A stretch of 64,000 nt of DNA, from the NCBI GenBank assembly GCA_963978545.1, contig OZ021732.1:48184059-48248058 (forward strand). Reading direction: 5' to 3'. This DNA comes from Linyphia triangularis (Eukaryota > Arthropoda > Arachnida > Araneae > Linyphiidae). The notes below the pieces were generated by a model that worked only from the letters and a program-made list of their open reading frames with translations, did no database searches and was not told the origin of the DNA. A program made the position numbers and the translations under genes. Below are positions 1-64,000 of the stretch, in pieces. Positions within the stretch are counted from its first letter, which is position 1. Every line of letters begins with the position of its first letter.

Positions 1-90
1 ACTATTTTGAATATCTTCGAATCTGAATGTAATTATTATACTACTAATAAGAATAATAAGTATAATCGATTGGTAACGGGAAGTTCCCAT

Positions 91-164
91 GGCGCCGTGG
101 CCTAGTTGTTCAAAGCGCCTGTCTAGTAAACAGAAGATCACGAGTTCGAATCTCGTCGGTGCCT
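91..164 (+). tRNA. tRNA-Thr (AGT), class AGT-b
   Basis: Anticodon AGT at 125-127. Defines AGT-b: D arm GCCTAGTTGTTCAAAGC has a C-A mismatch and turns the invariant D-loop GG into GT; the anticodon stem CCTGT/ACAGA has a C-A mismatch at its base. Acceptor (GGCGCCG/CGGTGCC) and T arm (ACGAG/CTCGT) are intact. May be a pseudogene, yet this class occurs 18 times here. Confidence 0.55.
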
Positions 165-341
165 GAATGTCGAAGGAAATTTTTTGATTATATTCTGAAG
201 GTACGTTAACAACCACCGCTTCAATTGCTTGGAACTTAAATGTGTCAAGGGAGCTTGTTAAAGCACTTGTCTAGTAAACAGGCGATCACGAGTTAGAATA
301 TCCTCGGTAAAAGAATGTCGAACAAGAATATTTGCTTATAT

Positions 342-355
342 TTTAAATGTATTTC
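342..355. repeat. Target-site duplication, left copy
   Basis: TTTAAATGTATTTC, identical to 537-550. Uninterrupted units have this sequence once, so it was duplicated on SINE insertion. Confidence 0.88.
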
Positions 356-536
356 GCCGACCAAACGGTATAGTGGTTAGAGTGCTAGCTTCTAGACCGC
401 GAGGTTGCGGGTTCGAGTCCCGTGTTGGCATGGGTGTTTGTAAGTGTATGTTGGCTTGTCTAATGACGAATTTTTCGGCGCATTATAGCCCTCGTGTTGC
501 TGACGGCGCCAGATAATCTGAATACAACCAACCAAC
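356..536 (+). mobile_element. tRNA-derived SINE insertion
   Basis: A 181-bp sequence unlike anything else in the window, inserted into the spacer between psi3 and the TGT gene. The head (356-430) is tRNA-like: six acceptor pairs (GCCGAC with GTTGGC), an A-box-like TATAGTGGTTAGAG and a good B box GGTTCGAGTCC at 410-420. The anticodon loop could be CTTCTAG (Arg-TCT-like), but its stem does not pair, so the parent tRNA is uncertain. The body (431-523) is unrelated to tRNA and the tail is a short (AACC)n-like run, ACAACCAACCAAC. A 14-bp target duplication flanks it. No protein is encoded; mobilisation would depend on a LINE. Confidence 0.85.
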
Positions 537-550
537 TTTAAATGTATTTC
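537..550. repeat. Target-site duplication, right copy
   Basis: TTTAAATGTATTTC directly after the SINE tail, continuing into the normal unit sequence (AAAATTGATGTAATT). Confidence 0.88.
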
Positions 551-632
551 AAAATTGATGTAATTAATTTCTTTTGACCAATATGCATTGAATTTTAATA
601 AGTATACTCGATTGGTAGCGGAAAGTTAACAC

Positions 633-706
633 GGCACCGTGGCTTAGTTGGTTAAAGCACATGTCTTGTAAACAGGAGATCACGAGTTCGAATCTCTTCG
701 GTGCCT
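633..706 (+). tRNA. tRNA-Thr (TGT), mutated
   Basis: Anticodon TGT at 667-669. Two private changes weaken it: CATGT for CCTGT in the anticodon stem and CTCTT for CTCGT in the T stem. It follows the SINE, which may have come first or hitchhiked on a decaying unit. Confidence 0.6.
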
Positions 707-790
707 GAATTTCGAAGGAAATTTTTTGATTATATTCTAAATCTATGTTAACAACTACAGCTCCCTATATTGGAAAATAAATATTTCAAA

Positions 791-864
791 GGAGTCGTGG
801 CTTAGCTGGTTAAAGCGCCTGTCTCGTAAACAGGAGATCACCTGTTCGAAACTCGTTGGTGCCT
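791..864 (+). tRNA. tRNA-Thr (CGT), class CGT-a
   Basis: Anticodon CGT at 825-827. T loop reads TTCGAAA rather than TTCGAAT and the base after the T stem is T, so weaker than the usual copy. Confidence 0.5.
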
Positions 865-1135
865 GAATGTTGAAAGCAGAATTTTGCTGAAATTCTAAAT
901 GTATGCCTAAATAAATTTACTTAAATAAATCTCCTCTTAACTCTACTTTTTAATTATACATACAGCTCCAATTGATTGGCAACTAAAAGTCATCAACTCA
1001 CCATGACTTAGCCGGTTTTAGTGCCTGTCTAGTAAACAGGTGAGGACTATTTTGAATATCTTCGAATCTGAATGTAATTATTATACTACTAATAAGAATA
1101 ATAAGTATAATCGCTTGGTAAGGGGAAGTTCCCAT

Positions 1136-1209
1136 GGCGCCGTGGCTTAGTTGGTCAAAGCGCCTGTCTAGTAAACAGGAGATCACGAGTTCGAATCTCG
1201 TCGGTGCCT
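1136..1209 (+). tRNA. tRNA-Thr (AGT), class AGT-a
   Basis: Reference normal gene. Acceptor GGCGCCG/CGGTGCC (one G-T pair), D stem GCTT/AAGC, anticodon stem CCTGT/ACAGG around CTAGTAA with anticodon AGT at 1170-1172, T arm ACGAG-TTCGAAT-CTCGT, discriminator T. A34 is expected to become inosine in eukaryotes and read ACU and ACC. No intron, no encoded CCA. The body closely resembles animal tRNA-Thr-AGT apart from the T stem. Confidence 0.93.
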
Positions 1210-1293
1210 GAATTTCGAATTAAATTTTTTGATTATATTCTAAATCTATGTTAACAACCACAGCTCCCTATATTAGAAAATAAATATTTCAAA

Positions 1294-1367
1294 GGAGTCG
1301 TGGCTTAGCTGGTTAAAGCGCCTGTCTCGTAAACAGGAGATCACCTGTTCAAATCTCGTCGGTGCCT
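1294..1367 (+). tRNA. tRNA-Thr (CGT), class CGT-a
   Basis: Anticodon CGT at 1328-1330. T loop TTCAAAT, still within the B-box consensus. Sits directly after AGT in a 503-bp unit. Confidence 0.6.
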
Positions 1368-1500
1368 GAATGTTGAAAGCAAAATTTTGCTGAAATTCTG
1401 AATGTATGCCTAAATAAATTTACTAAAATAAATCTCCTCTTAACTCTACTTTTTAATTATACATACAGCTCCAATTGATTGGCAACTAAAAGTCATCAAC

Positions 1501-1572
1501 TCACCATGGCTTAGCCGGTTTTAGTGCCTGTCTAGTAAACAGGTGAGGACTATTTTGAATATCTTCGAATCT
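1501..1572 (+). pseudogene. psi1: tRNA-Thr(AGT) relic at the unit start (representative)
   Basis: Starts TCACCATGGCTTAGCCGG, an intact A-box region, then a perfect anticodon arm with loop CTAGTAA (AGT). After the anticodon arm there are about 10 extra bases and only a TTCGAATCT remnant of the T loop; the T stem and acceptor are gone. One copy begins each unit, at 998, 1501, 2351, 3201, 3903, 4406, 5256, 5958, 6461, 7311, 8161, 8664, 9514, 10017, 10867, 11717, 12220, 13070, 13573, 14423, 15125, 15628, 16835, 17338, 18188, 19039, 19564, 20413, 21273, 21776, 22136, 23343, 23846, 24696, 25546, 25906, 27113, 27616, 28466, 29316, 29819, 31025, 31528, 32378, 33228, 33588, 34448, 34951, 36505, 37355, 37715, 38922, 39425, 40275, 41482, 41985, 42835, 43201, 44408, 44774, 45624, 46127, 46977, 47502, 48351, 49211, 50071, 50574, 51099, 51948, 52451, 53301, 54150, 54653, 55503, 56353, 57032, 57881, 58741, 59244, 60116, 60966, 61815, 62318 and 63168. 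Unlikely to make a tRNA. Confidence 0.82.
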
Positions 1573-1608
1573 GAATGTAATTATTATACTACTTATAAGA
1601 ATAATAAG

Positions 1609-1638
1609 TATAATCGATTGGTAACGGGAAGTTTCCAT
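1609..1638 (+). promoter_or_regulatory. Upstream element of AGT genes: TATA-like at -30 and GGGAAGTTCCC (representative)
   Basis: TATAAT lies 30 to 25 bases before the first tRNA base, and the inverted repeat GGGAA-G-TTCCC (GGGAAGTTTCC in this copy) ends 3 bases before it. TGT genes keep TATACT at the same -30 position with GGAAAGTTCCC or GGAAAGTTAAC. Conservation of position suggests a pol III upstream or start-site element; this is inference. Confidence 0.5.
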
Positions 1639-1712
1639 GGCACCGTGGCTTAGTTGGTCAAAGCGCCTGTCTAGTAAACAGGAGATCACGAGTTCGAATC
1701 TCGTCGGTGCCT
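1639..1712 (+). tRNA. tRNA-Thr (AGT), class AGT-a
   Basis: Anticodon at 1673-1675. GGCACCG start gives seven Watson-Crick acceptor pairs, replacing the G-T pair of the reference. Confidence 0.93.
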
Positions 1713-1727
1713 GAATGTCGAAGGAAA

Positions 1728-1733
1728 TTTTTT
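1728..1733 (+). terminator. Pol III T6 terminator of AGT genes (representative)
   Basis: TTTTTT 16 to 21 bases after the tRNA end. The same T6 run follows nearly every AGT and TGT gene at the same spacing; a few copies have T7 after a base change. Confidence 0.75.
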
Positions 1734-1793
1734 GATTATATTCTGAAGGTACGTTAACAACCACCGCTTCAATTGCTTGGAACTTAAATGTGT

Positions 1794-1859
1794 CAAGGGA
1801 GCTGGTTAAAGCACTTGTCTAGTAAACATGCGATCACGAGTTAGAATATGGCCTGTAAA
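1794..1859 (+). pseudogene. psi3: tRNA-Thr(AGT) relic between AGT and TGT genes (representative)
   Basis: GAGCTGGTTAAAGCACTTG then CTAGTAA and ACAGG: D-loop side and anticodon arm are kept, but the 5' acceptor and first half of the D arm are missing, the T loop is GTTAGAATATC and the 3' acceptor is replaced by GTAAAAG. Copies lie about 293 bases after the unit starts at 1 (partial unit), 1501, 2351, 4406, 6461, 7311, 8664, 10017, 10867, 12220, 13573, 15628, 17338, 18188, 19564, 22136, 23846, 24696, 25906, 27616, 28466, 29819, 31528, 32378, 34951, 36505, 37715, 39425, 40275, 41985, 43201, 44774, 46127, 47502, 51099, 52451, 53301, 54653, 55503, 56353, 57032, 59244, 60116, 60966, 62318 and 63168, with one more near 35950. 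No B box, so probably not transcribed on its own. Confidence 0.82.
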
Positions 1860-1985
1860 AGAATGTCGAACAAGAATATTTGCTTACATTTTAAATGTAT
1901 TTTAAAATTGATGTAATTAATCTCTTTTGACCAATATGCATTGAATTTTAATAAGTATACTCGATTGGTAGCGGAAAGTTCCCAT

Positions 1986-2059
1986 GGCACCGTGGTTAAG
2001 TTGGTTAAAGGACCTGTCTTGTAAACAGGAGATCACGAGTTCGAATCTCGTCGGTGCCT
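1986..2059 (+). tRNA. tRNA-Thr (TGT), class TGT-b
   Basis: Anticodon TGT at 2020-2022. Defines TGT-b: GGTTAAGTTGGTTAAAGGAC replaces GGCTTAGTTGGTTAAAGCAC, so the D stem pairs poorly, although the A-box consensus TGGTTAAGTTGG still holds. Acceptor, anticodon and T arms are perfect. Confidence 0.72.
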
Positions 2060-2143
2060 GAATTTCGAATTAAATTTTTTGATTATATTCTAAATCTATG
2101 TTAACAACCACAGCTCCCTATATTGGAAAATAAATATTTCAAA

Positions 2144-2217
2144 GGAGTCGTGGCTTAGCTGGTTAAAGCGCCTGTCTCGTAAACAGGAGATCACCTGTTC
2201 GAATCTCGTCGGTGCCT
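2144..2217 (+). tRNA. tRNA-Thr (CGT), class CGT-a
   Basis: Reference CGT gene; anticodon at 2178-2180 in loop CTCGTAA, reading ACG. D and anticodon arms are perfect and A and B boxes intact. Acceptor GGAGTCG/CGGTGCC has an A-G mismatch and two G-T pairs, and T stem ACCTG/CTCGT has two mismatches, so stability is in doubt. Confidence 0.62.
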
Positions 2218-2227
2218 GAATGTTGAA

Positions 2228-2241
2228 AGCAAAATTTTGCT
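2228..2241 (+). terminator. T4 terminator inside 14-bp palindrome after CGT genes (representative)
   Basis: AGCAAAATTTTGCT is a perfect 14-bp palindrome; its TTTT starts 18 bases after the CGT tRNA end. A T5 run (CTACTTTTTAATT) about 60 bases later could back it up. Several copies have AGCAGAATTTTGCT, which breaks the palindrome but keeps T4. Confidence 0.6.
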
Positions 2242-2488
2242 GAAATTCTGAATGTATGCCTAAATAAATTTACTAAAATAAATCTCCTCTTAACTCTACT
2301 TTTTAATTATACAAACAGCTCCAATTGATTGGCAACTAAAAGTCATCAACTCACCATTGCTTAGCCGGTTTTAGTGCCTGTCTAGTAAACAGGTGAGGAC
2401 TATTTTGAATATTTTTGAATCTGAATGTAATTATTATACTACTAATAAGAATAATAAGTATAATCGATTGGTAACGGGAAGTTCCCAT

Positions 2489-2562
2489 GGCGCCGTGGCT
2501 TAGTTGGTCAAAGCGCCTGTCTAGTAAACAGGAGATCACGAGTTCGAATCTCGTCGGTGCCT
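2489..2562 (+). tRNA. tRNA-Thr (AGT), class AGT-a
   Basis: Anticodon at 2523-2525; identical to the 1136 gene, in a unit whose psi1 starts TCACCATTGC. Confidence 0.93.
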
Positions 2563-2835
2563 GAATGTCGAAGGAAATTTTTTGATTATATTCTGAAGGT
2601 CCGTTAACAACCACCGCTTCAATTGCTTGGAACTTAAATGTGTCAAGGGAGCTGGTTAAAGCACTTGTCTAGTAAACAGGCGATCACGAGTTAGAATATC
2701 GTCGGTAAAAGAATGTCGAACAAGAATATTTGCTTACATTTTAAATGTATTTCAAAATTGATGTAATTTATCTCTTTTGACCAATATGCATTGAATTTTA
2801 ATAAGTATACTCGATTGGTAGCGGAAAGTTCCCAC

Positions 2836-2909
2836 GGCACCGTGGCTTAGTTGGTTAAAGCACCTGTCTTGTAAACAGGAGATCACGAGTTCGAATCTCG
2901 TCGGTGCCT
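2836..2909 (+). tRNA. tRNA-Thr (TGT), class TGT-a
   Basis: Reference TGT gene; anticodon at 2870-2872 in loop CTTGTAA, reading ACA and by wobble ACG. Acceptor GGCACCG/CGGTGCC is fully paired, D stem GCTT/AAGC, anticodon stem CCTGT/ACAGG, T stem ACGAG/CTCGT. Preceded by GGAAAGTTCCCAC and followed by a T6 run. Confidence 0.93.
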
Positions 2910-2993
2910 GAATTTCGATGGAAATTTTTTGATTATATTCTAAATCTGTGTTAATAACCACAGCTCCCTATATTGGAAAATAAATATTTCATA

Positions 2994-3067
2994 GGAGTCT
3001 TGGCTTAGCTGGTTAAAGCGACTGTCTCGTAAAGAGGAAATCACCTGTTCGAATTTCGTCGGTGCCT
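2994..3067 (+). tRNA. tRNA-Thr (CGT), class CGT-b, possible pseudogene
   Basis: Anticodon at 3028-3030. Defines CGT-b: anticodon stem ACTGT/AGAGG has two mismatches, and GTCTTGG replaces GTCGTGG at the acceptor/D junction. Confidence 0.42.
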
Positions 3068-3338
3068 GAATGTTGAAAGCAAAATTTTGCTGAAATTCTG
3101 AATGTATGCCTAAATAAATTTACTAAAATAAATCTCCTCTTAACTCTACTTTTTAATTATACATACAGCTCCAATTGATTAACAACTAAAAGTCATCAAC
3201 TCACCATGGCTTAGCCGGTTTTAGTGCCTGTCTAGTAAACAGGTGAGGACTATTTTGAATATCTTCGAATCTGAATGTAATTATTATACTACTAATAAGA
3301 ATAATAAGTATAATCGATTGGTAACGGGAAGTTCCCAT

Positions 3339-3412
3339 GGCGCCGTGGCCTAGTTGTTCAAAGCACTTGTCTAGTAAACAGGCGATCACGAGTTAGAATA
3401 TCGTCGGTAAAA
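3339..3412 (+). pseudogene. AGT/psi3 hybrid pseudogene
   Basis: The 5' half is an AGT-b gene and the 3' half is psi3 (CACTTG stem, GTTAGAATATC, no 3' acceptor). Removing 148 bp between the two elements gives this 702-bp unit. Confidence 0.85.
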
Positions 3413-3537
3413 GAATGTCGAACAAGAATATTTGCTTACATTTTAAATGTATTTCAAAATTGATGTAATTTATCTCTTTTGACCAATATGCATTGAATTT
3501 TAATAAGTATACTCGATTGGTAGCGGAAAGTTCCCAC

Positions 3538-3611
3538 GGCACCGTGGCTTAGTTGGTTAAAGCACCTGTCTTGTAAACAGGAGATCACGAGTTCGAATCT
3601 CGTCGGTGCCT
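3538..3611 (+). tRNA. tRNA-Thr (TGT), class TGT-a
   Basis: Anticodon at 3572-3574; intact, follows an AGT/psi3 hybrid. Confidence 0.92.
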
Positions 3612-3695
3612 GAATTTCGAAGGAAATTTTTTGATTATATTCTAAATCTATGTTAACAACTACAGCTCCCTATATTGGAAAATAAATATTTCAAA

Positions 3696-3769
3696 GGAGT
3701 CGTGGCTTAGCTGGTTAAAGCGCCTGTCTCGTAAACAGGAGATCACCTGTTCGAATCTCGTTGGTGCCT
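3696..3769 (+). tRNA. tRNA-Thr (CGT), class CGT-a
   Basis: Anticodon at 3730-3732. CGTTGG at the T/acceptor junction turns G7-C66 into G-T. Confidence 0.58.
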
Positions 3770-4040
3770 GAATGTTGAAAGCAGAATTTTGCTGAAATTC
3801 TAAATGTATGCCTAAATAAATTTACTTAAATAAATCTCCTCTTAACTCTACTTTTTAATTATACATACAGCTCCAATTGATTGGCAACTAAAAGTCATCA
3901 ACTCACCATGACTTAGCCGGTTTTAGTGCCTGTCTAGTAAACAGGTGAGGACTATTTTGAATATCTTCGAATCTGAATGTAATTATTATACTACTAATAA
4001 GAATAATAAGTATAATCGATTGGTAACGGGAAGTTCCCAT

Positions 4041-4114
4041 GGCGCCGTGGCTTAGTTGGTCAAAGCGCCTGTCTAGTAAACAGGAGATCACGAGTTCGAA
4101 TCTCGTCGGTGCCT
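4041..4114 (+). tRNA. tRNA-Thr (AGT), class AGT-a
   Basis: Anticodon at 4075-4077; intact, 503-bp unit. Confidence 0.92.
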
Positions 4115-4198
4115 GAATTTCGAATTAAATTTTTTGATTATATTCTAAATCTATGTTAACAACCACAGCTCCCTATATTAGAAAATAAATATTTCAAA

Positions 4199-4272
4199 GG
4201 AGTCGTGGCTTAGCTGGTTAAAGCGCCTGTCTCGTAAACAGGAGATCATCTGTTCAAATCTCGTCGGTGCCT
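4199..4272 (+). tRNA. tRNA-Thr (CGT), class CGT-a
   Basis: Anticodon at 4233-4235. T stem ATCTG adds a third mismatch; T loop TTCAAAT. Confidence 0.5.
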
Positions 4273-4543
4273 GAATGTTGAAAGCAAAATTTTGCTGAAA
4301 TTCTGAATGTATGCCTAAATAAATTTACTAAAATAAATCTCCTCTTAACTCTACTTTTTAATTATACATACAGCTCCAATTGATTGGCAACTAAAAGTCA
4401 TCAACTCACCATGGCTTAGCCGGTTTTAGTGCCTGTCTAGTAAACAGGTGAGGACTATTTTGAATATTTTTGAATCTGAATGTAATTATTATACTACTAA
4501 TAAGAATAATAAGTATAATCGATTGGTAACGGGAAGTTCCCAT

Positions 4544-4617
4544 GGCGCCGTGGCTTAATTGGTCAAAGCGCTTGTCTAGTAAACAGGAGATCACGAGTTT
4601 GAATCTCGTCGGTGCCT
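4544..4617 (+). tRNA. tRNA-Thr (AGT), mutated
   Basis: Anticodon at 4578-4580. D loop AATTGG, stem CTTGT/ACAGG with a G-T pair, and T loop TTTGAAT, which damages the B box. Confidence 0.7.
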
Positions 4618-4890
4618 GAATGTCGAAGGAAATTTTTTGATTATATTCTGAAGGTCCGTTAACAACCACCGCTTCAATTGCTTGGAACTTAAATGTGTCA
4701 AGGGAGCTGGTTAAAGCACTTGTCTAGTAAACAGGCGATCACGAGTTAGAATATCGTCGGTAAAAGAATGTCGAACAAGAATATTTGCTTACATTTTAAA
4801 TGTATTTCAAAATTGATGTAATTTATCTCTTTTGACCAATATGCATTGAATTTTAATAAGTATACTCGATTGGTAGCGGAAAGTTCCCAC

Positions 4891-4964
4891 GGCACCGTGG
4901 CTTAGTTGGTTAAAGCACCTGTCTTGTAAACAGGAGATCACGAGTTCGAATCTCGTCGGTGCCT
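4891..4964 (+). tRNA. tRNA-Thr (TGT), class TGT-a
   Basis: Anticodon at 4925-4927; intact. Confidence 0.92.
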
Positions 4965-5048
4965 GAATTTCGATGGAAATTTTTTGATTATATTCTAAAT
5001 CTGTGTTAATAACCACAGCTCCCTATATTGGAAAATAAATATTTCATA

Positions 5049-5122
5049 GGAGTCTTGGCTTAGCTGGTTAAAGCGACTGTCTCGTAAAGAGGAAATCACC
5101 TGTTCGAATTTCGTCGGTGCCT
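5049..5122 (+). tRNA. tRNA-Thr (CGT), class CGT-b, possible pseudogene
   Basis: Anticodon at 5083-5085; ACTGT/AGAGG anticodon stem. Confidence 0.42.
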
Positions 5123-5393
5123 GAATGTTGAAAGCAAAATTTTGCTGAAATTCTGAATGTATGCCTAAATAAATTTACTAAAATAAATCTCCTCTTAACT
5201 CTACTTTTTAATTATACATACAGCTCCAATTGATTAACAACTAAAAGTCATCAACTCACCATGGCTTAGCCGGTTTTAGTGCCTGTCTAGTAAACAGGTG
5301 AGGACTATTTTGAATATCTTCGAATCTGAATGTAATTATTATACTACTAATAAGAATAATAAGTATAATCGATTGGTAACGGGAAGTTCCCAT

Positions 5394-5467
5394 GGCGCCG
5401 TGGCCTAGTTGTTCAAAGCACTTGTCTAGTAAACAGGCGATCACGAGTTAGAATATCGTCGGTAAAA
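5394..5467 (+). pseudogene. AGT/psi3 hybrid pseudogene
   Basis: Same junction as 3339, carried by the second 2055-bp repeat. Confidence 0.85.
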
Positions 5468-5592
5468 GAATGTCGAACAAGAATATTTGCTTACATTTTA
5501 AATGTATTTCAAAATTGATGTAATTTATCTCTTTTGACCAATATGCATTGAATTTTAATAAGTATACTCGATTGGTAGCGGAAAGTTCCCAC

Positions 5593-5666
5593 GGCACCGT
5601 GGCTTAGTTGGTTAAAGCACCTGTCTTGTAAACAGGAGATCACGAGTTCGAATCTCGTCGGTGCCT
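5593..5666 (+). tRNA. tRNA-Thr (TGT), class TGT-a
   Basis: Anticodon at 5627-5629; intact, 702-bp unit. Confidence 0.92.
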
Positions 5667-5750
5667 GAATTTCGAAGGAAATTTTTTGATTATATTCTAA
5701 ATCTATGTTAACAACTACAGCTCCCTATATTGGAAAATAAATATTTCAAA

Positions 5751-5824
5751 GGAGTCGTGGCTTAGCTGGTTAAAGCGCCTGTCTCGTAAACAGGAGATCA
5801 CCTGTTCGAATCTCGTTGGTGCCT
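5751..5824 (+). tRNA. tRNA-Thr (CGT), class CGT-a
   Basis: Anticodon at 5785-5787; CGTTGG junction as in 3696. Confidence 0.58.
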
Positions 5825-6095
5825 GAATGTTGAAAGCAGAATTTTGCTGAAATTCTAAATGTATGCCTAAATAAATTTACTTAAATAAATCTCCTCTTAA
5901 CTCTACTTTTTAATTATACATACAGCTCCAATTGATTGGCAACTAAAAGTCATCAACTCACCATGACTTAGCCGGTTTTAGTGCCTGTCTAGTAAACAGG
6001 TGAGGACTATTTTGAATATCTTCGAATCTGAATGTAATTATTATACTACTAATAAGAATAATAAGTATAATCGATTGGTAACGGGAAGTTCCCAT

Positions 6096-6169
6096 GGCGC
6101 CGTGGCTTAGTTGGTCAAAGCGCCTGTCTAGTAAACAGGAGATCACGAGTTCGAATCTCGTCGGTGCCT
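6096..6169 (+). tRNA. tRNA-Thr (AGT), class AGT-a
   Basis: Anticodon at 6130-6132; intact. Confidence 0.92.
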
Positions 6170-6253
6170 GAATTTCGAATTAAATTTTTTGATTATATTC
6201 TAAATCTATGTTAACAACCACAGCTCCCTATATTAGAAAATAAATATTTCAAA

Positions 6254-6327
6254 GGAGTCGTGGCTTAGCTGGTTAAAGCGCCTGTCTCGTAAACAGGAGA
6301 TCATCTGTTCAAATCTCGTCGGTGCCT
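6254..6327 (+). tRNA. tRNA-Thr (CGT), class CGT-a
   Basis: Anticodon at 6288-6290; ATCTG T stem as in 4199. Confidence 0.5.
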
Positions 6328-6598
6328 GAATGTTGAAAGCAAAATTTTGCTGAAATTCTGAATGTATGCCTAAATAAATTTACTAAAATAAATCTCCTCT
6401 TAACTCTACTTTTTAATTATACATACAGCTCCAATTGATTGGCAACTAAAAGTCATCAACTCACCATGGCTTAGCCGGTTTTAGTGCCTGTCTAGTAAAC
6501 AGGTGAGGACTATTTTGAATATTTTTGAATCTGAATGTAATTATTATACTACTAATAAGAATAATAAGTATAATCGATTGGTAACGGGAAGTTCCCAT

Positions 6599-6672
6599 GG
6601 CGCCGTGGCTTAGTTGGTCAAAGCGCTTGTCTAGTAAACAGGAGATCACGAGTTCGAATCTCGTCGGTGCCT
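6599..6672 (+). tRNA. tRNA-Thr (AGT), class AGT-a
   Basis: Anticodon at 6633-6635; CTTGT/ACAGG stem with one G-T pair, otherwise intact. Confidence 0.88.
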
Positions 6673-6945
6673 GAATGTCGAAGGAAATTTTTTGATTATA
6701 TTCTGAAGGTCCGTTAACAACCACCGCTTCAATTGCTTGGAACTTAAATGTGTCAAGGGAGCTGGTTAAAGCACTTGTCTAGTAAACAGGCGATCACGAG
6801 TTAGAATATCGTCGGTAAAAGAATGTCGAACAAGAATATTTGCTTACATTTTAAATGTATTTCAAAATTGATGTAATTTATCTCTTTTGACCAATATGCA
6901 TTGAATTTTAATAAGTATACTCGATTGGTAGCGGAAAGTTCCCAC

Positions 6946-7019
6946 GGCACCGTGGCTTAGTTGGTTAAAGCACCTGTCTTGTAAACAGGAGATCACGAGT
7001 TCGAATCTCGTCGGTGCCT
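6946..7019 (+). tRNA. tRNA-Thr (TGT), class TGT-a
   Basis: Anticodon at 6980-6982; intact. Confidence 0.92.
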
Positions 7020-7103
7020 GAATTTCGATGGAAATTTTTTGATTATATTCTAAATCTGTGTTAATAACCACAGCTCCCTATATTGGAAAATAAATATTTC
7101 ATA

Positions 7104-7177
7104 GGAGTCTTGACTTAGCTGGTTAAAGCGACTGTCTCGTAAAGAGGAAATCACCTGTTCGAATTTCGTCGGTGCCT
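7104..7177 (+). tRNA. tRNA-Thr (CGT), class CGT-b, possible pseudogene
   Basis: Anticodon at 7138-7140. Also G10 to A (TGACTTAGC), breaking the A box. Confidence 0.38.
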
Positions 7178-7448
7178 GAATGTTGAAAGCAAAATTTTGC
7201 TGAAATTCTGAATGTATGCCTAAATAAATTTACTAAAATAAATCTCCTCTTAACTCTACTTTTTAATTATACATACAGCTCCAATTGATTGGCAACTAAA
7301 AGTCATCAACTCACCATGGCTTAGCCGGTTTTAGTGCCTGTCTAGTAAACAGGTGAGGACTATTTTGAATATCTTCGAATCTGAATGTAATTATTATACT
7401 ACTAATAAGAATAATAAGTATAATCGATTGGTAACGGGAAGTTCCCAT

Positions 7449-7522
7449 GGCGCCGTGGCCTAGTTGTTCAAAGCGCCTGTCTAGTAAACAGAAGATCACG
7501 AGTTCGAATCTCGTCGGTGCCT
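7449..7522 (+). tRNA. tRNA-Thr (AGT), class AGT-b
   Basis: Anticodon at 7483-7485; same as the gene at 91. Confidence 0.55.
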
Positions 7523-7795
7523 GAATGTCGAAGGAAATTTTTTGATTATATTCTGAAGGTACGTTAACAACCACCGCTTCAATTGCTTGGAACTTAAATG
7601 TGTCAAGGGAGCTTGTTAAAGCACTTGTCTAGTAAACAGGCGATCACGAGTTAGAATATCGTCGGTAAAAGAATGTCGAACAAGAATATTTGCTTATATT
7701 TTAAATGTATTTCAAAATTGATGTAATTAATTTCTTTTGACCAATATGCATTGAATTTTAATAAGTATACTCGATTGGTAGCGGAAAGTTAACAC

Positions 7796-7869
7796 GGCAC
7801 CGTGGCTTAGTTGGTTAAAGCACCTGTCTTGTAAACAGGAGATCACGAGTTCGAATCTCGTCGGTGCCT
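7796..7869 (+). tRNA. tRNA-Thr (TGT), class TGT-a
   Basis: Anticodon at 7830-7832; leader GGAAAGTTAACAC instead of GGAAAGTTCCCAC. Confidence 0.92.
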
Positions 7870-7953
7870 GAATTTCGAAGGAAATTTTTTGATTATATTC
7901 TAAATCTATGTTAACAACTACAGCTCCCTATATTGGAAAATAAATATTTCAAA

Positions 7954-8027
7954 GGAGTCGTGGCTTAGCTGGTTAAAGCGCCTGTCTCGTAAACAGGAGA
8001 TCACCTGTTCGAATCTCTTTGGTGCCT
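7954..8027 (+). tRNA. tRNA-Thr (CGT), class CGT-a
   Basis: Anticodon at 7988-7990; 3' T stem CTCTT, further weakening it. Confidence 0.48.
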
Positions 8028-8298
8028 GAATGTTGAAAGCAGAATTTTGCTGAAATTCTAAATGTATGCCTAAATAAATTTACTTAAATAAATCTCCTCT
8101 TAACTCTACTTTTTAATTATACATACAGCTCCAATTGATTGGCAACTAAAAGTCATCAACTCACCATGACTTAGCCGGTTTTAGTGCCTGTCTAGTAAAC
8201 AGGTGAGGACTATTTTGAATATCTTCGAATCTGAATGTAATTATTATACTACTAATAAGAATAATAAGTATAATCGATTGGTAACGGGAAGTTCCCAT

Positions 8299-8372
8299 GG
8301 CGCCGTGGCTTAGTTGGTCAAAGCGCCTGTCTAGTAAACAGGAGATCACGAGTTCGAATCTCGTCGGTGCCT
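8299..8372 (+). tRNA. tRNA-Thr (AGT), class AGT-a
   Basis: Anticodon at 8333-8335; intact. Confidence 0.92.
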
Positions 8373-8456
8373 GAATTTCGAATTAAATTTTTTGATTATA
8401 TTCTAAATCTATGTTAACAACCACAGCTCCCTATATTAGAAAATAAATATTTCAAA

Positions 8457-8530
8457 GGAGTCGTGGCTTAGCTGGTTAAAGCGCCTGTCTCGTAAACAGG
8501 AGATCACCTGTTCAAATCTCGTCGGTGCCT
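8457..8530 (+). tRNA. tRNA-Thr (CGT), class CGT-a
   Basis: Anticodon at 8491-8493; T loop TTCAAAT. Confidence 0.6.
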
Positions 8531-8801
8531 GAATGTTGAAAGCAAAATTTTGCTGAAATTCTGAATGTATGCCTAAATAAATTTACTAAAATAAATCTCC
8601 TCTTAACTCTACTTTTTAATTATACATACAGCTCCAATTGATTGGCAACTAAAAGTCATCAACTCACCATGGCTTAGCCGGTTTTAGTGCCTGTCTAGTA
8701 AACAGGTGAGGACTATTTTGAATATCTTCGAATCTGAATGTAATTATTATACTACTTATAAGAATAATAAGTATAATCGATTGGTAACGGGAAGTTTCCA
8801 T

Positions 8802-8875
8802 GGCGCCGTGGCTTAGTTGGTCAAAGCGCCTGTCTAGTAAACAGGAGATCACGAGTTCGAATCTCGTCGGTGCCT
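8802..8875 (+). tRNA. tRNA-Thr (AGT), class AGT-a
   Basis: Anticodon at 8836-8838; leader GGGAAGTTTCCAT. Confidence 0.92.
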
Positions 8876-9148
8876 GAATGTCGAAGGAAATTTTTTGATT
8901 ATATTCTGAAGGTACGTTAACAACCACCGCTTCAATTGCTTGGAACTTAAATGTGTCAAGGGAGCTGGTTAAAGCACTTGTCTAGTAAACATGCGATCAC
9001 GAGTTAGAATATGGCCTGTAAAAGAATGTCGAACAAGAATATTTGCTTACATTTTAAATGTATTTTAAAATTGATGTAATTAATCTCTTTTGACCAATAT
9101 GCATTGAATTTTAATAAGTATACTCGATTGGTAGCGGAAAGTTCCCAT

Positions 9149-9222
9149 GGCACCGTGGTTAAGTTGGTTAAAGGACCTGTCTTGTAAACAGGAGATCACG
9201 AGTTCGAATCTCGTCGGTGCCT
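9149..9222 (+). tRNA. tRNA-Thr (TGT), class TGT-b
   Basis: Anticodon at 9183-9185; D arm as in 1986. Confidence 0.72.
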
Positions 9223-9306
9223 GAATTTCGAAGGAAATTTTTTGATTATATTCTAAATCTATGTTAACAACCACAGCTCCCTATATTGGAAAATAAATAT
9301 TTCAAA

Positions 9307-9380
9307 GGAGTCGTGGCTTAGTTGGTTAAAGCACCTGTCTTGTAAACAGGAGATCACGAGTTCGAATCTCGTCAGTGCCT
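9307..9380 (+). tRNA. tRNA-Thr (TGT), class TGT-c (in CGT slot)
   Basis: Anticodon TGT at 9341-9343. Defines TGT-c: lies where CGT is expected and keeps that slot's leader and GGAGTCG acceptor, but D, anticodon and T arms (ACGAG/CTCGT) are those of TGT. The 3' acceptor CAGTGCC leaves A-G and C-A mismatches. Best explained by gene conversion from a TGT gene. Confidence 0.65.
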
Positions 9381-9651
9381 GAATGTTGAAAGCAAAATTT
9401 TGCTGAAATTCTGAATGTATGCCTAAATAAATTTACTAAAATAAATCTCCTCTTAACTCTACTTTTTAATTATACATACAGCTCCAATTGATTGGCAACT
9501 AAAAGTCATCAACTCACCATGGCTTAGCCGGTTTTAGTGCCTGTCTAGTAAACAGGTGAGAACTATTTTGAATATCTTCGAATCTGAATGTAGTTATTAT
9601 ACTACTAATAAGAATAATAAGTATAATCGCTTGGTAACGGGAAGTTCCCAT

Positions 9652-9725
9652 GGCGCCGTGGCTTAGTTGGTCAAAGCGCCTGTCTAGTAAACAGGAGATC
9701 ACGAGTTCGAATCTCGTCGGTGCCT
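9652..9725 (+). tRNA. tRNA-Thr (AGT), class AGT-a
   Basis: Anticodon at 9686-9688; intact. Confidence 0.92.
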
Positions 9726-9809
9726 GAATTTCGAATTAAATTTTTTGATTATATTCTAAATCTATGTTAACAACCACAGCTCCCTATATTAGAAAATAAA
9801 TATTTCAAA

Positions 9810-9883
9810 GGAGTCGTGGCTTAGCTGGTTAAAGCGCCTGTCTCGTAAACAGGAGATCATCTGTTCAAATCTCGTCGGTGCCT
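9810..9883 (+). tRNA. tRNA-Thr (CGT), class CGT-a
   Basis: Anticodon at 9844-9846; ATCTG T stem. Confidence 0.5.
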
Positions 9884-10154
9884 GAATGTTGAAAGCAAAA
9901 TTTTGCTGAAATTCTGAATGTATGCCTAAATAAATTTACTAAAATAAATCTCCTCTTAACTCTACTTTTTAATTATACATACAGCTCCAATTGATTGGCA
10001 ACTAAAAGTCATCAACTCACCATGGCTTAGCCGGTTTTAGTGCCTGTCTAGTAAACAGGTGAGGACTATTTTGAATATTTTTGAATCTGAATGTAATTAT
10101 TATACTACTAATAAGAATAATAAGTATAATCGATTGGTAACGGGAAGTTCCCAT

Positions 10155-10228
10155 GGCGCCGTGGCTTAGTTGGTCAAAGCGCTTGTCTAGTAAACAGGAG
10201 ATCACGAGTTCGAATCTCGTCGGTGCCT
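10155..10228 (+). tRNA. tRNA-Thr (AGT), class AGT-a
   Basis: Anticodon at 10189-10191; CTTGT stem as in 6599. Confidence 0.88.
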
Positions 10229-10501
10229 GAATGTCGAAGGAAATTTTTTGATTATATTCTGAAGGTCCGTTAACAACCACCGCTTCAATTGCTTGGAACT
10301 TAAATGTGTCAAGGGAGCTGGTTAAAGCACTTGTCTAGTAAACAGGCGATCACGAGTTAGAATATCGTCGGTAAAAGAATGTCGAACAAGAATATTTGCT
10401 TACATTTTAAATGTATTTCAAAATTGATGTAATTTATCTCTTTTGACCAATATGCATTGAATTTTAATAAGTATACTCGATTGGTAGCGGAAAGTTCCCA
10501 C

Positions 10502-10575
10502 GGCACCGTGGCTTAGTTGGTTAAAGCACCTGTCTTGTAAACAGGAGATCACGAGTTCGAATCTCGTCGGTGCCT
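10502..10575 (+). tRNA. tRNA-Thr (TGT), class TGT-a
   Basis: Anticodon at 10536-10538; intact. Confidence 0.92.
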
Positions 10576-10659
10576 GAATTTCGATGGAAATTTTTTGATT
10601 ATATTCTAAATCTGTGTTAATAACCACAGCTCCCTATATTGGAAAATAAATATTTCATA

Positions 10660-10733
10660 GGAGTCTTGACTTAGCTGGTTAAAGCGACTGTCTCGTAAAG
10701 AGGAAATCACCTGTTCGAATTTCGTCGGTGCCT
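10660..10733 (+). tRNA. tRNA-Thr (CGT), class CGT-b, possible pseudogene
   Basis: Anticodon at 10694-10696; G10 to A as in 7104. Confidence 0.38.
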
Positions 10734-11004
10734 GAATGTTGAAAGCAAAATTTTGCTGAAATTCTGAATGTATGCCTAAATAAATTTACTAAAATAAATC
10801 TCCTCTTAACTCTACTTTTTAATTATACATACAGCTCCAATTGATTGGCAACTAAAAGTCATCAACTCACCATGGCTTAGCCGGTTTTAGTGCCTGTCTA
10901 GTAAACAGGTGAGGACTATTTTGAATATCTTCGAATCTGAATGTAATTATTATACTACTAATAAGAATAATAAGTATAATCGATTGGTAACGGGAAGTTC
11001 CCAT

Positions 11005-11078
11005 GGCGCCGTGGCCTAGTTGTTCAAAGCGCCTGTCTAGTAAACAGAAGATCACGAGTTCGAATCTCGTCGGTGCCT
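11005..11078 (+). tRNA. tRNA-Thr (AGT), class AGT-b
   Basis: Anticodon at 11039-11041. Confidence 0.55.
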
Positions 11079-11351
11079 GAATGTCGAAGGAAATTTTTTG
11101 ATTATATTCTGAAGGTACGTTAACAACCACCGCTTCAATTGCTTGGAACTTAAATGTGTCAAGGGAGCTTGTTAAAGCACTTGTCTAGTAAACAGGCGAT
11201 CACGAGTTAGAATATCGTCGGTAAAAGAATGTCGAACAAGAATATTTGCTTATATTTTAAATGTATTTCAAAATTGATGTAATTAATTTCTTTTGACCAA
11301 TATGCATTGAATTTTAATAAGTATACTCGATTGGTAGCGGAAAGTTAACAC

Positions 11352-11425
11352 GGCACCGTGGCTTAGTTGGTTAAAGCACCTGTCTTGTAAACAGGAGATC
11401 ACGAGTTCGAATCTCGTCGGTGCCT
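11352..11425 (+). tRNA. tRNA-Thr (TGT), class TGT-a
   Basis: Anticodon at 11386-11388; TTAACAC leader. Confidence 0.92.
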
Positions 11426-11509
11426 GAATTTCGAAGGAAATTTTTTGATTATATTCTAAATCTATGTTAACAACTACAGCTCCCTATATTGGAAAATAAA
11501 TATTTCAAA

Positions 11510-11583
11510 GGAGTCGTGGCTTAGCTGGTTAAAGCGCCTGTCTCGTAAACAGGAGATCACCTGTTCGAATCTCTTTGGTGCCT
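11510..11583 (+). tRNA. tRNA-Thr (CGT), class CGT-a
   Basis: Anticodon at 11544-11546; CTCTT T stem as in 7954. Confidence 0.48.
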
Positions 11584-11854
11584 GAATGTTGAAAGCAGAA
11601 TTTTGCTGAAATTCTAAATGTATGCCTAAATAAATTTACTTAAATAAATCTCCTCTTAACTCTACTTTTTAATTATACATACAGCTCCAATTGATTGGCA
11701 ACTAAAAGTCATCAACTCACCATGACTTAGCCGGTTTTAGTGCCTGTCTAGTAAACAGGTGAGGACTATTTTGAATATCTTCGAATCTGAATGTAATTAT
11801 TATACTACTAATAAGAATAATAAGTATAATCGATTGGTAACGGGAAGTTCCCAT

Positions 11855-11928
11855 GGCGCCGTGGCTTAGTTGGTCAAAGCGCCTGTCTAGTAAACAGGAG
11901 ATCACGAGTTCGAATCTCGTCGGTGCCT
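11855..11928 (+). tRNA. tRNA-Thr (AGT), class AGT-a
   Basis: Anticodon at 11889-11891; intact. Confidence 0.92.
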
Positions 11929-12012
11929 GAATTTCGAATTAAATTTTTTGATTATATTCTAAATCTATGTTAACAACCACAGCTCCCTATATTAGAAAAT
12001 AAATATTTCAAA

Positions 12013-12086
12013 GGAGTCGTGGCTTAGCTGGTTAAAGCGCCTGTCTCGTAAACAGGAGATCACCTGTTCAAATCTCGTCGGTGCCT
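12013..12086 (+). tRNA. tRNA-Thr (CGT), class CGT-a
   Basis: Anticodon at 12047-12049; T loop TTCAAAT. Confidence 0.6.
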
Positions 12087-12357
12087 GAATGTTGAAAGCA
12101 AAATTTTGCTGAAATTCTGAATGTATGCCTAAATAAATTTACTAAAATAAATCTCCTCTTAACTCTACTTTTTAATTATACATACAGCTCCAATTGATTG
12201 GCAACTAAAAGTCATCAACTCACCATGGCTTAGCCGGTTTTAGTGCCTGTCTAGTAAACAGGTGAGGACTATTTTGAATATCTTCGAATCTGAATGTAAT
12301 TATTATACTACTTATAAGAATAATAAGTATAATCGATTGGTAACGGGAAGTTTCCAT

Positions 12358-12431
12358 GGCGCCGTGGCTTAGTTGGTCAAAGCGCCTGTCTAGTAAACAG
12401 GAGATCACGAGTTCGAATCTCGTCGGTGCCT
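12358..12431 (+). tRNA. tRNA-Thr (AGT), class AGT-a
   Basis: Anticodon at 12392-12394; leader GGGAAGTTTCCAT. Confidence 0.92.
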
Positions 12432-12704
12432 GAATGTCGAAGGAAATTTTTTGATTATATTCTGAAGGTACGTTAACAACCACCGCTTCAATTGCTTGGA
12501 ACTTAAATGTGTCAAGGGAGCTGGTTAAAGCACTTGTCTAGTAAACATGCGATCACGAGTTAGAATATGGCCTGTAAAAGAATGTCGAACAAGAATATTT
12601 GCTTACATTTTAAATGTATTTTAAAATTGATGTAATTAATCTCTTTTGACCAATATGCATTGAATTTTAATAAGTATACTCGATTGGTAGCGGAAAGTTC
12701 CCAT

Positions 12705-12778
12705 GGCACCGTGGTTAAGTTGGTTAAAGGACCTGTCTTGTAAACAGGAGATCACGAGTTCGAATCTCGTCGGTGCCT
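12705..12778 (+). tRNA. tRNA-Thr (TGT), class TGT-b
   Basis: Anticodon at 12739-12741. Confidence 0.72.
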
Positions 12779-12862
12779 GAATTTCGAAGGAAATTTTTTG
12801 ATTATATTCTAAATCTATGTTAACAACCACAGCTCCCTATATTGGAAAATAAATATTTCAAA

Positions 12863-12936
12863 GGAGTCGTGGCTTAGTTGGTTAAAGCACCTGTCTTGTA
12901 AACAGGAGATCACGAGTTCGAATCTCGTCAGTGCCT
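12863..12936 (+). tRNA. tRNA-Thr (TGT), class TGT-c (in CGT slot)
   Basis: Anticodon at 12897-12899. Confidence 0.65.
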
Positions 12937-13207
12937 GAATGTTGAAAGCAAAATTTTGCTGAAATTCTGAATGTATGCCTAAATAAATTTACTAAAATAA
13001 ATCTCCTCTTAACTCTACTTTTTAATTATACATACAGCTCCAATTGATTGGCAACTAAAAGTCATCAACTCACCATGGCTTAGCCGGTTTTAGTGCCTGT
13101 CTAGTAAACAGGTGAGAACTATTTTGAATATCTTCGAATCTGAATGTAGTTATTATACTACTAATAAGAATAATAAGTATAATCGCTTGGTAACGGGAAG
13201 TTCCCAT

Positions 13208-13281
13208 TTCGCCGTGGCTTAGTTGGTTAAAGCGCCTGTCTAGTTAACAGGAGATCACGAGTTCGAATCTCGTCGGTGCCT
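13208..13281 (+). tRNA. tRNA-Thr (AGT), class AGT-c
   Basis: Anticodon at 13242-13244. Defines AGT-c: starts TTCGCCG, so the first two acceptor pairs are lost, while the D arm (GGTTAAAGC) is perfect. This copy also has CTAGTTA as the loop (A38 region changed). Confidence 0.5.
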
Positions 13282-13365
13282 GAATTTCGAATTAAATTTT
13301 TTGATTATATTCTAAATCTATGTTAACAACCACAGCTCCCTATATTGGAAAATAAATATTTCAAA

Positions 13366-13439
13366 GGAGTCGTGGCTTAGCTGGTTAAAGCGCCTGTCTC
13401 GTAAACAGGAGATCACCTGTTCGAATCTCGTCGGTGCCT
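13366..13439 (+). tRNA. tRNA-Thr (CGT), class CGT-a
   Basis: Anticodon at 13400-13402; same as the 2144 gene. Confidence 0.62.
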
Positions 13440-13710
13440 GAATGTTGAAAGCAAAATTTTGCTGAAATTCTGAATGTATGCCTAAATAAATTTACTAAAA
13501 TAAATCTCCTCTTAACTCTACTTTTTAATTATACATACAGCTCCAATTGATTGGCAACTAAAAGTCATCAACTCACCATTGCTTAGCCGGTTTTCGTGCC
13601 TGTCTAGTAAACAGGTGAGGACTATTTTGAATATTTTTGAATCTGAATGTAATTATTATACTACTAATAAGAATAATAAGTATAATCGATTGGTAACGGG
13701 AAGTTCCCAT

Positions 13711-13784
13711 GGCGCCGTGGCTTAGTTGGTCAAAGCGCCTGTCTAGTAAACAGGAGATCACGAGTTCGAATCTCGTCGGTGCAT
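13711..13784 (+). tRNA. tRNA-Thr (AGT), class AGT-a
   Basis: Anticodon at 13745-13747; last acceptor base is A (GGTGCAT), losing the first pair. Confidence 0.82.
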
Positions 13785-14057
13785 GAATGTCGAAGGAAAT
13801 TTTTTGATTATATTCTGAAGGTCCGTTAACAACCACCGCTTCAATTGCTTGGAACTTAAATGTGTCAAGGGAGCTTGTTAAAGCACTTGTCTAGTAAACA
13901 GGCGATCACGAGTTAGAATATCGTCGGTAAAAGAATGTCGAACAAGAATATTTGCTTACATTTTAAATGTATTTCAAAATTGATGTAATTTATCTCTTTT
14001 GACCAATATGCATTGAATTTTAATAAGTATACTCGATTGGTAGCGGAAAGTTCCCAC

Positions 14058-14131
14058 GGCACCGTGGCTTAGTTGGTTAAAGCACCTGTCTTGTAAACAG
14101 GAGATCACGAGTTCGAATCTCGTCGGTGCCT
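14058..14131 (+). tRNA. tRNA-Thr (TGT), class TGT-a
   Basis: Anticodon at 14092-14094; intact. Confidence 0.92.
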
Positions 14132-14215
14132 GAATTTCGATGGAAATTTTTTGATTATATTCTAAATCTGTGTTAATAACCACAGCTCCCTATATTGGAA
14201 AATAAATATTTCATA

Positions 14216-14289
14216 GGAGTCTTGGCTTAGCTGGTTAAAGCGACTGTCTCGTAAAGAGGAAATCACCTGTTCGAATTTCGTCGGTGCCT
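14216..14289 (+). tRNA. tRNA-Thr (CGT), class CGT-b, possible pseudogene
   Basis: Anticodon at 14250-14252. Confidence 0.42.
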
Positions 14290-14560
14290 GAATGTTGAAA
14301 GCAAAATTTTGCTGAAATTCTGAATGTATGCCTAAATAAATTTACTAAAATAAATCTCCTCTTAACTCTACTTTTTAATTATACATACAGCTCCAATTGA
14401 TTAACAACTAAAAGTCATCAACTCACCATGGCTTAGCCGGTTTTAGTGCCTGTCTAGTAAACAGGTGAGGACTATTTTGAATATCTTCGAATCTGAATGT
14501 AATTATTATACTACTAATAAGAATAATAAGTATAATCGATTGGTAACGGGAAGTTCCCAT

Positions 14561-14634
14561 GGCGCCGTGGCCTAGTTGTTCAAAGCACTTGTCTAGTAAA
14601 CAGGCGATCACGAGTTAGAATATCGTCGGTAAAA
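14561..14634 (+). pseudogene. AGT/psi3 hybrid pseudogene
   Basis: Third copy of the junction, in the 702-bp unit at 14423. Confidence 0.85.
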
Positions 14635-14759
14635 GAATGTCGAACAAGAATATTTGCTTACATTTTAAATGTATTTCAAAATTGATGTAATTTATCTCTT
14701 TTGACCAATATGCATTGAATTTTAATAAGTATACTCGATTGGTAGCGGAAAGTTCCCAC

Positions 14760-14833
14760 GGCACCGTGGCTTAGTTGGTTAAAGCACCTGTCATGTAAAC
14801 AGGAGATCACGAGTTCGAATCTCGTCGGTGCCT
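14760..14833 (+). tRNA. tRNA-Thr (TGT), T33 lost
   Basis: Anticodon TGT at 14794-14796, but the loop is CATGTAA: the near-universal T33 is A. Otherwise TGT-a. Confidence 0.65.
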
Positions 14834-14917
14834 GAATTTCGAAGGAAATTTTTTGATTATATTCTAAATCTATGTTAACAACTACAGCTCCCTATATTGG
14901 AAAATAAATATTTCAAA

Positions 14918-14991
14918 GGAGTCGTGGCTTAGCTGGTTAAAGCGCCTGTCTCGTAAACAGGAGATCACCTGTTCGAATCTCGTTGGTGCCT
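14918..14991 (+). tRNA. tRNA-Thr (CGT), class CGT-a
   Basis: Anticodon at 14952-14954; CGTTGG junction. Confidence 0.58.
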
Positions 14992-15262
14992 GAATGTTGA
15001 AAGCAGAATTTTGCTGAAATTCTAAATGTATGCCTAAATAAATTTACTTAAATAAATCTCCTCTTAACTCTACTTTTTAATTATACATACAGCTCCAATT
15101 GATTGGCAACTAAAAGTCATCAACTCACCATGACTTAGCCGGTTTTAGTGCCTGTCTAGTAAACAGGTGAGGACTATTTTGAATATCTTCGAATCTGAAT
15201 GTAATTATTATACTACTAATAAGAATAATAAGTATAATCGATTGGTAACGGGAAGTTCCCAT

Positions 15263-15336
15263 GGCGCCGTGGCTTAGTTGGTCAAAGCGCCTGTCTAGTA
15301 AACAGGAGATCACGAGTTCGAATCTCGTCGGTGCCT
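15263..15336 (+). tRNA. tRNA-Thr (AGT), class AGT-a
   Basis: Anticodon at 15297-15299; intact. Confidence 0.92.
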
Positions 15337-15420
15337 GAATTTCGAATTAAATTTTTTGATTATATTCTAAATCTATGTTAACAACCACAGCTCCCTATAT
15401 TAGAAAATAAATATTTCAAA

Positions 15421-15494
15421 GGAGTCGTGGCTTAGCTGGTTAAAGCGCCTGTCTCGTAAACAGGAGATCATCTGTTCAAATCTCGTCGGTGCCT
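15421..15494 (+). tRNA. tRNA-Thr (CGT), class CGT-a
   Basis: Anticodon at 15455-15457; ATCTG T stem. Confidence 0.5.
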
Positions 15495-15765
15495 GAATGT
15501 TGAAAGCAAAATTTTGCTGAAATTCTGAATGTATGCCTAAATAAATTTACTAAAATAAATCTCCTCTTAACTCTACTTTTTAATTATACATACAGCTCCA
15601 ATTGATTGGCAACTAAAAGTCATCAACTCACCATGGCTTAGCCGGTTTTAGTGCCTGTCTAGTAAACAGGTGAGGACTATTTTGAATATCTTCGAATCTG
15701 AATGTAATTATTATACTACTAATAAGAATAATAAGTATAATCGATTGGTAACGGGAAGTTCCCAT

Positions 15766-15839
15766 GGCGCCGTGGCCTAGTTGTTCAAAGCGCCTGTCTA
15801 GTAAACAGAAGATCACGAGTTCGAATCTCGTCGGTGCCT
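15766..15839 (+). tRNA. tRNA-Thr (AGT), class AGT-b
   Basis: Anticodon at 15800-15802. Confidence 0.55.
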
Positions 15840-16112
15840 GAATGTCGAAGGAAATTTTTTGATTATATTCTGAAGGTACGTTAACAACCACCGCTTCAAT
15901 TGCTTGGAACTTAAATGTGTCAAGGGAGCTTGTTAAAGCACTTGTCTAGTAAACAGGCGATCACGAGTTAGAATATCGTCGGTAAAAGAATGTCGAACAA
16001 GAATATTTGCTTATATTTTAAATGTATTTCAAAATTGATGTAATTAATCTCTTTTGACCAATATGCATTGAATTTTAATAAGTATACTCGATTGGTAGCG
16101 GAAAGTTAACAC

Positions 16113-16186
16113 GGCACCGTGGCTTAGTTGGTTAAAGCACCTGTCTTGTAAACAGGAGATCACGAGTTCGAATCTCGTCGGTGCCT
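16113..16186 (+). tRNA. tRNA-Thr (TGT), class TGT-a
   Basis: Anticodon at 16147-16149; first of three TGT genes in this 1207-bp unit. Confidence 0.92.
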
Positions 16187-16270
16187 GAATTTCGAAGGAA
16201 ATTTTTTGATTATATTCTAAATCTATGTTAACAACTACAGCTCCCTATATTGGAAAATAAATATTTCAAA

Positions 16271-16344
16271 GGAGTCGTGGCTTAGCTGGTTAAAGCGCCT
16301 GTCTCGTAAACAGGAGATCACGAGTTAGAATATGGCCTGTAAAA
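16271..16344 (+). pseudogene. CGT/psi3 hybrid pseudogene
   Basis: CGT gene to the end of its anticodon arm, then the psi3 T arm (GTTAGAATATGG) and no acceptor end. The jump from +643 back to +286 adds 357 bp and makes the 1207-bp unit. Confidence 0.85.
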
Positions 16345-16469
16345 GAATGTCGAACAAGAATATTTGCTTACATTTTAAATGTATTTTAAAATTGATGTAA
16401 TTAATCTCTTTTGACCAATATGCATTGAATTTTAATAAGTATACTCGATTGGTAGCGGAAAGTTCCCAT

Positions 16470-16543
16470 GGCACCGTGGTTAAGTTGGTTAAAGGACCTG
16501 TCTTGTAAACAGGAGATCACGAGTTCGAATCTCGTCGGTGCCT
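16470..16543 (+). tRNA. tRNA-Thr (TGT), class TGT-b
   Basis: Anticodon at 16504-16506; second TGT gene of the unit. Confidence 0.72.
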
Positions 16544-16627
16544 GAATTTCGAAGGAAATTTTTTGATTATATTCTAAATCTATGTTAACAACCACAGCTC
16601 CCTATATTGGAAAATAAATATTTCAAA

Positions 16628-16701
16628 GGAGTCGTGGCTTAGTTGGTTAAAGCACCTGTCTTGTAAACAGGAGATCACGAGTTCGAATCTCGTCAGTGCC
16701 T
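16628..16701 (+). tRNA. tRNA-Thr (TGT), class TGT-c (in CGT slot)
   Basis: Anticodon at 16662-16664; third TGT gene, so this unit has no functional-looking CGT gene. Confidence 0.65.
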
Positions 16702-16972
16702 GAATGTTGAAAGCAAAATTTTGCTGAAATTCTGAATGTATGCCTAAATAAATTTACTAAAATAAATCTCCTCTTAACTCTACTTTTTAATTATACATAC
16801 AGCTCCAATTGATTGGCAACTAAAAGTCATCAACTCACCATGGCTTAGCCGGTTTTAGTGCCTGTCTAGTAAACAGGTGAGAACTATTTTGAATATCTTC
16901 GAATCTGAATGTAATTATTATACTACTAATAAGAATAATAAGTATAATCGATTGGTAACGGGAAGTTCCCAT

Positions 16973-17046
16973 TTCGCCGTGGCTTAGTTGGTTAAAGCGC
17001 CTGTCTAGTAAACAGGAGATCACGAGTTCGAATCTCGTCGGTGTCT
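16973..17046 (+). tRNA. tRNA-Thr (AGT), class AGT-c
   Basis: Anticodon at 17007-17009; 3' acceptor also changed (GGTGTCT). Confidence 0.48.
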
Positions 17047-17130
17047 GAATTTCGAATTAAATTTTTTGATTATATTCTAAACCTATGTTAACAACCACAG
17101 CTCCCTATATTGGAAAATAAATATTTCAAA

Positions 17131-17204
17131 GGAGTCGTGGCTTAGCTGGTTAAAGCGCCTGTCGCGTAAGCAGGAGATCACCTGTTCGAATCTCGTCGGT
17201 GCCT
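17131..17204 (+). tRNA. tRNA-Thr (CGT), class CGT-c
   Basis: Anticodon at 17165-17167. Defines CGT-c: loop CGCGTAA lacks T33; stem CCTGT/GCAGG has a G-T pair. Confidence 0.45.
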
Positions 17205-17475
17205 GAATGTTGAAAGCAAAATTTTGCTGAAATTCTGAATGTGTGCCTAAATAAATTTACTAAAATAAATCTCCTCTTAACTCTACTTTTTAATTATACA
17301 TACAGCTCCAATTGATTGGCAACTAAAAGTCATCAACTCACCATGGCTTAGCCGGTTTTAGTGCCTGTCTAGTAAACAGGTGAGGACTATTTTGAATATT
17401 TTTGAATCTGAATGTAATTATTATACTACTAATAAGAATAATAAGTATAATCGATTGGTAACGGGAAGTTCCCAT

Positions 17476-17549
17476 GGCGCCGTGGCTTAGTTGGTCAAAG
17501 CGCCTGTCTAGTAAACAGGAGATCACGAGTTCGAATCTCGTCGGTGCCT
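17476..17549 (+). tRNA. tRNA-Thr (AGT), class AGT-a
   Basis: Anticodon at 17510-17512; intact. Confidence 0.92.
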
Positions 17550-17822
17550 GAATGTCGAAGGAAATTTTTTGATTATATTCTGAAGGTCCGTTAACAACCA
17601 CCGCTTCAATTGCTTGGAACTTAAATGTGTCAAGGGAGCTGGTTAAAGCACTTGTCTAGTAAACAGGCGATCACGAGTTAGAATATCGTCGGTAAAAGAA
17701 TGTCGAACAAGAATATTTGCTTACATTTTAAATGTATTTCAAAATTGATGTAATTTATCTCTTTTGACCAATATGCATTGAATTTTAATAAGTATACTCG
17801 ATTGGTAGCGGAAAGTTAACAC

Positions 17823-17896
17823 GGCACCGTGGCCTAGTTGGTTAAAGCACCTGTCTTGTAAACAGGAGATTACGAGTTAGAATCTCGTCGGTGCCT
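17823..17896 (+). tRNA. tRNA-Thr (TGT), class TGT-d, possible pseudogene
   Basis: Anticodon at 17857-17859. Defines TGT-d: T loop TTAGAAT loses the invariant C56 and damages the B box; D stem GCCT/AAGC has a mismatch. Confidence 0.48.
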
Positions 17897-17980
17897 GAAT
17901 TTCGAATTAAATTTTTTGATTATATTCTAAATCTATGTTAACAACCACAGCTCCCTATATTGGAAAATAAATATTTCAAA

Positions 17981-18054
17981 GGAGTCGTGGCTTAGCTGGT
18001 TAAAGCGCCTGTCTCGTAAACAGGAGATCACCTGTTCAAATCTTGTCGGTGCCT
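17981..18054 (+). tRNA. tRNA-Thr (CGT), class CGT-a
   Basis: Anticodon at 18015-18017; 3' T stem CTTGT. Confidence 0.52.
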
Positions 18055-18325
18055 GAATGTTGAAAGCAAAATTTTGCTGAAATTCTGAATGTATGCCTAA
18101 ATAAATTTACTAAAATAAATCTCCTCTTAACTCTACTTTTTAATTATACATACAGCTCCAATTGATTGGCAACTAAAAGTCATCAACTCACCATGGCTTA
18201 GCCGGTTTTAGTGCCTGTCTAGTAAACAGGTGAGGACTATTTTAAATATCTTCGAATCTGAATGTAATTATTATACTACTAATAAGAATAATAAGTATAA
18301 TCGATTGGTAACGGGAAGTTCCCAT

Positions 18326-18400
18326 GGCGCCGTGGCCTAGTTGTTCAAAGCGCCTGTCTAGAAAAACAGAAGATCACGAGTTCGAATCTCGTCGGTGCCT
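18326..18400 (+). pseudogene. tRNA-Thr AGT-b with broken anticodon loop
   Basis: One extra base and a change give CTAGAAAAACAGAAG, destroying the AGT anticodon and the 7-base loop. 75 nt long; the rest is AGT-b. Confidence 0.75.
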
Positions 18401-18673
18401 GAATGTCGAAGGAAATTTTTTGATTATATTCTGAAGGTACGTTAACAACCACCGCTTCAATTGCTTGGAACTTAAATGTGTCAAGGGAGCTTGTTAAAGC
18501 ACTTGTCTAGTAAACAGGCGATCACGAGTTAGAATATCGTCGGTAAAAGAATGTCGAACAAGAATATTTGCTTATATTTTTAATGTATTTCAAAATTGAT
18601 GTAATTAATCTCTTTTGACCAATACGCATTGAATTTTAATAAGTATACTCGATTGGTAGCGGAAAGTTAACAC

Positions 18674-18747
18674 GGCACCGTGGCTTAGTTGGTTAAAGCA
18701 CCTGTCTTGTAAACAGGAGATCACGAGTTCGAATCTCGTCGGTGCCT
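18674..18747 (+). tRNA. tRNA-Thr (TGT), class TGT-a
   Basis: Anticodon at 18708-18710; intact. Confidence 0.92.
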
Positions 18748-18831
18748 GAATTTCGAAGGAAATTTTTTGATTATATTCTAAATCTATGTTAACAACTACA
18801 GCTCCCTATATTGGATAATAAATATTTCAAA

Positions 18832-18905
18832 GGAGTCGTGGCTTAGCTGGTTAAAGCGCCTGTCTCGTAAACAGGAGATCACCTGTTCGAATCTCGTTGG
18901 TGCCT
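18832..18905 (+). tRNA. tRNA-Thr (CGT), class CGT-a
   Basis: Anticodon at 18866-18868; CGTTGG junction. Confidence 0.58.
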
Positions 18906-19130
18906 GAATGTTGAAAGCAGAATTTTGCTGAAATTCTAAATGTATGCCTAAATAAATTTACTTAAATAAATCTCCTCTTAACTCTACTTTTTAATTATAC
19001 ATACAGCTCCAATTGATTGGCAACTAAAAGTCATCAACTCACCATGACTTAGCCGGTTTTAGTGCCTGTCCAGTAAACAGGTGAGGACTATTTTGAATAT
19101 CTTCGAATCTGAATGTAATTATTATACTAC

Positions 19131-19168
19131 TAATAATAAATAAAGAATAAAGAATAAAGAATAATAAG
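19131..19168. repeat. Expanded AATAAAG-type microsatellite in AGT leader
   Basis: The usual CTACTAATAAGAATAATAAG is lengthened by 22 bases through 7-base AATAAAG-like steps. Equivalent +22 alleles are at about 42927-42964, 44500-44537, 47069-47106, 50666-50703 and 59336-59373. It pushes the start of the unit away from the AGT gene but leaves the -30 TATA region intact. Confidence 0.85.
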
Positions 19169-19198
19169 TATAATCGATTGGTAACGGGAAGTTTCCAT

Positions 19199-19272
19199 GG
19201 CGCCGTGGCTTAGTTGGTCAAAGCGCCTGTCTAGTAAACAGGAGATCACGAGTTCGAATCTCGTCGGTGCCT
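19199..19272 (+). tRNA. tRNA-Thr (AGT), class AGT-a
   Basis: Anticodon at 19233-19235; intact body after the +22 microsatellite. Confidence 0.92.
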
Positions 19273-19356
19273 GAATTTCGAATTAAATTTTTTGATTATA
19301 TTCTAAATCCATGTTAACAACCACAGCTCCCTATATTGGAAAATAAATATTTCAAA

Positions 19357-19430
19357 GGAGTCGTGGCTTAGCTGGTTAAAGCGCCTGTCTCGTGAACAGG
19401 AGATCACCTGTTCAAATCTCGTCGGTGCCT
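19357..19430 (+). tRNA. tRNA-Thr (CGT), class CGT-d
   Basis: Anticodon at 19391-19393. Defines CGT-d: loop CTCGTGA has G at position 37, the base that carries t6A in threonine tRNAs. Confidence 0.5.
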
Positions 19431-19701
19431 GAATGTTGAAAGCAAAATTTTGCTGAAATTCTGAATGTATGCCTAAATAAATTTACTAAAATAAATCTCC
19501 TCTTAACTCTACTTTTCAATTATACATACAGCTCCAATTGATTGGCAACTAAAAGTCATCAACTCACCATGGCTTAGCCGGTTTTAGTGCCTGTCTAGTA
19601 AACAGGTGAGGACTATTTTGAATATCTTTGAATCTGAATGTAATTATTATACTACTAATAAGAATAATAAGTATAATCGATTGGTAACGGGAAGTTCCCA
19701 T

Positions 19702-19775
19702 GGCGCCGTGGCTTAGTTGGTCAAATCGCCTGTCTAGTAAACAGGAGGTCACGAGTTCGAATCTCGTCGGTGCCT
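19702..19775 (+). tRNA. tRNA-Thr (AGT), class AGT-a
   Basis: Anticodon at 19736-19738; TCGCC before the anticodon stem and GGAGGTC in the variable loop. Confidence 0.85.
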
Positions 19776-20047
19776 GAATGTCGAAGGAAATTTTTTGATT
19801 ATATTCTGAAGGTCCGTTAACAACCACCGCTTCAATTGCTTGGAACTTAAATGTGTCAAGGGAGCTGGTTAAAGCACTTGTCTAGTAAACAGGCGATCAC
19901 GAGTTAGAATATCGTCGGTAAAAGAATGTCGAACAAGAATATTTGCTTACATTTTAAATGTATTTCAAAATTGATGTAATTTATCTCTTTTGACCAATAT
20001 GCATTGAATTTAATAAGTATACTCGATTGGTAGCGGAAAGTTAACAC

Positions 20048-20121
20048 GGCACCGTGGCTTAGTTAGTTAAAGCACCTGTCTTGTAAACAGGAGATTACGA
20101 GTTCGAATCTCGTCGGTGCCT
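20048..20121 (+). tRNA. tRNA-Thr (TGT), class TGT-a
   Basis: Anticodon at 20082-20084; D loop AGTTAG loses one of the two invariant Gs. Confidence 0.78.
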
Positions 20122-20205
20122 GAATTTCGAAGGAAATTTTTTTATTGTATTCTAAATCTATGTCAACAACCACAACTCCCTATATTGGAAAATAAATATT
20201 TCAAA

Positions 20206-20279
20206 GGTGTCTTGGCTTAGCTGGTTAAAGCGCCTGTCTCGTAAACAGGAGATCACCTGTTCAAATCTCGTCAGTGCCT
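20206..20279 (+). tRNA. tRNA-Thr (CGT), class CGT-e
   Basis: Anticodon at 20240-20242. Defines CGT-e: acceptor GGTGTCT/CAGTGCC has three wobble pairs and two mismatches. Confidence 0.48.
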
Positions 20280-20550
20280 GAATGTTGAAAGCAAAATTTT
20301 GCTGAAATTCTGAATGTATGCCTAAATAAATTTACTAAAATAAATCTCCTCTTAACTCTACTTTTTAAATATACATACAGCTCCAATTGATTGGCAACTA
20401 AAAGTCATCAACTCACCATGGCTTAGCCGGTTTTAGTGCCTGTCTAGTAAACAGGTGAGAACTATTTTGAATATCTTCGAATCTGAATGTAATTATTATA
20501 CTACTAATAAGAATAATAAGTATAATCAATTGGTAACGGGAAGTTCCCAT

Positions 20551-20624
20551 GGCGCCGTGGCTAAGTTGGTTAAAGCGCCTGTCTAGTAAACAGGTGATCA
20601 CGAGTTCGAATCTCGTCGGTGCCT
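20551..20624 (+). tRNA. tRNA-Thr (AGT), class AGT-d
   Basis: Anticodon at 20585-20587. Defines AGT-d: D stem GCTA/AAGC has one A-A mismatch, and the variable loop starts TGATC. Confidence 0.82.
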
Positions 20625-20708
20625 GAATTTCGAATTAAATTTTTTGATTATATTCTAAATCTATGTTAACAACCACAGCTCCCTATATTGGTAAATAAAT
20701 ATTTCAAA

Positions 20709-20782
20709 GGAGTCGTGGCTTAGTTGGTTAAAGCACCTGTCTTGTAAACATGCGATCACGAGTTAGAATATGGCCTGTAAAA
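20709..20782 (+). pseudogene. TGT-c/psi3 hybrid pseudogene
   Basis: GGAGTCG acceptor and TGT anticodon arm ending ACATG, then the psi3 3' part. Built from a 503-bp unit plus the 357-bp jump, giving an 860-bp unit. Confidence 0.84.
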
Positions 20783-20907
20783 GAATGTCGAACAAGAATA
20801 TTTGCTTACATTTTAAATGTATTTTAAAATTGATGTAATTAATCTCTTTTGACCAATATGCATTGAATTTTAATAAGTATACTCGATTGGTAGCGGAAAG
20901 TTCCCAT

Positions 20908-20981
20908 GGCACCGTGGTTAAGTTGGTTAAAGGACCTGTCTTGTAAACAGGAGATCACGAGTTCGAATCTCGTCGGTGCCT
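20908..20981 (+). tRNA. tRNA-Thr (TGT), class TGT-b
   Basis: Anticodon at 20942-20944. Confidence 0.72.
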
Positions 20982-21065
20982 GTATTTCGAAGGAAATTTT
21001 TTGATTATATTCTAAATCTATGTTAACAACCACAGCTCCCTCTATTGGAAAATAAATATTTCAAA

Positions 21066-21139
21066 GGAGTCGTGGCTTAGTTGGTTAAAGCACCTGTCTT
21101 GTAAACAGGAGATCACCTGTTCGAATCTCGTTGGTGCCT
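21066..21139 (+). tRNA. tRNA-Thr (TGT), TGT-c/CGT recombinant
   Basis: Anticodon TGT at 21100-21102. 5' part is TGT-c, but the T arm reverts to the CGT form (ACCTG), marking a breakpoint between anticodon and T arms. Confidence 0.58.
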
Positions 21140-21410
21140 GAATGTTGAAAGCAGAATTTTGCTGAAATTCTAAATGTATGCCTAAATAAATTTACTTAAA
21201 TAAATCTCCTCTTAACTCTACTTTTTAATTATACATACAGCTCCAATTGATTGGCAACTAAAAGTCATCAACTCACCATGGCTTAGCCGGTTTTAGTGCC
21301 TGTCTAGTAAACAGGTGAGAACTATTTTGAATATCTTCGAATCTGAATGTAATTATTATACTACTAATAAGAATAATAAGTATAATCTATTGGTAACGGG
21401 AAGTTCCCAT

Positions 21411-21484
21411 TTCGCCGTGGCTTAGTTGGTTAAAGCGCCTGTCTAGTAAACAGGAGATCACGAGTTCGAATCTCGTCGGTGCCT
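21411..21484 (+). tRNA. tRNA-Thr (AGT), class AGT-c
   Basis: Anticodon at 21445-21447. Confidence 0.55.
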
Positions 21485-21568
21485 GAATTTCGAATTAAAT
21501 TTTTTGATTATATTCTAAATCTATGTTAACAACCACAGCTCCCTATATTGGAAAATAAATATTTCAAA

Positions 21569-21642
21569 GGAGTCGTGGCTTAGCTGGTTAAAGCGCCTGT
21601 CTCGTAAGCAGGAGATCACCTGTTCGAATCTCGTTGGTGCCT
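21569..21642 (+). tRNA. tRNA-Thr (CGT), class CGT-a
   Basis: Anticodon at 21603-21605; stem CCTGT/GCAGG has a G-T pair. Confidence 0.58.
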
Positions 21643-21867
21643 GAATGTTGAAAGCAGAATTTTGCTGAAATTCTAAATGTATGCCTAAATAAATTTACTT
21701 AAATAAATCTCCTCTTAACTCTACTTTTTAATTATACATACAGCTCCAATTGATTGGCAACTAAAAGTCATCAACTCACCATGACTTAGCCGGTTTTAGT
21801 GCCTGTCTAGTAAACAGGTGAGGACTATTTTGAATATCTTCGAATCTGAATGTAATTATTATACTAC

Positions 21868-21898
21868 TAATAATAAATAAAGAATAAAGAATAATAAG
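21868..21898. repeat. Expanded AATAAAG microsatellite, +15 allele
   Basis: One 7-base step shorter than the +22 allele. Same allele at about 25638-25668, 33320-33350 and 37447-37477, always in a 360-bp unit that holds only an AGT gene. Confidence 0.85.
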
Positions 21899-21928
21899 TA
21901 TAATCGATTGGTAACGGGAAGTTCCCAT

Positions 21929-22002
21929 GGCGCCGTGGCTTAGTTGGTCAAAGCGCCTGTCTAGTAAACAGGAGATCACGAGTTCGAATCTTGTCAGTGC
22001 CT
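21929..22002 (+). tRNA. tRNA-Thr (AGT), sole gene of 360-bp unit
   Basis: Anticodon at 21963-21965. AGT body but 3' end TTGTCAGTGCCT and downstream flank are those of the CGT slot, so it is an AGT/CGT recombinant. Confidence 0.8.
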
Positions 22003-22273
22003 GAATGTTGAAAGCAAAATTTTGCTGAAATTCTGAATGTATGCCTAAATAAATTTACTAAAATAAATCTCCTCTTAACTCTACTTTTTAATTATACATA
22101 CAGCTCCAATTGATTGGCAACTAAAAGTCATCAACTCACCATGGCTTAGCCGGTTTTAGTGCCTGTCTAGTAAACAGGTGAGGACTATTTTGAATATCTT
22201 CGAATCTGAATGTAATTATTATACTACTAATAAGAATAATAAGTATAATCGATTGGTAACGGGAAGTTCCCAT

Positions 22274-22347
22274 GGCGCCGTGGCCTAGTTGTTCAAAGCG
22301 CCTGTCTAGTAAACAGAAGATCACGAGTTCGAATCTCGTCGGTGCCT
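22274..22347 (+). tRNA. tRNA-Thr (AGT), class AGT-b
   Basis: Anticodon at 22308-22310. Confidence 0.55.
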
Positions 22348-22620
22348 GAATGTCGAAGGAAATTTTTTGATTATATTCTGAAGGTACGTTAACAACCACC
22401 GCTTCAATTGCTTGGAACTTAAATGTGTCAAGGGAGCTTGTTAAAGCACTTGTCTAGTAAACAGGCGATCACGAGTTAGAATATCGTCGGTAAAAGAATG
22501 TCGAACAAGAATATTTGCTTATATTTTAAATGTATTTCAAAATTGATGTAATTAATCTCTTTTGACCAATATGCATTGAATTTTAATAAGTATACTCGAT
22601 TGGTAGCGGAAAGTTAACAC

Positions 22621-22694
22621 GGCACCGTGGCTTAGTTGGTTAAAGCACCTGTCTTGTAAACAGGAGATCACGAGTTCGAATCTCGTCGGTGCCT
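22621..22694 (+). tRNA. tRNA-Thr (TGT), class TGT-a
   Basis: Anticodon at 22655-22657. Confidence 0.92.
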
Positions 22695-22778
22695 GAATTT
22701 CGAAGGAAATTTTTTGATTATATTCTAAATCTATGTTAACAACTACAGCTCCCTATATTGGAAAATAAATATTTCAAA

Positions 22779-22852
22779 GGAGTCGTGGCTTAGCTGGTTA
22801 AAGCGCCTGTCTCGTAAACAGGAGATCACGAGTTAGAATATGGCCTGTAAAA
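22779..22852 (+). pseudogene. CGT/psi3 hybrid pseudogene
   Basis: Same junction as 16271, in the 1207-bp unit at 22136. Confidence 0.84.
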
Positions 22853-22977
22853 GAATGTCGAACAAGAATATTTGCTTACATTTTAAATGTATTTTAAAAT
22901 TGATGTAATTAATCTCTTTTGACCAATATGCATTGAATTTTAATAAGTATACTCGATTGGTAGCGGAAAGTTCCCAT

Positions 22978-23051
22978 GGCACCGTGGTTAAGTTGGTTAA
23001 AGGACCTGTCTTGTAAACAGGAGATCACGAGTTCGAATCTCGTCGGTGCCT
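22978..23051 (+). tRNA. tRNA-Thr (TGT), class TGT-b
   Basis: Anticodon at 23012-23014. Confidence 0.72.
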
Positions 23052-23135
23052 GAATTTCGAAGGAAATTTTTTGATTATATTCTAAATCTATGTTAACAAC
23101 CACAGCTCCCTATATTGGAAAAAAAATATTTCAAA

Positions 23136-23209
23136 GGAGTCGTGGCTTAGTTGGTTAAAGCACCTGTCTTGTAAACAGGAGATCACGAGTTCGAATCTCG
23201 TCAGTGCCT
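23136..23209 (+). tRNA. tRNA-Thr (TGT), class TGT-c (in CGT slot)
   Basis: Anticodon at 23170-23172. Confidence 0.65.
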
Positions 23210-23480
23210 GAATGTTGAAAGCAAAATTTTGCTGAAATTCTGAATGTATGCCTAAATAAATTTACTAAAATAAATCTCCTCTTAACTCTACTTTTTAATT
23301 ATACATACAGCTCCAATTGATTGGCAACTAAAAGTCATCAACTCACCATGGCTTAGCCGGTTTTAGTGCCTGTCTAGTAAACAGGTGAGAACTATTTTGA
23401 ATATCTTCGAATCTGAATGTAATTATTATACTACTAATAAGAATAATAAGTATAATCGATTGGTAACGGGAAGTTCCCAT

Positions 23481-23554
23481 TTCGCCGTGGCTTAGTTGGT
23501 TAAAGCGCCTGTCTAGTAAACAGGAGATCACGAGTTCGAATCTCGTCGGTGCCT
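23481..23554 (+). tRNA. tRNA-Thr (AGT), class AGT-c
   Basis: Anticodon at 23515-23517. Confidence 0.55.
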
Positions 23555-23638
23555 GAATTTCGAATTAAATTTTTTGATTATATTCTAAATCTATGTTAAC
23601 AACCACAGCTCCCTATATTGGAAAATAAATATTTCAAA

Positions 23639-23712
23639 GGAGTCGTGGCTTAGCTGGTTAAAGCGCCTGTCTCGTAAGCAGGAGATCACCTGTTCGAATC
23701 TCGTCGGTGCCT
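23639..23712 (+). tRNA. tRNA-Thr (CGT), class CGT-a
   Basis: Anticodon at 23673-23675; GCAGG stem. Confidence 0.58.
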
Positions 23713-23983
23713 GAATGTTGAAAGCAAAATTTTGCTGAAATTCTGAATGTGTGCCTAAATAAATTTACTAAAATAAATCTCCTCTTAACTCTACTTTTTA
23801 ATTATACATACAGCTCCAATTGATTGGCAACTAAAAGTCATCAACTCACCATGGCTTAGCCGGTTTTAGTGCCTGTCTAGTAAACAGGTGAGGACTATTT
23901 TGAATATTTTTGAATCTGAATGTAATTATTATACTACTAATAAGAATAATAAGTATAATCGATTGGTAACGGGAAGTTCCCAT

Positions 23984-24057
23984 GGCGCCGTGGCTTAGTT
24001 GGTCAAAGCGCCTGTCTAGTAAACAGGAGATCACGAGTTCGAATCTCGTCGGTGCCT
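23984..24057 (+). tRNA. tRNA-Thr (AGT), class AGT-a
   Basis: Anticodon at 24018-24020; intact. Confidence 0.92.
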
Positions 24058-24330
24058 GAATGTCGAAGGAAATTTTTTGATTATATTCTGAAGGTCCGTT
24101 AACAACCACCGCTTCAATTGCTTGGAACTTAAATGTGTCAAGGGAGCTGGTTAAAGCACTTGTCTAGTAAACAGGCGATCACGAGTTAGAATATCGTCGG
24201 TAAAAGAATGTCGAACAAGAATATTTGCTTACATTTTAAATGTATTTCAAAATTGATGTAATTTATCTCTTTTGACCAATATGCATTGAATTTTAATAAG
24301 TATACTCGATTGGTAGCGGAAAGTTAACAC

Positions 24331-24404
24331 GGCACCGTGGCTTAGTTGGTTAAAGCACCTGTCTTGTAAACAGGAGATCACGAGTTCGAATCTCGTCGGT
24401 GCCT
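24331..24404 (+). tRNA. tRNA-Thr (TGT), class TGT-a
   Basis: Anticodon at 24365-24367; intact. Confidence 0.92.
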
Positions 24405-24488
24405 GAATTTCGAAGGAAATTTTTTGATTATATTCTAAATCTATGTTAACAACTACAGCTCCCTATATTGGAAAATAAATATTTCAAA

Positions 24489-24562
24489 GGAGTCGTGGCT
24501 TAGCTGGTTAAAGCGCCTGTCTCGTAAACAGGAGATCACCTGTTCGAATCTCGTTGGTGCCT
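24489..24562 (+). tRNA. tRNA-Thr (CGT), class CGT-a
   Basis: Anticodon at 24523-24525; CGTTGG junction. Confidence 0.58.
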
Positions 24563-24833
24563 GAATGTTGAAAGCAGAATTTTGCTGAAATTCTAAATGT
24601 ATGCCTAAATAAATTTACTAAAATAAATCTCCTCTTAACTCTACTTTTTAATTATACATACAGCTCCAATTGATTGGCAACTAAAAGTCATCAACTCACC
24701 ATGGCTTAGCCGGTTTTAGTGCCTGTCTAGTAAACAGGTGAGGACTATTTTGAATATCTTCGAATCTGAATGTAATTATTATACTACTAATAAGAATAAT
24801 AAGTATAATCGATTGGTAACGGGAAGTTCCCAT

Positions 24834-24907
24834 GGCGCCGTGGCCTAGTTGTTCAAAGCGCCTGTCTAGTAAACAGAAGATCACGAGTTCGAATCTCGTC
24901 GGTGCCT
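24834..24907 (+). tRNA. tRNA-Thr (AGT), class AGT-b
   Basis: Anticodon at 24868-24870. Confidence 0.55.
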
Positions 24908-25180
24908 GAATGTCGAAGGAAATTTTTTGATTATATTCTGAAGGTACGTTAACAACCACCGCTTCAATTGCTTGGAACTTAAATGGGTCAAGGGAGCTTG
25001 TTAAAGCACTTGTCTAGTAAACAGGCGATCACGAGTTAGAATATCGTCGGTAAAAGAATGTCGAACAAGAATATTTGCTTATATTTTAAATGTATTTCAA
25101 AATTGATGTAATTAATCTCTTTTGACCAATATGCATTGAATTTTAATAATTATACTCGATTGGTAGCGGAAAGTTAACAC

Positions 25181-25254
25181 GGCACCGTGGCTTAGTTGGT
25201 TAAAGCACCTGTCTTGTAAACAGGAGATCACGAGTTCGAATCTCGTCGGTGCCT
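25181..25254 (+). tRNA. tRNA-Thr (TGT), class TGT-a
   Basis: Anticodon at 25215-25217; upstream reads AATAATTATACT. Confidence 0.92.
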
Positions 25255-25338
25255 GAATTTCGAAGGAAATTTTTTGATTATATTCTAAATCTATGTTAAC
25301 AACTACAGCTCCCTATATTGGAAAATAAATATTTCAAA

Positions 25339-25412
25339 CGAGTCGTGGCTTAGCTGGTTAAAGCGCCTGTCTCGTAAACAGGAGATCACCTGTTCGAATC
25401 TCGTTGGTGCCT
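25339..25412 (+). tRNA. tRNA-Thr (CGT), class CGT-a
   Basis: Anticodon at 25373-25375; first base C (CGAGTCG), losing the first acceptor pair. Confidence 0.5.
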
Positions 25413-25698
25413 GAATGTTGAAAGCAGAATTTTGCTGAAATTCTAAATGTATGCCTAAATAAATTTACTTAAATAAATCTCCTCTTAACTCTACTTTTTA
25501 ATTATACATACAGCTCCAATTGATTGGCAACTAAAAGTCATCAACTCACCATGACTTAGCCGGTTTTAGTGCCTGTCTAGTAAACAGGTGAGGACTATTT
25601 TGAATATCTTCGAATCTGAATGTAATTATTATACTACTAATAATAAATAAAGAATAAAGAATAATAAGTATAATCGATTGGTAACGGGAAGTTCCCAT

Positions 25699-25772
25699 GG
25701 CGCCGTGGCTTAGTTGGTCAAAGCGCCTGTCTAGTAAACAGGAGATCACGAGTTCGAATCTCGTCAGTGCCT
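25699..25772 (+). tRNA. tRNA-Thr (AGT), sole gene of 360-bp unit
   Basis: Anticodon at 25733-25735; 3' acceptor CAGTGCC from the CGT slot gives one C-A mismatch. Confidence 0.82.
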
Positions 25773-26043
25773 GAATGTTGAAAGCAAAATTTTGCTGAAA
25801 TTCTGAATGTATGCCTAAATAAATTTACTAAAATAAATCTCCTCTTAACTCTACTTTTTAATTATACATACAGCTCCAATTGATTGGCAACTAAAAGTCA
25901 TCAACTCACCATGGCTTAGCCGGTTTTAGTGCCTGTCTAGTAAACAGGTGAGGACTATTTTGAATATCTTCGAATCTGAATGTAATTATTATACTACTAA
26001 TAAGAATAATAAGTATAATCGATTGGTAACGGGAAGTTCCCAT

Positions 26044-26117
26044 GGCGCCGTGGCCTAGTTGTTCAAAGCGCCTGTCTAGTAAACAGAAGATCACGAGTTC
26101 GAATCTCGTCGGTGCCT
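26044..26117 (+). tRNA. tRNA-Thr (AGT), class AGT-b
   Basis: Anticodon at 26078-26080. Confidence 0.55.
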
Positions 26118-26390
26118 GAATGTCGAAGGAAATTTTTTGATTATATTCTGAAGGTACGTTAACAACCACCGCTTCAATTGCTTGGAACTTAAATGTGTCA
26201 AGGGAGCTTGTTAAAGCACTTGTCTAGTAAACAGGCGATCACGAGTTAGAATATCGTCGGTAAAAGAATGTCGAACAAGAATATTTGCTTATATTTTAAA
26301 TGTATTTCAAAATTGATGTAATTAATCTCTTTTGACCAATATGCATTGAATTTTAATAAGTATACTCGATTGGTAGCGGAAAGTTAACAC

Positions 26391-26464
26391 GGCACCGTGG
26401 CTTAGTTGGTTAAAGCACCTGTCTTGTAAACAGGAGATCACGAGTTCGAATCTCGTCGGTGCCT
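26391..26464 (+). tRNA. tRNA-Thr (TGT), class TGT-a
   Basis: Anticodon at 26425-26427. Confidence 0.92.
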
Positions 26465-26548
26465 GAATTTCGAAGGAAATTTTTTGATTATATTATAAAT
26501 CTATGTTAACAACTACAGCTCCCTATATTGGAAAATAAATATTTCAAA

Positions 26549-26622
26549 GGAGTCGTGGCTTAGCTGGTTAAAGCGCCTGTCTCGTAAACAGGAGATCACG
26601 AGTTAGAATATGGCCTGTAAAA
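26549..26622 (+). pseudogene. CGT/psi3 hybrid pseudogene
   Basis: Same junction as 16271, in the unit at 25906. Confidence 0.84.
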
Positions 26623-26747
26623 GAATGTCGAACAAGAATATTTGCTTACATTTTAAATGTATTTTAAAATTGATGTAATTAATCTCTTTTGACCAATATG
26701 CATTGAATTTTAATAAGTATACTCGATTGGTAGCGGAAAGTTCCCAT

Positions 26748-26821
26748 GGCACCGTGGTTAAGTTGGTTAAAGGACCTGTCTTGTAAACAGGAGATCACGA
26801 GTTCGAATCTCGTCGGTGCCT
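26748..26821 (+). tRNA. tRNA-Thr (TGT), class TGT-b
   Basis: Anticodon at 26782-26784. Confidence 0.72.
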
Positions 26822-26905
26822 GAATTTCGAAGGAAATTTTTTGATTATATTCTAAATCTATGTTAACAACCACAGCTCCCTATATTGGAAAATAAATATT
26901 TCAAA

Positions 26906-26979
26906 GGAGTCGTGGCTTAGTTGGTTAAAGCACCTGTCTTGTAAACAGGAGATCACGAGTTCGAATCTCGTCAGTGCCT
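26906..26979 (+). tRNA. tRNA-Thr (TGT), class TGT-c (in CGT slot)
   Basis: Anticodon at 26940-26942. Confidence 0.65.
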
Positions 26980-27250
26980 GAATGTTGAAAGCAAAATTTT
27001 GCTGAAATTCTGAATGTATGCCTAAATAAATTTACTAAAATAAATCTCCTCTTAACTCTACTTTTTAATTATACATACAGCTCCAATTGATTGGCAACTA
27101 AAAGTCATCAACTCACCATGGCTTAGCCGGTTTTAGTGCCTGTCTAGTAAACAGGTGAGAACTATTTTGAATATCTTCGAATCTGAATGTAATTATTATA
27201 CTACTAATAAGAATAATAAGTATAATCGATTGGTAACGGGAAGTTCCCAT

Positions 27251-27324
27251 TTCGCCGTGGCTTAGTTGGTTAAAGCGCCTGTCTAGTAAACAGGAGATCA
27301 CGAGTTCGAATCTCGTCGGTGCCT
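27251..27324 (+). tRNA. tRNA-Thr (AGT), class AGT-c
   Basis: Anticodon at 27285-27287. Confidence 0.55.
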
Positions 27325-27408
27325 GAATTTCGAATTAAATTTTTTGATTATATTCTAAACCTATGTTAACAACCACAGCTCCCTATATTGGAAAATAAAT
27401 ATTTCAAA

Positions 27409-27482
27409 GGAGTCGTGGCTTAGCTGGTTAAAGCGCCTGTCGCGTAAGCAGGAGATCACCTGTTCGAATCTCGTCGGTGCCT
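27409..27482 (+). tRNA. tRNA-Thr (CGT), class CGT-c
   Basis: Anticodon at 27443-27445; T33 replaced by G. Confidence 0.45.
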
Positions 27483-27753
27483 GAATGTTGAAAGCAAAAT
27501 TTTGCTGAAATTCTGAATGTGTGCCTAAATAAATTTACTAAAATAAATCTCCTCTTAACTCTACTTTTTAATTATACATACAGCTCCAATTGATTGGCAA
27601 CTAAAAGTCATCAACTCACCATGGCTTAGCCGGTTTTAGTGCCTGTCTAGTAAACAGGTGAGGACTATTTTGAATATTTTTGAATCTGAATGTAATTATT
27701 ATACTACTAATAAGAATAATAAGTATAATCGATTGGTAACGGGAAGTTCCCAT

Positions 27754-27827
27754 GGCGCCGTGGCTTAGTTGGTCAAAGCGCCTGTCTAGTAAACAGGAGA
27801 TCACGAGTTCGAATCTCGTCGGTGCCT
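27754..27827 (+). tRNA. tRNA-Thr (AGT), class AGT-a
   Basis: Anticodon at 27788-27790; intact. Confidence 0.92.
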
Positions 27828-28100
27828 GAATGTCGAAGGAAATTTTTTGATTATATTCTGAAGGTCCGTTAACAACCACCGCTTCAATTGCTTGGAACTT
27901 AAATGTGTCAAGGGAGCTGGTTAAAGCACTTGTCTAGTAAACAGGCGATCACGAGTTAGAATATCGTCGGTAAAAGAATGTCGAACAAGAATATTTGCTT
28001 ACATTTTAAATGTATTTCAAAATTGATGTAATTTATCTCTTTTGACCAATATGCATTGAATTTTAATAAGTATACTCGATTGGTAGCGGAAAGTTAACAC

Positions 28101-28174
28101 GGCACCGTGGCCTAGTTGGTTAAAGCACCTGTCTTGTAAACAGGAGATTACGAGTTAGAATCTCGTCGGTGCCT
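28101..28174 (+). tRNA. tRNA-Thr (TGT), class TGT-d, possible pseudogene
   Basis: Anticodon at 28135-28137. Confidence 0.48.
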
Positions 28175-28258
28175 GAATTTCGAATTAAATTTTTTGATTA
28201 TATTCTAAATCTATGTTAACAACCACAGCTCCCTATATTGGAAAATAAATATTTCAAA

Positions 28259-28332
28259 GGAGTCGTGGCTTAGCTGGTTAAAGCGCCTGTCTCGTAAACA
28301 GGAGATCACCTGTTCAAATCTTGTCGGTGCCT
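28259..28332 (+). tRNA. tRNA-Thr (CGT), class CGT-a
   Basis: Anticodon at 28293-28295; CTTGT T stem. Confidence 0.52.
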
Positions 28333-28603
28333 GAATGTTGAAAGCAAAATTTTGCTGAAATTCTGAATGTATGCCTAAATAAATTTACTAAAATAAATCT
28401 CCTCTTAACTCTACTTTTTAATTATACATACAGCTCCAATTGATTGGCAACTAAAAGTCATCAACTCACCATGGCTTAGCCGGTTTTAGTGCCTGTCTAG
28501 TAAACAGGTGAGGACTATTTTAAATATCTTCGAATCTGAATGTAATTATTATACTACTAATAAGAATAATAAGTATAATCGATTGGTAACGGGAAGTTCC
28601 CAT

Positions 28604-28677
28604 GGCGCCGTGGCCTAGTTGTTCAAAGCGCCTGTCTAGTAAACAGAAGATCACGAGTTCGAATCTCGTCGGTGCCT
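28604..28677 (+). tRNA. tRNA-Thr (AGT), class AGT-b
   Basis: Anticodon at 28638-28640; unlike its relative at 18326 the anticodon loop is whole. Confidence 0.55.
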
Positions 28678-28950
28678 GAATGTCGAAGGAAATTTTTTGA
28701 TTATATTCTGAAGGTACGTTAACAACCACCGCTTCAATTGCTTGGAACTTAAATGTGTCAAGGGAGCTTGTTAAAGCACTTGTCTAGTAAACAGGCGATC
28801 ACGAGTTAGAATATCGTCGGTAAAAGAATGTCGAACAAGAATATTTGCTTATATTTTTAATGTATTTCAAAATTGATGTAATTAATCTCTTTTGACCAAT
28901 ACGCATTGAATTTTAATAAGTATACTCGATTGGTAGCGGAAAGTTAACAC

Positions 28951-29024
28951 GGCACCGTGGCTTAGTTGGTTAAAGCACCTGTCTTGTAAACAGGAGATCA
29001 CGAGTTCGAATCTCGTCGGTGCCT
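28951..29024 (+). tRNA. tRNA-Thr (TGT), class TGT-a
   Basis: Anticodon at 28985-28987. Confidence 0.92.
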
Positions 29025-29108
29025 GAATTTCGAAGGAAATTTTTTGTTTATATTCTAAATCTATGTTAACAACCACAGCTCCCTATATTGGAAAATAAAT
29101 ATTTCAAA

Positions 29109-29182
29109 GGAGTCGTGGCTTAGTTGGTTAAAGCACCTGTCTTGTAAACAGGAGATCACGAGTTCGAATCTCGTCAGTGCCT
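29109..29182 (+). tRNA. tRNA-Thr (TGT), class TGT-c (in CGT slot)
   Basis: Anticodon at 29143-29145. Confidence 0.65.
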
Positions 29183-29453
29183 GAATGTTGAAAGCAAAAT
29201 TTTGCTGAAATTCTGAATGTATGCCTAAATAAATTAACTAAAATAAATCTCCTCTTAACTCTACTTTTTAATTATACATACAGCTCCAATTGATTGGCAA
29301 CTAAAAGTCATCAACTCACCATGGCTTAGCCGGTTTTAGTGCCTGTCTAGTAAACAGGTGAGAACTATTTTGAATATCTTCGAATCTGAATGTAATTATT
29401 ATACTACTAATAAGAATAATAAGTATAATCGATTGGTAACGGGAAGTTCCCAT

Positions 29454-29527
29454 TTCGCCGTGGCTTAGTTGGTTAAAGCGCCTGTCTAGTAAACAGGAGA
29501 TCACGAGTTCGAATCTCGTCGGTGCCT
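29454..29527 (+). tRNA. tRNA-Thr (AGT), class AGT-c
   Basis: Anticodon at 29488-29490. Confidence 0.55.
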
Positions 29528-29611
29528 GAATTTCGAATTAAATTTTTTGATTATATTCTAAATCTATGTTAACAACCACAGCTCCCTATATTGGAAAATA
29601 AATATTTCAAA

Positions 29612-29685
29612 GGAGTCGTGGCTTAGCTGGTTAAAGCGCCTGTCTCGTAAGCAGGAGATCACCTGTTCGAATCTCGTCGGTGCCT
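29612..29685 (+). tRNA. tRNA-Thr (CGT), class CGT-a
   Basis: Anticodon at 29646-29648; GCAGG stem. Confidence 0.58.
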
Positions 29686-29956
29686 GAATGTTGAAAGCAA
29701 AATTTTGCTGAAATTCTGAATGTATGCCTAAATAAATTTACTAAAATAAATCTCCTCTTAACTCTACTTTTTAATTATACATACAGCTCCAATTGATTGG
29801 CAACTAAAAGTCATCAACTCACCATGGCTTAGCCGGTTTTAGTGCCTGTCTAGTAAACAGGTGAGGACTATTTTGAATATCTTCGAATCTGAATGTAATT
29901 ATTATACTACTAATAAGAATAATAAGTATAATCGATTGGTAACGGGAAGTTCCCAT

Positions 29957-30030
29957 GGCGCCGTGGCCTAGTTGTTCAAAGCGCCTGTCTAGTAAACAGA
30001 AGATCACGAGTTCGAATCTCGTCGGTGCCT
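29957..30030 (+). tRNA. tRNA-Thr (AGT), class AGT-b
   Basis: Anticodon at 29991-29993. Confidence 0.55.
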
Positions 30031-30302
30031 GAATGTCGAAGGAAATTTTTTGATTATATTCTGAAGGTACGTTACAACCACCGCTTCAATTGCTTGGAAC
30101 TTAAATGTGTCAAGGGAGCTTGTTAAAGCACTTGTCTAGTAAACAGGCGATCACGAGTTAGAATATCGTCGGTAAAAGAATGTCGAACAAGAATATTTGC
30201 TTATATTTTAAATGTATTTCAAAATTGATGTAATTAATCTCTTTTGACCAATATGCATTGAATTTTAATAAGTATACTCGATTGGTAGCGGAAAGTTAAC
30301 AC

Positions 30303-30376
30303 GGCACCGTGGCTTAGTTGGTTAAAGCACCTGTCTTGTAAACAGGAGATCACGAGTTCGAATCTCGTCGGTGCCT
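30303..30376 (+). tRNA. tRNA-Thr (TGT), class TGT-a
   Basis: Anticodon at 30337-30339; one base closer to AGT because of a spacer deletion (GTTACAACC). Confidence 0.92.
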
Positions 30377-30460
30377 GAATTTCGAAGGAAATTTTTTGAT
30401 TATATTCTAAATCTATGTTAACAACTACAGCTCCCTATATTGGAAAATAAATATTTCAAA

Positions 30461-30534
30461 GGAGTCGTGGCTTAGCTGGTTAAAGCGCCTGTCTCGTAAA
30501 CAGGAGATCACGAGTTAGAATATGGCCTGTAAAA
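30461..30534 (+). pseudogene. CGT/psi3 hybrid pseudogene
   Basis: Same junction as 16271, in the unit at 29819. Confidence 0.84.
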
Positions 30535-30659
30535 GAATGTCGAACAAGAATATTTGCTTACATTTTAAATGTATTTTAAAATTGATGTAATTAATCTCTT
30601 TTGACCAATATGCATTGAATTTTAATAAGTATACTCGATTGGTAGCGGAAAGTTCCCAT

Positions 30660-30733
30660 GGCACCGTGGTTAAGTTGGTTAAAGGACCTGTCTTGTAAAC
30701 AGGAGATCACGAGTTCGAATCTCGTCGGTGCCT
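30660..30733 (+). tRNA. tRNA-Thr (TGT), class TGT-b
   Basis: Anticodon at 30694-30696. Confidence 0.72.
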
Positions 30734-30817
30734 GAATTTCGAAGGAAATTTTTTGATTATATTCTAAATCTATGTTAACAACCACAGCTCCCTCTATTGG
30801 AAAATAAATATTTCAAA

Positions 30818-30891
30818 GGAGTCGTGGCTTAGTTGGTTAAAGCACCTGTCTTGTAAACAGGAGATCACGAGTTCGAATCTCGTCAGTGCCT
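30818..30891 (+). tRNA. tRNA-Thr (TGT), class TGT-c (in CGT slot)
   Basis: Anticodon at 30852-30854. Confidence 0.65.
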
Positions 30892-31162
30892 GAATGTTGA
30901 AAGCAAAATTTTGCTGAAATTCTGAATGTATGCCTAAATAAATTTACTAAAATAAATCTCCTCTTAACTCTACTTTTTAATTATACATACAGCTCCAATT
31001 GATTGGCAACTAAAAGTCATCAACTCACCATGGCTTAGCCGGTTTTAGTGCCTGTCTAGTAAACAGGTGAGAACTATTTTGAATATCTTCGAATCTGAAT
31101 GTAATTATTATACTACTAATAAGAATAATAAGTATAATCGATTGGTAACGGGAAGTTCCCAT

Positions 31163-31236
31163 TTCGCCGTGGCTTAGTTGGTTAAAGCGCCTGTCTAGTA
31201 AACAGGAGATCACGAGTTCGAATCTCGTCGGTGCCT
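31163..31236 (+). tRNA. tRNA-Thr (AGT), class AGT-c
   Basis: Anticodon at 31197-31199. Confidence 0.55.
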
Positions 31237-31320
31237 GAATTTCGAATTAAATTTTTTGATTATATTCTAAATCTATGTTAACAACCACAGCTCCCTATAT
31301 TGGAAAATAAATATTTCAAA

Positions 31321-31394
31321 GGAGTCGTGGCTTAGCTGGTTAAAGCGCCTGTCTCGTAAGCAGGAGATCACCTGTTCGAATCTCGTCGGTGCCT
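31321..31394 (+). tRNA. tRNA-Thr (CGT), class CGT-a
   Basis: Anticodon at 31355-31357; GCAGG stem. Confidence 0.58.
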
Positions 31395-31665
31395 GAATGT
31401 TGAAAGCAAAATTTTGCTGAAATTCTGAATGTGTGCCTAAATAAATTTACTAAAATAAATCTCCTCTTAACTCTACTTTTTAATTATACATACAGCTCCA
31501 ATTGATTGGCAACTAAAAGTCATCAACTCACCATGGCTTAGCCGGTTTTAGTGCCTGTCTAGTAAACAGGTGAGGACTATTTTGAATATTTTTGAATCTG
31601 AATGTAATTATTATACTACTAATAAGAATAATAAGTATAATCGATTGGTAACGGGAAGTTCCCAT

Positions 31666-31739
31666 GGCACCGTGGCTTAGTTGGTCAAAGCGCCTGTCTA
31701 GTAAACAGGAGATCACGAGTTCGAATCTCGTCGGTGCCT
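31666..31739 (+). tRNA. tRNA-Thr (AGT), class AGT-a
   Basis: Anticodon at 31700-31702; GGCACCG start, fully paired acceptor. Confidence 0.93.
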
Positions 31740-32012
31740 GAATGTCGAAGGAAATTTTTTGATTATATTCTGAAGGTCCGTTAACAACCACCGCTTCAAT
31801 TGCTTGGAACTTAAATGTGTCAAGGGAGCTGGTTAAAGCACTTGTCTAGTAAACAGGCGATCACGAGTTAGAATATCGTCGGTAAAAGAATGTCGAACAA
31901 GAATATTTGCTTACATTTTAAATGTATTTCAAAATTGATGTAATTTATCTCTTTTGACCAATATGCATTGAATTTTAATAAGTATACTCGATTGGTAGCG
32001 GAAAGTTAACAC

Positions 32013-32086
32013 GGCACCGTGGCTTAGTTGGTTAAAGCACCTGTCTTGTAAACAGGAGATCACGAGTTCGAATCTCGTCGGTGCCT
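32013..32086 (+). tRNA. tRNA-Thr (TGT), class TGT-a
   Basis: Anticodon at 32047-32049. Confidence 0.92.
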
Positions 32087-32170
32087 GAATTTCGAAGGAA
32101 ATTTTTTGATTATATTCTAAATCTATGTTAACAACTACAGCTCCCTATATTGGAAAATAAATATTTCAAA

Positions 32171-32244
32171 GGAGTCGTGGCTTAGCTGGTTAAAGCGCCT
32201 GTCTCGTAAACAGGAGATCACCTGTTCGAATCTCGTTGGTGCCT
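32171..32244 (+). tRNA. tRNA-Thr (CGT), class CGT-a
   Basis: Anticodon at 32205-32207; CGTTGG junction. Confidence 0.58.
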
Positions 32245-32515
32245 GAATGTTGAAAGCAGAATTTTGCTGAAATTCTAAATGTATGCCTAAATAAATTTAC
32301 TAAAATAAATCTCCTCTTAACTCTACTTTTTAATTATACATACAGCTCCAATTGATTGGCAACTAAAAGTCATCAACTCACCATGGCTTAGCCGGTTTTA
32401 GTGCCTGTCTAGTAAACAGGTGAGGACTATTTTGAATATCTTCGAATCTGAATGTAATTATTATACTACTAATAAGAATAATAAGTATAATCGATTGGTA
32501 ACGGGAAGTTACCAT

Positions 32516-32589
32516 GGCGCCGTGGCCTAGTTGTTCAAAGCGCCTGTCTAGTAAACAGAAGATCACGAGTTCGAATCTCGTCGGTGCCT
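32516..32589 (+). tRNA. tRNA-Thr (AGT), class AGT-b
   Basis: Anticodon at 32550-32552; leader GGGAAGTTACCAT breaks the usual inverted repeat. Confidence 0.55.
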
Positions 32590-32862
32590 GAATGTCGAAG
32601 GAAATTTTTTGATTATATTCTGAAGGTACGTTAACAACCACCGCTTCAATTGCTTGGAACTTAAATGGGTCAAGGGAGCTTGTTAAAGCACTTGTCTAGT
32701 AAACAGGCGATCACGAGTTTGAATATCGTCGGTAAAAGAATGTCGAACAAGAATATTTGCTTATATTTTAAATGTATTTCAAAATTGATGTAATTAATCT
32801 CTTTTGACCAATATGCATTGAATTTTAATAAGTATACTCGATTGGTAGCGGAAAGTTAACAC

Positions 32863-32936
32863 GGCACCGTGGCTTAGTTGGTTAAAGCACCTGTCTTGTA
32901 AACAGGAGATCACGAGTTCGAATCTCGTCGGTGCCT
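32863..32936 (+). tRNA. tRNA-Thr (TGT), class TGT-a
   Basis: Anticodon at 32897-32899. Confidence 0.92.
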
Positions 32937-33020
32937 GAATTTCGAAGGAAATTTTTTGATTATATTCTAAATCTATGTTAACAACTACAGCTCCCTATAT
33001 TGGAAAATAAATATTTCAAA

Positions 33021-33094
33021 GGAGTCGTGGCTTAGCTGGTTAAAGCGCCTGTCTCGTAAACAGGAGATCACCTGTTCGAATCTCGTTGGTGCCT
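33021..33094 (+). tRNA. tRNA-Thr (CGT), class CGT-a
   Basis: Anticodon at 33055-33057; CGTTGG junction. Confidence 0.58.
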
Positions 33095-33380
33095 GAATGT
33101 TGAAAGCAGAATTTTGCTGAAATTCTAAATGTATGCCTAAATAAATTTACTTAAATAAATCTCCTCTTAACTCTACTTTTTAATTATACATACAGCTCCA
33201 ATTGATTGGCAACTAAAAGTCATCAACTCACCATGACTTAGCCGGTTTTAGTGCCTGTCTAGTAAACAGGTGAGGACTATTTTGAATATCTTCGAATCTG
33301 AATGTAATTATTATACTACTAATAATAAATAAAGAATAAAGAATAATAAGTATAATCGATTGGTAACGGGAAGTTCCCAT

Positions 33381-33454
33381 GGCGCCGTGGCTTAGTTGGT
33401 CAAAGCGCCTGTCTAGTAAACAGGAGATCACGAGTTCGAATCTCGTCAGTGCCT
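33381..33454 (+). tRNA. tRNA-Thr (AGT), sole gene of 360-bp unit
   Basis: Anticodon at 33415-33417; CGT-slot 3' end (CAGTGCC). Confidence 0.82.
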
Positions 33455-33725
33455 GAATGTTGAAAGCAAAATTTTGCTGAAATTCTGAATGTATGCCTAA
33501 ATAAATTTACTAAAATAAATCTCCTCTTAACTCTACTTTTTAATTATACATACAGCTCCAATTGATTGGCAACTAAAAGTCATCAACTCACCATGGCTTA
33601 GCCGGTTTTAGTGCCTGTCTAGTAAACAGGTGAGAACTATTTTGAATATCTTCGAATCTGAATGTAATTATTATACTACTAATAAGAATAATAAGTATAA
33701 TCAATTGGTAACGGGAAGTTCCCAT

Positions 33726-33799
33726 GGCGCCGTGGCTAAGTTGGTTAAAGCGCCTGTCTAGTAAACAGGTGATCACGAGTTCGAATCTCGTCGGTGCCT
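33726..33799 (+). tRNA. tRNA-Thr (AGT), class AGT-d
   Basis: Anticodon at 33760-33762. Confidence 0.82.
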
Positions 33800-33883
33800 G
33801 AATTTCGAATTAAATTTTTTGATTATATTCTAAATCTATGTTAACAACCACAGCTCCCTATATTGGAAAATAAATATTTCAAA

Positions 33884-33957
33884 GGAGTCGTGGCTTAGTT
33901 GGTTAAAGCACCTGTCTTGTAAACATGCGATCACGAGTTAGAATATGGCCTGTAAAA
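33884..33957 (+). pseudogene. TGT-c/psi3 hybrid pseudogene
   Basis: Same junction as 20709, in the 860-bp unit at 33588. Confidence 0.84.
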
Positions 33958-34082
33958 GAATGTCGAACAAGAATATTTGCTTACATTTTAAATGTATTTT
34001 AAAATTGATGTAATTAATCTCTTTTGACCAATATGCATTGAATTTTAATAAGTATACTCGATTGGTAGCGGAAAGTTCCCAT

Positions 34083-34156
34083 GGCACCGTGGTTAAGTTG
34101 GTTAAAGGACCTGTCTTGTAAACAGGAGATCACGAGTTCGAATCTCGTCGGTGCCT
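34083..34156 (+). tRNA. tRNA-Thr (TGT), class TGT-b
   Basis: Anticodon at 34117-34119. Confidence 0.72.
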
Positions 34157-34240
34157 GAATTTCGAAGGAAATTTTTTGATTATATTCTAAATCTATGTTA
34201 ACAACCACAGCTCCCTATATTGGAAAATAAATATTTCAAA

Positions 34241-34314
34241 GGAGTCGTGGCTTAGTTGGTTAAAGCACCTGTCTTGTAAACAGGAGATCACGAGTTCGAA
34301 TCTCGTCAGTGCCT
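34241..34314 (+). tRNA. tRNA-Thr (TGT), class TGT-c (in CGT slot)
   Basis: Anticodon at 34275-34277. Confidence 0.65.
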
Positions 34315-34585
34315 GAATGTTGAAAGCAAAATTTTGCTGAAATTCTGAATGTATGCCTAAATAAATTAACTAAAATAAATCTCCTCTTAACTCTACTTTT
34401 TAATTATACATACAGCTCCAATTGATTGGCAACTAAAAGTCATCAACTCACCATGGCTTAGCCGGTTTTAGTGCCTGTCTAGTAAACAGGTGAGAACTAT
34501 TTTGAATATCTTCGAATCTGAATGTAATTATTATACTACTAATAAGAATAATAAGTATAATCGATTGGTAACGGGAAGTTCCCAT

Positions 34586-34659
34586 TTCGCCGTGGCTTAG
34601 TTGGTTAAAGCGCCTGTCTAGTAAACAGGAGATCACGAGTTCGAATCTCGTCGGTGCCT
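34586..34659 (+). tRNA. tRNA-Thr (AGT), class AGT-c
   Basis: Anticodon at 34620-34622. Confidence 0.55.
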
Positions 34660-34743
34660 GAATTTCGAATTAAATTTTTTGATTATATTCTAAATCTATG
34701 TTAACAACCACAGCTCCCTATATTGGAAAATAAATATTTCAAA

Positions 34744-34817
34744 GGAGTCGTGGCTTAGCTGGTTAAAGCGCCTGTCTCGTAAGCAGGAGATCACCTGTTC
34801 GAATCTCGTCGGTGCCT
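34744..34817 (+). tRNA. tRNA-Thr (CGT), class CGT-a
   Basis: Anticodon at 34778-34780; GCAGG stem. Confidence 0.58.
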
Positions 34818-35088
34818 GAATGTTGAAAGCAAAATTTTGCTGAAATTCTGAATGTATGCCTAAATAAATTTACTAAAATAAATCTCCTCTTAACTCTACT
34901 TTTTAATTATACATACAGCTCCAATTGATTGGCAACTAAAAGTCATCAACTCACCATGGCTTAGCCGGTTTTAGTGCCTGTCTAGTAAACAGGTGAGGAC
35001 TATTTTGAATATCTTCGAATCTGAATGTAATTATTATACTACTAATAAGAATAATAAGTATAATCGATTGGTAACGGGAAGTTCCCAT

Positions 35089-35162
35089 GGCGCCGTGGCC
35101 TAGTTGTTCAAAGCGCCTGTCTAGTAAACAGAAGATCACGAGTTCGAATCTCGTCGGTGCCT
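35089..35162 (+). tRNA. tRNA-Thr (AGT), class AGT-b
   Basis: Anticodon at 35123-35125. Confidence 0.55.
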
Positions 35163-35435
35163 GAATGTCGAAGGAAATTTTTTGATTATATTCTGAAGGT
35201 ACGTTAACAACCACCGCTTCAATTGCTTGGAACTTAAATGTGTCAAGGGAGCTTGTTAAAGCACTTGTCTAGTAAACAGGCGATCACGAGTTAGAATATC
35301 GTCGGTAAAAGAATGTCGAACAAGAATATTTGCTTATATTTTAAATGTATTTCAAAATTGATGTAATTAATCTCTTTTGACCAATATGCATTGAATTTTA
35401 ATAAGTATACTCGATTGGTAGCGGAAAGTTAACAC

Positions 35436-35509
35436 GGCACCGTGGCTTAGTTGGTTAAAGCACCTGTCTTGTAAACAGGAGATCACGAGTTCGAATCTCG
35501 TCGGTGCCT
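35436..35509 (+). tRNA. tRNA-Thr (TGT), class TGT-a
   Basis: Anticodon at 35470-35472; first TGT gene of the 1554-bp unit. Confidence 0.92.
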
Positions 35510-35593
35510 GAATTTCGAAGGAAATTTTTTGATTATATTCTAAATCTATGTTAACAACTACAGCTCCCTATATTGGAAAATAAATATTTCAAA

Positions 35594-35667
35594 GGAGTCG
35601 TGGCTTAGCTGGTTAAAGCGCCTGTCTCGTAAACAGGAGATCACGAGTTAGAATATGGCCTGTAAAA
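35594..35667 (+). pseudogene. CGT/psi3 hybrid pseudogene
   Basis: Same junction as 16271, in the 1554-bp unit at 34951. Confidence 0.84.
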
Positions 35668-35792
35668 GAATGTCGAACAAGAATATATGCTTACATTTTA
35701 AATGTATTTTAAAATTGATGTAATTAATCTCTTTTGACCAATATGCATTGAATTTTAATAAGTATACTCGATTGGTAGCGGAAAGTTCCCAT

Positions 35793-35866
35793 GGCACCGT
35801 GGTTAAGTTGGTTAAAGGACCTGTCTTGTAAACAGGAGATCACGAGTTCGAATCTCGTCGGTGCCT
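35793..35866 (+). tRNA. tRNA-Thr (TGT), class TGT-b with AGT flank
   Basis: Anticodon at 35827-35829. The downstream flank (GAATGTCGAAGG, then psi3) is that of AGT, marking a TGT to AGT crossover inside the gene. Confidence 0.72.
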
Positions 35867-36139
35867 GAATGTCGAAGGAAATTTTTTGATTATATTCTGA
35901 AGGTCCGTTAACAACCACCGCTTCAATTGCTTGGAACTTAAATGTGTCAAGGGAGCTGGTTAAAGCACTTGTCTAGTAAACAGGCGATCACGAGTTAGAA
36001 TATCGTCGGTAAAAGAATGTCGAACAAGAATATTTGCTTACATTTTAAATGTATTTCAAAATTGATGTAATTTATCTCTTTTGACCAATATGCATTGAAT
36101 TTTAATAAGTATACTCGATTGGTAGCGGAAAGTTAACAC

Positions 36140-36213
36140 GGCACCGTGGCTTAGTTGGTTAAAGCACCTGTCTTGTAAACAGGAGATCACGAGTTCGAAT
36201 CTCGTCGGTGCCT
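36140..36213 (+). tRNA. tRNA-Thr (TGT), class TGT-a
   Basis: Anticodon at 36174-36176; third TGT gene of the unit. Confidence 0.92.
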
Positions 36214-36297
36214 GAATTTCGAAGGAAATTTTTTGATTATATTCTAAATCTAAGTTAACAACTACAGCTCCCTATATTGGAAAATAAATATTTCAAA

Positions 36298-36371
36298 GGA
36301 GTCGTGGCTTAGCTGGTTAAAGCGCCTGTCTCGTAAACAGGAGATCACCTGTTCGAATCTCGTTGGTGCCT
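36298..36371 (+). tRNA. tRNA-Thr (CGT), class CGT-a
   Basis: Anticodon at 36332-36334; CGTTGG junction. Confidence 0.58.
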
Positions 36372-36642
36372 GAATGTTGAAAGCAGAATTTTGCTGAAAT
36401 TCTAAATGTATGCCTAAATAAATTTACTAAAATAAATCTCCTCTTAACTCTACTTTTTAATTATACATACAGCTCCAATTGATTGGCAACTAAAAGTCAT
36501 CAACTCACCATGGCTTAGCCGGTTTTAGTGCCTGTCTAGTAAACAGGTGAGGACTATTTTGAATATCTTCGAATCTGAATGTAATTATTATACTACTAAT
36601 AAGAATAATAAGTATAATCGATTGGTAACGGGAAGTTCCCAT

Positions 36643-36716
36643 GGCGCCGTGGCCTAGTTGTTCAAAGCGCCTGTCTAGTAAACAGAAGATCACGAGTTCG
36701 AATCTCGTCGGTGCCT
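36643..36716 (+). tRNA. tRNA-Thr (AGT), class AGT-b
   Basis: Anticodon at 36677-36679. Confidence 0.55.
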
Positions 36717-36989
36717 GAATGTCGAAGGAAATTTTTTGATTATATTCTGAAGGTACGTTAACAACCACCGCTTCAATTGCTTGGAACTTAAATGGGTCAA
36801 GGGAGCTTGTTAAAGCACTTGTCTAGTAAACAGGCGATCACGAGTTTGAATATCGTCGGTAAAAGAATGTCGAACAAGAATATTTGCTTATATTTTAAAT
36901 GTATTTCAAAATTGATGTAATTAATCTCTTTTGACCAATATGCATTGAATTTTAATAAGTATACTCGATTGGTAGCGGAAAGTTAACAC

Positions 36990-37063
36990 GGCACCGTGGC
37001 TTAGTTGGTTAAAGCACCTGTCTTGTAAACAGGAGATCACGAGTTCGAATCTCGTCGGTGCCT
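36990..37063 (+). tRNA. tRNA-Thr (TGT), class TGT-a
   Basis: Anticodon at 37024-37026. Confidence 0.92.
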
Positions 37064-37147
37064 GAATTTCGAAGGAAATTTTTTGATTATATTCTAAATC
37101 TATGTTAACAACTACAGCTCCCTATATTGGAAAATAAATATTTCAAA

Positions 37148-37221
37148 GGAGTCGTGGCTTAGCTGGTTAAAGCGCCTGTCTCGTAAACAGGAGATCACCT
37201 GTTCGAATCTCGTTGGTGCCT
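37148..37221 (+). tRNA. tRNA-Thr (CGT), class CGT-a
   Basis: Anticodon at 37182-37184; CGTTGG junction. Confidence 0.58.
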
Positions 37222-37507
37222 GAATGTTGAAAGCAGAATTTTGCTGAAATTCTAAATGTATGCCTAAATAAATTTACTTAAATAAATCTCCTCTTAACTC
37301 TACTTTTTAATTATACATACAGCTCCAATTGATTGGCAACTAAAAGTCATCAACTCACCATGACTTAGCCGGTTTTAGTGCCTGTCTAGTAAACAGGTGA
37401 GGACTATTTTGAATATCTTCGAATCTGAATGTAATTATTATACTACTAATAATAAATAAAGAATAAAGAATAATAAGTATAATCGATTGGTAACGGGAAG
37501 TTCCCAT

Positions 37508-37581
37508 GGCGCCGTGGCTTAGTTGGTCAAAGCGCCTGTCTAGTAAACAGGAGATCACGAGTTCGAATCTCGTCAGTGCCT
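37508..37581 (+). tRNA. tRNA-Thr (AGT), sole gene of 360-bp unit
   Basis: Anticodon at 37542-37544; CGT-slot 3' end. Confidence 0.82.
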
Positions 37582-37852
37582 GAATGTTGAAAGCAAAATT
37601 TTGCTGAAATTCTGAATGTATGCCTAAATAAATTTACTAAAATAAATCTCCTCTTAACTCTACTTTTTAATTATACATACAGCTCCAATTGATTGGCAAC
37701 TAAAAGTCATCAACTCACCATGGCTTAGCCGGTTTTAGTGCCTGTCTAGTAAACAGGTGAGAACTATTTTGAATATCTTCGAATCTGAATGTAATTATTA
37801 TACTACTAATAAGAATAATAAGTATAATCGATTGGTAACGGGAAGTTCCCAC

Positions 37853-37926
37853 GGCGCCGTGGCCTAGTTGTTCAAAGCGCCTGTCTAGTAAACAGAAGAT
37901 CACGAGTTCGAATCTCGTCGGTGCCT
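37853..37926 (+). tRNA. tRNA-Thr (AGT), class AGT-b
   Basis: Anticodon at 37887-37889; leader ends CCCAC rather than CCCAT. Confidence 0.55.
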
Positions 37927-38199
37927 GAATGTCGAAGGAAATTTTTTGATTATATTCTGAAGGTACGTTAACAACCACCGCTTCAATTGCTTGGAACTTA
38001 AATGTGTCAAGGGAGCTTGTTAAAGCACTTGTCTAGTAAACAGGCGATCACGAGTTAGAATATCGTCGGTAAAAGAATGTCGAACAAGAATATTTGCTTA
38101 TATTTTAAATGTATTTCAAAATTGATGTAATTAATCTCTTTTGACCAATATGCATTGAATTTTAATAAGTATACTCGATTGGTAGCGGAAAGTTAACAC

Positions 38200-38273
38200 G
38201 GCACCGTGGCTTAGTTGGTTAAAGCACCTGTCTTGTAAACAGGAGATCACGAGTTCGAATCTCGTCGGTGCCT
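38200..38273 (+). tRNA. tRNA-Thr (TGT), class TGT-a
   Basis: Anticodon at 38234-38236. Confidence 0.92.
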
Positions 38274-38357
38274 GAATTTCGAAGGAAATTTTTTGATTAT
38301 ATTCTAAATCTATGTTAACAACTACAGCTCCCTATATTGGAAAATAAATATTTCAAA

Positions 38358-38431
38358 GGAGTCGTGGCTTAGCTGGTTAAAGCGCCTGTCTCGTAAACAG
38401 GAGATCACGAGTTAGAATATGGCCTGTAAAA
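38358..38431 (+). pseudogene. CGT/psi3 hybrid pseudogene
   Basis: Same junction as 16271, in the unit at 37715. Confidence 0.84.
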
Positions 38432-38556
38432 GAATGTCGAACAAGAATATTTGCTTACATTTTAAATGTATTTTAAAATTGATGTAATTAATCTCTTTTG
38501 ACCAATATGCATTGAATTTTAATAAGTATACTCGATTGGTAGCGGAAAGTTCCCAT

Positions 38557-38630
38557 GGCACCGTGGTTAAGTTGGTTAAAGGACCTGTCTTGTAAACAGG
38601 AGATCACGAGTTCGAATCTCGTCGGTGCCT
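38557..38630 (+). tRNA. tRNA-Thr (TGT), class TGT-b
   Basis: Anticodon at 38591-38593. Confidence 0.72.
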
Positions 38631-38714
38631 GAATTTCGAAGGAAATTTTTTGATTATATTCTAAATCTATGTTAACAACCACAGCTCCCTATATTGGAAA
38701 ATAAATATTTCAAA

Positions 38715-38788
38715 GGAGTCGTGGCTTAGTTGGTTAAAGCACCTGTCTTGTAAACAGGAGATCACGAGTTCGAATCTCGTCAGTGCCT
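38715..38788 (+). tRNA. tRNA-Thr (TGT), class TGT-c (in CGT slot)
   Basis: Anticodon at 38749-38751. Confidence 0.65.
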
Positions 38789-39059
38789 GAATGTTGAAAG
38801 CAAAATTTTGCTGAAATTCTGAATGTATGCCTAAATAAATTTACTAAAATAAATCTCCTCTTAACTCTACTTTTTAATTATACATACAGCTCCAATTGAT
38901 TGGCAACTAAAAGTCATCAACTCACCATGGCTTAGCCGGTTTTAGTGCCTGTCTAGTAAACAGGTGAGAACTATTTTGAATATCTTCGAATCTGAATGTA
39001 ATTATTATACTATTAATAAGAATAATAAGTATAATCGATTGGTAACGGGAAGTTCCCAT

Positions 39060-39133
39060 TTCGCCGTGGCTTAGTTGGTTAAAGCGCCTGTCTAGTAAAC
39101 AGGAGATCACGAGTTCGAATCTCGTCGGTGCCT
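39060..39133 (+). tRNA. tRNA-Thr (AGT), class AGT-c
   Basis: Anticodon at 39094-39096. Confidence 0.55.
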
Positions 39134-39217
39134 GAATTTCGAATTAAATTTTTTGATTATATTCTAAATCTATGTTAACAACCACAGCTCCCTATATTGG
39201 AAAATAAATATTTCAAA

Positions 39218-39291
39218 GGAGTCGTGGCTTAGCTGGTTAAAGCGCCTGTCTCGTAAGCAGGAGATCACCTGTTCGAATCTCGTCGGTGCCT
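39218..39291 (+). tRNA. tRNA-Thr (CGT), class CGT-a
   Basis: Anticodon at 39252-39254; GCAGG stem. Confidence 0.58.
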
Positions 39292-39562
39292 GAATGTTGA
39301 AAGCAAAATTTTGCTGAAATTCTGAATGTGTGCCTAAATAAATTTACTAAAATAAATCTCCTCTTAACTCTACTTTTTAATTATACATACAGCTCCAATT
39401 GATTGGCAACTAAAAGTCATCAACTCACCATGGCTTAGCCGGTTTTAGTGCCTGTCTAGTAAACAGGTGAGGACTATTTTGAATATTTTTGAATCTGAAT
39501 GTAATTATTATACTACTAATAAGAATAATAAGTATAATCGATTGGTAACGGGAAGTTCCCAT

Positions 39563-39636
39563 GGCGCCGTGGCTTAGTTGGTCAAAGCGCCTGTCTAGTA
39601 AACAGGAGATCACGAGTTCGAATCTCGTCGGTGCCT
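39563..39636 (+). tRNA. tRNA-Thr (AGT), class AGT-a
   Basis: Anticodon at 39597-39599; intact. Confidence 0.92.
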
Positions 39637-39909
39637 GAATGTCGAAGGAAATTTTTTGATTATATTCTGAAGGTCCGTTAACAACCACCGCTTCAATTGC
39701 TTGGAACTTAAATGTGTCAAGGGAGCTGGTTAAAGCACTTGTCTAGTAAACAGGCGATCACGAGTTAGAATATCGTCGGTAAAAGAATGTCGAACAAGAA
39801 TATTTGCTTACATTTTAAATGTATTTCAAAATTGATGTAATTTATCTCTTTTGACCAATATGCATTGAATTTTAATAAGTATACTCGATTGGTAGCGGAA
39901 AGTTAACAC

Positions 39910-39983
39910 GGCACCGTGGCCTAGTTGGTTAAAGCACCTGTCTTGTAAACAGGAGATTACGAGTTAGAATCTCGTCGGTGCCT
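39910..39983 (+). tRNA. tRNA-Thr (TGT), class TGT-d, possible pseudogene
   Basis: Anticodon at 39944-39946. Confidence 0.48.
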
Positions 39984-40067
39984 GAATTTCGAATTAAATT
40001 TTTTGATTATATTCTAAATCTATGTTAACAACCACAGCTCCCTATATTGGAAAATAAATATTTCAAA

Positions 40068-40141
40068 GGAGTCGTGGCTTAGCTGGTTAAAGCGCCTGTC
40101 TCGTAAACAGGAAATCACCTGTTCAAATCTTGTCGGTGCCT
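40068..40141 (+). tRNA. tRNA-Thr (CGT), class CGT-a
   Basis: Anticodon at 40102-40104; CTTGT T stem. Confidence 0.52.
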
Positions 40142-40412
40142 GAATGTTGAAAGCAAAATTTTGCTGAAATTCTGAATGTATGCCTAAATAAATTTACTAA
40201 AATAAATCTCCTCTTAACTCTACTTTTTAATTATACATACAGCTCCAATTGATTGGCAACTAAAAGTCATCAACTCACCATGGCTTAGCCGGTTTTAGTG
40301 CCTGTCTAGTAAACAGGTGAGGACTATTTTGAATATCTTCGAATCTGAATGTAATTATTATACTACTAATAAGAATAATAAGTATAATCGATTGGTAACG
40401 GGAAGTTCCCAT

Positions 40413-40486
40413 GGCGCCGTGGCCTAGTTGTTCAAAGCGCCTGTCTAGTAAACAGAAGATCACGAGTTCGAATCTCGTCGGTGCCT
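40413..40486 (+). tRNA. tRNA-Thr (AGT), class AGT-b
   Basis: Anticodon at 40447-40449. Confidence 0.55.
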
Positions 40487-40759
40487 GAATGTCGAAGGAA
40501 ATTTTTTGATTATATTCTGAAGGTACTTTAACAACCACCGCTTCAATTGCTTGGAACTTAAATGTGTCAAGGGAGCTTGTTAAAGCACTTGTCTAGTAAA
40601 CAGGCGATCACGAGTTAGAATATCGTCGGTAAAAGAATGTCGAACAAGAATATTTGCTTATATTTTAAATGTATTTCAAAATTGATGTAATTAATCTCTT
40701 TTGACCAATATGCATTGAATTTTAATAAGTATACTCGATTGGTAGCGGAAAGTTAACAC

Positions 40760-40833
40760 GGCACCGTGGCTTAGTTGGTTAAAGCACCTGTCTTGTAAAC
40801 AGGAGATCACGAGTTCGAATCTCGTCGGTGCCT
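40760..40833 (+). tRNA. tRNA-Thr (TGT), class TGT-a
   Basis: Anticodon at 40794-40796. Confidence 0.92.
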
Positions 40834-40917
40834 GAATTTCGAAGGAAATTTTTTGATTATATTCTAAATCTATGTTAACAACTACAGCTCCCTATATTGG
40901 AAAATAAATATTTCAAA

Positions 40918-40991
40918 GGAGTCGTGGCTTAGCTGGTTAAAGCGCCTGTCTCGTAAACAGGAGATCACGAGTTAGAATATGGCCTGTAAAA
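40918..40991 (+). pseudogene. CGT/psi3 hybrid pseudogene
   Basis: Same junction as 16271, in the unit at 40275. Confidence 0.84.
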
Positions 40992-41116
40992 GAATGTCGA
41001 ACAAGAATATTTGCTTACATTTTAAATGTATTTTAAAATTGATGTAATTAATCTCTTTTGACCAATATGCATTGAATTTTAATAAGTATACTCGATTGGT
41101 AGCGGAAAGTTCCCAT

Positions 41117-41190
41117 GGCACCGTGGTTAAGTTGGTTAAAGGACCTGTCTTGTAAACAGGAGATCACGAGTTCGAATCTCGTCGGTGCCT
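41117..41190 (+). tRNA. tRNA-Thr (TGT), class TGT-b
   Basis: Anticodon at 41151-41153. Confidence 0.72.
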
Positions 41191-41274
41191 GAATTTCGAA
41201 GGAAATTTTTTGATTATATTCTAAATCTATGTTAACAACCACAGCTCCCTATATTGGAAAATAAATATTTCAAA

Positions 41275-41348
41275 GGAGTCGTGGCTTAGTTGGTTAAAGC
41301 ACCTGTCTTGTAAACAGGAGATCACGAGTTCGAATCTCGTCAGTGCCT
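41275..41348 (+). tRNA. tRNA-Thr (TGT), class TGT-c (in CGT slot)
   Basis: Anticodon at 41309-41311. Confidence 0.65.
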
Positions 41349-41619
41349 GAATGTTGAAAGCAAAATTTTGCTGAAATTCTGAATGTATGCCTAAATAAAT
41401 TTACTAAAATAAATCTCCTCTTAACTCTACTTTTTAATTATACATACAGCTCCAATTGATTGGCAACTAAAAGTCATCAACTCACCATGGCTTAGCCGGT
41501 TTTAGTGCCTGTCTAGTAAACAGGTGAGAACTATTTTGAATATCTTCGAATCTGAATGTAATTATTATACTACTAATAAGAATAATAAGTATAATCGATT
41601 GGTAACGGGAAGTTCCCAT

Positions 41620-41693
41620 TTCGCCGTGGCTTAGTTGGTTAAAGCGCCTGTCTAGTAAACAGGAGATCACGAGTTCGAATCTCGTCGGTGCCT
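41620..41693 (+). tRNA. tRNA-Thr (AGT), class AGT-c
   Basis: Anticodon at 41654-41656. Confidence 0.55.
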
Positions 41694-41777
41694 GAATTTC
41701 GAATTAAATTTTTTGATTATATTCTAAACCTATGTTAACAACCACAGCTCCCTATATTGGAAAATAAATATTTCAAA

Positions 41778-41851
41778 GGAGTCGTGGCTTAGCTGGTTAA
41801 AGCGCCTGTCGCGTAAGCAGGAGATCACCTGTTCGAATCTCGTCGGTGCCT
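41778..41851 (+). tRNA. tRNA-Thr (CGT), class CGT-c
   Basis: Anticodon at 41812-41814; T33 replaced by G. Confidence 0.45.
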
Positions 41852-42122
41852 GAATGTTGAAAGCAAAATTTTGCTGAAATTCTGAATGTGTGCCTAAATA
41901 AATTTACTAAAATAAATCTCCTCTTAACTCTACTTTTTAATTATACATACAGCTCCAATTGATTGGCAACTAAAAGTCATCAACTCACCATGGCTTAGCC
42001 GGTTTTAGTGCCTGTCTAGTAAACAGGTGAGGACTATTTTGAATATTTTTGAATCTGAATGTAATTATTATACTACTAATAAGAATAATAAGTATAATCG
42101 ATTGGTAACGGGAAGTTCCCAT

Positions 42123-42196
42123 GGCGCCGTGGCTTAGTTGGTCAAAGCGCCTGTCTAGTAAACAGGAGATCACGAGTTCGAATCTCGTCGGTGCCT
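42123..42196 (+). tRNA. tRNA-Thr (AGT), class AGT-a
   Basis: Anticodon at 42157-42159; intact. Confidence 0.92.
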
Positions 42197-42469
42197 GAAT
42201 GTCGAAGGAAATTTTTTGATTATATTCTGAAGGTCCGTTAACAACCACCGCTTCAATTGCTTGGAACTTAAATGTGTCAAGGGAGCTGGTTAAAGCACTT
42301 GTCTAGTAAACAGGCGATCACGAGTTAGAATATCGTCGGTAAAAGAATGTCGAACAAGAATATTTGCTTACATTTTAAATGTATTTCAAAATTGATGTAA
42401 TTTATCTCTTTTGACCAATATGCATTGAATTTTAATAAGTATACTCGATTGGTAGCGGAAAGTTAACAC

Positions 42470-42543
42470 GGCACCGTGGCCTAGTTGGTTAAAGCACCTG
42501 TCTTGTAAACAGGAGATTACGAGTTAGAATCTCGTCGGTGCCT
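42470..42543 (+). tRNA. tRNA-Thr (TGT), class TGT-d, possible pseudogene
   Basis: Anticodon at 42504-42506. Confidence 0.48.
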
Positions 42544-42627
42544 GAATTTCGAATTAAATTTTTTGATTATATTCTAAATCTATGTTAACAACCACAGCTC
42601 CCTATATTGGAAAATAAATATTTCAAA

Positions 42628-42701
42628 GGAGTCGTGGCTTAGCTGGTTAAAGCGCCTGTCTCGTAAACAGGAGATCACCTGTTCAAATCTTGTCGGTGCC
42701 T
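42628..42701 (+). tRNA. tRNA-Thr (CGT), class CGT-a
   Basis: Anticodon at 42662-42664; CTTGT T stem. Confidence 0.52.
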
Positions 42702-42994
42702 GAATGTTGAAAGCAAAATTTTGCTGAAATTCTGAATGTATGCCTAAATAAATTTACTAAAATAAATCTCCTCTTAACTCTACTTTTTAATTATACATAC
42801 AGCTCCAATTGATTGGCAACTAAAAGTCATCAACTCACCATGGCTTAGCCGGTTTTAGTGCCTGTCTAGTAAACAGGTGAGGACTATTTTGAATATCTTC
42901 GAATCTGAATGTAATTATTATACTACTAATAATAAATAAAGAATAAAGAATAAAGAATAATAAGTATAATCGATTGGTAACGGGAAGTTCCCAT

Positions 42995-43067
42995 GGCGCA
43001 AGGCTTAGTTGGTCAAAGCGCCTGTCTAGTAAACAGGAGATCACGAGTTCGAATCTCGTCAGTGCCT
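42995..43067 (+). tRNA. tRNA-Thr (AGT), 73 nt, damaged acceptor
   Basis: Starts GGCGCAAGGC: one base is missing between acceptor and D arm and the acceptor stem pairs poorly. Anticodon AGT at 43028-43030. Only gene of a 366-bp unit. Confidence 0.5.
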
Positions 43068-43338
43068 GAATGTTGAAAGCAAAATTTTGCTGAAATTCTG
43101 AATGTATGCCTAAATAAATTTACTAAAATAAATCTCCTCTTAACTCTACTTTTTAATTATACATACAGCTCCAATTGATTGGCAACTAAAAGTCATCAAC
43201 TCGCCATGGCTTAGCCGGTTTTAGTGCCTGTCTAGTAAACAGGTGAGGACTATTTTGAATATCTTCGAATCTGAATGTAATTATTATACTACTAATAAGA
43301 ATAATAAGTATAATCGATTGGTAACGGGAAGTTCCCAT

Positions 43339-43412
43339 GGCGCCGTGGCCTAGTTGTTCAAAGCGCCTGTCTAGTAAACAGAAGATCACGAGTTCGAATC
43401 TCGTCGGTGCCT
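43339..43412 (+). tRNA. tRNA-Thr (AGT), class AGT-b
   Basis: Anticodon at 43373-43375; its unit starts TCGCCATGG. Confidence 0.55.
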
Positions 43413-43685
43413 GAATGTCGAAGGAAATTTTTTGATTATATTCTGAAGGTACGTTAACAACCACCGCTTCAATTGCTTGGAACTTAAATGTGTCAAGGGA
43501 GCTTGTTAAAGCACTTGTCTAGTAAACAGGCGATCACGAGTTAGAATATCGTCGGTAAAAGAATGTCGAACAAGAATATTTGCTTATATTTTAAATGTAT
43601 TTCAAAATTGATGTAATTAATCTCTTTTGACCAATATGCATTGAATTTTAATAAGTATACTCGATTGGTAGCGGAAAGTTAACAC

Positions 43686-43759
43686 GGCACCGTGGCTTAG
43701 TTGGTTAAAGCACCTGTCTTGTAAACAGGAGATCACGAGTTCGAATCTCGTCGGTGCCT
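43686..43759 (+). tRNA. tRNA-Thr (TGT), class TGT-a
   Basis: Anticodon at 43720-43722. Confidence 0.92.
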
Positions 43760-43843
43760 GAATTTCGAAGGAAATTTTTTGATTATATTCTAAATCTATG
43801 TTAACAACTACAGCTCCCTATATTGGAAAATAAATATTTCAAA

Positions 43844-43917
43844 GGAGTCGTGGCTTAGCTGGTTAAAGCGCCTGTCTCGTAAACAGGAGATCACGAGTTA
43901 GAATATGGCCTGTAAAA
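43844..43917 (+). pseudogene. CGT/psi3 hybrid pseudogene
   Basis: Same junction as 16271, in the unit at 43201, which regained a CGT gene at 44201. Confidence 0.84.
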
Positions 43918-44042
43918 GAATGTCGAACAAGAATATTTGCTTACATTTTAAATGTATTTTAAAATTGATGTAATTAATCTCTTTTGACCAATATGCATTG
44001 AATTTTAATAAGTATACTCGATTGGTAGCGGAAAGTTCCCAT

Positions 44043-44116
44043 GGCACCGTGGTTAAGTTGGTTAAAGGACCTGTCTTGTAAACAGGAGATCACGAGTTCG
44101 AATCTCGTCGGTGCCT
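44043..44116 (+). tRNA. tRNA-Thr (TGT), class TGT-b
   Basis: Anticodon at 44077-44079. Confidence 0.72.
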
Positions 44117-44200
44117 GAATTTCGAAGGAAATTTTTTGATTATATTCTAAATCTATGTTAACAACCACAGCTCCCTATATTGGAAAATAAATATTTCAAA

Positions 44201-44274
44201 GGAGTCGTGGCTTAGCTGGTTAAAGCGCCTGTCTCGTAAACAGGAGATCACCTGTTCAAATCTTGTCGGTGCCT
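44201..44274 (+). tRNA. tRNA-Thr (CGT), class CGT-a
   Basis: Anticodon at 44235-44237. Only 1207-bp unit that ends in CGT instead of TGT-c; CTTGT T stem. Confidence 0.52.
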
Positions 44275-44567
44275 GAATGTTGAAAGCAAAATTTTGCTGA
44301 AATTCTGAATGTATGCCTAAATAAATTTACTAAAATAAATCTCCTCTTAACTCTACTTTTTAATTATACATACAGCTCCAATTGATTGGCAACTAAAAGT
44401 CATCAACTCACCATGGCTTAGCCGGTTTTAGTGCCTGTCTAGTAAACAGGTGAGGACTATTTTGAATATCTTCGAATCTGAATGTAATTATTATACTACT
44501 AATAATAAATAAAGAATAAAGAATAAAGAATAATAAGTATAATCGATTGGTAACGGGAAGTTCCCAT

Positions 44568-44640
44568 GGCGCAAGGCTTAGTTGGTCAAAGCGCCTGTCT
44601 AGTAAACAGGAGATCACGAGTTCGAATCTCGTCAGTGCCT
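44568..44640 (+). tRNA. tRNA-Thr (AGT), 73 nt, damaged acceptor
   Basis: Same GGCGCAAGGC deletion form as 42995, in a second 366-bp unit. Anticodon at 44601-44603. Confidence 0.5.
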
Positions 44641-44911
44641 GAATGTTGAAAGCAAAATTTTGCTGAAATTCTGAATGTATGCCTAAATAAATTTACTAAA
44701 ATAAATCTCCTCTTAACTCTACTTTTTAATTATACATACAGCTCCAATTGATTGGCAACTAAAAGTCATCAACTCGCCATGGCTTAGCCGGTTTTAGTGC
44801 CTGTCTAGTAAACAGGTGAGGACTATTTTGAATATCTTCGAATCTGAATGTAATTATTATACTACTAATAAGAATAATAAGTATAATCGATTGGTAACGG
44901 GAAGTTCCCAT

Positions 44912-44985
44912 GGCGCCGTGGCCTAGTTGTTCAAAGCGCCTGTCTAGTAAACAGAAGATCACGAGTTCGAATCTCGTCGGTGCCT
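44912..44985 (+). tRNA. tRNA-Thr (AGT), class AGT-b
   Basis: Anticodon at 44946-44948. Confidence 0.55.
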
Positions 44986-45258
44986 GAATGTCGAAGGAAA
45001 TTTTTTGATTATATTCTGAAGGTACGTTAACAACCACCGCTTCAATTGCTTGGAACTTAAATGTGTCAAGGGAGCTTGTTAAAGCACTTGTCTAGTAAAC
45101 AGGCGATCACGAGTTAGAATATCGTCGATAAAAGAATGTCGAACAAGAATATTTGCTTATATTTTAAATGTATTTCAAAATTGATGTAATTAATCTCTTT
45201 TGACCAATATGCATTGAATTTTAATAAGTATACTCGATTGGTAGCGGAAAGTTCCCAT

Positions 45259-45332
45259 GGCACCGTGGTTAAGTTGGTTAAAGGACCTGTCTTGTAAACA
45301 GGAGATCACGAGTTCGAATCTCGTCGGTGCCT
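45259..45332 (+). tRNA. tRNA-Thr (TGT), class TGT-b
   Basis: Anticodon at 45293-45295. Confidence 0.72.
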
Positions 45333-45416
45333 GAATTTCGAAGGAAATTTTTTGATTATATTCTAAATCTATGTTAACAACCACAGCTCCCTATATTGGA
45401 AAATAAATATTTCAAA

Positions 45417-45490
45417 GGAGTCGTGGCTTAGTTGGTTAAAGCACCTGTCTTGTAAACAGGAGATCACGAGTTCGAATCTCGTCAGTGCCT
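45417..45490 (+). tRNA. tRNA-Thr (TGT), class TGT-c (in CGT slot)
   Basis: Anticodon at 45451-45453. Confidence 0.65.
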
Positions 45491-45761
45491 GAATGTTGAA
45501 AGCAAAATTTTGCTGAAATTCTGAATGTATGCCTAAATAAATTTACTAAAATAAATCTCCTCTTAACTCTACTTTTTAATTATACATACAGCTCCAATTG
45601 ATTGGCAACTAAAAGTCATCAACTCACCATGGCTTAGCCGGTTTTAGTGCCTGTCTAGTAAACAAGTGAGAACTATTTTGAATATCTTCGAATCTGAATG
45701 TAATTATTATACTACTAATAAGAATAATAAGTATAATCGATTGGTAACGGGAAGTTCCCAT

Positions 45762-45835
45762 TTCGCCGTGGCTTAGTTGGTTAAAGCGCCTGTCTAGTAA
45801 ACAGGAGATCACGAGTTCGAATCTCGTCGGTGCCT
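45762..45835 (+). tRNA. tRNA-Thr (AGT), class AGT-c
   Basis: Anticodon at 45796-45798. Confidence 0.55.
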
Positions 45836-45919
45836 GAATTTCGAATTAAATTTTTTGATTATATTCTAAATCTATGTTAACAACCACAGCTCCCTATATT
45901 GGAAAATAAATATTTCAAA

Positions 45920-45993
45920 GGAGTCGTGGCTTAGCTGGTTAAAGCGCCTGTCTCGTAAGCAGGAGATCACCTGTTCGAATCTCGTCGGTGCCT
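45920..45993 (+). tRNA. tRNA-Thr (CGT), class CGT-a
   Basis: Anticodon at 45954-45956; GCAGG stem. Confidence 0.58.
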
Positions 45994-46264
45994 GAATGTT
46001 GAAAGCAAAATTTTGCTGAAATTCTGTATGTGTGCCTAAATAAATTTACTAAAATAAATCTCCTCTTAACTCTACTTTTTAATTATACATACAGCTCCAA
46101 TTGATTGGCAACTAAAAGTCATCAACTCACCATGGCTTAGCCGGTTTTAGTGCCTGTCTAGTAAACAGGTGAGGACTATTTTGAATATCTTCGAATCTGA
46201 ATGTAATTATTATACTACTAATAAGAATAATAAGTATAATCGATTGGTAACGGGAAGTTCCCAT

Positions 46265-46338
46265 GGCGCCGTGGACTAGTTGTTCAAAGCGCCTGTCTAG
46301 TAAACAGAAGATCACGAGTTCGAATCTCGTCGGTGCCT
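46265..46338 (+). tRNA. tRNA-Thr (AGT), class AGT-b variant
   Basis: Anticodon at 46299-46301; D arm GGACTAGTTGTTC, a further step from AGT-b. Confidence 0.52.
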
Positions 46339-46611
46339 GAATGTCGAAGGAAATTTTTTGATTATATTCTGTAGGTACGTTAACAACCACCGCTTCAATT
46401 GCTTGGAACTTAAATGTGTCAAGGGAGCTTGTTAAAGCACTTGTCTAGTAAACAGGCGATCACGAGTTAGAATATCGTCGGTAAAAGAATGTCGAACAAG
46501 AATATTTGCTTATATTTTAAATGTATTTCAAAATTGATGTAATTAATCTCTTTTGACCAATACGCATTGAATTTTAATAAGTATACTCGATTGGTAGCGG
46601 AAAGTTAACAC

Positions 46612-46685
46612 GGCACCGTGGCTTAGTTGGTTAAAGCACCTGTCTTGTAAACAGGAGATCACGAGTTCGAATCTCGTCGGTGCCT
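46612..46685 (+). tRNA. tRNA-Thr (TGT), class TGT-a
   Basis: Anticodon at 46646-46648. Confidence 0.92.
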
Positions 46686-46769
46686 GAATTTCGAAGGACA
46701 TTTTTTGATTATATTCTAAATCCATGTTAACAACTACAGCTCCCTATATTGGAAAATAAATATTTCAAA

Positions 46770-46843
46770 GGAGTCGTGGCTTAGCTGGTTAAAGCGCCTG
46801 TCTCGTAAACAGGAGATCACCTGTTCGAATCTCGTTGGTGCCT
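46770..46843 (+). tRNA. tRNA-Thr (CGT), class CGT-a
   Basis: Anticodon at 46804-46806; CGTTGG junction. Confidence 0.58.
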
Positions 46844-47136
46844 GAATGTTGAAAGCAGAATTTTGCTGAAATTCTAAATGTATGCCTAAATAAATTTACT
46901 TAAATAAATCTCCTCTTAACTCTACTTTTTAATTATACATACAGCTCCAATTGATTGGCAACTAAAAGTCATCAACTCACCATGACTTAGCCGGTTTTAG
47001 TGCCTGTCTAGTAAACAGGTGAGGACTATTTTGAATATCTTCGAATCTGAATGTAATTATTATACTACTAATAATAAATAAAGAATAAAGAAAAAAGAAT
47101 AATAAGTATAATCGATTGGTAACGGGAAGTTCCCAT

Positions 47137-47210
47137 GGCGCCGTGGCTTAGTTGGTCAAAGCGCCTGTCTAGTAAACAGGAGATCACGAGTTCGAATCTC
47201 GTCGGTGCCT
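47137..47210 (+). tRNA. tRNA-Thr (AGT), class AGT-a
   Basis: Anticodon at 47171-47173; after a +22 microsatellite with an AAAAAAG step. Confidence 0.92.
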
Positions 47211-47294
47211 GAATTTCGAATTAAATTTTTTGATTATATTCTAAATCCATGTTAACAACCACAGCTCCCTATATTGGAAAATAAATATTTCAAA

Positions 47295-47368
47295 GGAGTC
47301 GTGGCTTAGCTGGTTAAAGCGCCTGTCTCGTGAACAGGAGATCACCTGTTCAAATCTCGTCGGTGCCT
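47295..47368 (+). tRNA. tRNA-Thr (CGT), class CGT-d
   Basis: Anticodon at 47329-47331; G37. Confidence 0.5.
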
Positions 47369-47639
47369 GAATGTTGAAAGCAAAATTTTGCTGAAATTCT
47401 GAATGTATGCCTAAATAAATTTACTAAAATAAATCTCCTCTTAACTCTACTTTTCAATTATACATACAGCTCCAATTGATTGGCAACTAAAAGTCATCAA
47501 CTCACCATGGCTTAGCCGGTTTTAGTGCCTGTCTAGTAAACAGGTGAGGACTATTTTGAATATCTTTGAATCTGAATGTAATTATTATACTACTAATAAG
47601 AATAATAAGTATAATCGATTGGTAACGGGAAGTTCCCAT

Positions 47640-47713
47640 GGCGCCGTGGCTTAGTTGGTCAAATCGCCTGTCTAGTAAACAGGAGATCACGAGTTCGAAT
47701 CTCGTCGGTGCCT
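47640..47713 (+). tRNA. tRNA-Thr (AGT), class AGT-a
   Basis: Anticodon at 47674-47676; T at position 26 (AAATCGCC). Confidence 0.88.
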
Positions 47714-47985
47714 GAATGTCGAAGGAAATTTTTTGATTATATTCTGAAGGTCCGTTAACAACCACCGCTTCAATTGCTTGGAACTTAAATGTGTCAAGGG
47801 AGCTGGTTAAAGCACTTGTCTAGTAAACAGGCGATCACGAGTTAGAATATCGTCGGTAAAAGAATGTCGAACAAGAATATTTGCTTACATTTTAAATGTA
47901 TTTCAAAATTGATGTAATTTATCTCTTTTGACCAATATGCATTGAATTTAATAAGTATACTCGATTGGTAGCGGAAAGTTAACAC

Positions 47986-48059
47986 GGCACCGTGGCTTAG
48001 TTAGTTAAAGCACCTGTCTTGTAAACAGGAGATTACGAGTTCGAATCTCGTCGGTGCCT
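47986..48059 (+). tRNA. tRNA-Thr (TGT), class TGT-a
   Basis: Anticodon at 48020-48022; D loop AGTTAG as in 20048. Confidence 0.78.
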
Positions 48060-48143
48060 GAATTTCGAAGGAAATTTTTTTATTGTATTCTAAATCTATG
48101 TCAACAACCACAACTCCCTATATTGGAAAATAAATATTTCAAA

Positions 48144-48217
48144 GGTGTCTTGGCTTAGCTGGTTAAAGCGCCTGTCTCGTAAACAGGAGATCACCTGTTC
48201 AAATCTCGTCAGTGCCT
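48144..48217 (+). tRNA. tRNA-Thr (CGT), class CGT-e
   Basis: Anticodon at 48178-48180. Confidence 0.48.
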
Positions 48218-48488
48218 GAATGTTGAAAGCAAAATTTTGCTGAAATTCTGAATGTATGCCTAAATAAATTTACTAAAATAAATCTCCTCTTAACTCTACT
48301 TTTTAAATATACATACAGCTCCAATTGATTGGCAACTAAAAGTCATCAACTCACCATGGCTTAGCCGGTTTTAGTGCCTGTCTAGTAAACAGGTGAGAAC
48401 TATTTTGAATATCTTCGAATCTGAATGTAATTATTATACTACTAATAAGAATAATAAGTATAATCAATTGGTAACGGGAAGTTCCCAT

Positions 48489-48562
48489 GGCGCCGTGGCT
48501 AAGTTGGTTAAAGCGCCTGTCTAGTAAACAGGTGATCACGAGTTCGAATCTCGTCGGTGCCT
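48489..48562 (+). tRNA. tRNA-Thr (AGT), class AGT-d
   Basis: Anticodon at 48523-48525. Confidence 0.82.
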
Positions 48563-48646
48563 GAATTTCGAATTAAATTTTTTGATTATATTCTAAATCT
48601 ATGTTAACAACCACAGCTCCCTATATTGGTAAATAAATATTTCAAA

Positions 48647-48720
48647 GGAGTCGTGGCTTAGTTGGTTAAAGCACCTGTCTTGTAAACATGCGATCACGAG
48701 TTAGAATATGGCCTGTAAAA
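48647..48720 (+). pseudogene. TGT-c/psi3 hybrid pseudogene
   Basis: Same junction as 20709, in the first of two tandem 860-bp units. Confidence 0.84.
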
Positions 48721-48845
48721 GAATGTCGAACAAGAATATTTGCTTACATTTTAAATGTATTTTAAAATTGATGTAATTAATCTCTTTTGACCAATATGCA
48801 TTGAATTTTAATAAGTATACTCGATTGGTAGCGGAAAGTTCCCAT

Positions 48846-48919
48846 GGCACCGTGGTTAAGTTGGTTAAAGGACCTGTCTTGTAAACAGGAGATCACGAGT
48901 TCGAATCTCGTCGGTGCCT
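48846..48919 (+). tRNA. tRNA-Thr (TGT), class TGT-b
   Basis: Anticodon at 48880-48882. Confidence 0.72.
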
Positions 48920-49003
48920 GAATTTCGAAGGAAATTTTTTGATTATATTCTAAATCTATGTTAACAACCACAGCTCCCTATATTGGAAAATAAATATTTC
49001 AAA

Positions 49004-49077
49004 GGAGTCGTGGCTTAGTTGGTTAAAGCACCTGTCTTGTAAACAGGAGATCACGAGTTCGAATCTCGTCAGTGCCT
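49004..49077 (+). tRNA. tRNA-Thr (TGT), class TGT-c (in CGT slot)
   Basis: Anticodon at 49038-49040. Confidence 0.65.
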
Positions 49078-49348
49078 GAATGTTGAAAGCAAAATTTTGC
49101 TGAAATTCTGAATGTATGCCTAAATAAATTTACTAAAATAAATCTCCTCTTAACTCTACTTTTTAATTATACATACAGCTCCAATTGATTGGCAACTAAA
49201 AGTCATCAACTCACCATGGCTTAGCCGGTTTTAGTGCCTGTCTAGTAAACAGGTGAGAACTATTTTGAATATCTTCGAATCTGAATTTAATTATTATACT
49301 ACTAATAAGAATAATAAGTATAATCAATTGGTAACGGGAAGTTCCCAT

Positions 49349-49422
49349 GGCGCCGTGGCTAAGTTGGTTAAAGCGCCTGTCTAGTAAACAGGTGATCACG
49401 AGTTCGAATCTCGTCGGTGCCT
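49349..49422 (+). tRNA. tRNA-Thr (AGT), class AGT-d
   Basis: Anticodon at 49383-49385; second tandem 860-bp unit, psi1 tail reads CTGAATTTAATT. Confidence 0.82.
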
Positions 49423-49506
49423 GAATTTCGAATTAAATTTTTTGATTATATTCTAAATCTATGTTAACAACCACAGCTCCCTATATTGGTAAATAAATAT
49501 TTCAAA

Positions 49507-49580
49507 GGAGTCGTGGCTTAGTTGGTTAAAGCACCTGTCTTGTAAACATGCGATCACGAGTTAGAATATGGCCTGTAAAA
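49507..49580 (+). pseudogene. TGT-c/psi3 hybrid pseudogene
   Basis: Same junction as 20709, in the second tandem 860-bp unit. Confidence 0.84.
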
Positions 49581-49705
49581 GAATGTCGAACAAGAATATT
49601 TGCTTACATTTTAAATGTATTTTAAAATTGATGTAATTAATCTCTTTTGACCAATATGCATTGAATTTTAATAAGTATACTCGATTGGTAGCGGAAAGTT
49701 CCCAT

Positions 49706-49779
49706 GGCACCGTGGTTAAGTTGGTTAAAGGACCTGTCTTGTAAACAGGAGATCACGAGTTCGAATCTCGTCGGTGCCT
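49706..49779 (+). tRNA. tRNA-Thr (TGT), class TGT-b
   Basis: Anticodon at 49740-49742. Confidence 0.72.
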
Positions 49780-49863
49780 GAATTTCGAAGGAAATTTTTT
49801 GATTATATTCTAAATCTATGTTAACAACCACAGCTCCCTATATTGGAAAATAAATATTTCAAA

Positions 49864-49937
49864 GGAGTCGTGGCTTAGTTGGTTAAAGCACCTGTCTTGT
49901 AAACAGGAGATCACGAGTTCGAATCTCGTCAGTGCCT
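49864..49937 (+). tRNA. tRNA-Thr (TGT), class TGT-c (in CGT slot)
   Basis: Anticodon at 49898-49900. Confidence 0.65.
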
Positions 49938-50208
49938 GAATGTTGAAAGCAAAATTTTGCTGAAATTCTGAATGTATGCCTAAATAAATTTACTAAAATA
50001 AATCTCCTCTTAACTCTACTTTTTAATTATACATACAGCTCCAATTGATTGGCAACTAAAAGTCATCAACTCACCATGGCTTAGCCGGTTTTAGTGCCTG
50101 TCTAGTAAACAGGTGAGAACTATTTTGAATATCTTCGAATCTGAATTTAATTATTATACTACTAATAAGAATAATAAGTATAATCGATTGGTAACGGGAA
50201 ATTCCCAT

Positions 50209-50282
50209 TTCGCCGTGGCTTAGTTGGTTAAAGCGCCTGTCTAGTAAACAGGAGATCACGAGTTCGAATCTCGTCGGTGCCT
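50209..50282 (+). tRNA. tRNA-Thr (AGT), class AGT-c
   Basis: Anticodon at 50243-50245; leader GGGAAATTCCC keeps the inverted repeat. Confidence 0.55.
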
Positions 50283-50366
50283 GAATTTCGAATTAAATTT
50301 TTTGATTATATTCTAAATCTATGTTAACAACCACAGCTCCCTATATTGGAAAATAAATATTTCAAA

Positions 50367-50440
50367 GGAGTCGTGGCTTAGCTGGTTAAAGCGCCTGTCT
50401 CGTAAGCAGGAGATCACCTGTTCGAATCTCGTCGGTGCCT
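50367..50440 (+). tRNA. tRNA-Thr (CGT), class CGT-a
   Basis: Anticodon at 50401-50403; GCAGG stem. Confidence 0.58.
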
Positions 50441-50733
50441 GAATGTTGAAAGCAAAATTTTGCTGAAATTCTGAATGTGTGCCTAAATAAATTTACTAAA
50501 ATAAATCTCCTCTTAACTCTACTTTTTAATTATACATACAGCTCCAATTGATTGGCAACTAAAAGTCATCAACTCACCATGACTTAGCCGGTTTTAGTGC
50601 CTGTCTAGTAAACAGGTGAGGACTATTTTGAATATCTTCGAATCTGAATGTAATTATTATACTACTAATAATAAATAAAGAATAAAGAATAAAGAATAAT
50701 AAGTATAATCGATTGGTAACGGGAAGTTCCCAT

Positions 50734-50807
50734 GGCGCCGTGGCTTAGTTGGTCAAAGCGCCTGTCTAGTAAACAGGAGATCACGAGTTCGAATCTCGTC
50801 GGTGCCT
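50734..50807 (+). tRNA. tRNA-Thr (AGT), class AGT-a
   Basis: Anticodon at 50768-50770; after the +22 microsatellite. Confidence 0.92.
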
Positions 50808-50891
50808 GAATTTCGAATTAAATTTTTTGATTATATTCTAAATCTATGTTAACAACCACAGCTCCCTATATTGGAAAATAAATATTTCAAA

Positions 50892-50965
50892 GGAGTCGTG
50901 GCTTAGCTGGTTAAAGCGCCTGTCTCGTGAACAGGAGATCACCTGTTCAAATCTCGTCGGTGCCT
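50892..50965 (+). tRNA. tRNA-Thr (CGT), class CGT-d
   Basis: Anticodon at 50926-50928; G37. Confidence 0.5.
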
Positions 50966-51236
50966 GAATGTTGAAAGCAAAATTTTGCTGAAATTCTGAA
51001 TGTATGCCTAAATAAATTTACTAAAATAAATCTCCTCTTAACTCTACTTTTCAATTATACATACAGCTCCAATTGATTGGCAACTAAAAGTCATCAACTC
51101 ACCATGGCTTAGCCGGTTTTAGTGCCTGTCTAGTAAACAGGTGAGGACTATTTTGAATATCTTTGAATCTGAATGTAATTATTATACTACTAATAAGAAT
51201 AATAAGTATAATCGATTGGTAACGGGAAGTTCCCAT

Positions 51237-51310
51237 GGCGCCGTGGCTTAGTTGGTCAAATCGCCTGTCTAGTAAACAGGAGATCACGAGTTCGAATCTC
51301 GTCGGTGCCT
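51237..51310 (+). tRNA. tRNA-Thr (AGT), class AGT-a
   Basis: Anticodon at 51271-51273; T at position 26. Confidence 0.88.
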
Positions 51311-51582
51311 GAATGTCGAAGGAAATTTTTTGATTATATTCTGAAGGTCCGTTAACAACCACCGCTTCAATTGCTTGGAACTTAAATGTGTCAAGGGAGC
51401 TGGTTAAAGCACTTGTCTAGTAAACAGGCGATCACGAGTTAGAATATCGTCGGTAAAAGAATGTCGAACAAGAATATTTGCTTACATTTGAAATGTATTT
51501 CAAAATTGATGTAATTAATCTCCTTTGACCAATATGCATTGAATTTAATAAGTATACTCGATTGGTAGCGGAAAGTTAACAC

Positions 51583-51656
51583 GGCACCGTGGCTTAGTTG
51601 GTTAAAGCACCTGTCTTGTAAACAGGAGGTTACGAGTTCGAATCTCGTCGGTGCCT
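51583..51656 (+). tRNA. tRNA-Thr (TGT), class TGT-a
   Basis: Anticodon at 51617-51619; variable loop AGGTT; the T run after it is shortened to GTTTTT. Confidence 0.88.
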
Positions 51657-51740
51657 GAATTTCGAAGGAAATGTTTTTATTGTATTCTAAATCTATGTCA
51701 ACAACCACAACTCCCTATATTGGAAAATAAATATTTCAAA

Positions 51741-51814
51741 GGTGTCTTGGCTTAGCTGGTTAAAGCGCCTGTCTCGTAAACAGGAGATCACCTGTTCAAA
51801 TCTCGTCAGTGCCT
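51741..51814 (+). tRNA. tRNA-Thr (CGT), class CGT-e
   Basis: Anticodon at 51775-51777; downstream AACAAAATTTTGCT breaks the palindrome end. Confidence 0.48.
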
Positions 51815-52085
51815 GAATGTTGAAAACAAAATTTTGCTGAAATTCTGAATGTATGCCTAAATAAATTTACTAAAATAAATCTCCTCTTAACTCTACTTTT
51901 TAAATATACATACAGCTCCAATTGATTGGCAACTAAAAGTCATCAACTCACCATGGCTTAGCCGGTTTTAGTGCCTGTCTAGTAAACAGGTGAGAACTAT
52001 TTTGAATATCTTCGAATCTGAATGTAATTATTATACTACTAATAAGAATAATAAGTATAATCAATTGGTAACGGGAACTTCCCAT

Positions 52086-52159
52086 GGCGCCGTGGCTAAG
52101 TTGGTTAAAGCGCCTGTCTAGTAAACAGGTGATCACGAGTTCGAATCTCGTCGGTGCCT
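52086..52159 (+). tRNA. tRNA-Thr (AGT), class AGT-d
   Basis: Anticodon at 52120-52122; leader GGGAACTTCCC. Confidence 0.82.
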
Positions 52160-52243
52160 GAATTTCGAATTAAATTTTTTGATTATATTCTAAATCTATG
52201 TTAACAACCACAGCTCCCTATATTGGAAAATAAATATTTCAAA

Positions 52244-52317
52244 GGAGTCGTGGCTTAGCTGGTTAAAGCGCCTGTCTCGTAAACAGGAGATCACCTGTTC
52301 AAATCTCGTCGGTGCCT
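52244..52317 (+). tRNA. tRNA-Thr (CGT), class CGT-a
   Basis: Anticodon at 52278-52280; T loop TTCAAAT. Confidence 0.6.
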
Positions 52318-52588
52318 GAATGTTGAAAGCAAAATTTTGCTGAAATTCTGAATGTATGCCTAAATAAATTTACTAAAATAAATCTCCTCTTAACTCTACT
52401 TTTTAATTATACATACAGCTCCAATTGATTGGCAACTAAAAGTCATCAACTCACCATGGCTTAGCCGGTTTTAGTGCCTGTCTAGTAAACAGGTGAGAAC
52501 TATTTTGAATATCTTCGAATCTGAATGTAATTATTATACTACTAATAAGAATAATAAGTATAATCGATTGGTAACGGGAAGTTCCCAT

Positions 52589-52662
52589 GGCGCCGTGGCT
52601 TAGTTGGTCAAAGCGCCTGTCTAGTAAACAGGAGATCACGAGTTCGAATTTCGTCGGTGCTT
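52589..52662 (+). tRNA. tRNA-Thr (AGT), class AGT-a
   Basis: Anticodon at 52623-52625; 3' T stem TTCGT (G-T pair) and last bases GGTGCTT. Confidence 0.82.
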
Positions 52663-52935
52663 GAATGTCGAAGGAAATTTTTTGATTATATTCTGAAAGT
52701 ACGTTAACAACCACAGCTTCAATTGCTTGGAACTTAAATGTGGCAAGGGAGCTGGTTAAAGCACTTGTCTAGTAAACAGGCGATCACGAGTTAGAATATC
52801 GTCGGTAAAAGAATGTCGAACAAGAATATTTGCTTACATTTTAAATGTATTTCAAAATTGATGTAATTTATCTCTTTTGACCAATATGCATTGAATTTTA
52901 ATAAGTATACTCGATTGGTAGCGGAAAGTTACCAC

Positions 52936-53009
52936 GGCACCGTGGCTTATTTGGTTAAAGCACCTGTCTTGTAAACAGGAGATTACGAGTTCGTATCTCG
53001 TCGGTGCCT
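52936..53009 (+). tRNA. tRNA-Thr (TGT), mutated
   Basis: Anticodon at 52970-52972; D arm TTATTTGG and T loop TTCGTAT. Confidence 0.65.
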
Positions 53010-53093
53010 GAATTTCGATGGAAATTTTTTGATTATATTCTAAATCTATGTTAATAACCACAGCTCCCTATATTGGAAAATAAATATTTCATA

Positions 53094-53167
53094 GGAGTCT
53101 TGGCTTAGCTGGTTAAAGCGACTGTCTCGTAAACAGGAAATCACCTGTTCGAATTTCGTCGGTGCCT
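53094..53167 (+). tRNA. tRNA-Thr (CGT), class CGT-b
   Basis: Anticodon at 53128-53130; stem ACTGT/ACAGG has only the basal A-G mismatch. Confidence 0.48.
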
Positions 53168-53438
53168 GAATGTTGAAAGCAAAATTTTGCTGAAATTCTG
53201 AATGTATGCCTAAATAAATTTACTAAAATAAATCTCCTCTTAACTCTACTTTTTAATTATACATACAGCTAAAATTGATTGGCAACTAAAAGTCATCAAC
53301 TCACCATGGCTTAGCCGGTTTTAGTGCCTGGCTAGTAAACATTTGAGGACTATTTTGAATATCTTCGAATCTGAATGTAATTATTATACTACTTATAAGA
53401 ATAATAAGTATAATCGATTGGTAACGGGAAGTTCCCAT

Positions 53439-53512
53439 GGCGCCGTGGCTTAGTTGGTCAAAGTGCCTGTCTAGTAAACAGGAGATCACGAGTTCGAATC
53501 TCATCGGTTCCT
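53439..53512 (+). tRNA. tRNA-Thr (AGT), mutated
   Basis: Anticodon at 53473-53475; 3' end CTCATCGGTTCC loses T-stem and acceptor pairs. Confidence 0.68.
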
Positions 53513-53784
53513 GAACGTCGAAGGAATTTTTTTGATTATATTCTGAAGGTACGTTAACAACCACCGCTTCAATTGCTTGGAACTTAAATGTGTCAAGGGA
53601 GCTGGTTAAAGCACTTGTCTAGTAAACAGGCGATCACGAGTTAGAATATCGTCGGTAAAAGAATGTCGAACAAGAATATTTGCTTACATTTTAAATGTAT
53701 TTCAAAATTGATGTAATTAATCTCCTTTGACCAATATGCATTGAATTTAATAAGTATACTCGATTGGTAGCGGAAAGTTAACAC

Positions 53785-53858
53785 GGCACCGTGGCTTAGT
53801 TGGTTAAAGAACCTGTCTTGTAAACAGGAGATTACGAGTTCGAATCTCGTCGGTGCCT
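53785..53858 (+). tRNA. tRNA-Thr (TGT), class TGT-a
   Basis: Anticodon at 53819-53821; AAAGAACC before the anticodon stem. Confidence 0.85.
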
Positions 53859-53942
53859 GAATTTCGAAGGAAGTTTTTTTATTGTATTCTAAATCTATGT
53901 CAACAACCACAACTCCCTATATTGGAAAATAAATATTTCAAA

Positions 53943-54016
53943 GGTGTCTTGGCTTAGCTGGTTAAAGCGCCTGTCTCGTAAACAGGAGATCACCTGTTCA
54001 AATCTCGTCAGTGCCT
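53943..54016 (+). tRNA. tRNA-Thr (CGT), class CGT-e
   Basis: Anticodon at 53977-53979. Confidence 0.48.
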
Positions 54017-54287
54017 GAATGTTGAAAGCAAAATTTTGCTGAAATTCTGAATGTATGCCTAAATAAATTTACTAAAATAAATCTCCTCTTAACTCTACTT
54101 TTTAATTATACATACAGCTCCAATTGATTGGCAACTAAAAGTCTTCAACTCACCATGGCTTAGCCGGTTTTAGTGCCTGTCTAGTAAACAGGTGAGAACT
54201 ATTTTGAATATCTTCGAATCTGAATGTAATTATTATAGTACTAATAAGAATAATAAGTATAATCGATTGGTAACGGGAAGTTCCCAT

Positions 54288-54361
54288 GGCGCCGTGGCTT
54301 AGTTGGTCAAAGCGCCTGTCTAGTAAACAGGAGATCACGAATTCGAATCTCGTCGGCGCCT
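54288..54361 (+). tRNA. tRNA-Thr (AGT), class AGT-a
   Basis: Anticodon at 54322-54324; GGCGCC at the 3' end restores a G-C acceptor pair, while T stem ACGAA/CTCGT gains a mismatch. Confidence 0.85.
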
Positions 54362-54445
54362 GAATTTCGAATTAAATTTTTTGAGTATATTCTAAATCTA
54401 TGTTAACAACCACAGCTCCCTATATTGGAAAATAAATATTTCAAA

Positions 54446-54519
54446 GGAGTCGTGGCTTAGCTGGTTAAAGCGCCTGTCTCGTGAACAGGAGATCACCTGT
54501 TCAAATCTCGTCGGTGCCT
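54446..54519 (+). tRNA. tRNA-Thr (CGT), class CGT-d
   Basis: Anticodon at 54480-54482; G37. Confidence 0.5.
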
Positions 54520-54790
54520 GAATGTTGAAAGCAAAATTTTGCTGAAATTCTGAATGTATGCCTAAGTAAATTTACTAAAATAAATCTCCTCTTAACTCTA
54601 CTTTTAAATTATACATACAGCTCCAATTGATTGGCAACTAAAAGTCGCCAACTCACCATGGCTTAGCCGGTTTTATTGCCTGTCTAGTAAACAGGTGAGG
54701 ACTATTTTGAATATCTTTGAATCTGAATGTAATTATTATACTACTAATAAGAATAATAAGTATAATCGAATGGTAACGGGAAGTTCCCAT

Positions 54791-54864
54791 GGCGCCGTGG
54801 CTTAGTTGGTCAAAGCGCCTGTCTAGTAAACAGGAGATCACGAGTTCGAATCTCGTCGGTGCCT
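54791..54864 (+). tRNA. tRNA-Thr (AGT), class AGT-a
   Basis: Anticodon at 54825-54827; intact. Confidence 0.92.
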
Positions 54865-55137
54865 GAATGTCGAAGGAAATTTTTTGATTATATTCTGAAG
54901 GTCCGTTAACAACCACCGCTTCAATTGCTTGGAACTTAAATGTGTCAAGGGAGCTGGTTAAAGCACTTGTCTAGTAAACAGGCGATCACGAGTTAGAATA
55001 TCGTCGGTAAAAGAATGTCGAACAAGAATATTTGCTTACATTTTAAATGTATTTCAAAATTGATGTAATTTATCTCTTTTGACCAATATGCATTGAATAT
55101 TAATAAGTATACTCGATTGGTAGCGGAAAGTTCCCAC

Positions 55138-55211
55138 GGCACCGTGGCTTAGTTGGTTAAAGCACCTGTTTTGTAAACAGGAGATCACGAGTTCGAATCT
55201 CGTCGGTGCCT
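55138..55211 (+). tRNA. tRNA-Thr (TGT), class TGT-a
   Basis: Anticodon at 55172-55174; loop TTTGTAA (position 32 T). Confidence 0.9.
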
Positions 55212-55295
55212 GAATTTCGAAGGGAATTTTTTGATTATATTCTAAATCTATGTTAACAACCACAGCTCCCTATATTGGAAAATAAATATTTCAAA

Positions 55296-55369
55296 GGAGT
55301 CGTGGCTTAGCTGGTTAAAGCGCCTGTCTCGTAAACAGGAGATCACCTGTTCGAATCTCGTCGGTGCCT
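55296..55369 (+). tRNA. tRNA-Thr (CGT), class CGT-a
   Basis: Anticodon at 55330-55332; same as 2144. Confidence 0.62.
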
Positions 55370-55640
55370 GAATGTTGAAAGCAAAATTTTGCTGAAATTC
55401 TGAATGTATGCCTAAATAAATTTACTAAAATAAATCTCCTCTTAACTCTACTTTTTAATTATACATACAGCTCCAATTGATTGGCAACTAAAAGTCATCA
55501 ACTCACCATGGCTTAGCCGGTTTTAGTGCCTGTCTAGTAAACAGGTGAGGACTATTTTGAATATCTTCGAATCTGAATGTAATTATTATACTACTAATAA
55601 GAATAATAAGTATAATCGATTGGTAACGGGAAGTTCCCAT

Positions 55641-55714
55641 GGCGCCGTGGCTTAGTTGGTCAAAGCGCCTGTCTTGTAAACAGGAGATTACGCGTTCGAA
55701 TCTCGTCGGTGACT
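55641..55714 (+). tRNA. tRNA-Thr (TGT) in the AGT slot
   Basis: Anticodon TGT at 55675-55677 inside an AGT body (GGCGCCG start, GGTCAAAGCG) with AGT flanks. T stem ACGCG/CTCGT and 3' end GGTGACT have extra mismatches. An anticodon switch by conversion or mutation. Confidence 0.72.
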
Positions 55715-55987
55715 GAATGTCGAAGGAAATTTTTTGATTATATTCTGAAGGTACGTTAACAACCACCGCTTCAATTGCTTGGAATTTAAATTTGTCAAGG
55801 GAGCTGGTTAAAGCACTTGTCTAGTAAACAGGCGATCACGAGTTAGAATATCGTCGGTAAAAGAATGTCGAACAAGAATATTTGCTTACATTTTAAATGT
55901 ATTTCAAAATTGATGTAATTAATCTCTTTTGATAAATACGCATTGAATTTTAATAAGTATACTCGATTGGTAGCGGAAAGTTAACAC

Positions 55988-56061
55988 GGCACCGTGGCTT
56001 AGTTGGTTAAAGCACCTGTCTTGTAAACAGGAGATCACGAGTTCGAATCTCGTCGGTGACT
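55988..56061 (+). tRNA. tRNA-Thr (TGT), class TGT-a
   Basis: Anticodon at 56022-56024; 3' end GGTGACT loses one acceptor pair. Confidence 0.82.
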
Positions 56062-56145
56062 GAATTTCGAAGGAAATTTTTTTATTATATTCTAAATCTA
56101 TGTTAACAACCACAGCTCCCTATATTGGAAAATAAATATTTCAAA

Positions 56146-56219
56146 GGAGTCGTGGCTTAGCTGGTTAAAGCGCCTGTCTCGTAAACAGGAGATCACCTGT
56201 TCGAATCTCGTCGGTGCCT
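56146..56219 (+). tRNA. tRNA-Thr (CGT), class CGT-a
   Basis: Anticodon at 56180-56182. Confidence 0.62.
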
Positions 56220-56490
56220 GAATGTTGAAAGAAAAATTTTGCTGAAATTCTGAATGTATGCCTAAATAAATTTACTAAAATAAATCTCCTCTTAACTCTA
56301 CTTTTTAATTATACATACAGCTCCAATTGATTGGCAACTAAAAGTCATCAACTCACCATGGCTTAGCCGGTTTTAGTGCCTGTCTAGTAAACAGGTGAGA
56401 ACTATTTTGAATATCTTCGAATCTGAATGTAATTATTATACTACTAATAAGAATAATAAGTATAATCGATTGGTAACGGGAAGTTCCCAT

Positions 56491-56564
56491 GGCGCCGTGG
56501 CTTAAATGGTCAAAGCGCCTGTCTAGTAAACAGGAGATCACGATTTCGAATTTCGTCGGTGCCT
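56491..56564 (+). tRNA. tRNA-Thr (AGT), mutated
   Basis: Anticodon at 56525-56527; D loop AAATGG and T arm ACGATTTCGAATTTCGT carry changes. Confidence 0.68.
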
Positions 56565-56838
56565 GAATGTCGAAGGAAATTTTTTTAATTACATTCTGAA
56601 GGTACGTTAACAACCACCGCTTCAATTGCTTGGAACTTAAATGTGTCAAGGGAGCTGGTTAAAGCACTTGTCTAGTAAACAGGCGATCACGAGTTAGAAT
56701 ATCGTCGGTAAAAGAATGTCGAACAAGAATATTTGCTTACATTTTAAATGTATTTCAAAATTGATGTAATTAATCTCTTTTGACCAATATGCATTGAATT
56801 TTAATAAGTATACTCGATTGGTAGCGGAAAGTTAACAC

Positions 56839-56912
56839 GGCACAGTGGCTTAGTTGGTTAAAGCGCCTGTCTTGTAAACAGGAGATCACCTGTTCAAATC
56901 TCGTCGGTGCCT
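56839..56912 (+). tRNA. tRNA-Thr (TGT), TGT/CGT recombinant
   Basis: Anticodon TGT at 56873-56875. 5' half is TGT (GGCACAG), T arm and downstream flank are CGT type, so TGT and CGT genes fused; this unit is 679 bp with an extra 14-bp spacer deletion. Confidence 0.6.
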
Positions 56913-57169
56913 GAATGTCGAAAGCAAAACTTTGCTGAAATTCTGAATGTATGCCTAAATAAATCTGCTCTTAACTCTACTTTTTAATTATACATACAGC
57001 TCCAATTGATTGGCAACTAAAAGTCATCAACTCACCATGGCTTAGCCGGTTTTAGTGCCTGTCTAGTAAACAGGTGAGGACTATTTTGAATATCTTTGAA
57101 TCTGAATGTAATTATTATACTACTAATAAGAATAATAAGTATAATCGATTGGTAACGGGAAGTTCCCAT

Positions 57170-57243
57170 GGCGCCGTGGCTTAGTTGGTCAAATCGCCTG
57201 TCTAGTAAACAGGAGATCACGAGTTCGAATCTCGTCGGTGCCT
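57170..57243 (+). tRNA. tRNA-Thr (AGT), class AGT-a
   Basis: Anticodon at 57204-57206; T at position 26. Confidence 0.88.
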
Positions 57244-57515
57244 GAATGTCGAAGGAAATTTTTTGATTATATTCTGAAGGTCCGTTAACAACCACCGCTT
57301 CAATTGCTTGGAACTTAAATGTGTCAAGGGAGCTGGTTAAAGCACTTGTCTAGTAAACAGGCGATCACGAGTTAGAATATCGTCGGTAAAAGAATGTCGA
57401 ACAAGAATATTTGCTTACATTTTAAATGTATTTCAAAATTGATGTAATTTATCTCTTTTGACCAATATGCATTGAATTTAATAAGTATACTCGATTGGTA
57501 GCGGAAAGTTAACAC

Positions 57516-57589
57516 GGCACCGTGGCTTAGTTAGTTAAAGCACCTGTCTTGTAAACAGGAGATTACGAGTTCGAATCTCGTCGGTGCCT
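57516..57589 (+). tRNA. tRNA-Thr (TGT), class TGT-a
   Basis: Anticodon at 57550-57552; D loop AGTTAG. Confidence 0.78.
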
Positions 57590-57673
57590 GAATTTCGAAG
57601 GAAATTTTTTTATTGTATTCTAAATCTATGTCAACAACCACAACTCCCTATATTGGAAAATAAATATTTCAAA

Positions 57674-57747
57674 GGTGTCTTGGCTTAGCTGGTTAAAGCG
57701 CCTGTCTCGTAAACAGGAGATCACCTGTTCAAATCTCGTCAGTGCCT
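57674..57747 (+). tRNA. tRNA-Thr (CGT), class CGT-e
   Basis: Anticodon at 57708-57710. Confidence 0.48.
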
Positions 57748-58018
57748 GAATGTTGAAAGCAAAATTTTGCTGAAATTCTGAATGTATGCCTAAATAAATT
57801 TACTAAAATAAATCTCCTCTTAACTCTACTTTTTAAATATACATACAGCTCCAATTGATTGGCAACTAAAAGTCATCAACTCACCATGGCTTAGCCGGTT
57901 TTAGTGCCTGTCTAGTAAACAGGTGAGAACTATTTTGAATATCTTCGAATCTGAATGTAATTATTATACTACTAATAAGAATAATAAGTATAATCAATTG
58001 GTAACGGGAAGTTCCCAT

Positions 58019-58092
58019 GGCGCCGTGGCTAAGTTGGTTAAAGCGCCTGTCTAGTAAACAGGTGATCACGAGTTCGAATCTCGTCGGTGCCT
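58019..58092 (+). tRNA. tRNA-Thr (AGT), class AGT-d
   Basis: Anticodon at 58053-58055. Confidence 0.82.
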
Positions 58093-58176
58093 GAATTTCG
58101 AATTAAATTTTTTGATTATATTCTAAATCTATGTTAACAACCACAGCTCCCTATATTGGTAAATAAATATTTCAAA

Positions 58177-58250
58177 GGAGTCGTGGCTTAGTTGGTTAAA
58201 GCACCTGTCTTGTAAACATGCGATCACGAGTTAGAATATGGCCTGTAAAA
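58177..58250 (+). pseudogene. TGT-c/psi3 hybrid pseudogene
   Basis: Same junction as 20709, in the 860-bp unit at 57881. Confidence 0.84.
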
Positions 58251-58375
58251 GAATGTCGAACAAGAATATTTGCTTACATTTTAAATGTATTTTAAAATTG
58301 ATGTAATTAATCTCTTTTGACCAATATGCATTGAATTTTAATAAGTATACTCGATTGGTAGCGGAAAGTTCCCAT

Positions 58376-58449
58376 GGCACCGTGGTTAAGTTGGTTAAAG
58401 GACCTGTCTTGTAAACAGGAGATCACGAGTTCGAATCTCGTCGGTGCCT
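58376..58449 (+). tRNA. tRNA-Thr (TGT), class TGT-b
   Basis: Anticodon at 58410-58412. Confidence 0.72.
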
Positions 58450-58533
58450 GAATTTCGAAGGAAATTTTTTGATTATATTCTAAATCTATGTTAACAACCA
58501 CAGCTCCCTATATTGGAAAATAAATATTTCAAA

Positions 58534-58607
58534 GGAGTCGTGGCTTAGTTGGTTAAAGCACCTGTCTTGTAAACAGGATATCACGAGTTCGAATCTCGTC
58601 AGTGCCT
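58534..58607 (+). tRNA. tRNA-Thr (TGT), class TGT-c (in CGT slot)
   Basis: Anticodon at 58568-58570; variable loop ATATC. Confidence 0.63.
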
Positions 58608-58878
58608 GAATGTTGAAAGCAAAATTTTGCTGAAATTCTGAATGTATGCCTAAATAAATTTACTAAAATAAATCTCCTCTTAACTCTACTTTTTAATTAT
58701 ACATACAGCTCCAATTGATTGGCAACTAAAAGTCATCAACTCACCATGGCTTAGCCGGTTTTAGTGCCTGTCTAGTAAACAGGTGAGAACTATTTTGAAT
58801 ATCTTCGAATCTGAATGTAATTATTATACTACTAATAAGAATAATAAGTATAATCGATTGGTAACGGGAAATTCCCAT

Positions 58879-58952
58879 TTCGCCGTGGCTTAGTTGGTTA
58901 AAGCGCCTGTCTAGTAAACAGGAGATCACGAGTTCGAATCTCGTCGGTGCCT
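58879..58952 (+). tRNA. tRNA-Thr (AGT), class AGT-c
   Basis: Anticodon at 58913-58915; GGGAAATTCCC leader as in 50209. Confidence 0.55.
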
Positions 58953-59036
58953 GAATTTCGAATTAAATTTTTTGATTATATTCTAAATCTATGTTAACAA
59001 CCACAGCTCCCTATATTGGAAAATAAATATTTCAAA

Positions 59037-59110
59037 GGAGTCGTGGCTTAGCTGGTTAAAGCGCCTGTCTCGTAAGCAGGAGATCACCTGTTCGAATCTC
59101 GTCGGTGCCT
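59037..59110 (+). tRNA. tRNA-Thr (CGT), class CGT-a
   Basis: Anticodon at 59071-59073; GCAGG stem. Confidence 0.58.
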
Positions 59111-59403
59111 GAATGTTGAAAGCAAAATTTTGCTGAAATTCTGAATGTGTGCCTAAATAAATTTACTAAAATAAATCTCCTCTTAACTCTACTTTTTAAT
59201 TATACATACAGCTCCAATTGATTGGCAACTAAAAGTCATCAACTCACCATGACTTAGCCGGTTTTAGTGCCTGTCTAGTAAACAGGTGAGGACTATTTTG
59301 AATATCTTCGAATCTGAATGTAATTATTATACTACTAATAATAAATAAAGAATAAAGAATAAAGAATAATAAGTATAATCGATTGGTAACGGGAAGTTCC
59401 CAT

Positions 59404-59477
59404 GGCGCCGTGGCTTAGTTGGTCAAAGCGCCTGTCTAGTAAACAGGAGATCACGAGTTCGAATCTCGTCGGTGCCT
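59404..59477 (+). tRNA. tRNA-Thr (AGT), class AGT-a
   Basis: Anticodon at 59438-59440; only +22 microsatellite unit that keeps psi3 and TGT (872 bp). Confidence 0.92.
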
Positions 59478-59750
59478 GAATGTCGAAGGAAATTTTTTGA
59501 TTATATTCTGAAGGTCCGTTAACAACCACCGCTTCAATTGCTTGGAACTTAAATGTGTCAAGGGAGCTGGTTAAAGCACTTGTCTAGTAAACAGGCGATC
59601 ACGAGTTAGAATATCGTCGGTAAAAGAATGTCGAACAAGAATATTTGCTTACATTTTAAATGTATTTCAAAATTGATGTAATTTATCTCTTTTGACCAAT
59701 ATGCATTGAATTTTAATAAGTATACTCGATTGGTAGCGGGAAGTTCCCAC

Positions 59751-59824
59751 GGCACCGTGGCTTAGTTGGTTAAAGCACCTGTTTTGTAAACAGGAGATCA
59801 CGAGTTCGAATCTCGTCGGTGCCT
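59751..59824 (+). tRNA. tRNA-Thr (TGT), class TGT-a
   Basis: Anticodon at 59785-59787; loop TTTGTAA, leader GGGAAGTTCCCAC. Confidence 0.9.
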
Positions 59825-59908
59825 GAATTTCGAAGGAAATTTTTTGATTATATTCTAAATCTATGTTAACAACCACAGCTCCCTATATTGGAAAATAAAT
59901 ATTTCAAA

Positions 59909-59982
59909 GGAGTCGTGGCTTAGCTGGTTAAAGCGCCTGTCTCGTAAACAGGAGATCACCTGTTCAAATCTTGTCGGTGCCT
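59909..59982 (+). tRNA. tRNA-Thr (CGT), class CGT-a
   Basis: Anticodon at 59943-59945; CTTGT T stem. Confidence 0.52.
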
Positions 59983-60253
59983 GAATGTTGAAAGCAAAAT
60001 TTTGCTGAAATTCTGAATGTATGCCTAAATAAATTTACTAAAATAAATCTCCTCTTAACTCTACTTTTTAATTATACATACAGCTCCAATTGATTGGCAA
60101 CTAAAAGTCATCAACTCACCATGGCTTAGCCGGTTTTAGTGCCTGTCTAGTAAACAGGTGAGAACTATTTTGAATATCTTCGAATCTGAATGTAATTATT
60201 ATACTACTAATAAGAATAATAAGTATAATCGATTGGTAACGGGAAGTTCCCAT

Positions 60254-60327
60254 GGCGCCGTGGCTTAGTTGGTCAAAGCGCCTGTCTAGTAAACAGGAGA
60301 TCACGAGTTCGAATTTCGTCGGTGCCT
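60254..60327 (+). tRNA. tRNA-Thr (AGT), class AGT-a
   Basis: Anticodon at 60288-60290; 3' T stem TTCGT gives a G-T pair. Confidence 0.88.
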
Positions 60328-60600
60328 GAATGTCGAAGGAAATTTTTTGATTATATTCTGAAAGTACGTTAACAACCACAGCTTCAATTGCTTGGAACTT
60401 AAATGTGGCAAGGGAGCTGGTTAAAGCACTTGTCTAGTAAACAGGCGATCACGAGTTAGAATATCGTCGGTAAAAGAATGTCGAACAAGAATATTTGCTT
60501 ACATTTTAAATGTATTTCAAAATTGATGTAATTTATCTCTTTTGACCAATATGCATTGAATTTTAATAAGTATACTCGATTGGTAAAGGAAAGTTACCAC

Positions 60601-60674
60601 GGCACCGTGGCTTAGTTGGTTAAAGCACCTGTCTTGTAAACAGGAGATCACGAGTTCGTATCTCGACGGTGCCT
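60601..60674 (+). tRNA. tRNA-Thr (TGT), mutated
   Basis: Anticodon at 60635-60637; T loop TTCGTAT and 3' T stem CTCGA. Confidence 0.68.
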
Positions 60675-60758
60675 GAATTTCGATGGAAATTTTTTGATTA
60701 TATTCTAAATCTATGTTAATAACCACAGCTCCCTATATTGGAAAATAAATATTTCATA

Positions 60759-60832
60759 GGAGTCTTGGCTTAGCTGGTTAAAGCGACTGTCTCGTAAACA
60801 GGAAATCACCTGTTCGAATTTCGTCGGTGCCT
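60759..60832 (+). tRNA. tRNA-Thr (CGT), class CGT-b
   Basis: Anticodon at 60793-60795; ACTGT/ACAGG stem as in 53094. Confidence 0.48.
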
Positions 60833-61103
60833 GAATGTTGAAAGCAAAATTTTGCTGAAATTCTGAATGTATGCCTAAATAAATTTACTAAAATAAATCT
60901 CCTCTTAACTCTACTTTTTAATTATACATACAGCTCCAATTGATTGGCAACTAAAAGTCATCAACTCACCATGGCTTAGCCGGTTTTAGTGCCTGGCTAG
61001 TAAACATTTGAGGACTATTTTGAATATCTTCGAATCTGAATGTAATTATTATACTACTTATAAGAATAATAAGTATAATCGATTGGTAACGGGAAGTTCC
61101 CAT

Positions 61104-61177
61104 GGCGCCGTGGCTTAGTTGGTCAAAGTGCCTGTCTAGTAAACAGGAGATCACGAGTTCGAATCTCATCGGTTCCT
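61104..61177 (+). tRNA. tRNA-Thr (AGT), mutated
   Basis: Anticodon at 61138-61140; CTCATCGGTTCC 3' end as in 53439. Confidence 0.68.
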
Positions 61178-61449
61178 GAACGTCGAAGGAATTTTTTTGA
61201 TTATATTCTGAAGGTACGTTAACAACCACCGCTTCAATTGCTTGGAACTTAAATGTGTCAAGGGAGCTGGTTAAAGCACTTGTCTAGTAAACAGGCGATC
61301 ACGAGTTAGAATATCGTCGGTAAAAGAATGTCGAACAAGAATATTTGCTTACATTTTAAATGTATTTCAAAATTGATGTAATTAATCTCCTTTGACCAAT
61401 ATGCATTGAATTTAATAAGTATACTCGATTGGTAGCGGAAAGTTAACAC

Positions 61450-61523
61450 GGCACCGTGGCTTAGTTGGTTAAAGAACCTGTCTTGTAAACAGGAGATTAC
61501 GAGTTCGAATCTCGTCGGTGCCT
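61450..61523 (+). tRNA. tRNA-Thr (TGT), class TGT-a
   Basis: Anticodon at 61484-61486; AAAGAACC as in 53785. Confidence 0.85.
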
Positions 61524-61607
61524 GAATTTCGAAGGAAGTTTTTTTATTGTATTCTAAATCTATGTCAACAACCACAACTCCCTATATTGGAAAATAAATA
61601 TTTCAAA

Positions 61608-61681
61608 GGTGTCTTGGCTTAGCTGGTTAAAGCGCCTGTCTCGTAAACAGGAGATCACCTGTTCAAATCTCGTCAGTGCCT
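61608..61681 (+). tRNA. tRNA-Thr (CGT), class CGT-e
   Basis: Anticodon at 61642-61644. Confidence 0.48.
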
Positions 61682-61952
61682 GAATGTTGAAAGCAAAATT
61701 TTGCTGAAATTCTGAATGTATGCCTAAATAAATTTACTAAAATAAATCTCCTCTTAACTCTACTTTTTAATTATACATACAGCTCCAATTGATTGGCAAC
61801 TAAAAGTCTTCAACTCACCATGGCTTAGCCGGTTTTAGTGCCTGTCTAGTAAACAGGTGAGAACTATTTTGAATATCTTCGAATCTGAATGTAATTATTA
61901 TAGTACTAATAAGAATAATAAGTATAATCGATTGGTAACGGGAAGTTCCCAT

Positions 61953-62026
61953 GGCGCCGTGGCTTAGTTGGTCAAAGCGCCTGTCTAGTAAACAGGAGAT
62001 CACGAATTCGAATCTCGTCGGCACCT
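61953..62026 (+). tRNA. tRNA-Thr (AGT), class AGT-a
   Basis: Anticodon at 61987-61989; T stem ACGAA and 3' end GGCACCT. Confidence 0.8.
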
Positions 62027-62110
62027 GAATTTCGAATTAAATTTTTTGAGTATATTCTAAATCTATGTTAACAACCACAGCTCCCTATATTGGAAAATAA
62101 GTATTTCAAA

Positions 62111-62184
62111 GGAGTCGTGGCTTAGCTGGTTAAAGCGCCTGTCTCGTGAACAGGAGATCACCTGTTCAAATCTCGTCGGTGCCT
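62111..62184 (+). tRNA. tRNA-Thr (CGT), class CGT-d
   Basis: Anticodon at 62145-62147; G37. Confidence 0.5.
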
Positions 62185-62455
62185 GAATGTTGAAAGCAAA
62201 ATTTTGCTGAAATTCTGAATGTATGCCTAAGTAAATTTACTAAAATAAATCTCCTCTTAACTCTACTTTTAAATTATACATACAGCTCCAATTGATTGGC
62301 AACTAAAAGTCATCAACTCACCATGGCTTAGCCGGTTTTATTGCCTGTCTAGTAAACAGGTGAGGACTTTTTTGAATATCTTTGAATCTGAATGTAATTA
62401 TTATACTACTAATAAGAATAATAAGTATAATCGATTGGTAACGGGAAGTTCCCAT

Positions 62456-62529
62456 GGCGCCGTGGCTTAGTTGGTCAAAGCGCCTGTCTAGTAAGCAGGA
62501 GATCACGAGTTCGAATCTCGTCGGTTCCT
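62456..62529 (+). tRNA. tRNA-Thr (AGT), class AGT-a
   Basis: Anticodon at 62490-62492; GCAGG stem (G-T pair) and 3' end GGTTCCT. Confidence 0.8.
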
Positions 62530-62802
62530 GAATGTCGAAGGAAATTTTTTGATTATATTCTGAAGGTCCGTTAACAACCACCGCTTCAATTGCTTGGAAC
62601 TTAAATGTGTCAAGGGAGCTGGTTAAAGCACTTGTCTAGTAAACAGGCGATCACGAGTTAGAATATCGTCGGTAAAAGAATGTCGAACAAGAATATTTGC
62701 TTACATTTTAAATGTATTTCAAAATTGATGTAATTTATCTCTTTTGACCAATATGCATTGAATATTAATAAGTATACTCGATTGGTAGCGGAAAGTTCCC
62801 AC

Positions 62803-62876
62803 GGCACCGTGGCTTAGTTGGTTAAAGCACCTGTTTTGTAAACAGGAGATCACGAGTTCGAATCTCGTCGGTGCCT
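62803..62876 (+). tRNA. tRNA-Thr (TGT), class TGT-a
   Basis: Anticodon at 62837-62839; loop TTTGTAA. Confidence 0.9.
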
Positions 62877-62960
62877 GAATTTCGAAGGGAATTTTTTGAT
62901 TATATTCTAAATCTATGTTAACAACCACAGCTCCCTATATTGGAAAATAAATATTTCAAA

Positions 62961-63034
62961 GGAGTCGTGGCTTAGCTGGTTAAAGCGCCTGTCTCGTAAA
63001 CAGGAGATCACCTGTTCGAATCTCGTCGGTGCCT
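62961..63034 (+). tRNA. tRNA-Thr (CGT), class CGT-a
   Basis: Anticodon at 62995-62997. Confidence 0.62.
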
Positions 63035-63305
63035 GAATGTTGAAAGAAAAATTTTGCTGAAATTCTGAATGTATGCCTAAATAAATTTACTAAAATAAAT
63101 CTCCTCTTAACTCTACTTTTTAATTATACATACAGCTCCAATTGATTGGCAACTAAAAGTCATCAACTCACCATGGCTTAGCCGGTTTTAGTGCCTGTCT
63201 AGTAAACAGGTGAGGACTATTTTGAATATCTTCGAATCTGAATGTAATTATTATACTACTAATAAGAATAATAAGTATAATCGATTGGTAACAGGAAGTT
63301 CCCAT

Positions 63306-63379
63306 GGCGCCGTGGCTTAGTTGCTCAAAGCGCCTGTCTTGTAAACAGGAGATTACGCGTTCGAATCTCGTCGGTGACT
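63306..63379 (+). tRNA. tRNA-Thr (TGT) in the AGT slot
   Basis: Anticodon TGT at 63340-63342. Partner of 55641 in the 7665-bp duplication; D loop here is AGTTGCTC. Confidence 0.68.
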
Positions 63380-63652
63380 GAATGTCGAAGGAAATTTTTT
63401 GATTATATTCTGAAGGTACGTTAACAACCACCGCTTCAATTGCTTGGAATTTAAATGTGTCAAGGGAGCTGGTTAAAGCACTTGTCTAGTAAACAGGCGA
63501 TCACGAGTTAGAATATCGTCGGTAAAAGAATGTCGAACAAGAATATTTGCTTACATTTTAAATGTATTTCAAAATTGATGTAATTAATCTCTTTTGATAA
63601 ATACGCATTGAATTTTAATAAGTATACTCGATTGGTAGCGGAAAGTTAACAC

Positions 63653-63726
63653 GGCACCGTGGCTTTGTTGGTTAAAGCACCTGTCTTGTAAACAGGAGAT
63701 CACGAGTTCGAATCTCGTCGGTGCCT
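63653..63726 (+). tRNA. tRNA-Thr (TGT), class TGT-a
   Basis: Anticodon at 63687-63689; D arm GGCTTTGTTGG. Confidence 0.85.
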
Positions 63727-63810
63727 GAATTTCGAAGGAAATTTTTTGATTATATTCTAAATCTATGTTAACAACCACAGCTCCCTATATTGGAAAATAA
63801 ATATTTCAAA

Positions 63811-63884
63811 GGAGTCGTGGCTTAGCTGGTTAAAGCGCCTGTCTCGTAAACAGGAGATCACCTGTTCGAATCTCGTCGGTACCT
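63811..63884 (+). tRNA. tRNA-Thr (CGT), class CGT-a
   Basis: Anticodon at 63845-63847; 3' end GGTACCT. Last full gene before the window ends in spacer. Confidence 0.58.
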
Positions 63885-64000
63885 GAATGTTGAAAGCAAA
63901 ATTTTGCTGAAATTCTGAATGTATGCCTAAATAAATTTACTAAAATAAATCTCCTCTTAACTCTACTTTTTAATTATACATACAGCTCCAATTGATTGGC

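What the first reader, a model, noticed from the sequence alone, without database searches (positions are those of the whole stretch)
1..64000. Giant tandem array carrying all three threonine isoacceptors
About 225 full-length tRNA-Thr genes, with anticodons AGT, TGT and CGT interleaved in one 850-bp unit, fill 64 kb with nothing else but relics and one SINE. A single locus that can decode the entire ACN box, repeated dozens of times on one strand, is unusual; most animal tRNA clusters are mixed, and large single-amino-acid arrays are usually of one anticodon. It may serve demand for a threonine-rich product (mucin, silk-like or adhesive proteins), act as a TFIIIC/chromatin-boundary block, or be selfish satellite-like DNA. 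The choice among these is inference.
Basis: partly seen in the sequence, partly recalled or inferred. Interest (0 to 1): 0.85.

Follow-up and report, generated by a model that had tools for sequence, protein, structure and literature searches.

The report
Spider's giant tandem threonine-tRNA gene array
The window lies inside a half-megabase block of a spider chromosome built almost only from repeated threonine tRNA genes, most of them damaged; at least five other tRNA kinds in this genome have a giant block of their own, so the arrangement looks like a habit of this genome and not a special need for threonine.

Summary
The array is real. ARAGORN tRNA genes, all on one strand; one 850-bp unit covers 99.7% of the window, and the only other stretch of 15 bp or more is a 181-bp SINE-like insert. 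The unit has five tRNA-Thr-derived slots: AGT gene, relic, TGT gene, broken CGT gene, relic. Only 54 of 211 genes keep every stem pair and invariant base, and none of the 50 CGT copies does; intact CGT copies occur upstream in the array. The array spans about 0.57-0.62 Mb in a spider. Threonine is not special: Lys-TTT, Arg-TCG, Ala-AGC, Gly-GCC and initiator-Met have hundreds of exact core copies each, 97-99.6% on one strand and clustered; the last three were picked blind. In this window tRNA bodies change about as fast as neighbouring DNA; in the Lys and initiator-Met arrays two to four times slower. Best reading: an isotype-pure mega-array, grown from an AGT gene by unequal exchange and homogenised like rDNA, with selection on the supply of working genes rather than on single copies. 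Expression was not tested.

The parts
1..64000 (+). Part of a ~0.57-0.62 Mb tandem array of tRNA-Thr-derived monomers (G000:C13:48184059-48248058)
   Evidence: 211 ARAGORN genes; 99.72% covered by one 850-bp consensus; array extent
1639..2488 (+). Representative full 850-bp unit, slots A-B-C-D-E
   Evidence: slot spacings 148, 199, 158, 206, 139
1639..1712 (+). Slot A: tRNA-Thr(AGT), 72.8 bits, all stems paired; a T6 run starts 15 nt downstream in 71 of the 78 74-nt AGT genes of the window
1787..1860 (+). Slot B: tRNA-Thr relic (anticodon arm kept, acceptor stem lost); none of 47 B slots is called by ARAGORN
1986..2059 (+). Slot C: tRNA-Thr(TGT); this copy has two D-stem mismatches (61.6 bits); 30 of 80 TGT genes in the window are perfect
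2143..2218 (+). Slot D: tRNA-Thr(CGT), one acceptor and two T-stem mismatches (48.2 bits), the count seen in 48 of 50 CGT copies
2350..2423 (+). Slot E: tRNA-Thr(AGT) relic (anticodon arm and part of the D arm kept); none of 85 E slots is called by ARAGORN
1136..1638 (+). Representative short 503-bp unit, slots A-D-E
   Evidence: spacings 158, 206, 139
356..536 (+). 181-bp SINE-like insert (tRNA-like A and B boxes, by eye), the only non-array sequence of 15 bp or more; flanked by the 14-bp duplication TTTAAATGTATTTC; related copy at C8:6.24 Mb (92.6% over 121 bp)
18326..18400 (+). AGT gene with an altered, one-base-longer anticodon loop (ARAGORN 'agaa')

Best explanation
This is a homotypic tRNA mega-array in a spider genome. 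Shown: five tRNA-Thr-derived slots (AGT gene, relic, TGT gene, broken CGT gene, relic) form an 850-bp unit that repeats head to tail with a 503-bp three-slot derivative; hybrid slots join the upstream flank of one slot to the downstream flank of another across the tRNA body; 27% of called genes in the sequence held (167 of 615) are intact; at least five other isotypes have arrays of their own. Inferred: the tRNA bodies are the homology for unequal exchange that grows and homogenises the array; the founder was an AGT gene like the dispersed copies, and TGT and CGT arose from it by changes at anticodon position 34, which keep threonine identity; intact copies are transcribed by Pol III and supply part of the cell's tRNA-Thr, perhaps most of the TGT type; selection acts on the total number of working genes, so single copies drift and decay and whole units are amplified or lost, as in rDNA.
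For: Slot order, spacings and hybrids; flank assignment of hybrid slots: G A-to-C 25 of 25, H D-to-B 13 of 13, F A-to-B 3 of 3, J C-to-D 1 of 1, I A-to-D 4 of 6 with 2 upstream flanks unassigned. Slot homology extends into some flanks: A-C upstream z 6.1, downstream 12.9; A-D downstream 5.5; B-D downstream 6.7. The 7 exact core matches outside C13 that were listed are all AGT (1,170 matches in all, list cut at 100), and 6 of these 7 are ARAGORN genes with the array's body. Four conventional Thr-CGT genes have a different body. Intact genes: 54 of 211 calls in the window, 113 of 404 in C13:47.90-48.10 Mb. T runs of 4 or more within 40 nt downstream of 210 of 211 genes. Nearest-neighbour copies: 234 tRNA differences in 226 pairs x 74 sites against 296 in 226 x 90 flank sites, ratio 0.96 (sums). 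At matched base class slot A is like spacer (G/C sites 0.050 vs 0.037, A/T sites 0.016 vs 0.015; 29 units). Other arrays: Lys 763, Arg 362, Ala 385, Gly 494, iMet 546 exact core matches, 97-99.6% on one strand, isotypes confirmed by ARAGORN in fetched samples. Gene/spacer diversity 0.48 in Lys (28 units) and 0.26 in iMet (7 units).
Against: No expression, Pol III or read-depth data. The constraint results are mixed: pairwise differences over called copies (up to 60 per class) give gene/flank ratios of 0.51 and 0.66 for AGT and TGT in the window and 0.57, 0.28 and 0.61 for AGT, TGT and CGT upstream, but 2.59 for slot D; those samples hold only genes that ARAGORN accepts and mix slots with different flanks. 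Gly (8 units) gives 0.93. Variants in slots A and C are not enriched for bases of other slots (11 seen, 10.7 expected; 3 seen, 3.7 expected); only D is (11 against 6.0), so conversion between slots is supported only by D and the hybrids. Rare one-step variants of intact genes break structure in 21 of 31 cases (expected 59% +/- 8%), and in 15 of 17 after dropping those that match other common copies (expected 61% +/- 10%): no selection seen, on small numbers.
Confidence: 0.7

Rival explanations
1. Silent satellite: the array is selfish tandem DNA that happens to contain tRNA genes, held in repressive chromatin; the cell's tRNA-Thr comes from the dispersed genes.
For: Two of five slots are relics and the CGT slot is broken in all 50 copies here; near-neutral change within the window; dispersed intact AGT and CGT genes exist. 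A tandem Arabidopsis tRNA cluster is silenced in most tissues (PMC12308677, abstract and section 7 read).
Against: 54 perfect genes in 64 kb; boxes and terminators in most genes. No conventional dispersed TGT gene was found by three patterns (seen only to C13, no TGT outside C13, where 14 matches were fetched and only 3 are tRNAs: a Rickettsia-type gene, a Lys-bodied gene in the Lys array and a damaged Thr-array copy), so the array may be the main TGT source. Sister arrays for Lys and iMet show gene-level constraint.
Confidence: 0.2
2. Demand array: copy number was selected to supply tRNA-Thr for a threonine-rich secreted product such as glue, mucin or venom, perhaps in one gland.
For: Arabidopsis SYY cluster deletion changes accumulation of a Ser/Tyr/Pro-rich glycoprotein in root tips (PMC12308677, abstract), a precedent for tissue-specific use. 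Spiders make large protein secretions. Ala and Gly, abundant in silk, also have arrays, which would fit a general silk-gland demand.
Against: Arrays also exist for Lys, Arg and even initiator Met, whose demand follows initiation and not any product's composition. Spidroin pieces are 3.5-5.5% Thr (pieces only, glue proteins not examined). Most Thr copies are damaged.
Confidence: 0.05
3. Chromatin element: the array works as a TFIIIC-bound boundary, replication-pause block or centromere-like domain, the tRNA product being secondary.
For: A human tandem tRNA repeat is implicated as a boundary (PMC4041453, search listing and abstract start only). A-box matches in 185 and B-box matches in 199 of 211 genes, damaged ones included.
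Against: The six array loci lie at varied interior positions of five chromosomes (C3, C9, C10 twice, C12, C13); boxes are inherited by duplication, so their presence is weak evidence. Nothing tests binding.
Confidence: 0.05

Closest known systems
Entamoeba tRNA gene arrays (PMC2652664, abstract and passages read)
   Same: tRNA genes in head-to-tail tandem arrays, unit with up to five gene positions, copies thought to be homogenised by concerted evolution
   Different: many Entamoeba units combine different isotypes, though single-gene units such as Ala-AGC exist too; E. histolytica and E. dispar have short tandem repeats between genes. Here every array sampled is of one isotype (apart from anticodon-mutated copies), and this is an animal with additional dispersed genes
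Arabidopsis SYY (Ser-Tyr-Tyr) cluster (PMC12308677, abstract and section 7 read)
   Same: tandemly duplicated tRNA unit with major and minor variants and tRNA-like pseudogenes
   Different: mixed Ser/Tyr, 54 clustered Tyr genes; silenced in most tissues and active in root cap, which is untested here
Large tRNA clusters of Nematostella and teleosts (PMC2888827, passages read)
   Same: exceptionally large clusters (fifty and more members); adjacent tRNA pairs mostly parallel in many species
   Different: pairs in Nematostella and zebrafish are mostly heterogeneous; the arrays here are homotypic and reach hundreds of copies
Spider nuclear tRNA counts: Araneus ventricosus 10,558 tRNAs (PMC6557832); Uloborus diversus 3,084 tRNAs, 57,824 pseudogenes, 537 mismatched isotypes (PMC9912274) (passages read)
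   Same: very high tRNA counts; mismatched isotypes are what anticodon-mutated array copies would look like
   Different: the passages read give counts only and describe no array organisation
rDNA and satellite higher-order repeats (recalled)
   Same: multi-slot unit, unequal exchange, variants spreading through the array
   Different: units are tRNA genes of one isotype with decaying members

Membership tests
Tandem tRNA gene array (Entamoeba-type) | tRNA genes repeated head to tail in a defined unit | tested here: met
   850-bp and 503-bp units, one strand
Tandem tRNA gene array (Entamoeba-type) | almost all isotypes of the genome are in arrays | tested here: inconclusive
   6 of 6 isotypes examined have one (Thr, Lys, Arg came from the top list; Ala, Gly, iMet were picked blind); the others were not searched
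Tandem tRNA gene array (Entamoeba-type) | many units mix isotypes; in E. histolytica/E. dispar short tandem repeats lie between genes | tested here: not met
   Thr only in window; TRF's 22 rows show ~347/357-bp periods and a 7-bp run only
Silenced/tissue-specific plant tRNA cluster (SYY-like) | repressed in most tissues, active in a specific cell type | not testable with these tools
   no expression or methylation data
Functional nuclear tRNA-Thr gene | complete cloverleaf and invariant bases | tested here: met
   met by 54 of 211 in window: 24 AGT, 30 TGT, 0 CGT
Functional nuclear tRNA-Thr gene | internal A/B boxes and downstream T run | tested here: met
   A box 185 of 211, B box 199 of 211; T run of 4 or more in 210 of 211
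Functional nuclear tRNA-Thr gene | purifying selection on the gene body | tested here: inconclusive
   short-range tests see none: slots A and C like spacer at matched base class, D higher; nearest-neighbour ratio 0.96; broader comparisons give 0.28-0.66 for most classes but are biased to callable genes
Satellite higher-order repeat | multi-monomer unit with homogenised copies and recombinant units | tested here: met
   five-slot unit and 48 hybrid slots of 5 kinds among 373

The most novel reading that the evidence does not exclude
This spider keeps most or all of its nuclear tRNA repertoire in isotype-pure, strand-uniform mega-arrays at separate loci, each with a few dispersed founder-like copies: an rDNA-like organisation of the whole tRNA gene set in an animal. 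The arrays continually produce anticodon-shifted genes (Thr body with Lys anticodon, Lys body with Thr anticodon, Arg body with Leu anticodon, Gly body with Val anticodon) that the cell must tolerate.
Probability: 0.55. Interest if true: 0.8.

Novelty: new variant of a known kind. Interest (0 to 1): 0.62.

Why it matters
If tRNA genes in a spider are run like ribosomal DNA, by array and not by single gene, then tRNA dosage, concerted evolution and the birth of mis-reading tRNAs can be studied directly in one genome. Six arrays of different isotype, unit length and apparent age serve as replicates. The contrast between near-neutral Thr copies in this window and constrained Lys and initiator-Met copies makes it testable at which level selection keeps tRNA supply. 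It could also explain the very high and variable tRNA and pseudogene counts reported for spider genomes.

Tried and rejected
Threonine demand for silk: weakened by arrays for unrelated isotypes and by low Thr in six spidroin pieces. I had expected Ala to have no array and to argue against silk demand in that way; it does have one, so that line was dropped. Gly: the first pattern, from recalled sequence, found nothing; a shorter one found 494.

SINE-derived array: rejected, since the slots hold tRNA-Thr bodies at fixed spacings and the consensus shows no retroposon tail (by eye); only the 356-536 insert looks like a SINE. That label rests on boxes, the target duplication and a second copy, not on a repeat library.

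The raw diversity excess of tRNA over the rest of the unit (2.1-fold) is largely base composition plus slot D and was not used as evidence of faster mutation. Ungapped flank comparison for other arrays was spoiled by indels and replaced. One search failed for Lys and Gly and was redone. A strand count of anticodon arms is unusable because the arm is nearly palindromic. Conventional dispersed TGT gene: not found, but genes with A39 and no C40, genes without the GTTCRANYC or GTTCNAAYC T loop, and contigs after C13 for the array-type body were not covered. Species: not determined; 'spider' rests on Spidroin_N.
Full report
Observation. The window is G000:C13:48184059-48248058 of a 1.349-Gb genome in 369 contigs. 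ARAGORN tRNA genes in it, all on the + strand: 80 AGT, 80 TGT, 50 CGT and one undetermined. Rfam reports 218 matches over its gathering scores, the 150 shown being all tRNA. The strongest sequence periods are 850 and 503 bp. One 850-bp consensus covers 99.72% of the window on one strand; the only uncovered stretch of at least 15 bp is 356-536. That 181-bp insert has tRNA-like boxes (by eye), a 14-bp flanking duplication (TTTAAATGTATTTC), and a relative at C8:6.24 Mb (92.6% over 121 bp), so it is SINE-like.

Anatomy. 373 anticodon-arm matches fall into five main slots, A (52), B (47), C (62), D (79) and E (85), plus 48 slots of five hybrid kinds. The order A-B-C-D-E with spacings 148, 199, 158, 206, 139 makes the 850-bp unit; A-D-E makes the 503-bp unit. 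A is the AGT gene, C the TGT gene, D the CGT gene; B and E are relics, none of them called by ARAGORN. Flank assignment confirms the hybrids: G A-to-C 25 of 25, H D-to-B 13 of 13, F A-to-B 3 of 3, J C-to-D 1 of 1, I A-to-D 4 of 6; eight slots labelled A or C also have one flank of the other. So joins lie between the flanks, across the tRNA body, as expected from unequal exchange there. Of 65 called D slots, 15 carry TGT, and 14 of these have a paired T stem like slot C. Flank homology between A and C is strong (z 6.1 upstream, 12.9 downstream against shuffles), and weaker or absent between other slots.

Integrity. I scored 21 stem pairs and 11 invariant bases. In the window 54 of 211 called genes are perfect: 24 AGT, 30 TGT, none of 50 CGT. 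CGT copies have one acceptor and two T-stem mismatches in 48 of 50 and one more in two; three examples score 41-48 bits against 58-73 for the six A and C examples in the same 2.7 kb. In C13:47.90-48.10 Mb, 113 of 404 called genes are perfect Thr genes (24 AGT, 38 TGT, 51 CGT), and six more are perfect cloverleaves with a Thr body and a Lys TTT anticodon. So the array as a whole carries intact genes of all three anticodons, but this window does not.

Extent. The first dense slots are near 47.930 Mb. RNA-family hits continue at 48.117-48.18 Mb, in the window, at 48.256 and at 48.446 Mb (only 63 candidates were scored). Spot samples at 48.30, 48.35, 48.40, 48.45 and 48.50 Mb are all array at 96-99% identity; 48.55 Mb holds only a 76% relic; 48.60, 48.65, 48.70 and 48.80 Mb hold none. 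That gives about 0.57-0.62 Mb, if it is continuous between the samples. Gaps of 3-12 kb without slots occur between 47.93 and 48.10 Mb, with one 200-N gap at 47.941 Mb and an inverted stretch near 48.07-48.09 Mb. A strict 28-base core occurs 1,170 times genome-wide (1,137 +, 33 -); 137 lie in the window, 217 in the 200 kb held upstream, and 7 on C1-C9. The list was cut at 100, so contigs after C13 were not seen.

Organism. Spidroin_N (PF16763) matches 21 places here and none of 14 control genomes. Pieces read from six of those loci look like silk genes. The mitochondrial contig gives a COX1 of arachnid appearance (my reading). The species was not determined.

Other isotypes. The top list pointed to C10 and C12; fetched samples are tRNA-Lys(TTT) in 28 of 28 calls at ~221-bp spacing, and tRNA-Arg(TCG) in 12 of 14 calls, the other two having a TAG anticodon. 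Exact core counts: Lys 763 (757/6 by strand; 8 listed before C10), Arg 362 (360/2; 2 listed before C12). I then picked three isotypes without knowing the answer: Ala 385 (376/9; 11 listed before C9, then a cluster from C9:77.09 Mb), Gly 494 (13/481; a cluster from C3:90.03 Mb), initiator Met 546 (2/544; 5 listed before a cluster from C10:48.64 Mb). A first Gly pattern from recalled sequence found none. Samples confirmed Ala (2 of 2 calls), Gly (7 of 8, one with a Val GAC anticodon) and Met (8 of 8). All lists were cut at 100, so that nearly all copies lie at one locus is an inference from the listed places and the strand bias.

Dispersed Thr genes. Seven exact AGT core matches were listed outside C13 (C1, C2, C3, C6, C8, C9 twice); six are ARAGORN genes whose bodies match the array's. 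Four conventional CGT genes have a different body (C8, C10 twice, C15; 69-73 bits). For TGT, one search found none outside C13, and of 14 matches, all fetched, three are tRNAs by Rfam: a bacterial-type gene with an encoded CCA on C2, inside Rickettsia-like DNA; a Lys-bodied copy in the Lys array; and a damaged Thr-array copy. The array may thus be the main source of tRNA-Thr(TGT), within the limits of the patterns used.

Constraint. Nearest-neighbour pairs of copies differ at 234 of 226 x 74 tRNA sites and 296 of 226 x 90 flank sites, ratio 0.96 (sums, over 572 of 615 called genes: Thr anticodons, 74 or 76 nt, full flanks). In 29 syntenic 850-bp units anchored on spacer, slots A, C and D are together 2.1 times as variable as the rest; at matched base class A and C are 1.0-1.35 times spacer and D is about three times at G/C sites. 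Rare one-step variants of intact genes break structure in 21 of 31 cases against 59% +/- 8% expected, and in 15 of 17 against 61% +/- 10% after dropping variants shared with other common copies. Against this, all-copy comparisons give gene/flank ratios of 0.28-0.66 for AGT, TGT and upstream CGT classes, 2.59 for slot D, 0.44 Lys, 0.27 iMet, 0.28 Arg and 1.03 Gly; these samples are biased towards callable genes and mix flanks. With spacer-anchored units the Lys array gives 0.48 (28 units; 1 of 221 sliding blocks as low), iMet 0.26 (7 units; 3 of 249), Gly 0.93 (8 units; 93 of 165). So genes in two sister arrays are held back from change, while Thr copies in this window are not, visibly.

Mechanism. 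I think the array grew from an AGT gene, because the dispersed relatives seen are AGT and share its body, and TGT and CGT need only a change at anticodon position 34, which leaves the G35-U36 that ThrRS reads (established knowledge, not tested). The tRNA bodies give the homology for unequal exchange. Intact copies have boxes and T runs and are probably transcribed; the broken D copies keep boxes and a T4 run and could be transcribed and then destroyed. Selection on total supply, not on each copy, fits both the decay here and the persistence of intact genes. Expression is not shown.

Comparison. Tandem tRNA arrays are known in Entamoeba (PMC2652664), large clusters in Nematostella and teleosts (PMC2888827), and a mostly silenced, root-cap-active cluster in Arabidopsis (PMC12308677). 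Spider papers report very high tRNA counts (PMC6557832, PMC9912274) but the passages read do not describe arrays. My searches for spider, arachnid, chelicerate or array terms (open-licence papers only, listings of up to 20) listed no report of isotype-pure mega-arrays in a spider. I file this as a new variant of a known kind.

Noticed in passing
G000:C2:27891500-27894500 (L081): Rickettsia-like DNA inside a chromosome-sized contig: 95.6% over 2,449 bp to the Rickettsia endosymbiont of Culicoides impunctatus (L072), and 96.5% and 98.8% over 1,771 and 642 bp to that of C. newsteadi (L066), with a bacterial tRNA-Thr(TGT) bearing CCA. Transfer or assembly contamination is not decided.
   Followed up: partly
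C13:47.93-48.10 Mb (L012-L028): Thr-bodied tRNA genes with Lys anticodons (7 TTT, 9 CTT), six of the TTT ones with perfect cloverleaves.
   Followed up: partly
C12:27.37-27.41 Mb (L036, L037); C3:90.045 Mb (L079); C10:55.215 Mb (L088): Arg-bodied genes with a Leu TAG anticodon, a Gly-bodied gene with a Val GAC anticodon and a Lys-bodied gene with a Thr TGT anticodon inside arrays.
   Followed up: no
G000 C10:54.84-55.22, C12:27.16-27.41, C9:77.09-, C3:90.03-, C10:48.64- Mb: Giant arrays of Lys, Arg, Ala, Gly and initiator-Met tRNA genes.
   Followed up: partly
C9:79.48-79.72 Mb: Four spidroin N-domain matches of nearly equal score (three equal) about 80 kb apart on one strand.
   Followed up: no
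C13:48.07-48.09 Mb (L026, L027): An inverted stretch of the Thr array, with genes on the - strand.
   Followed up: no
C9:38422100-38423100 (L050): Two AGT genes on opposite strands about 257 bp apart with similar downstream flanks, an inverted pair outside the array.
   Followed up: no
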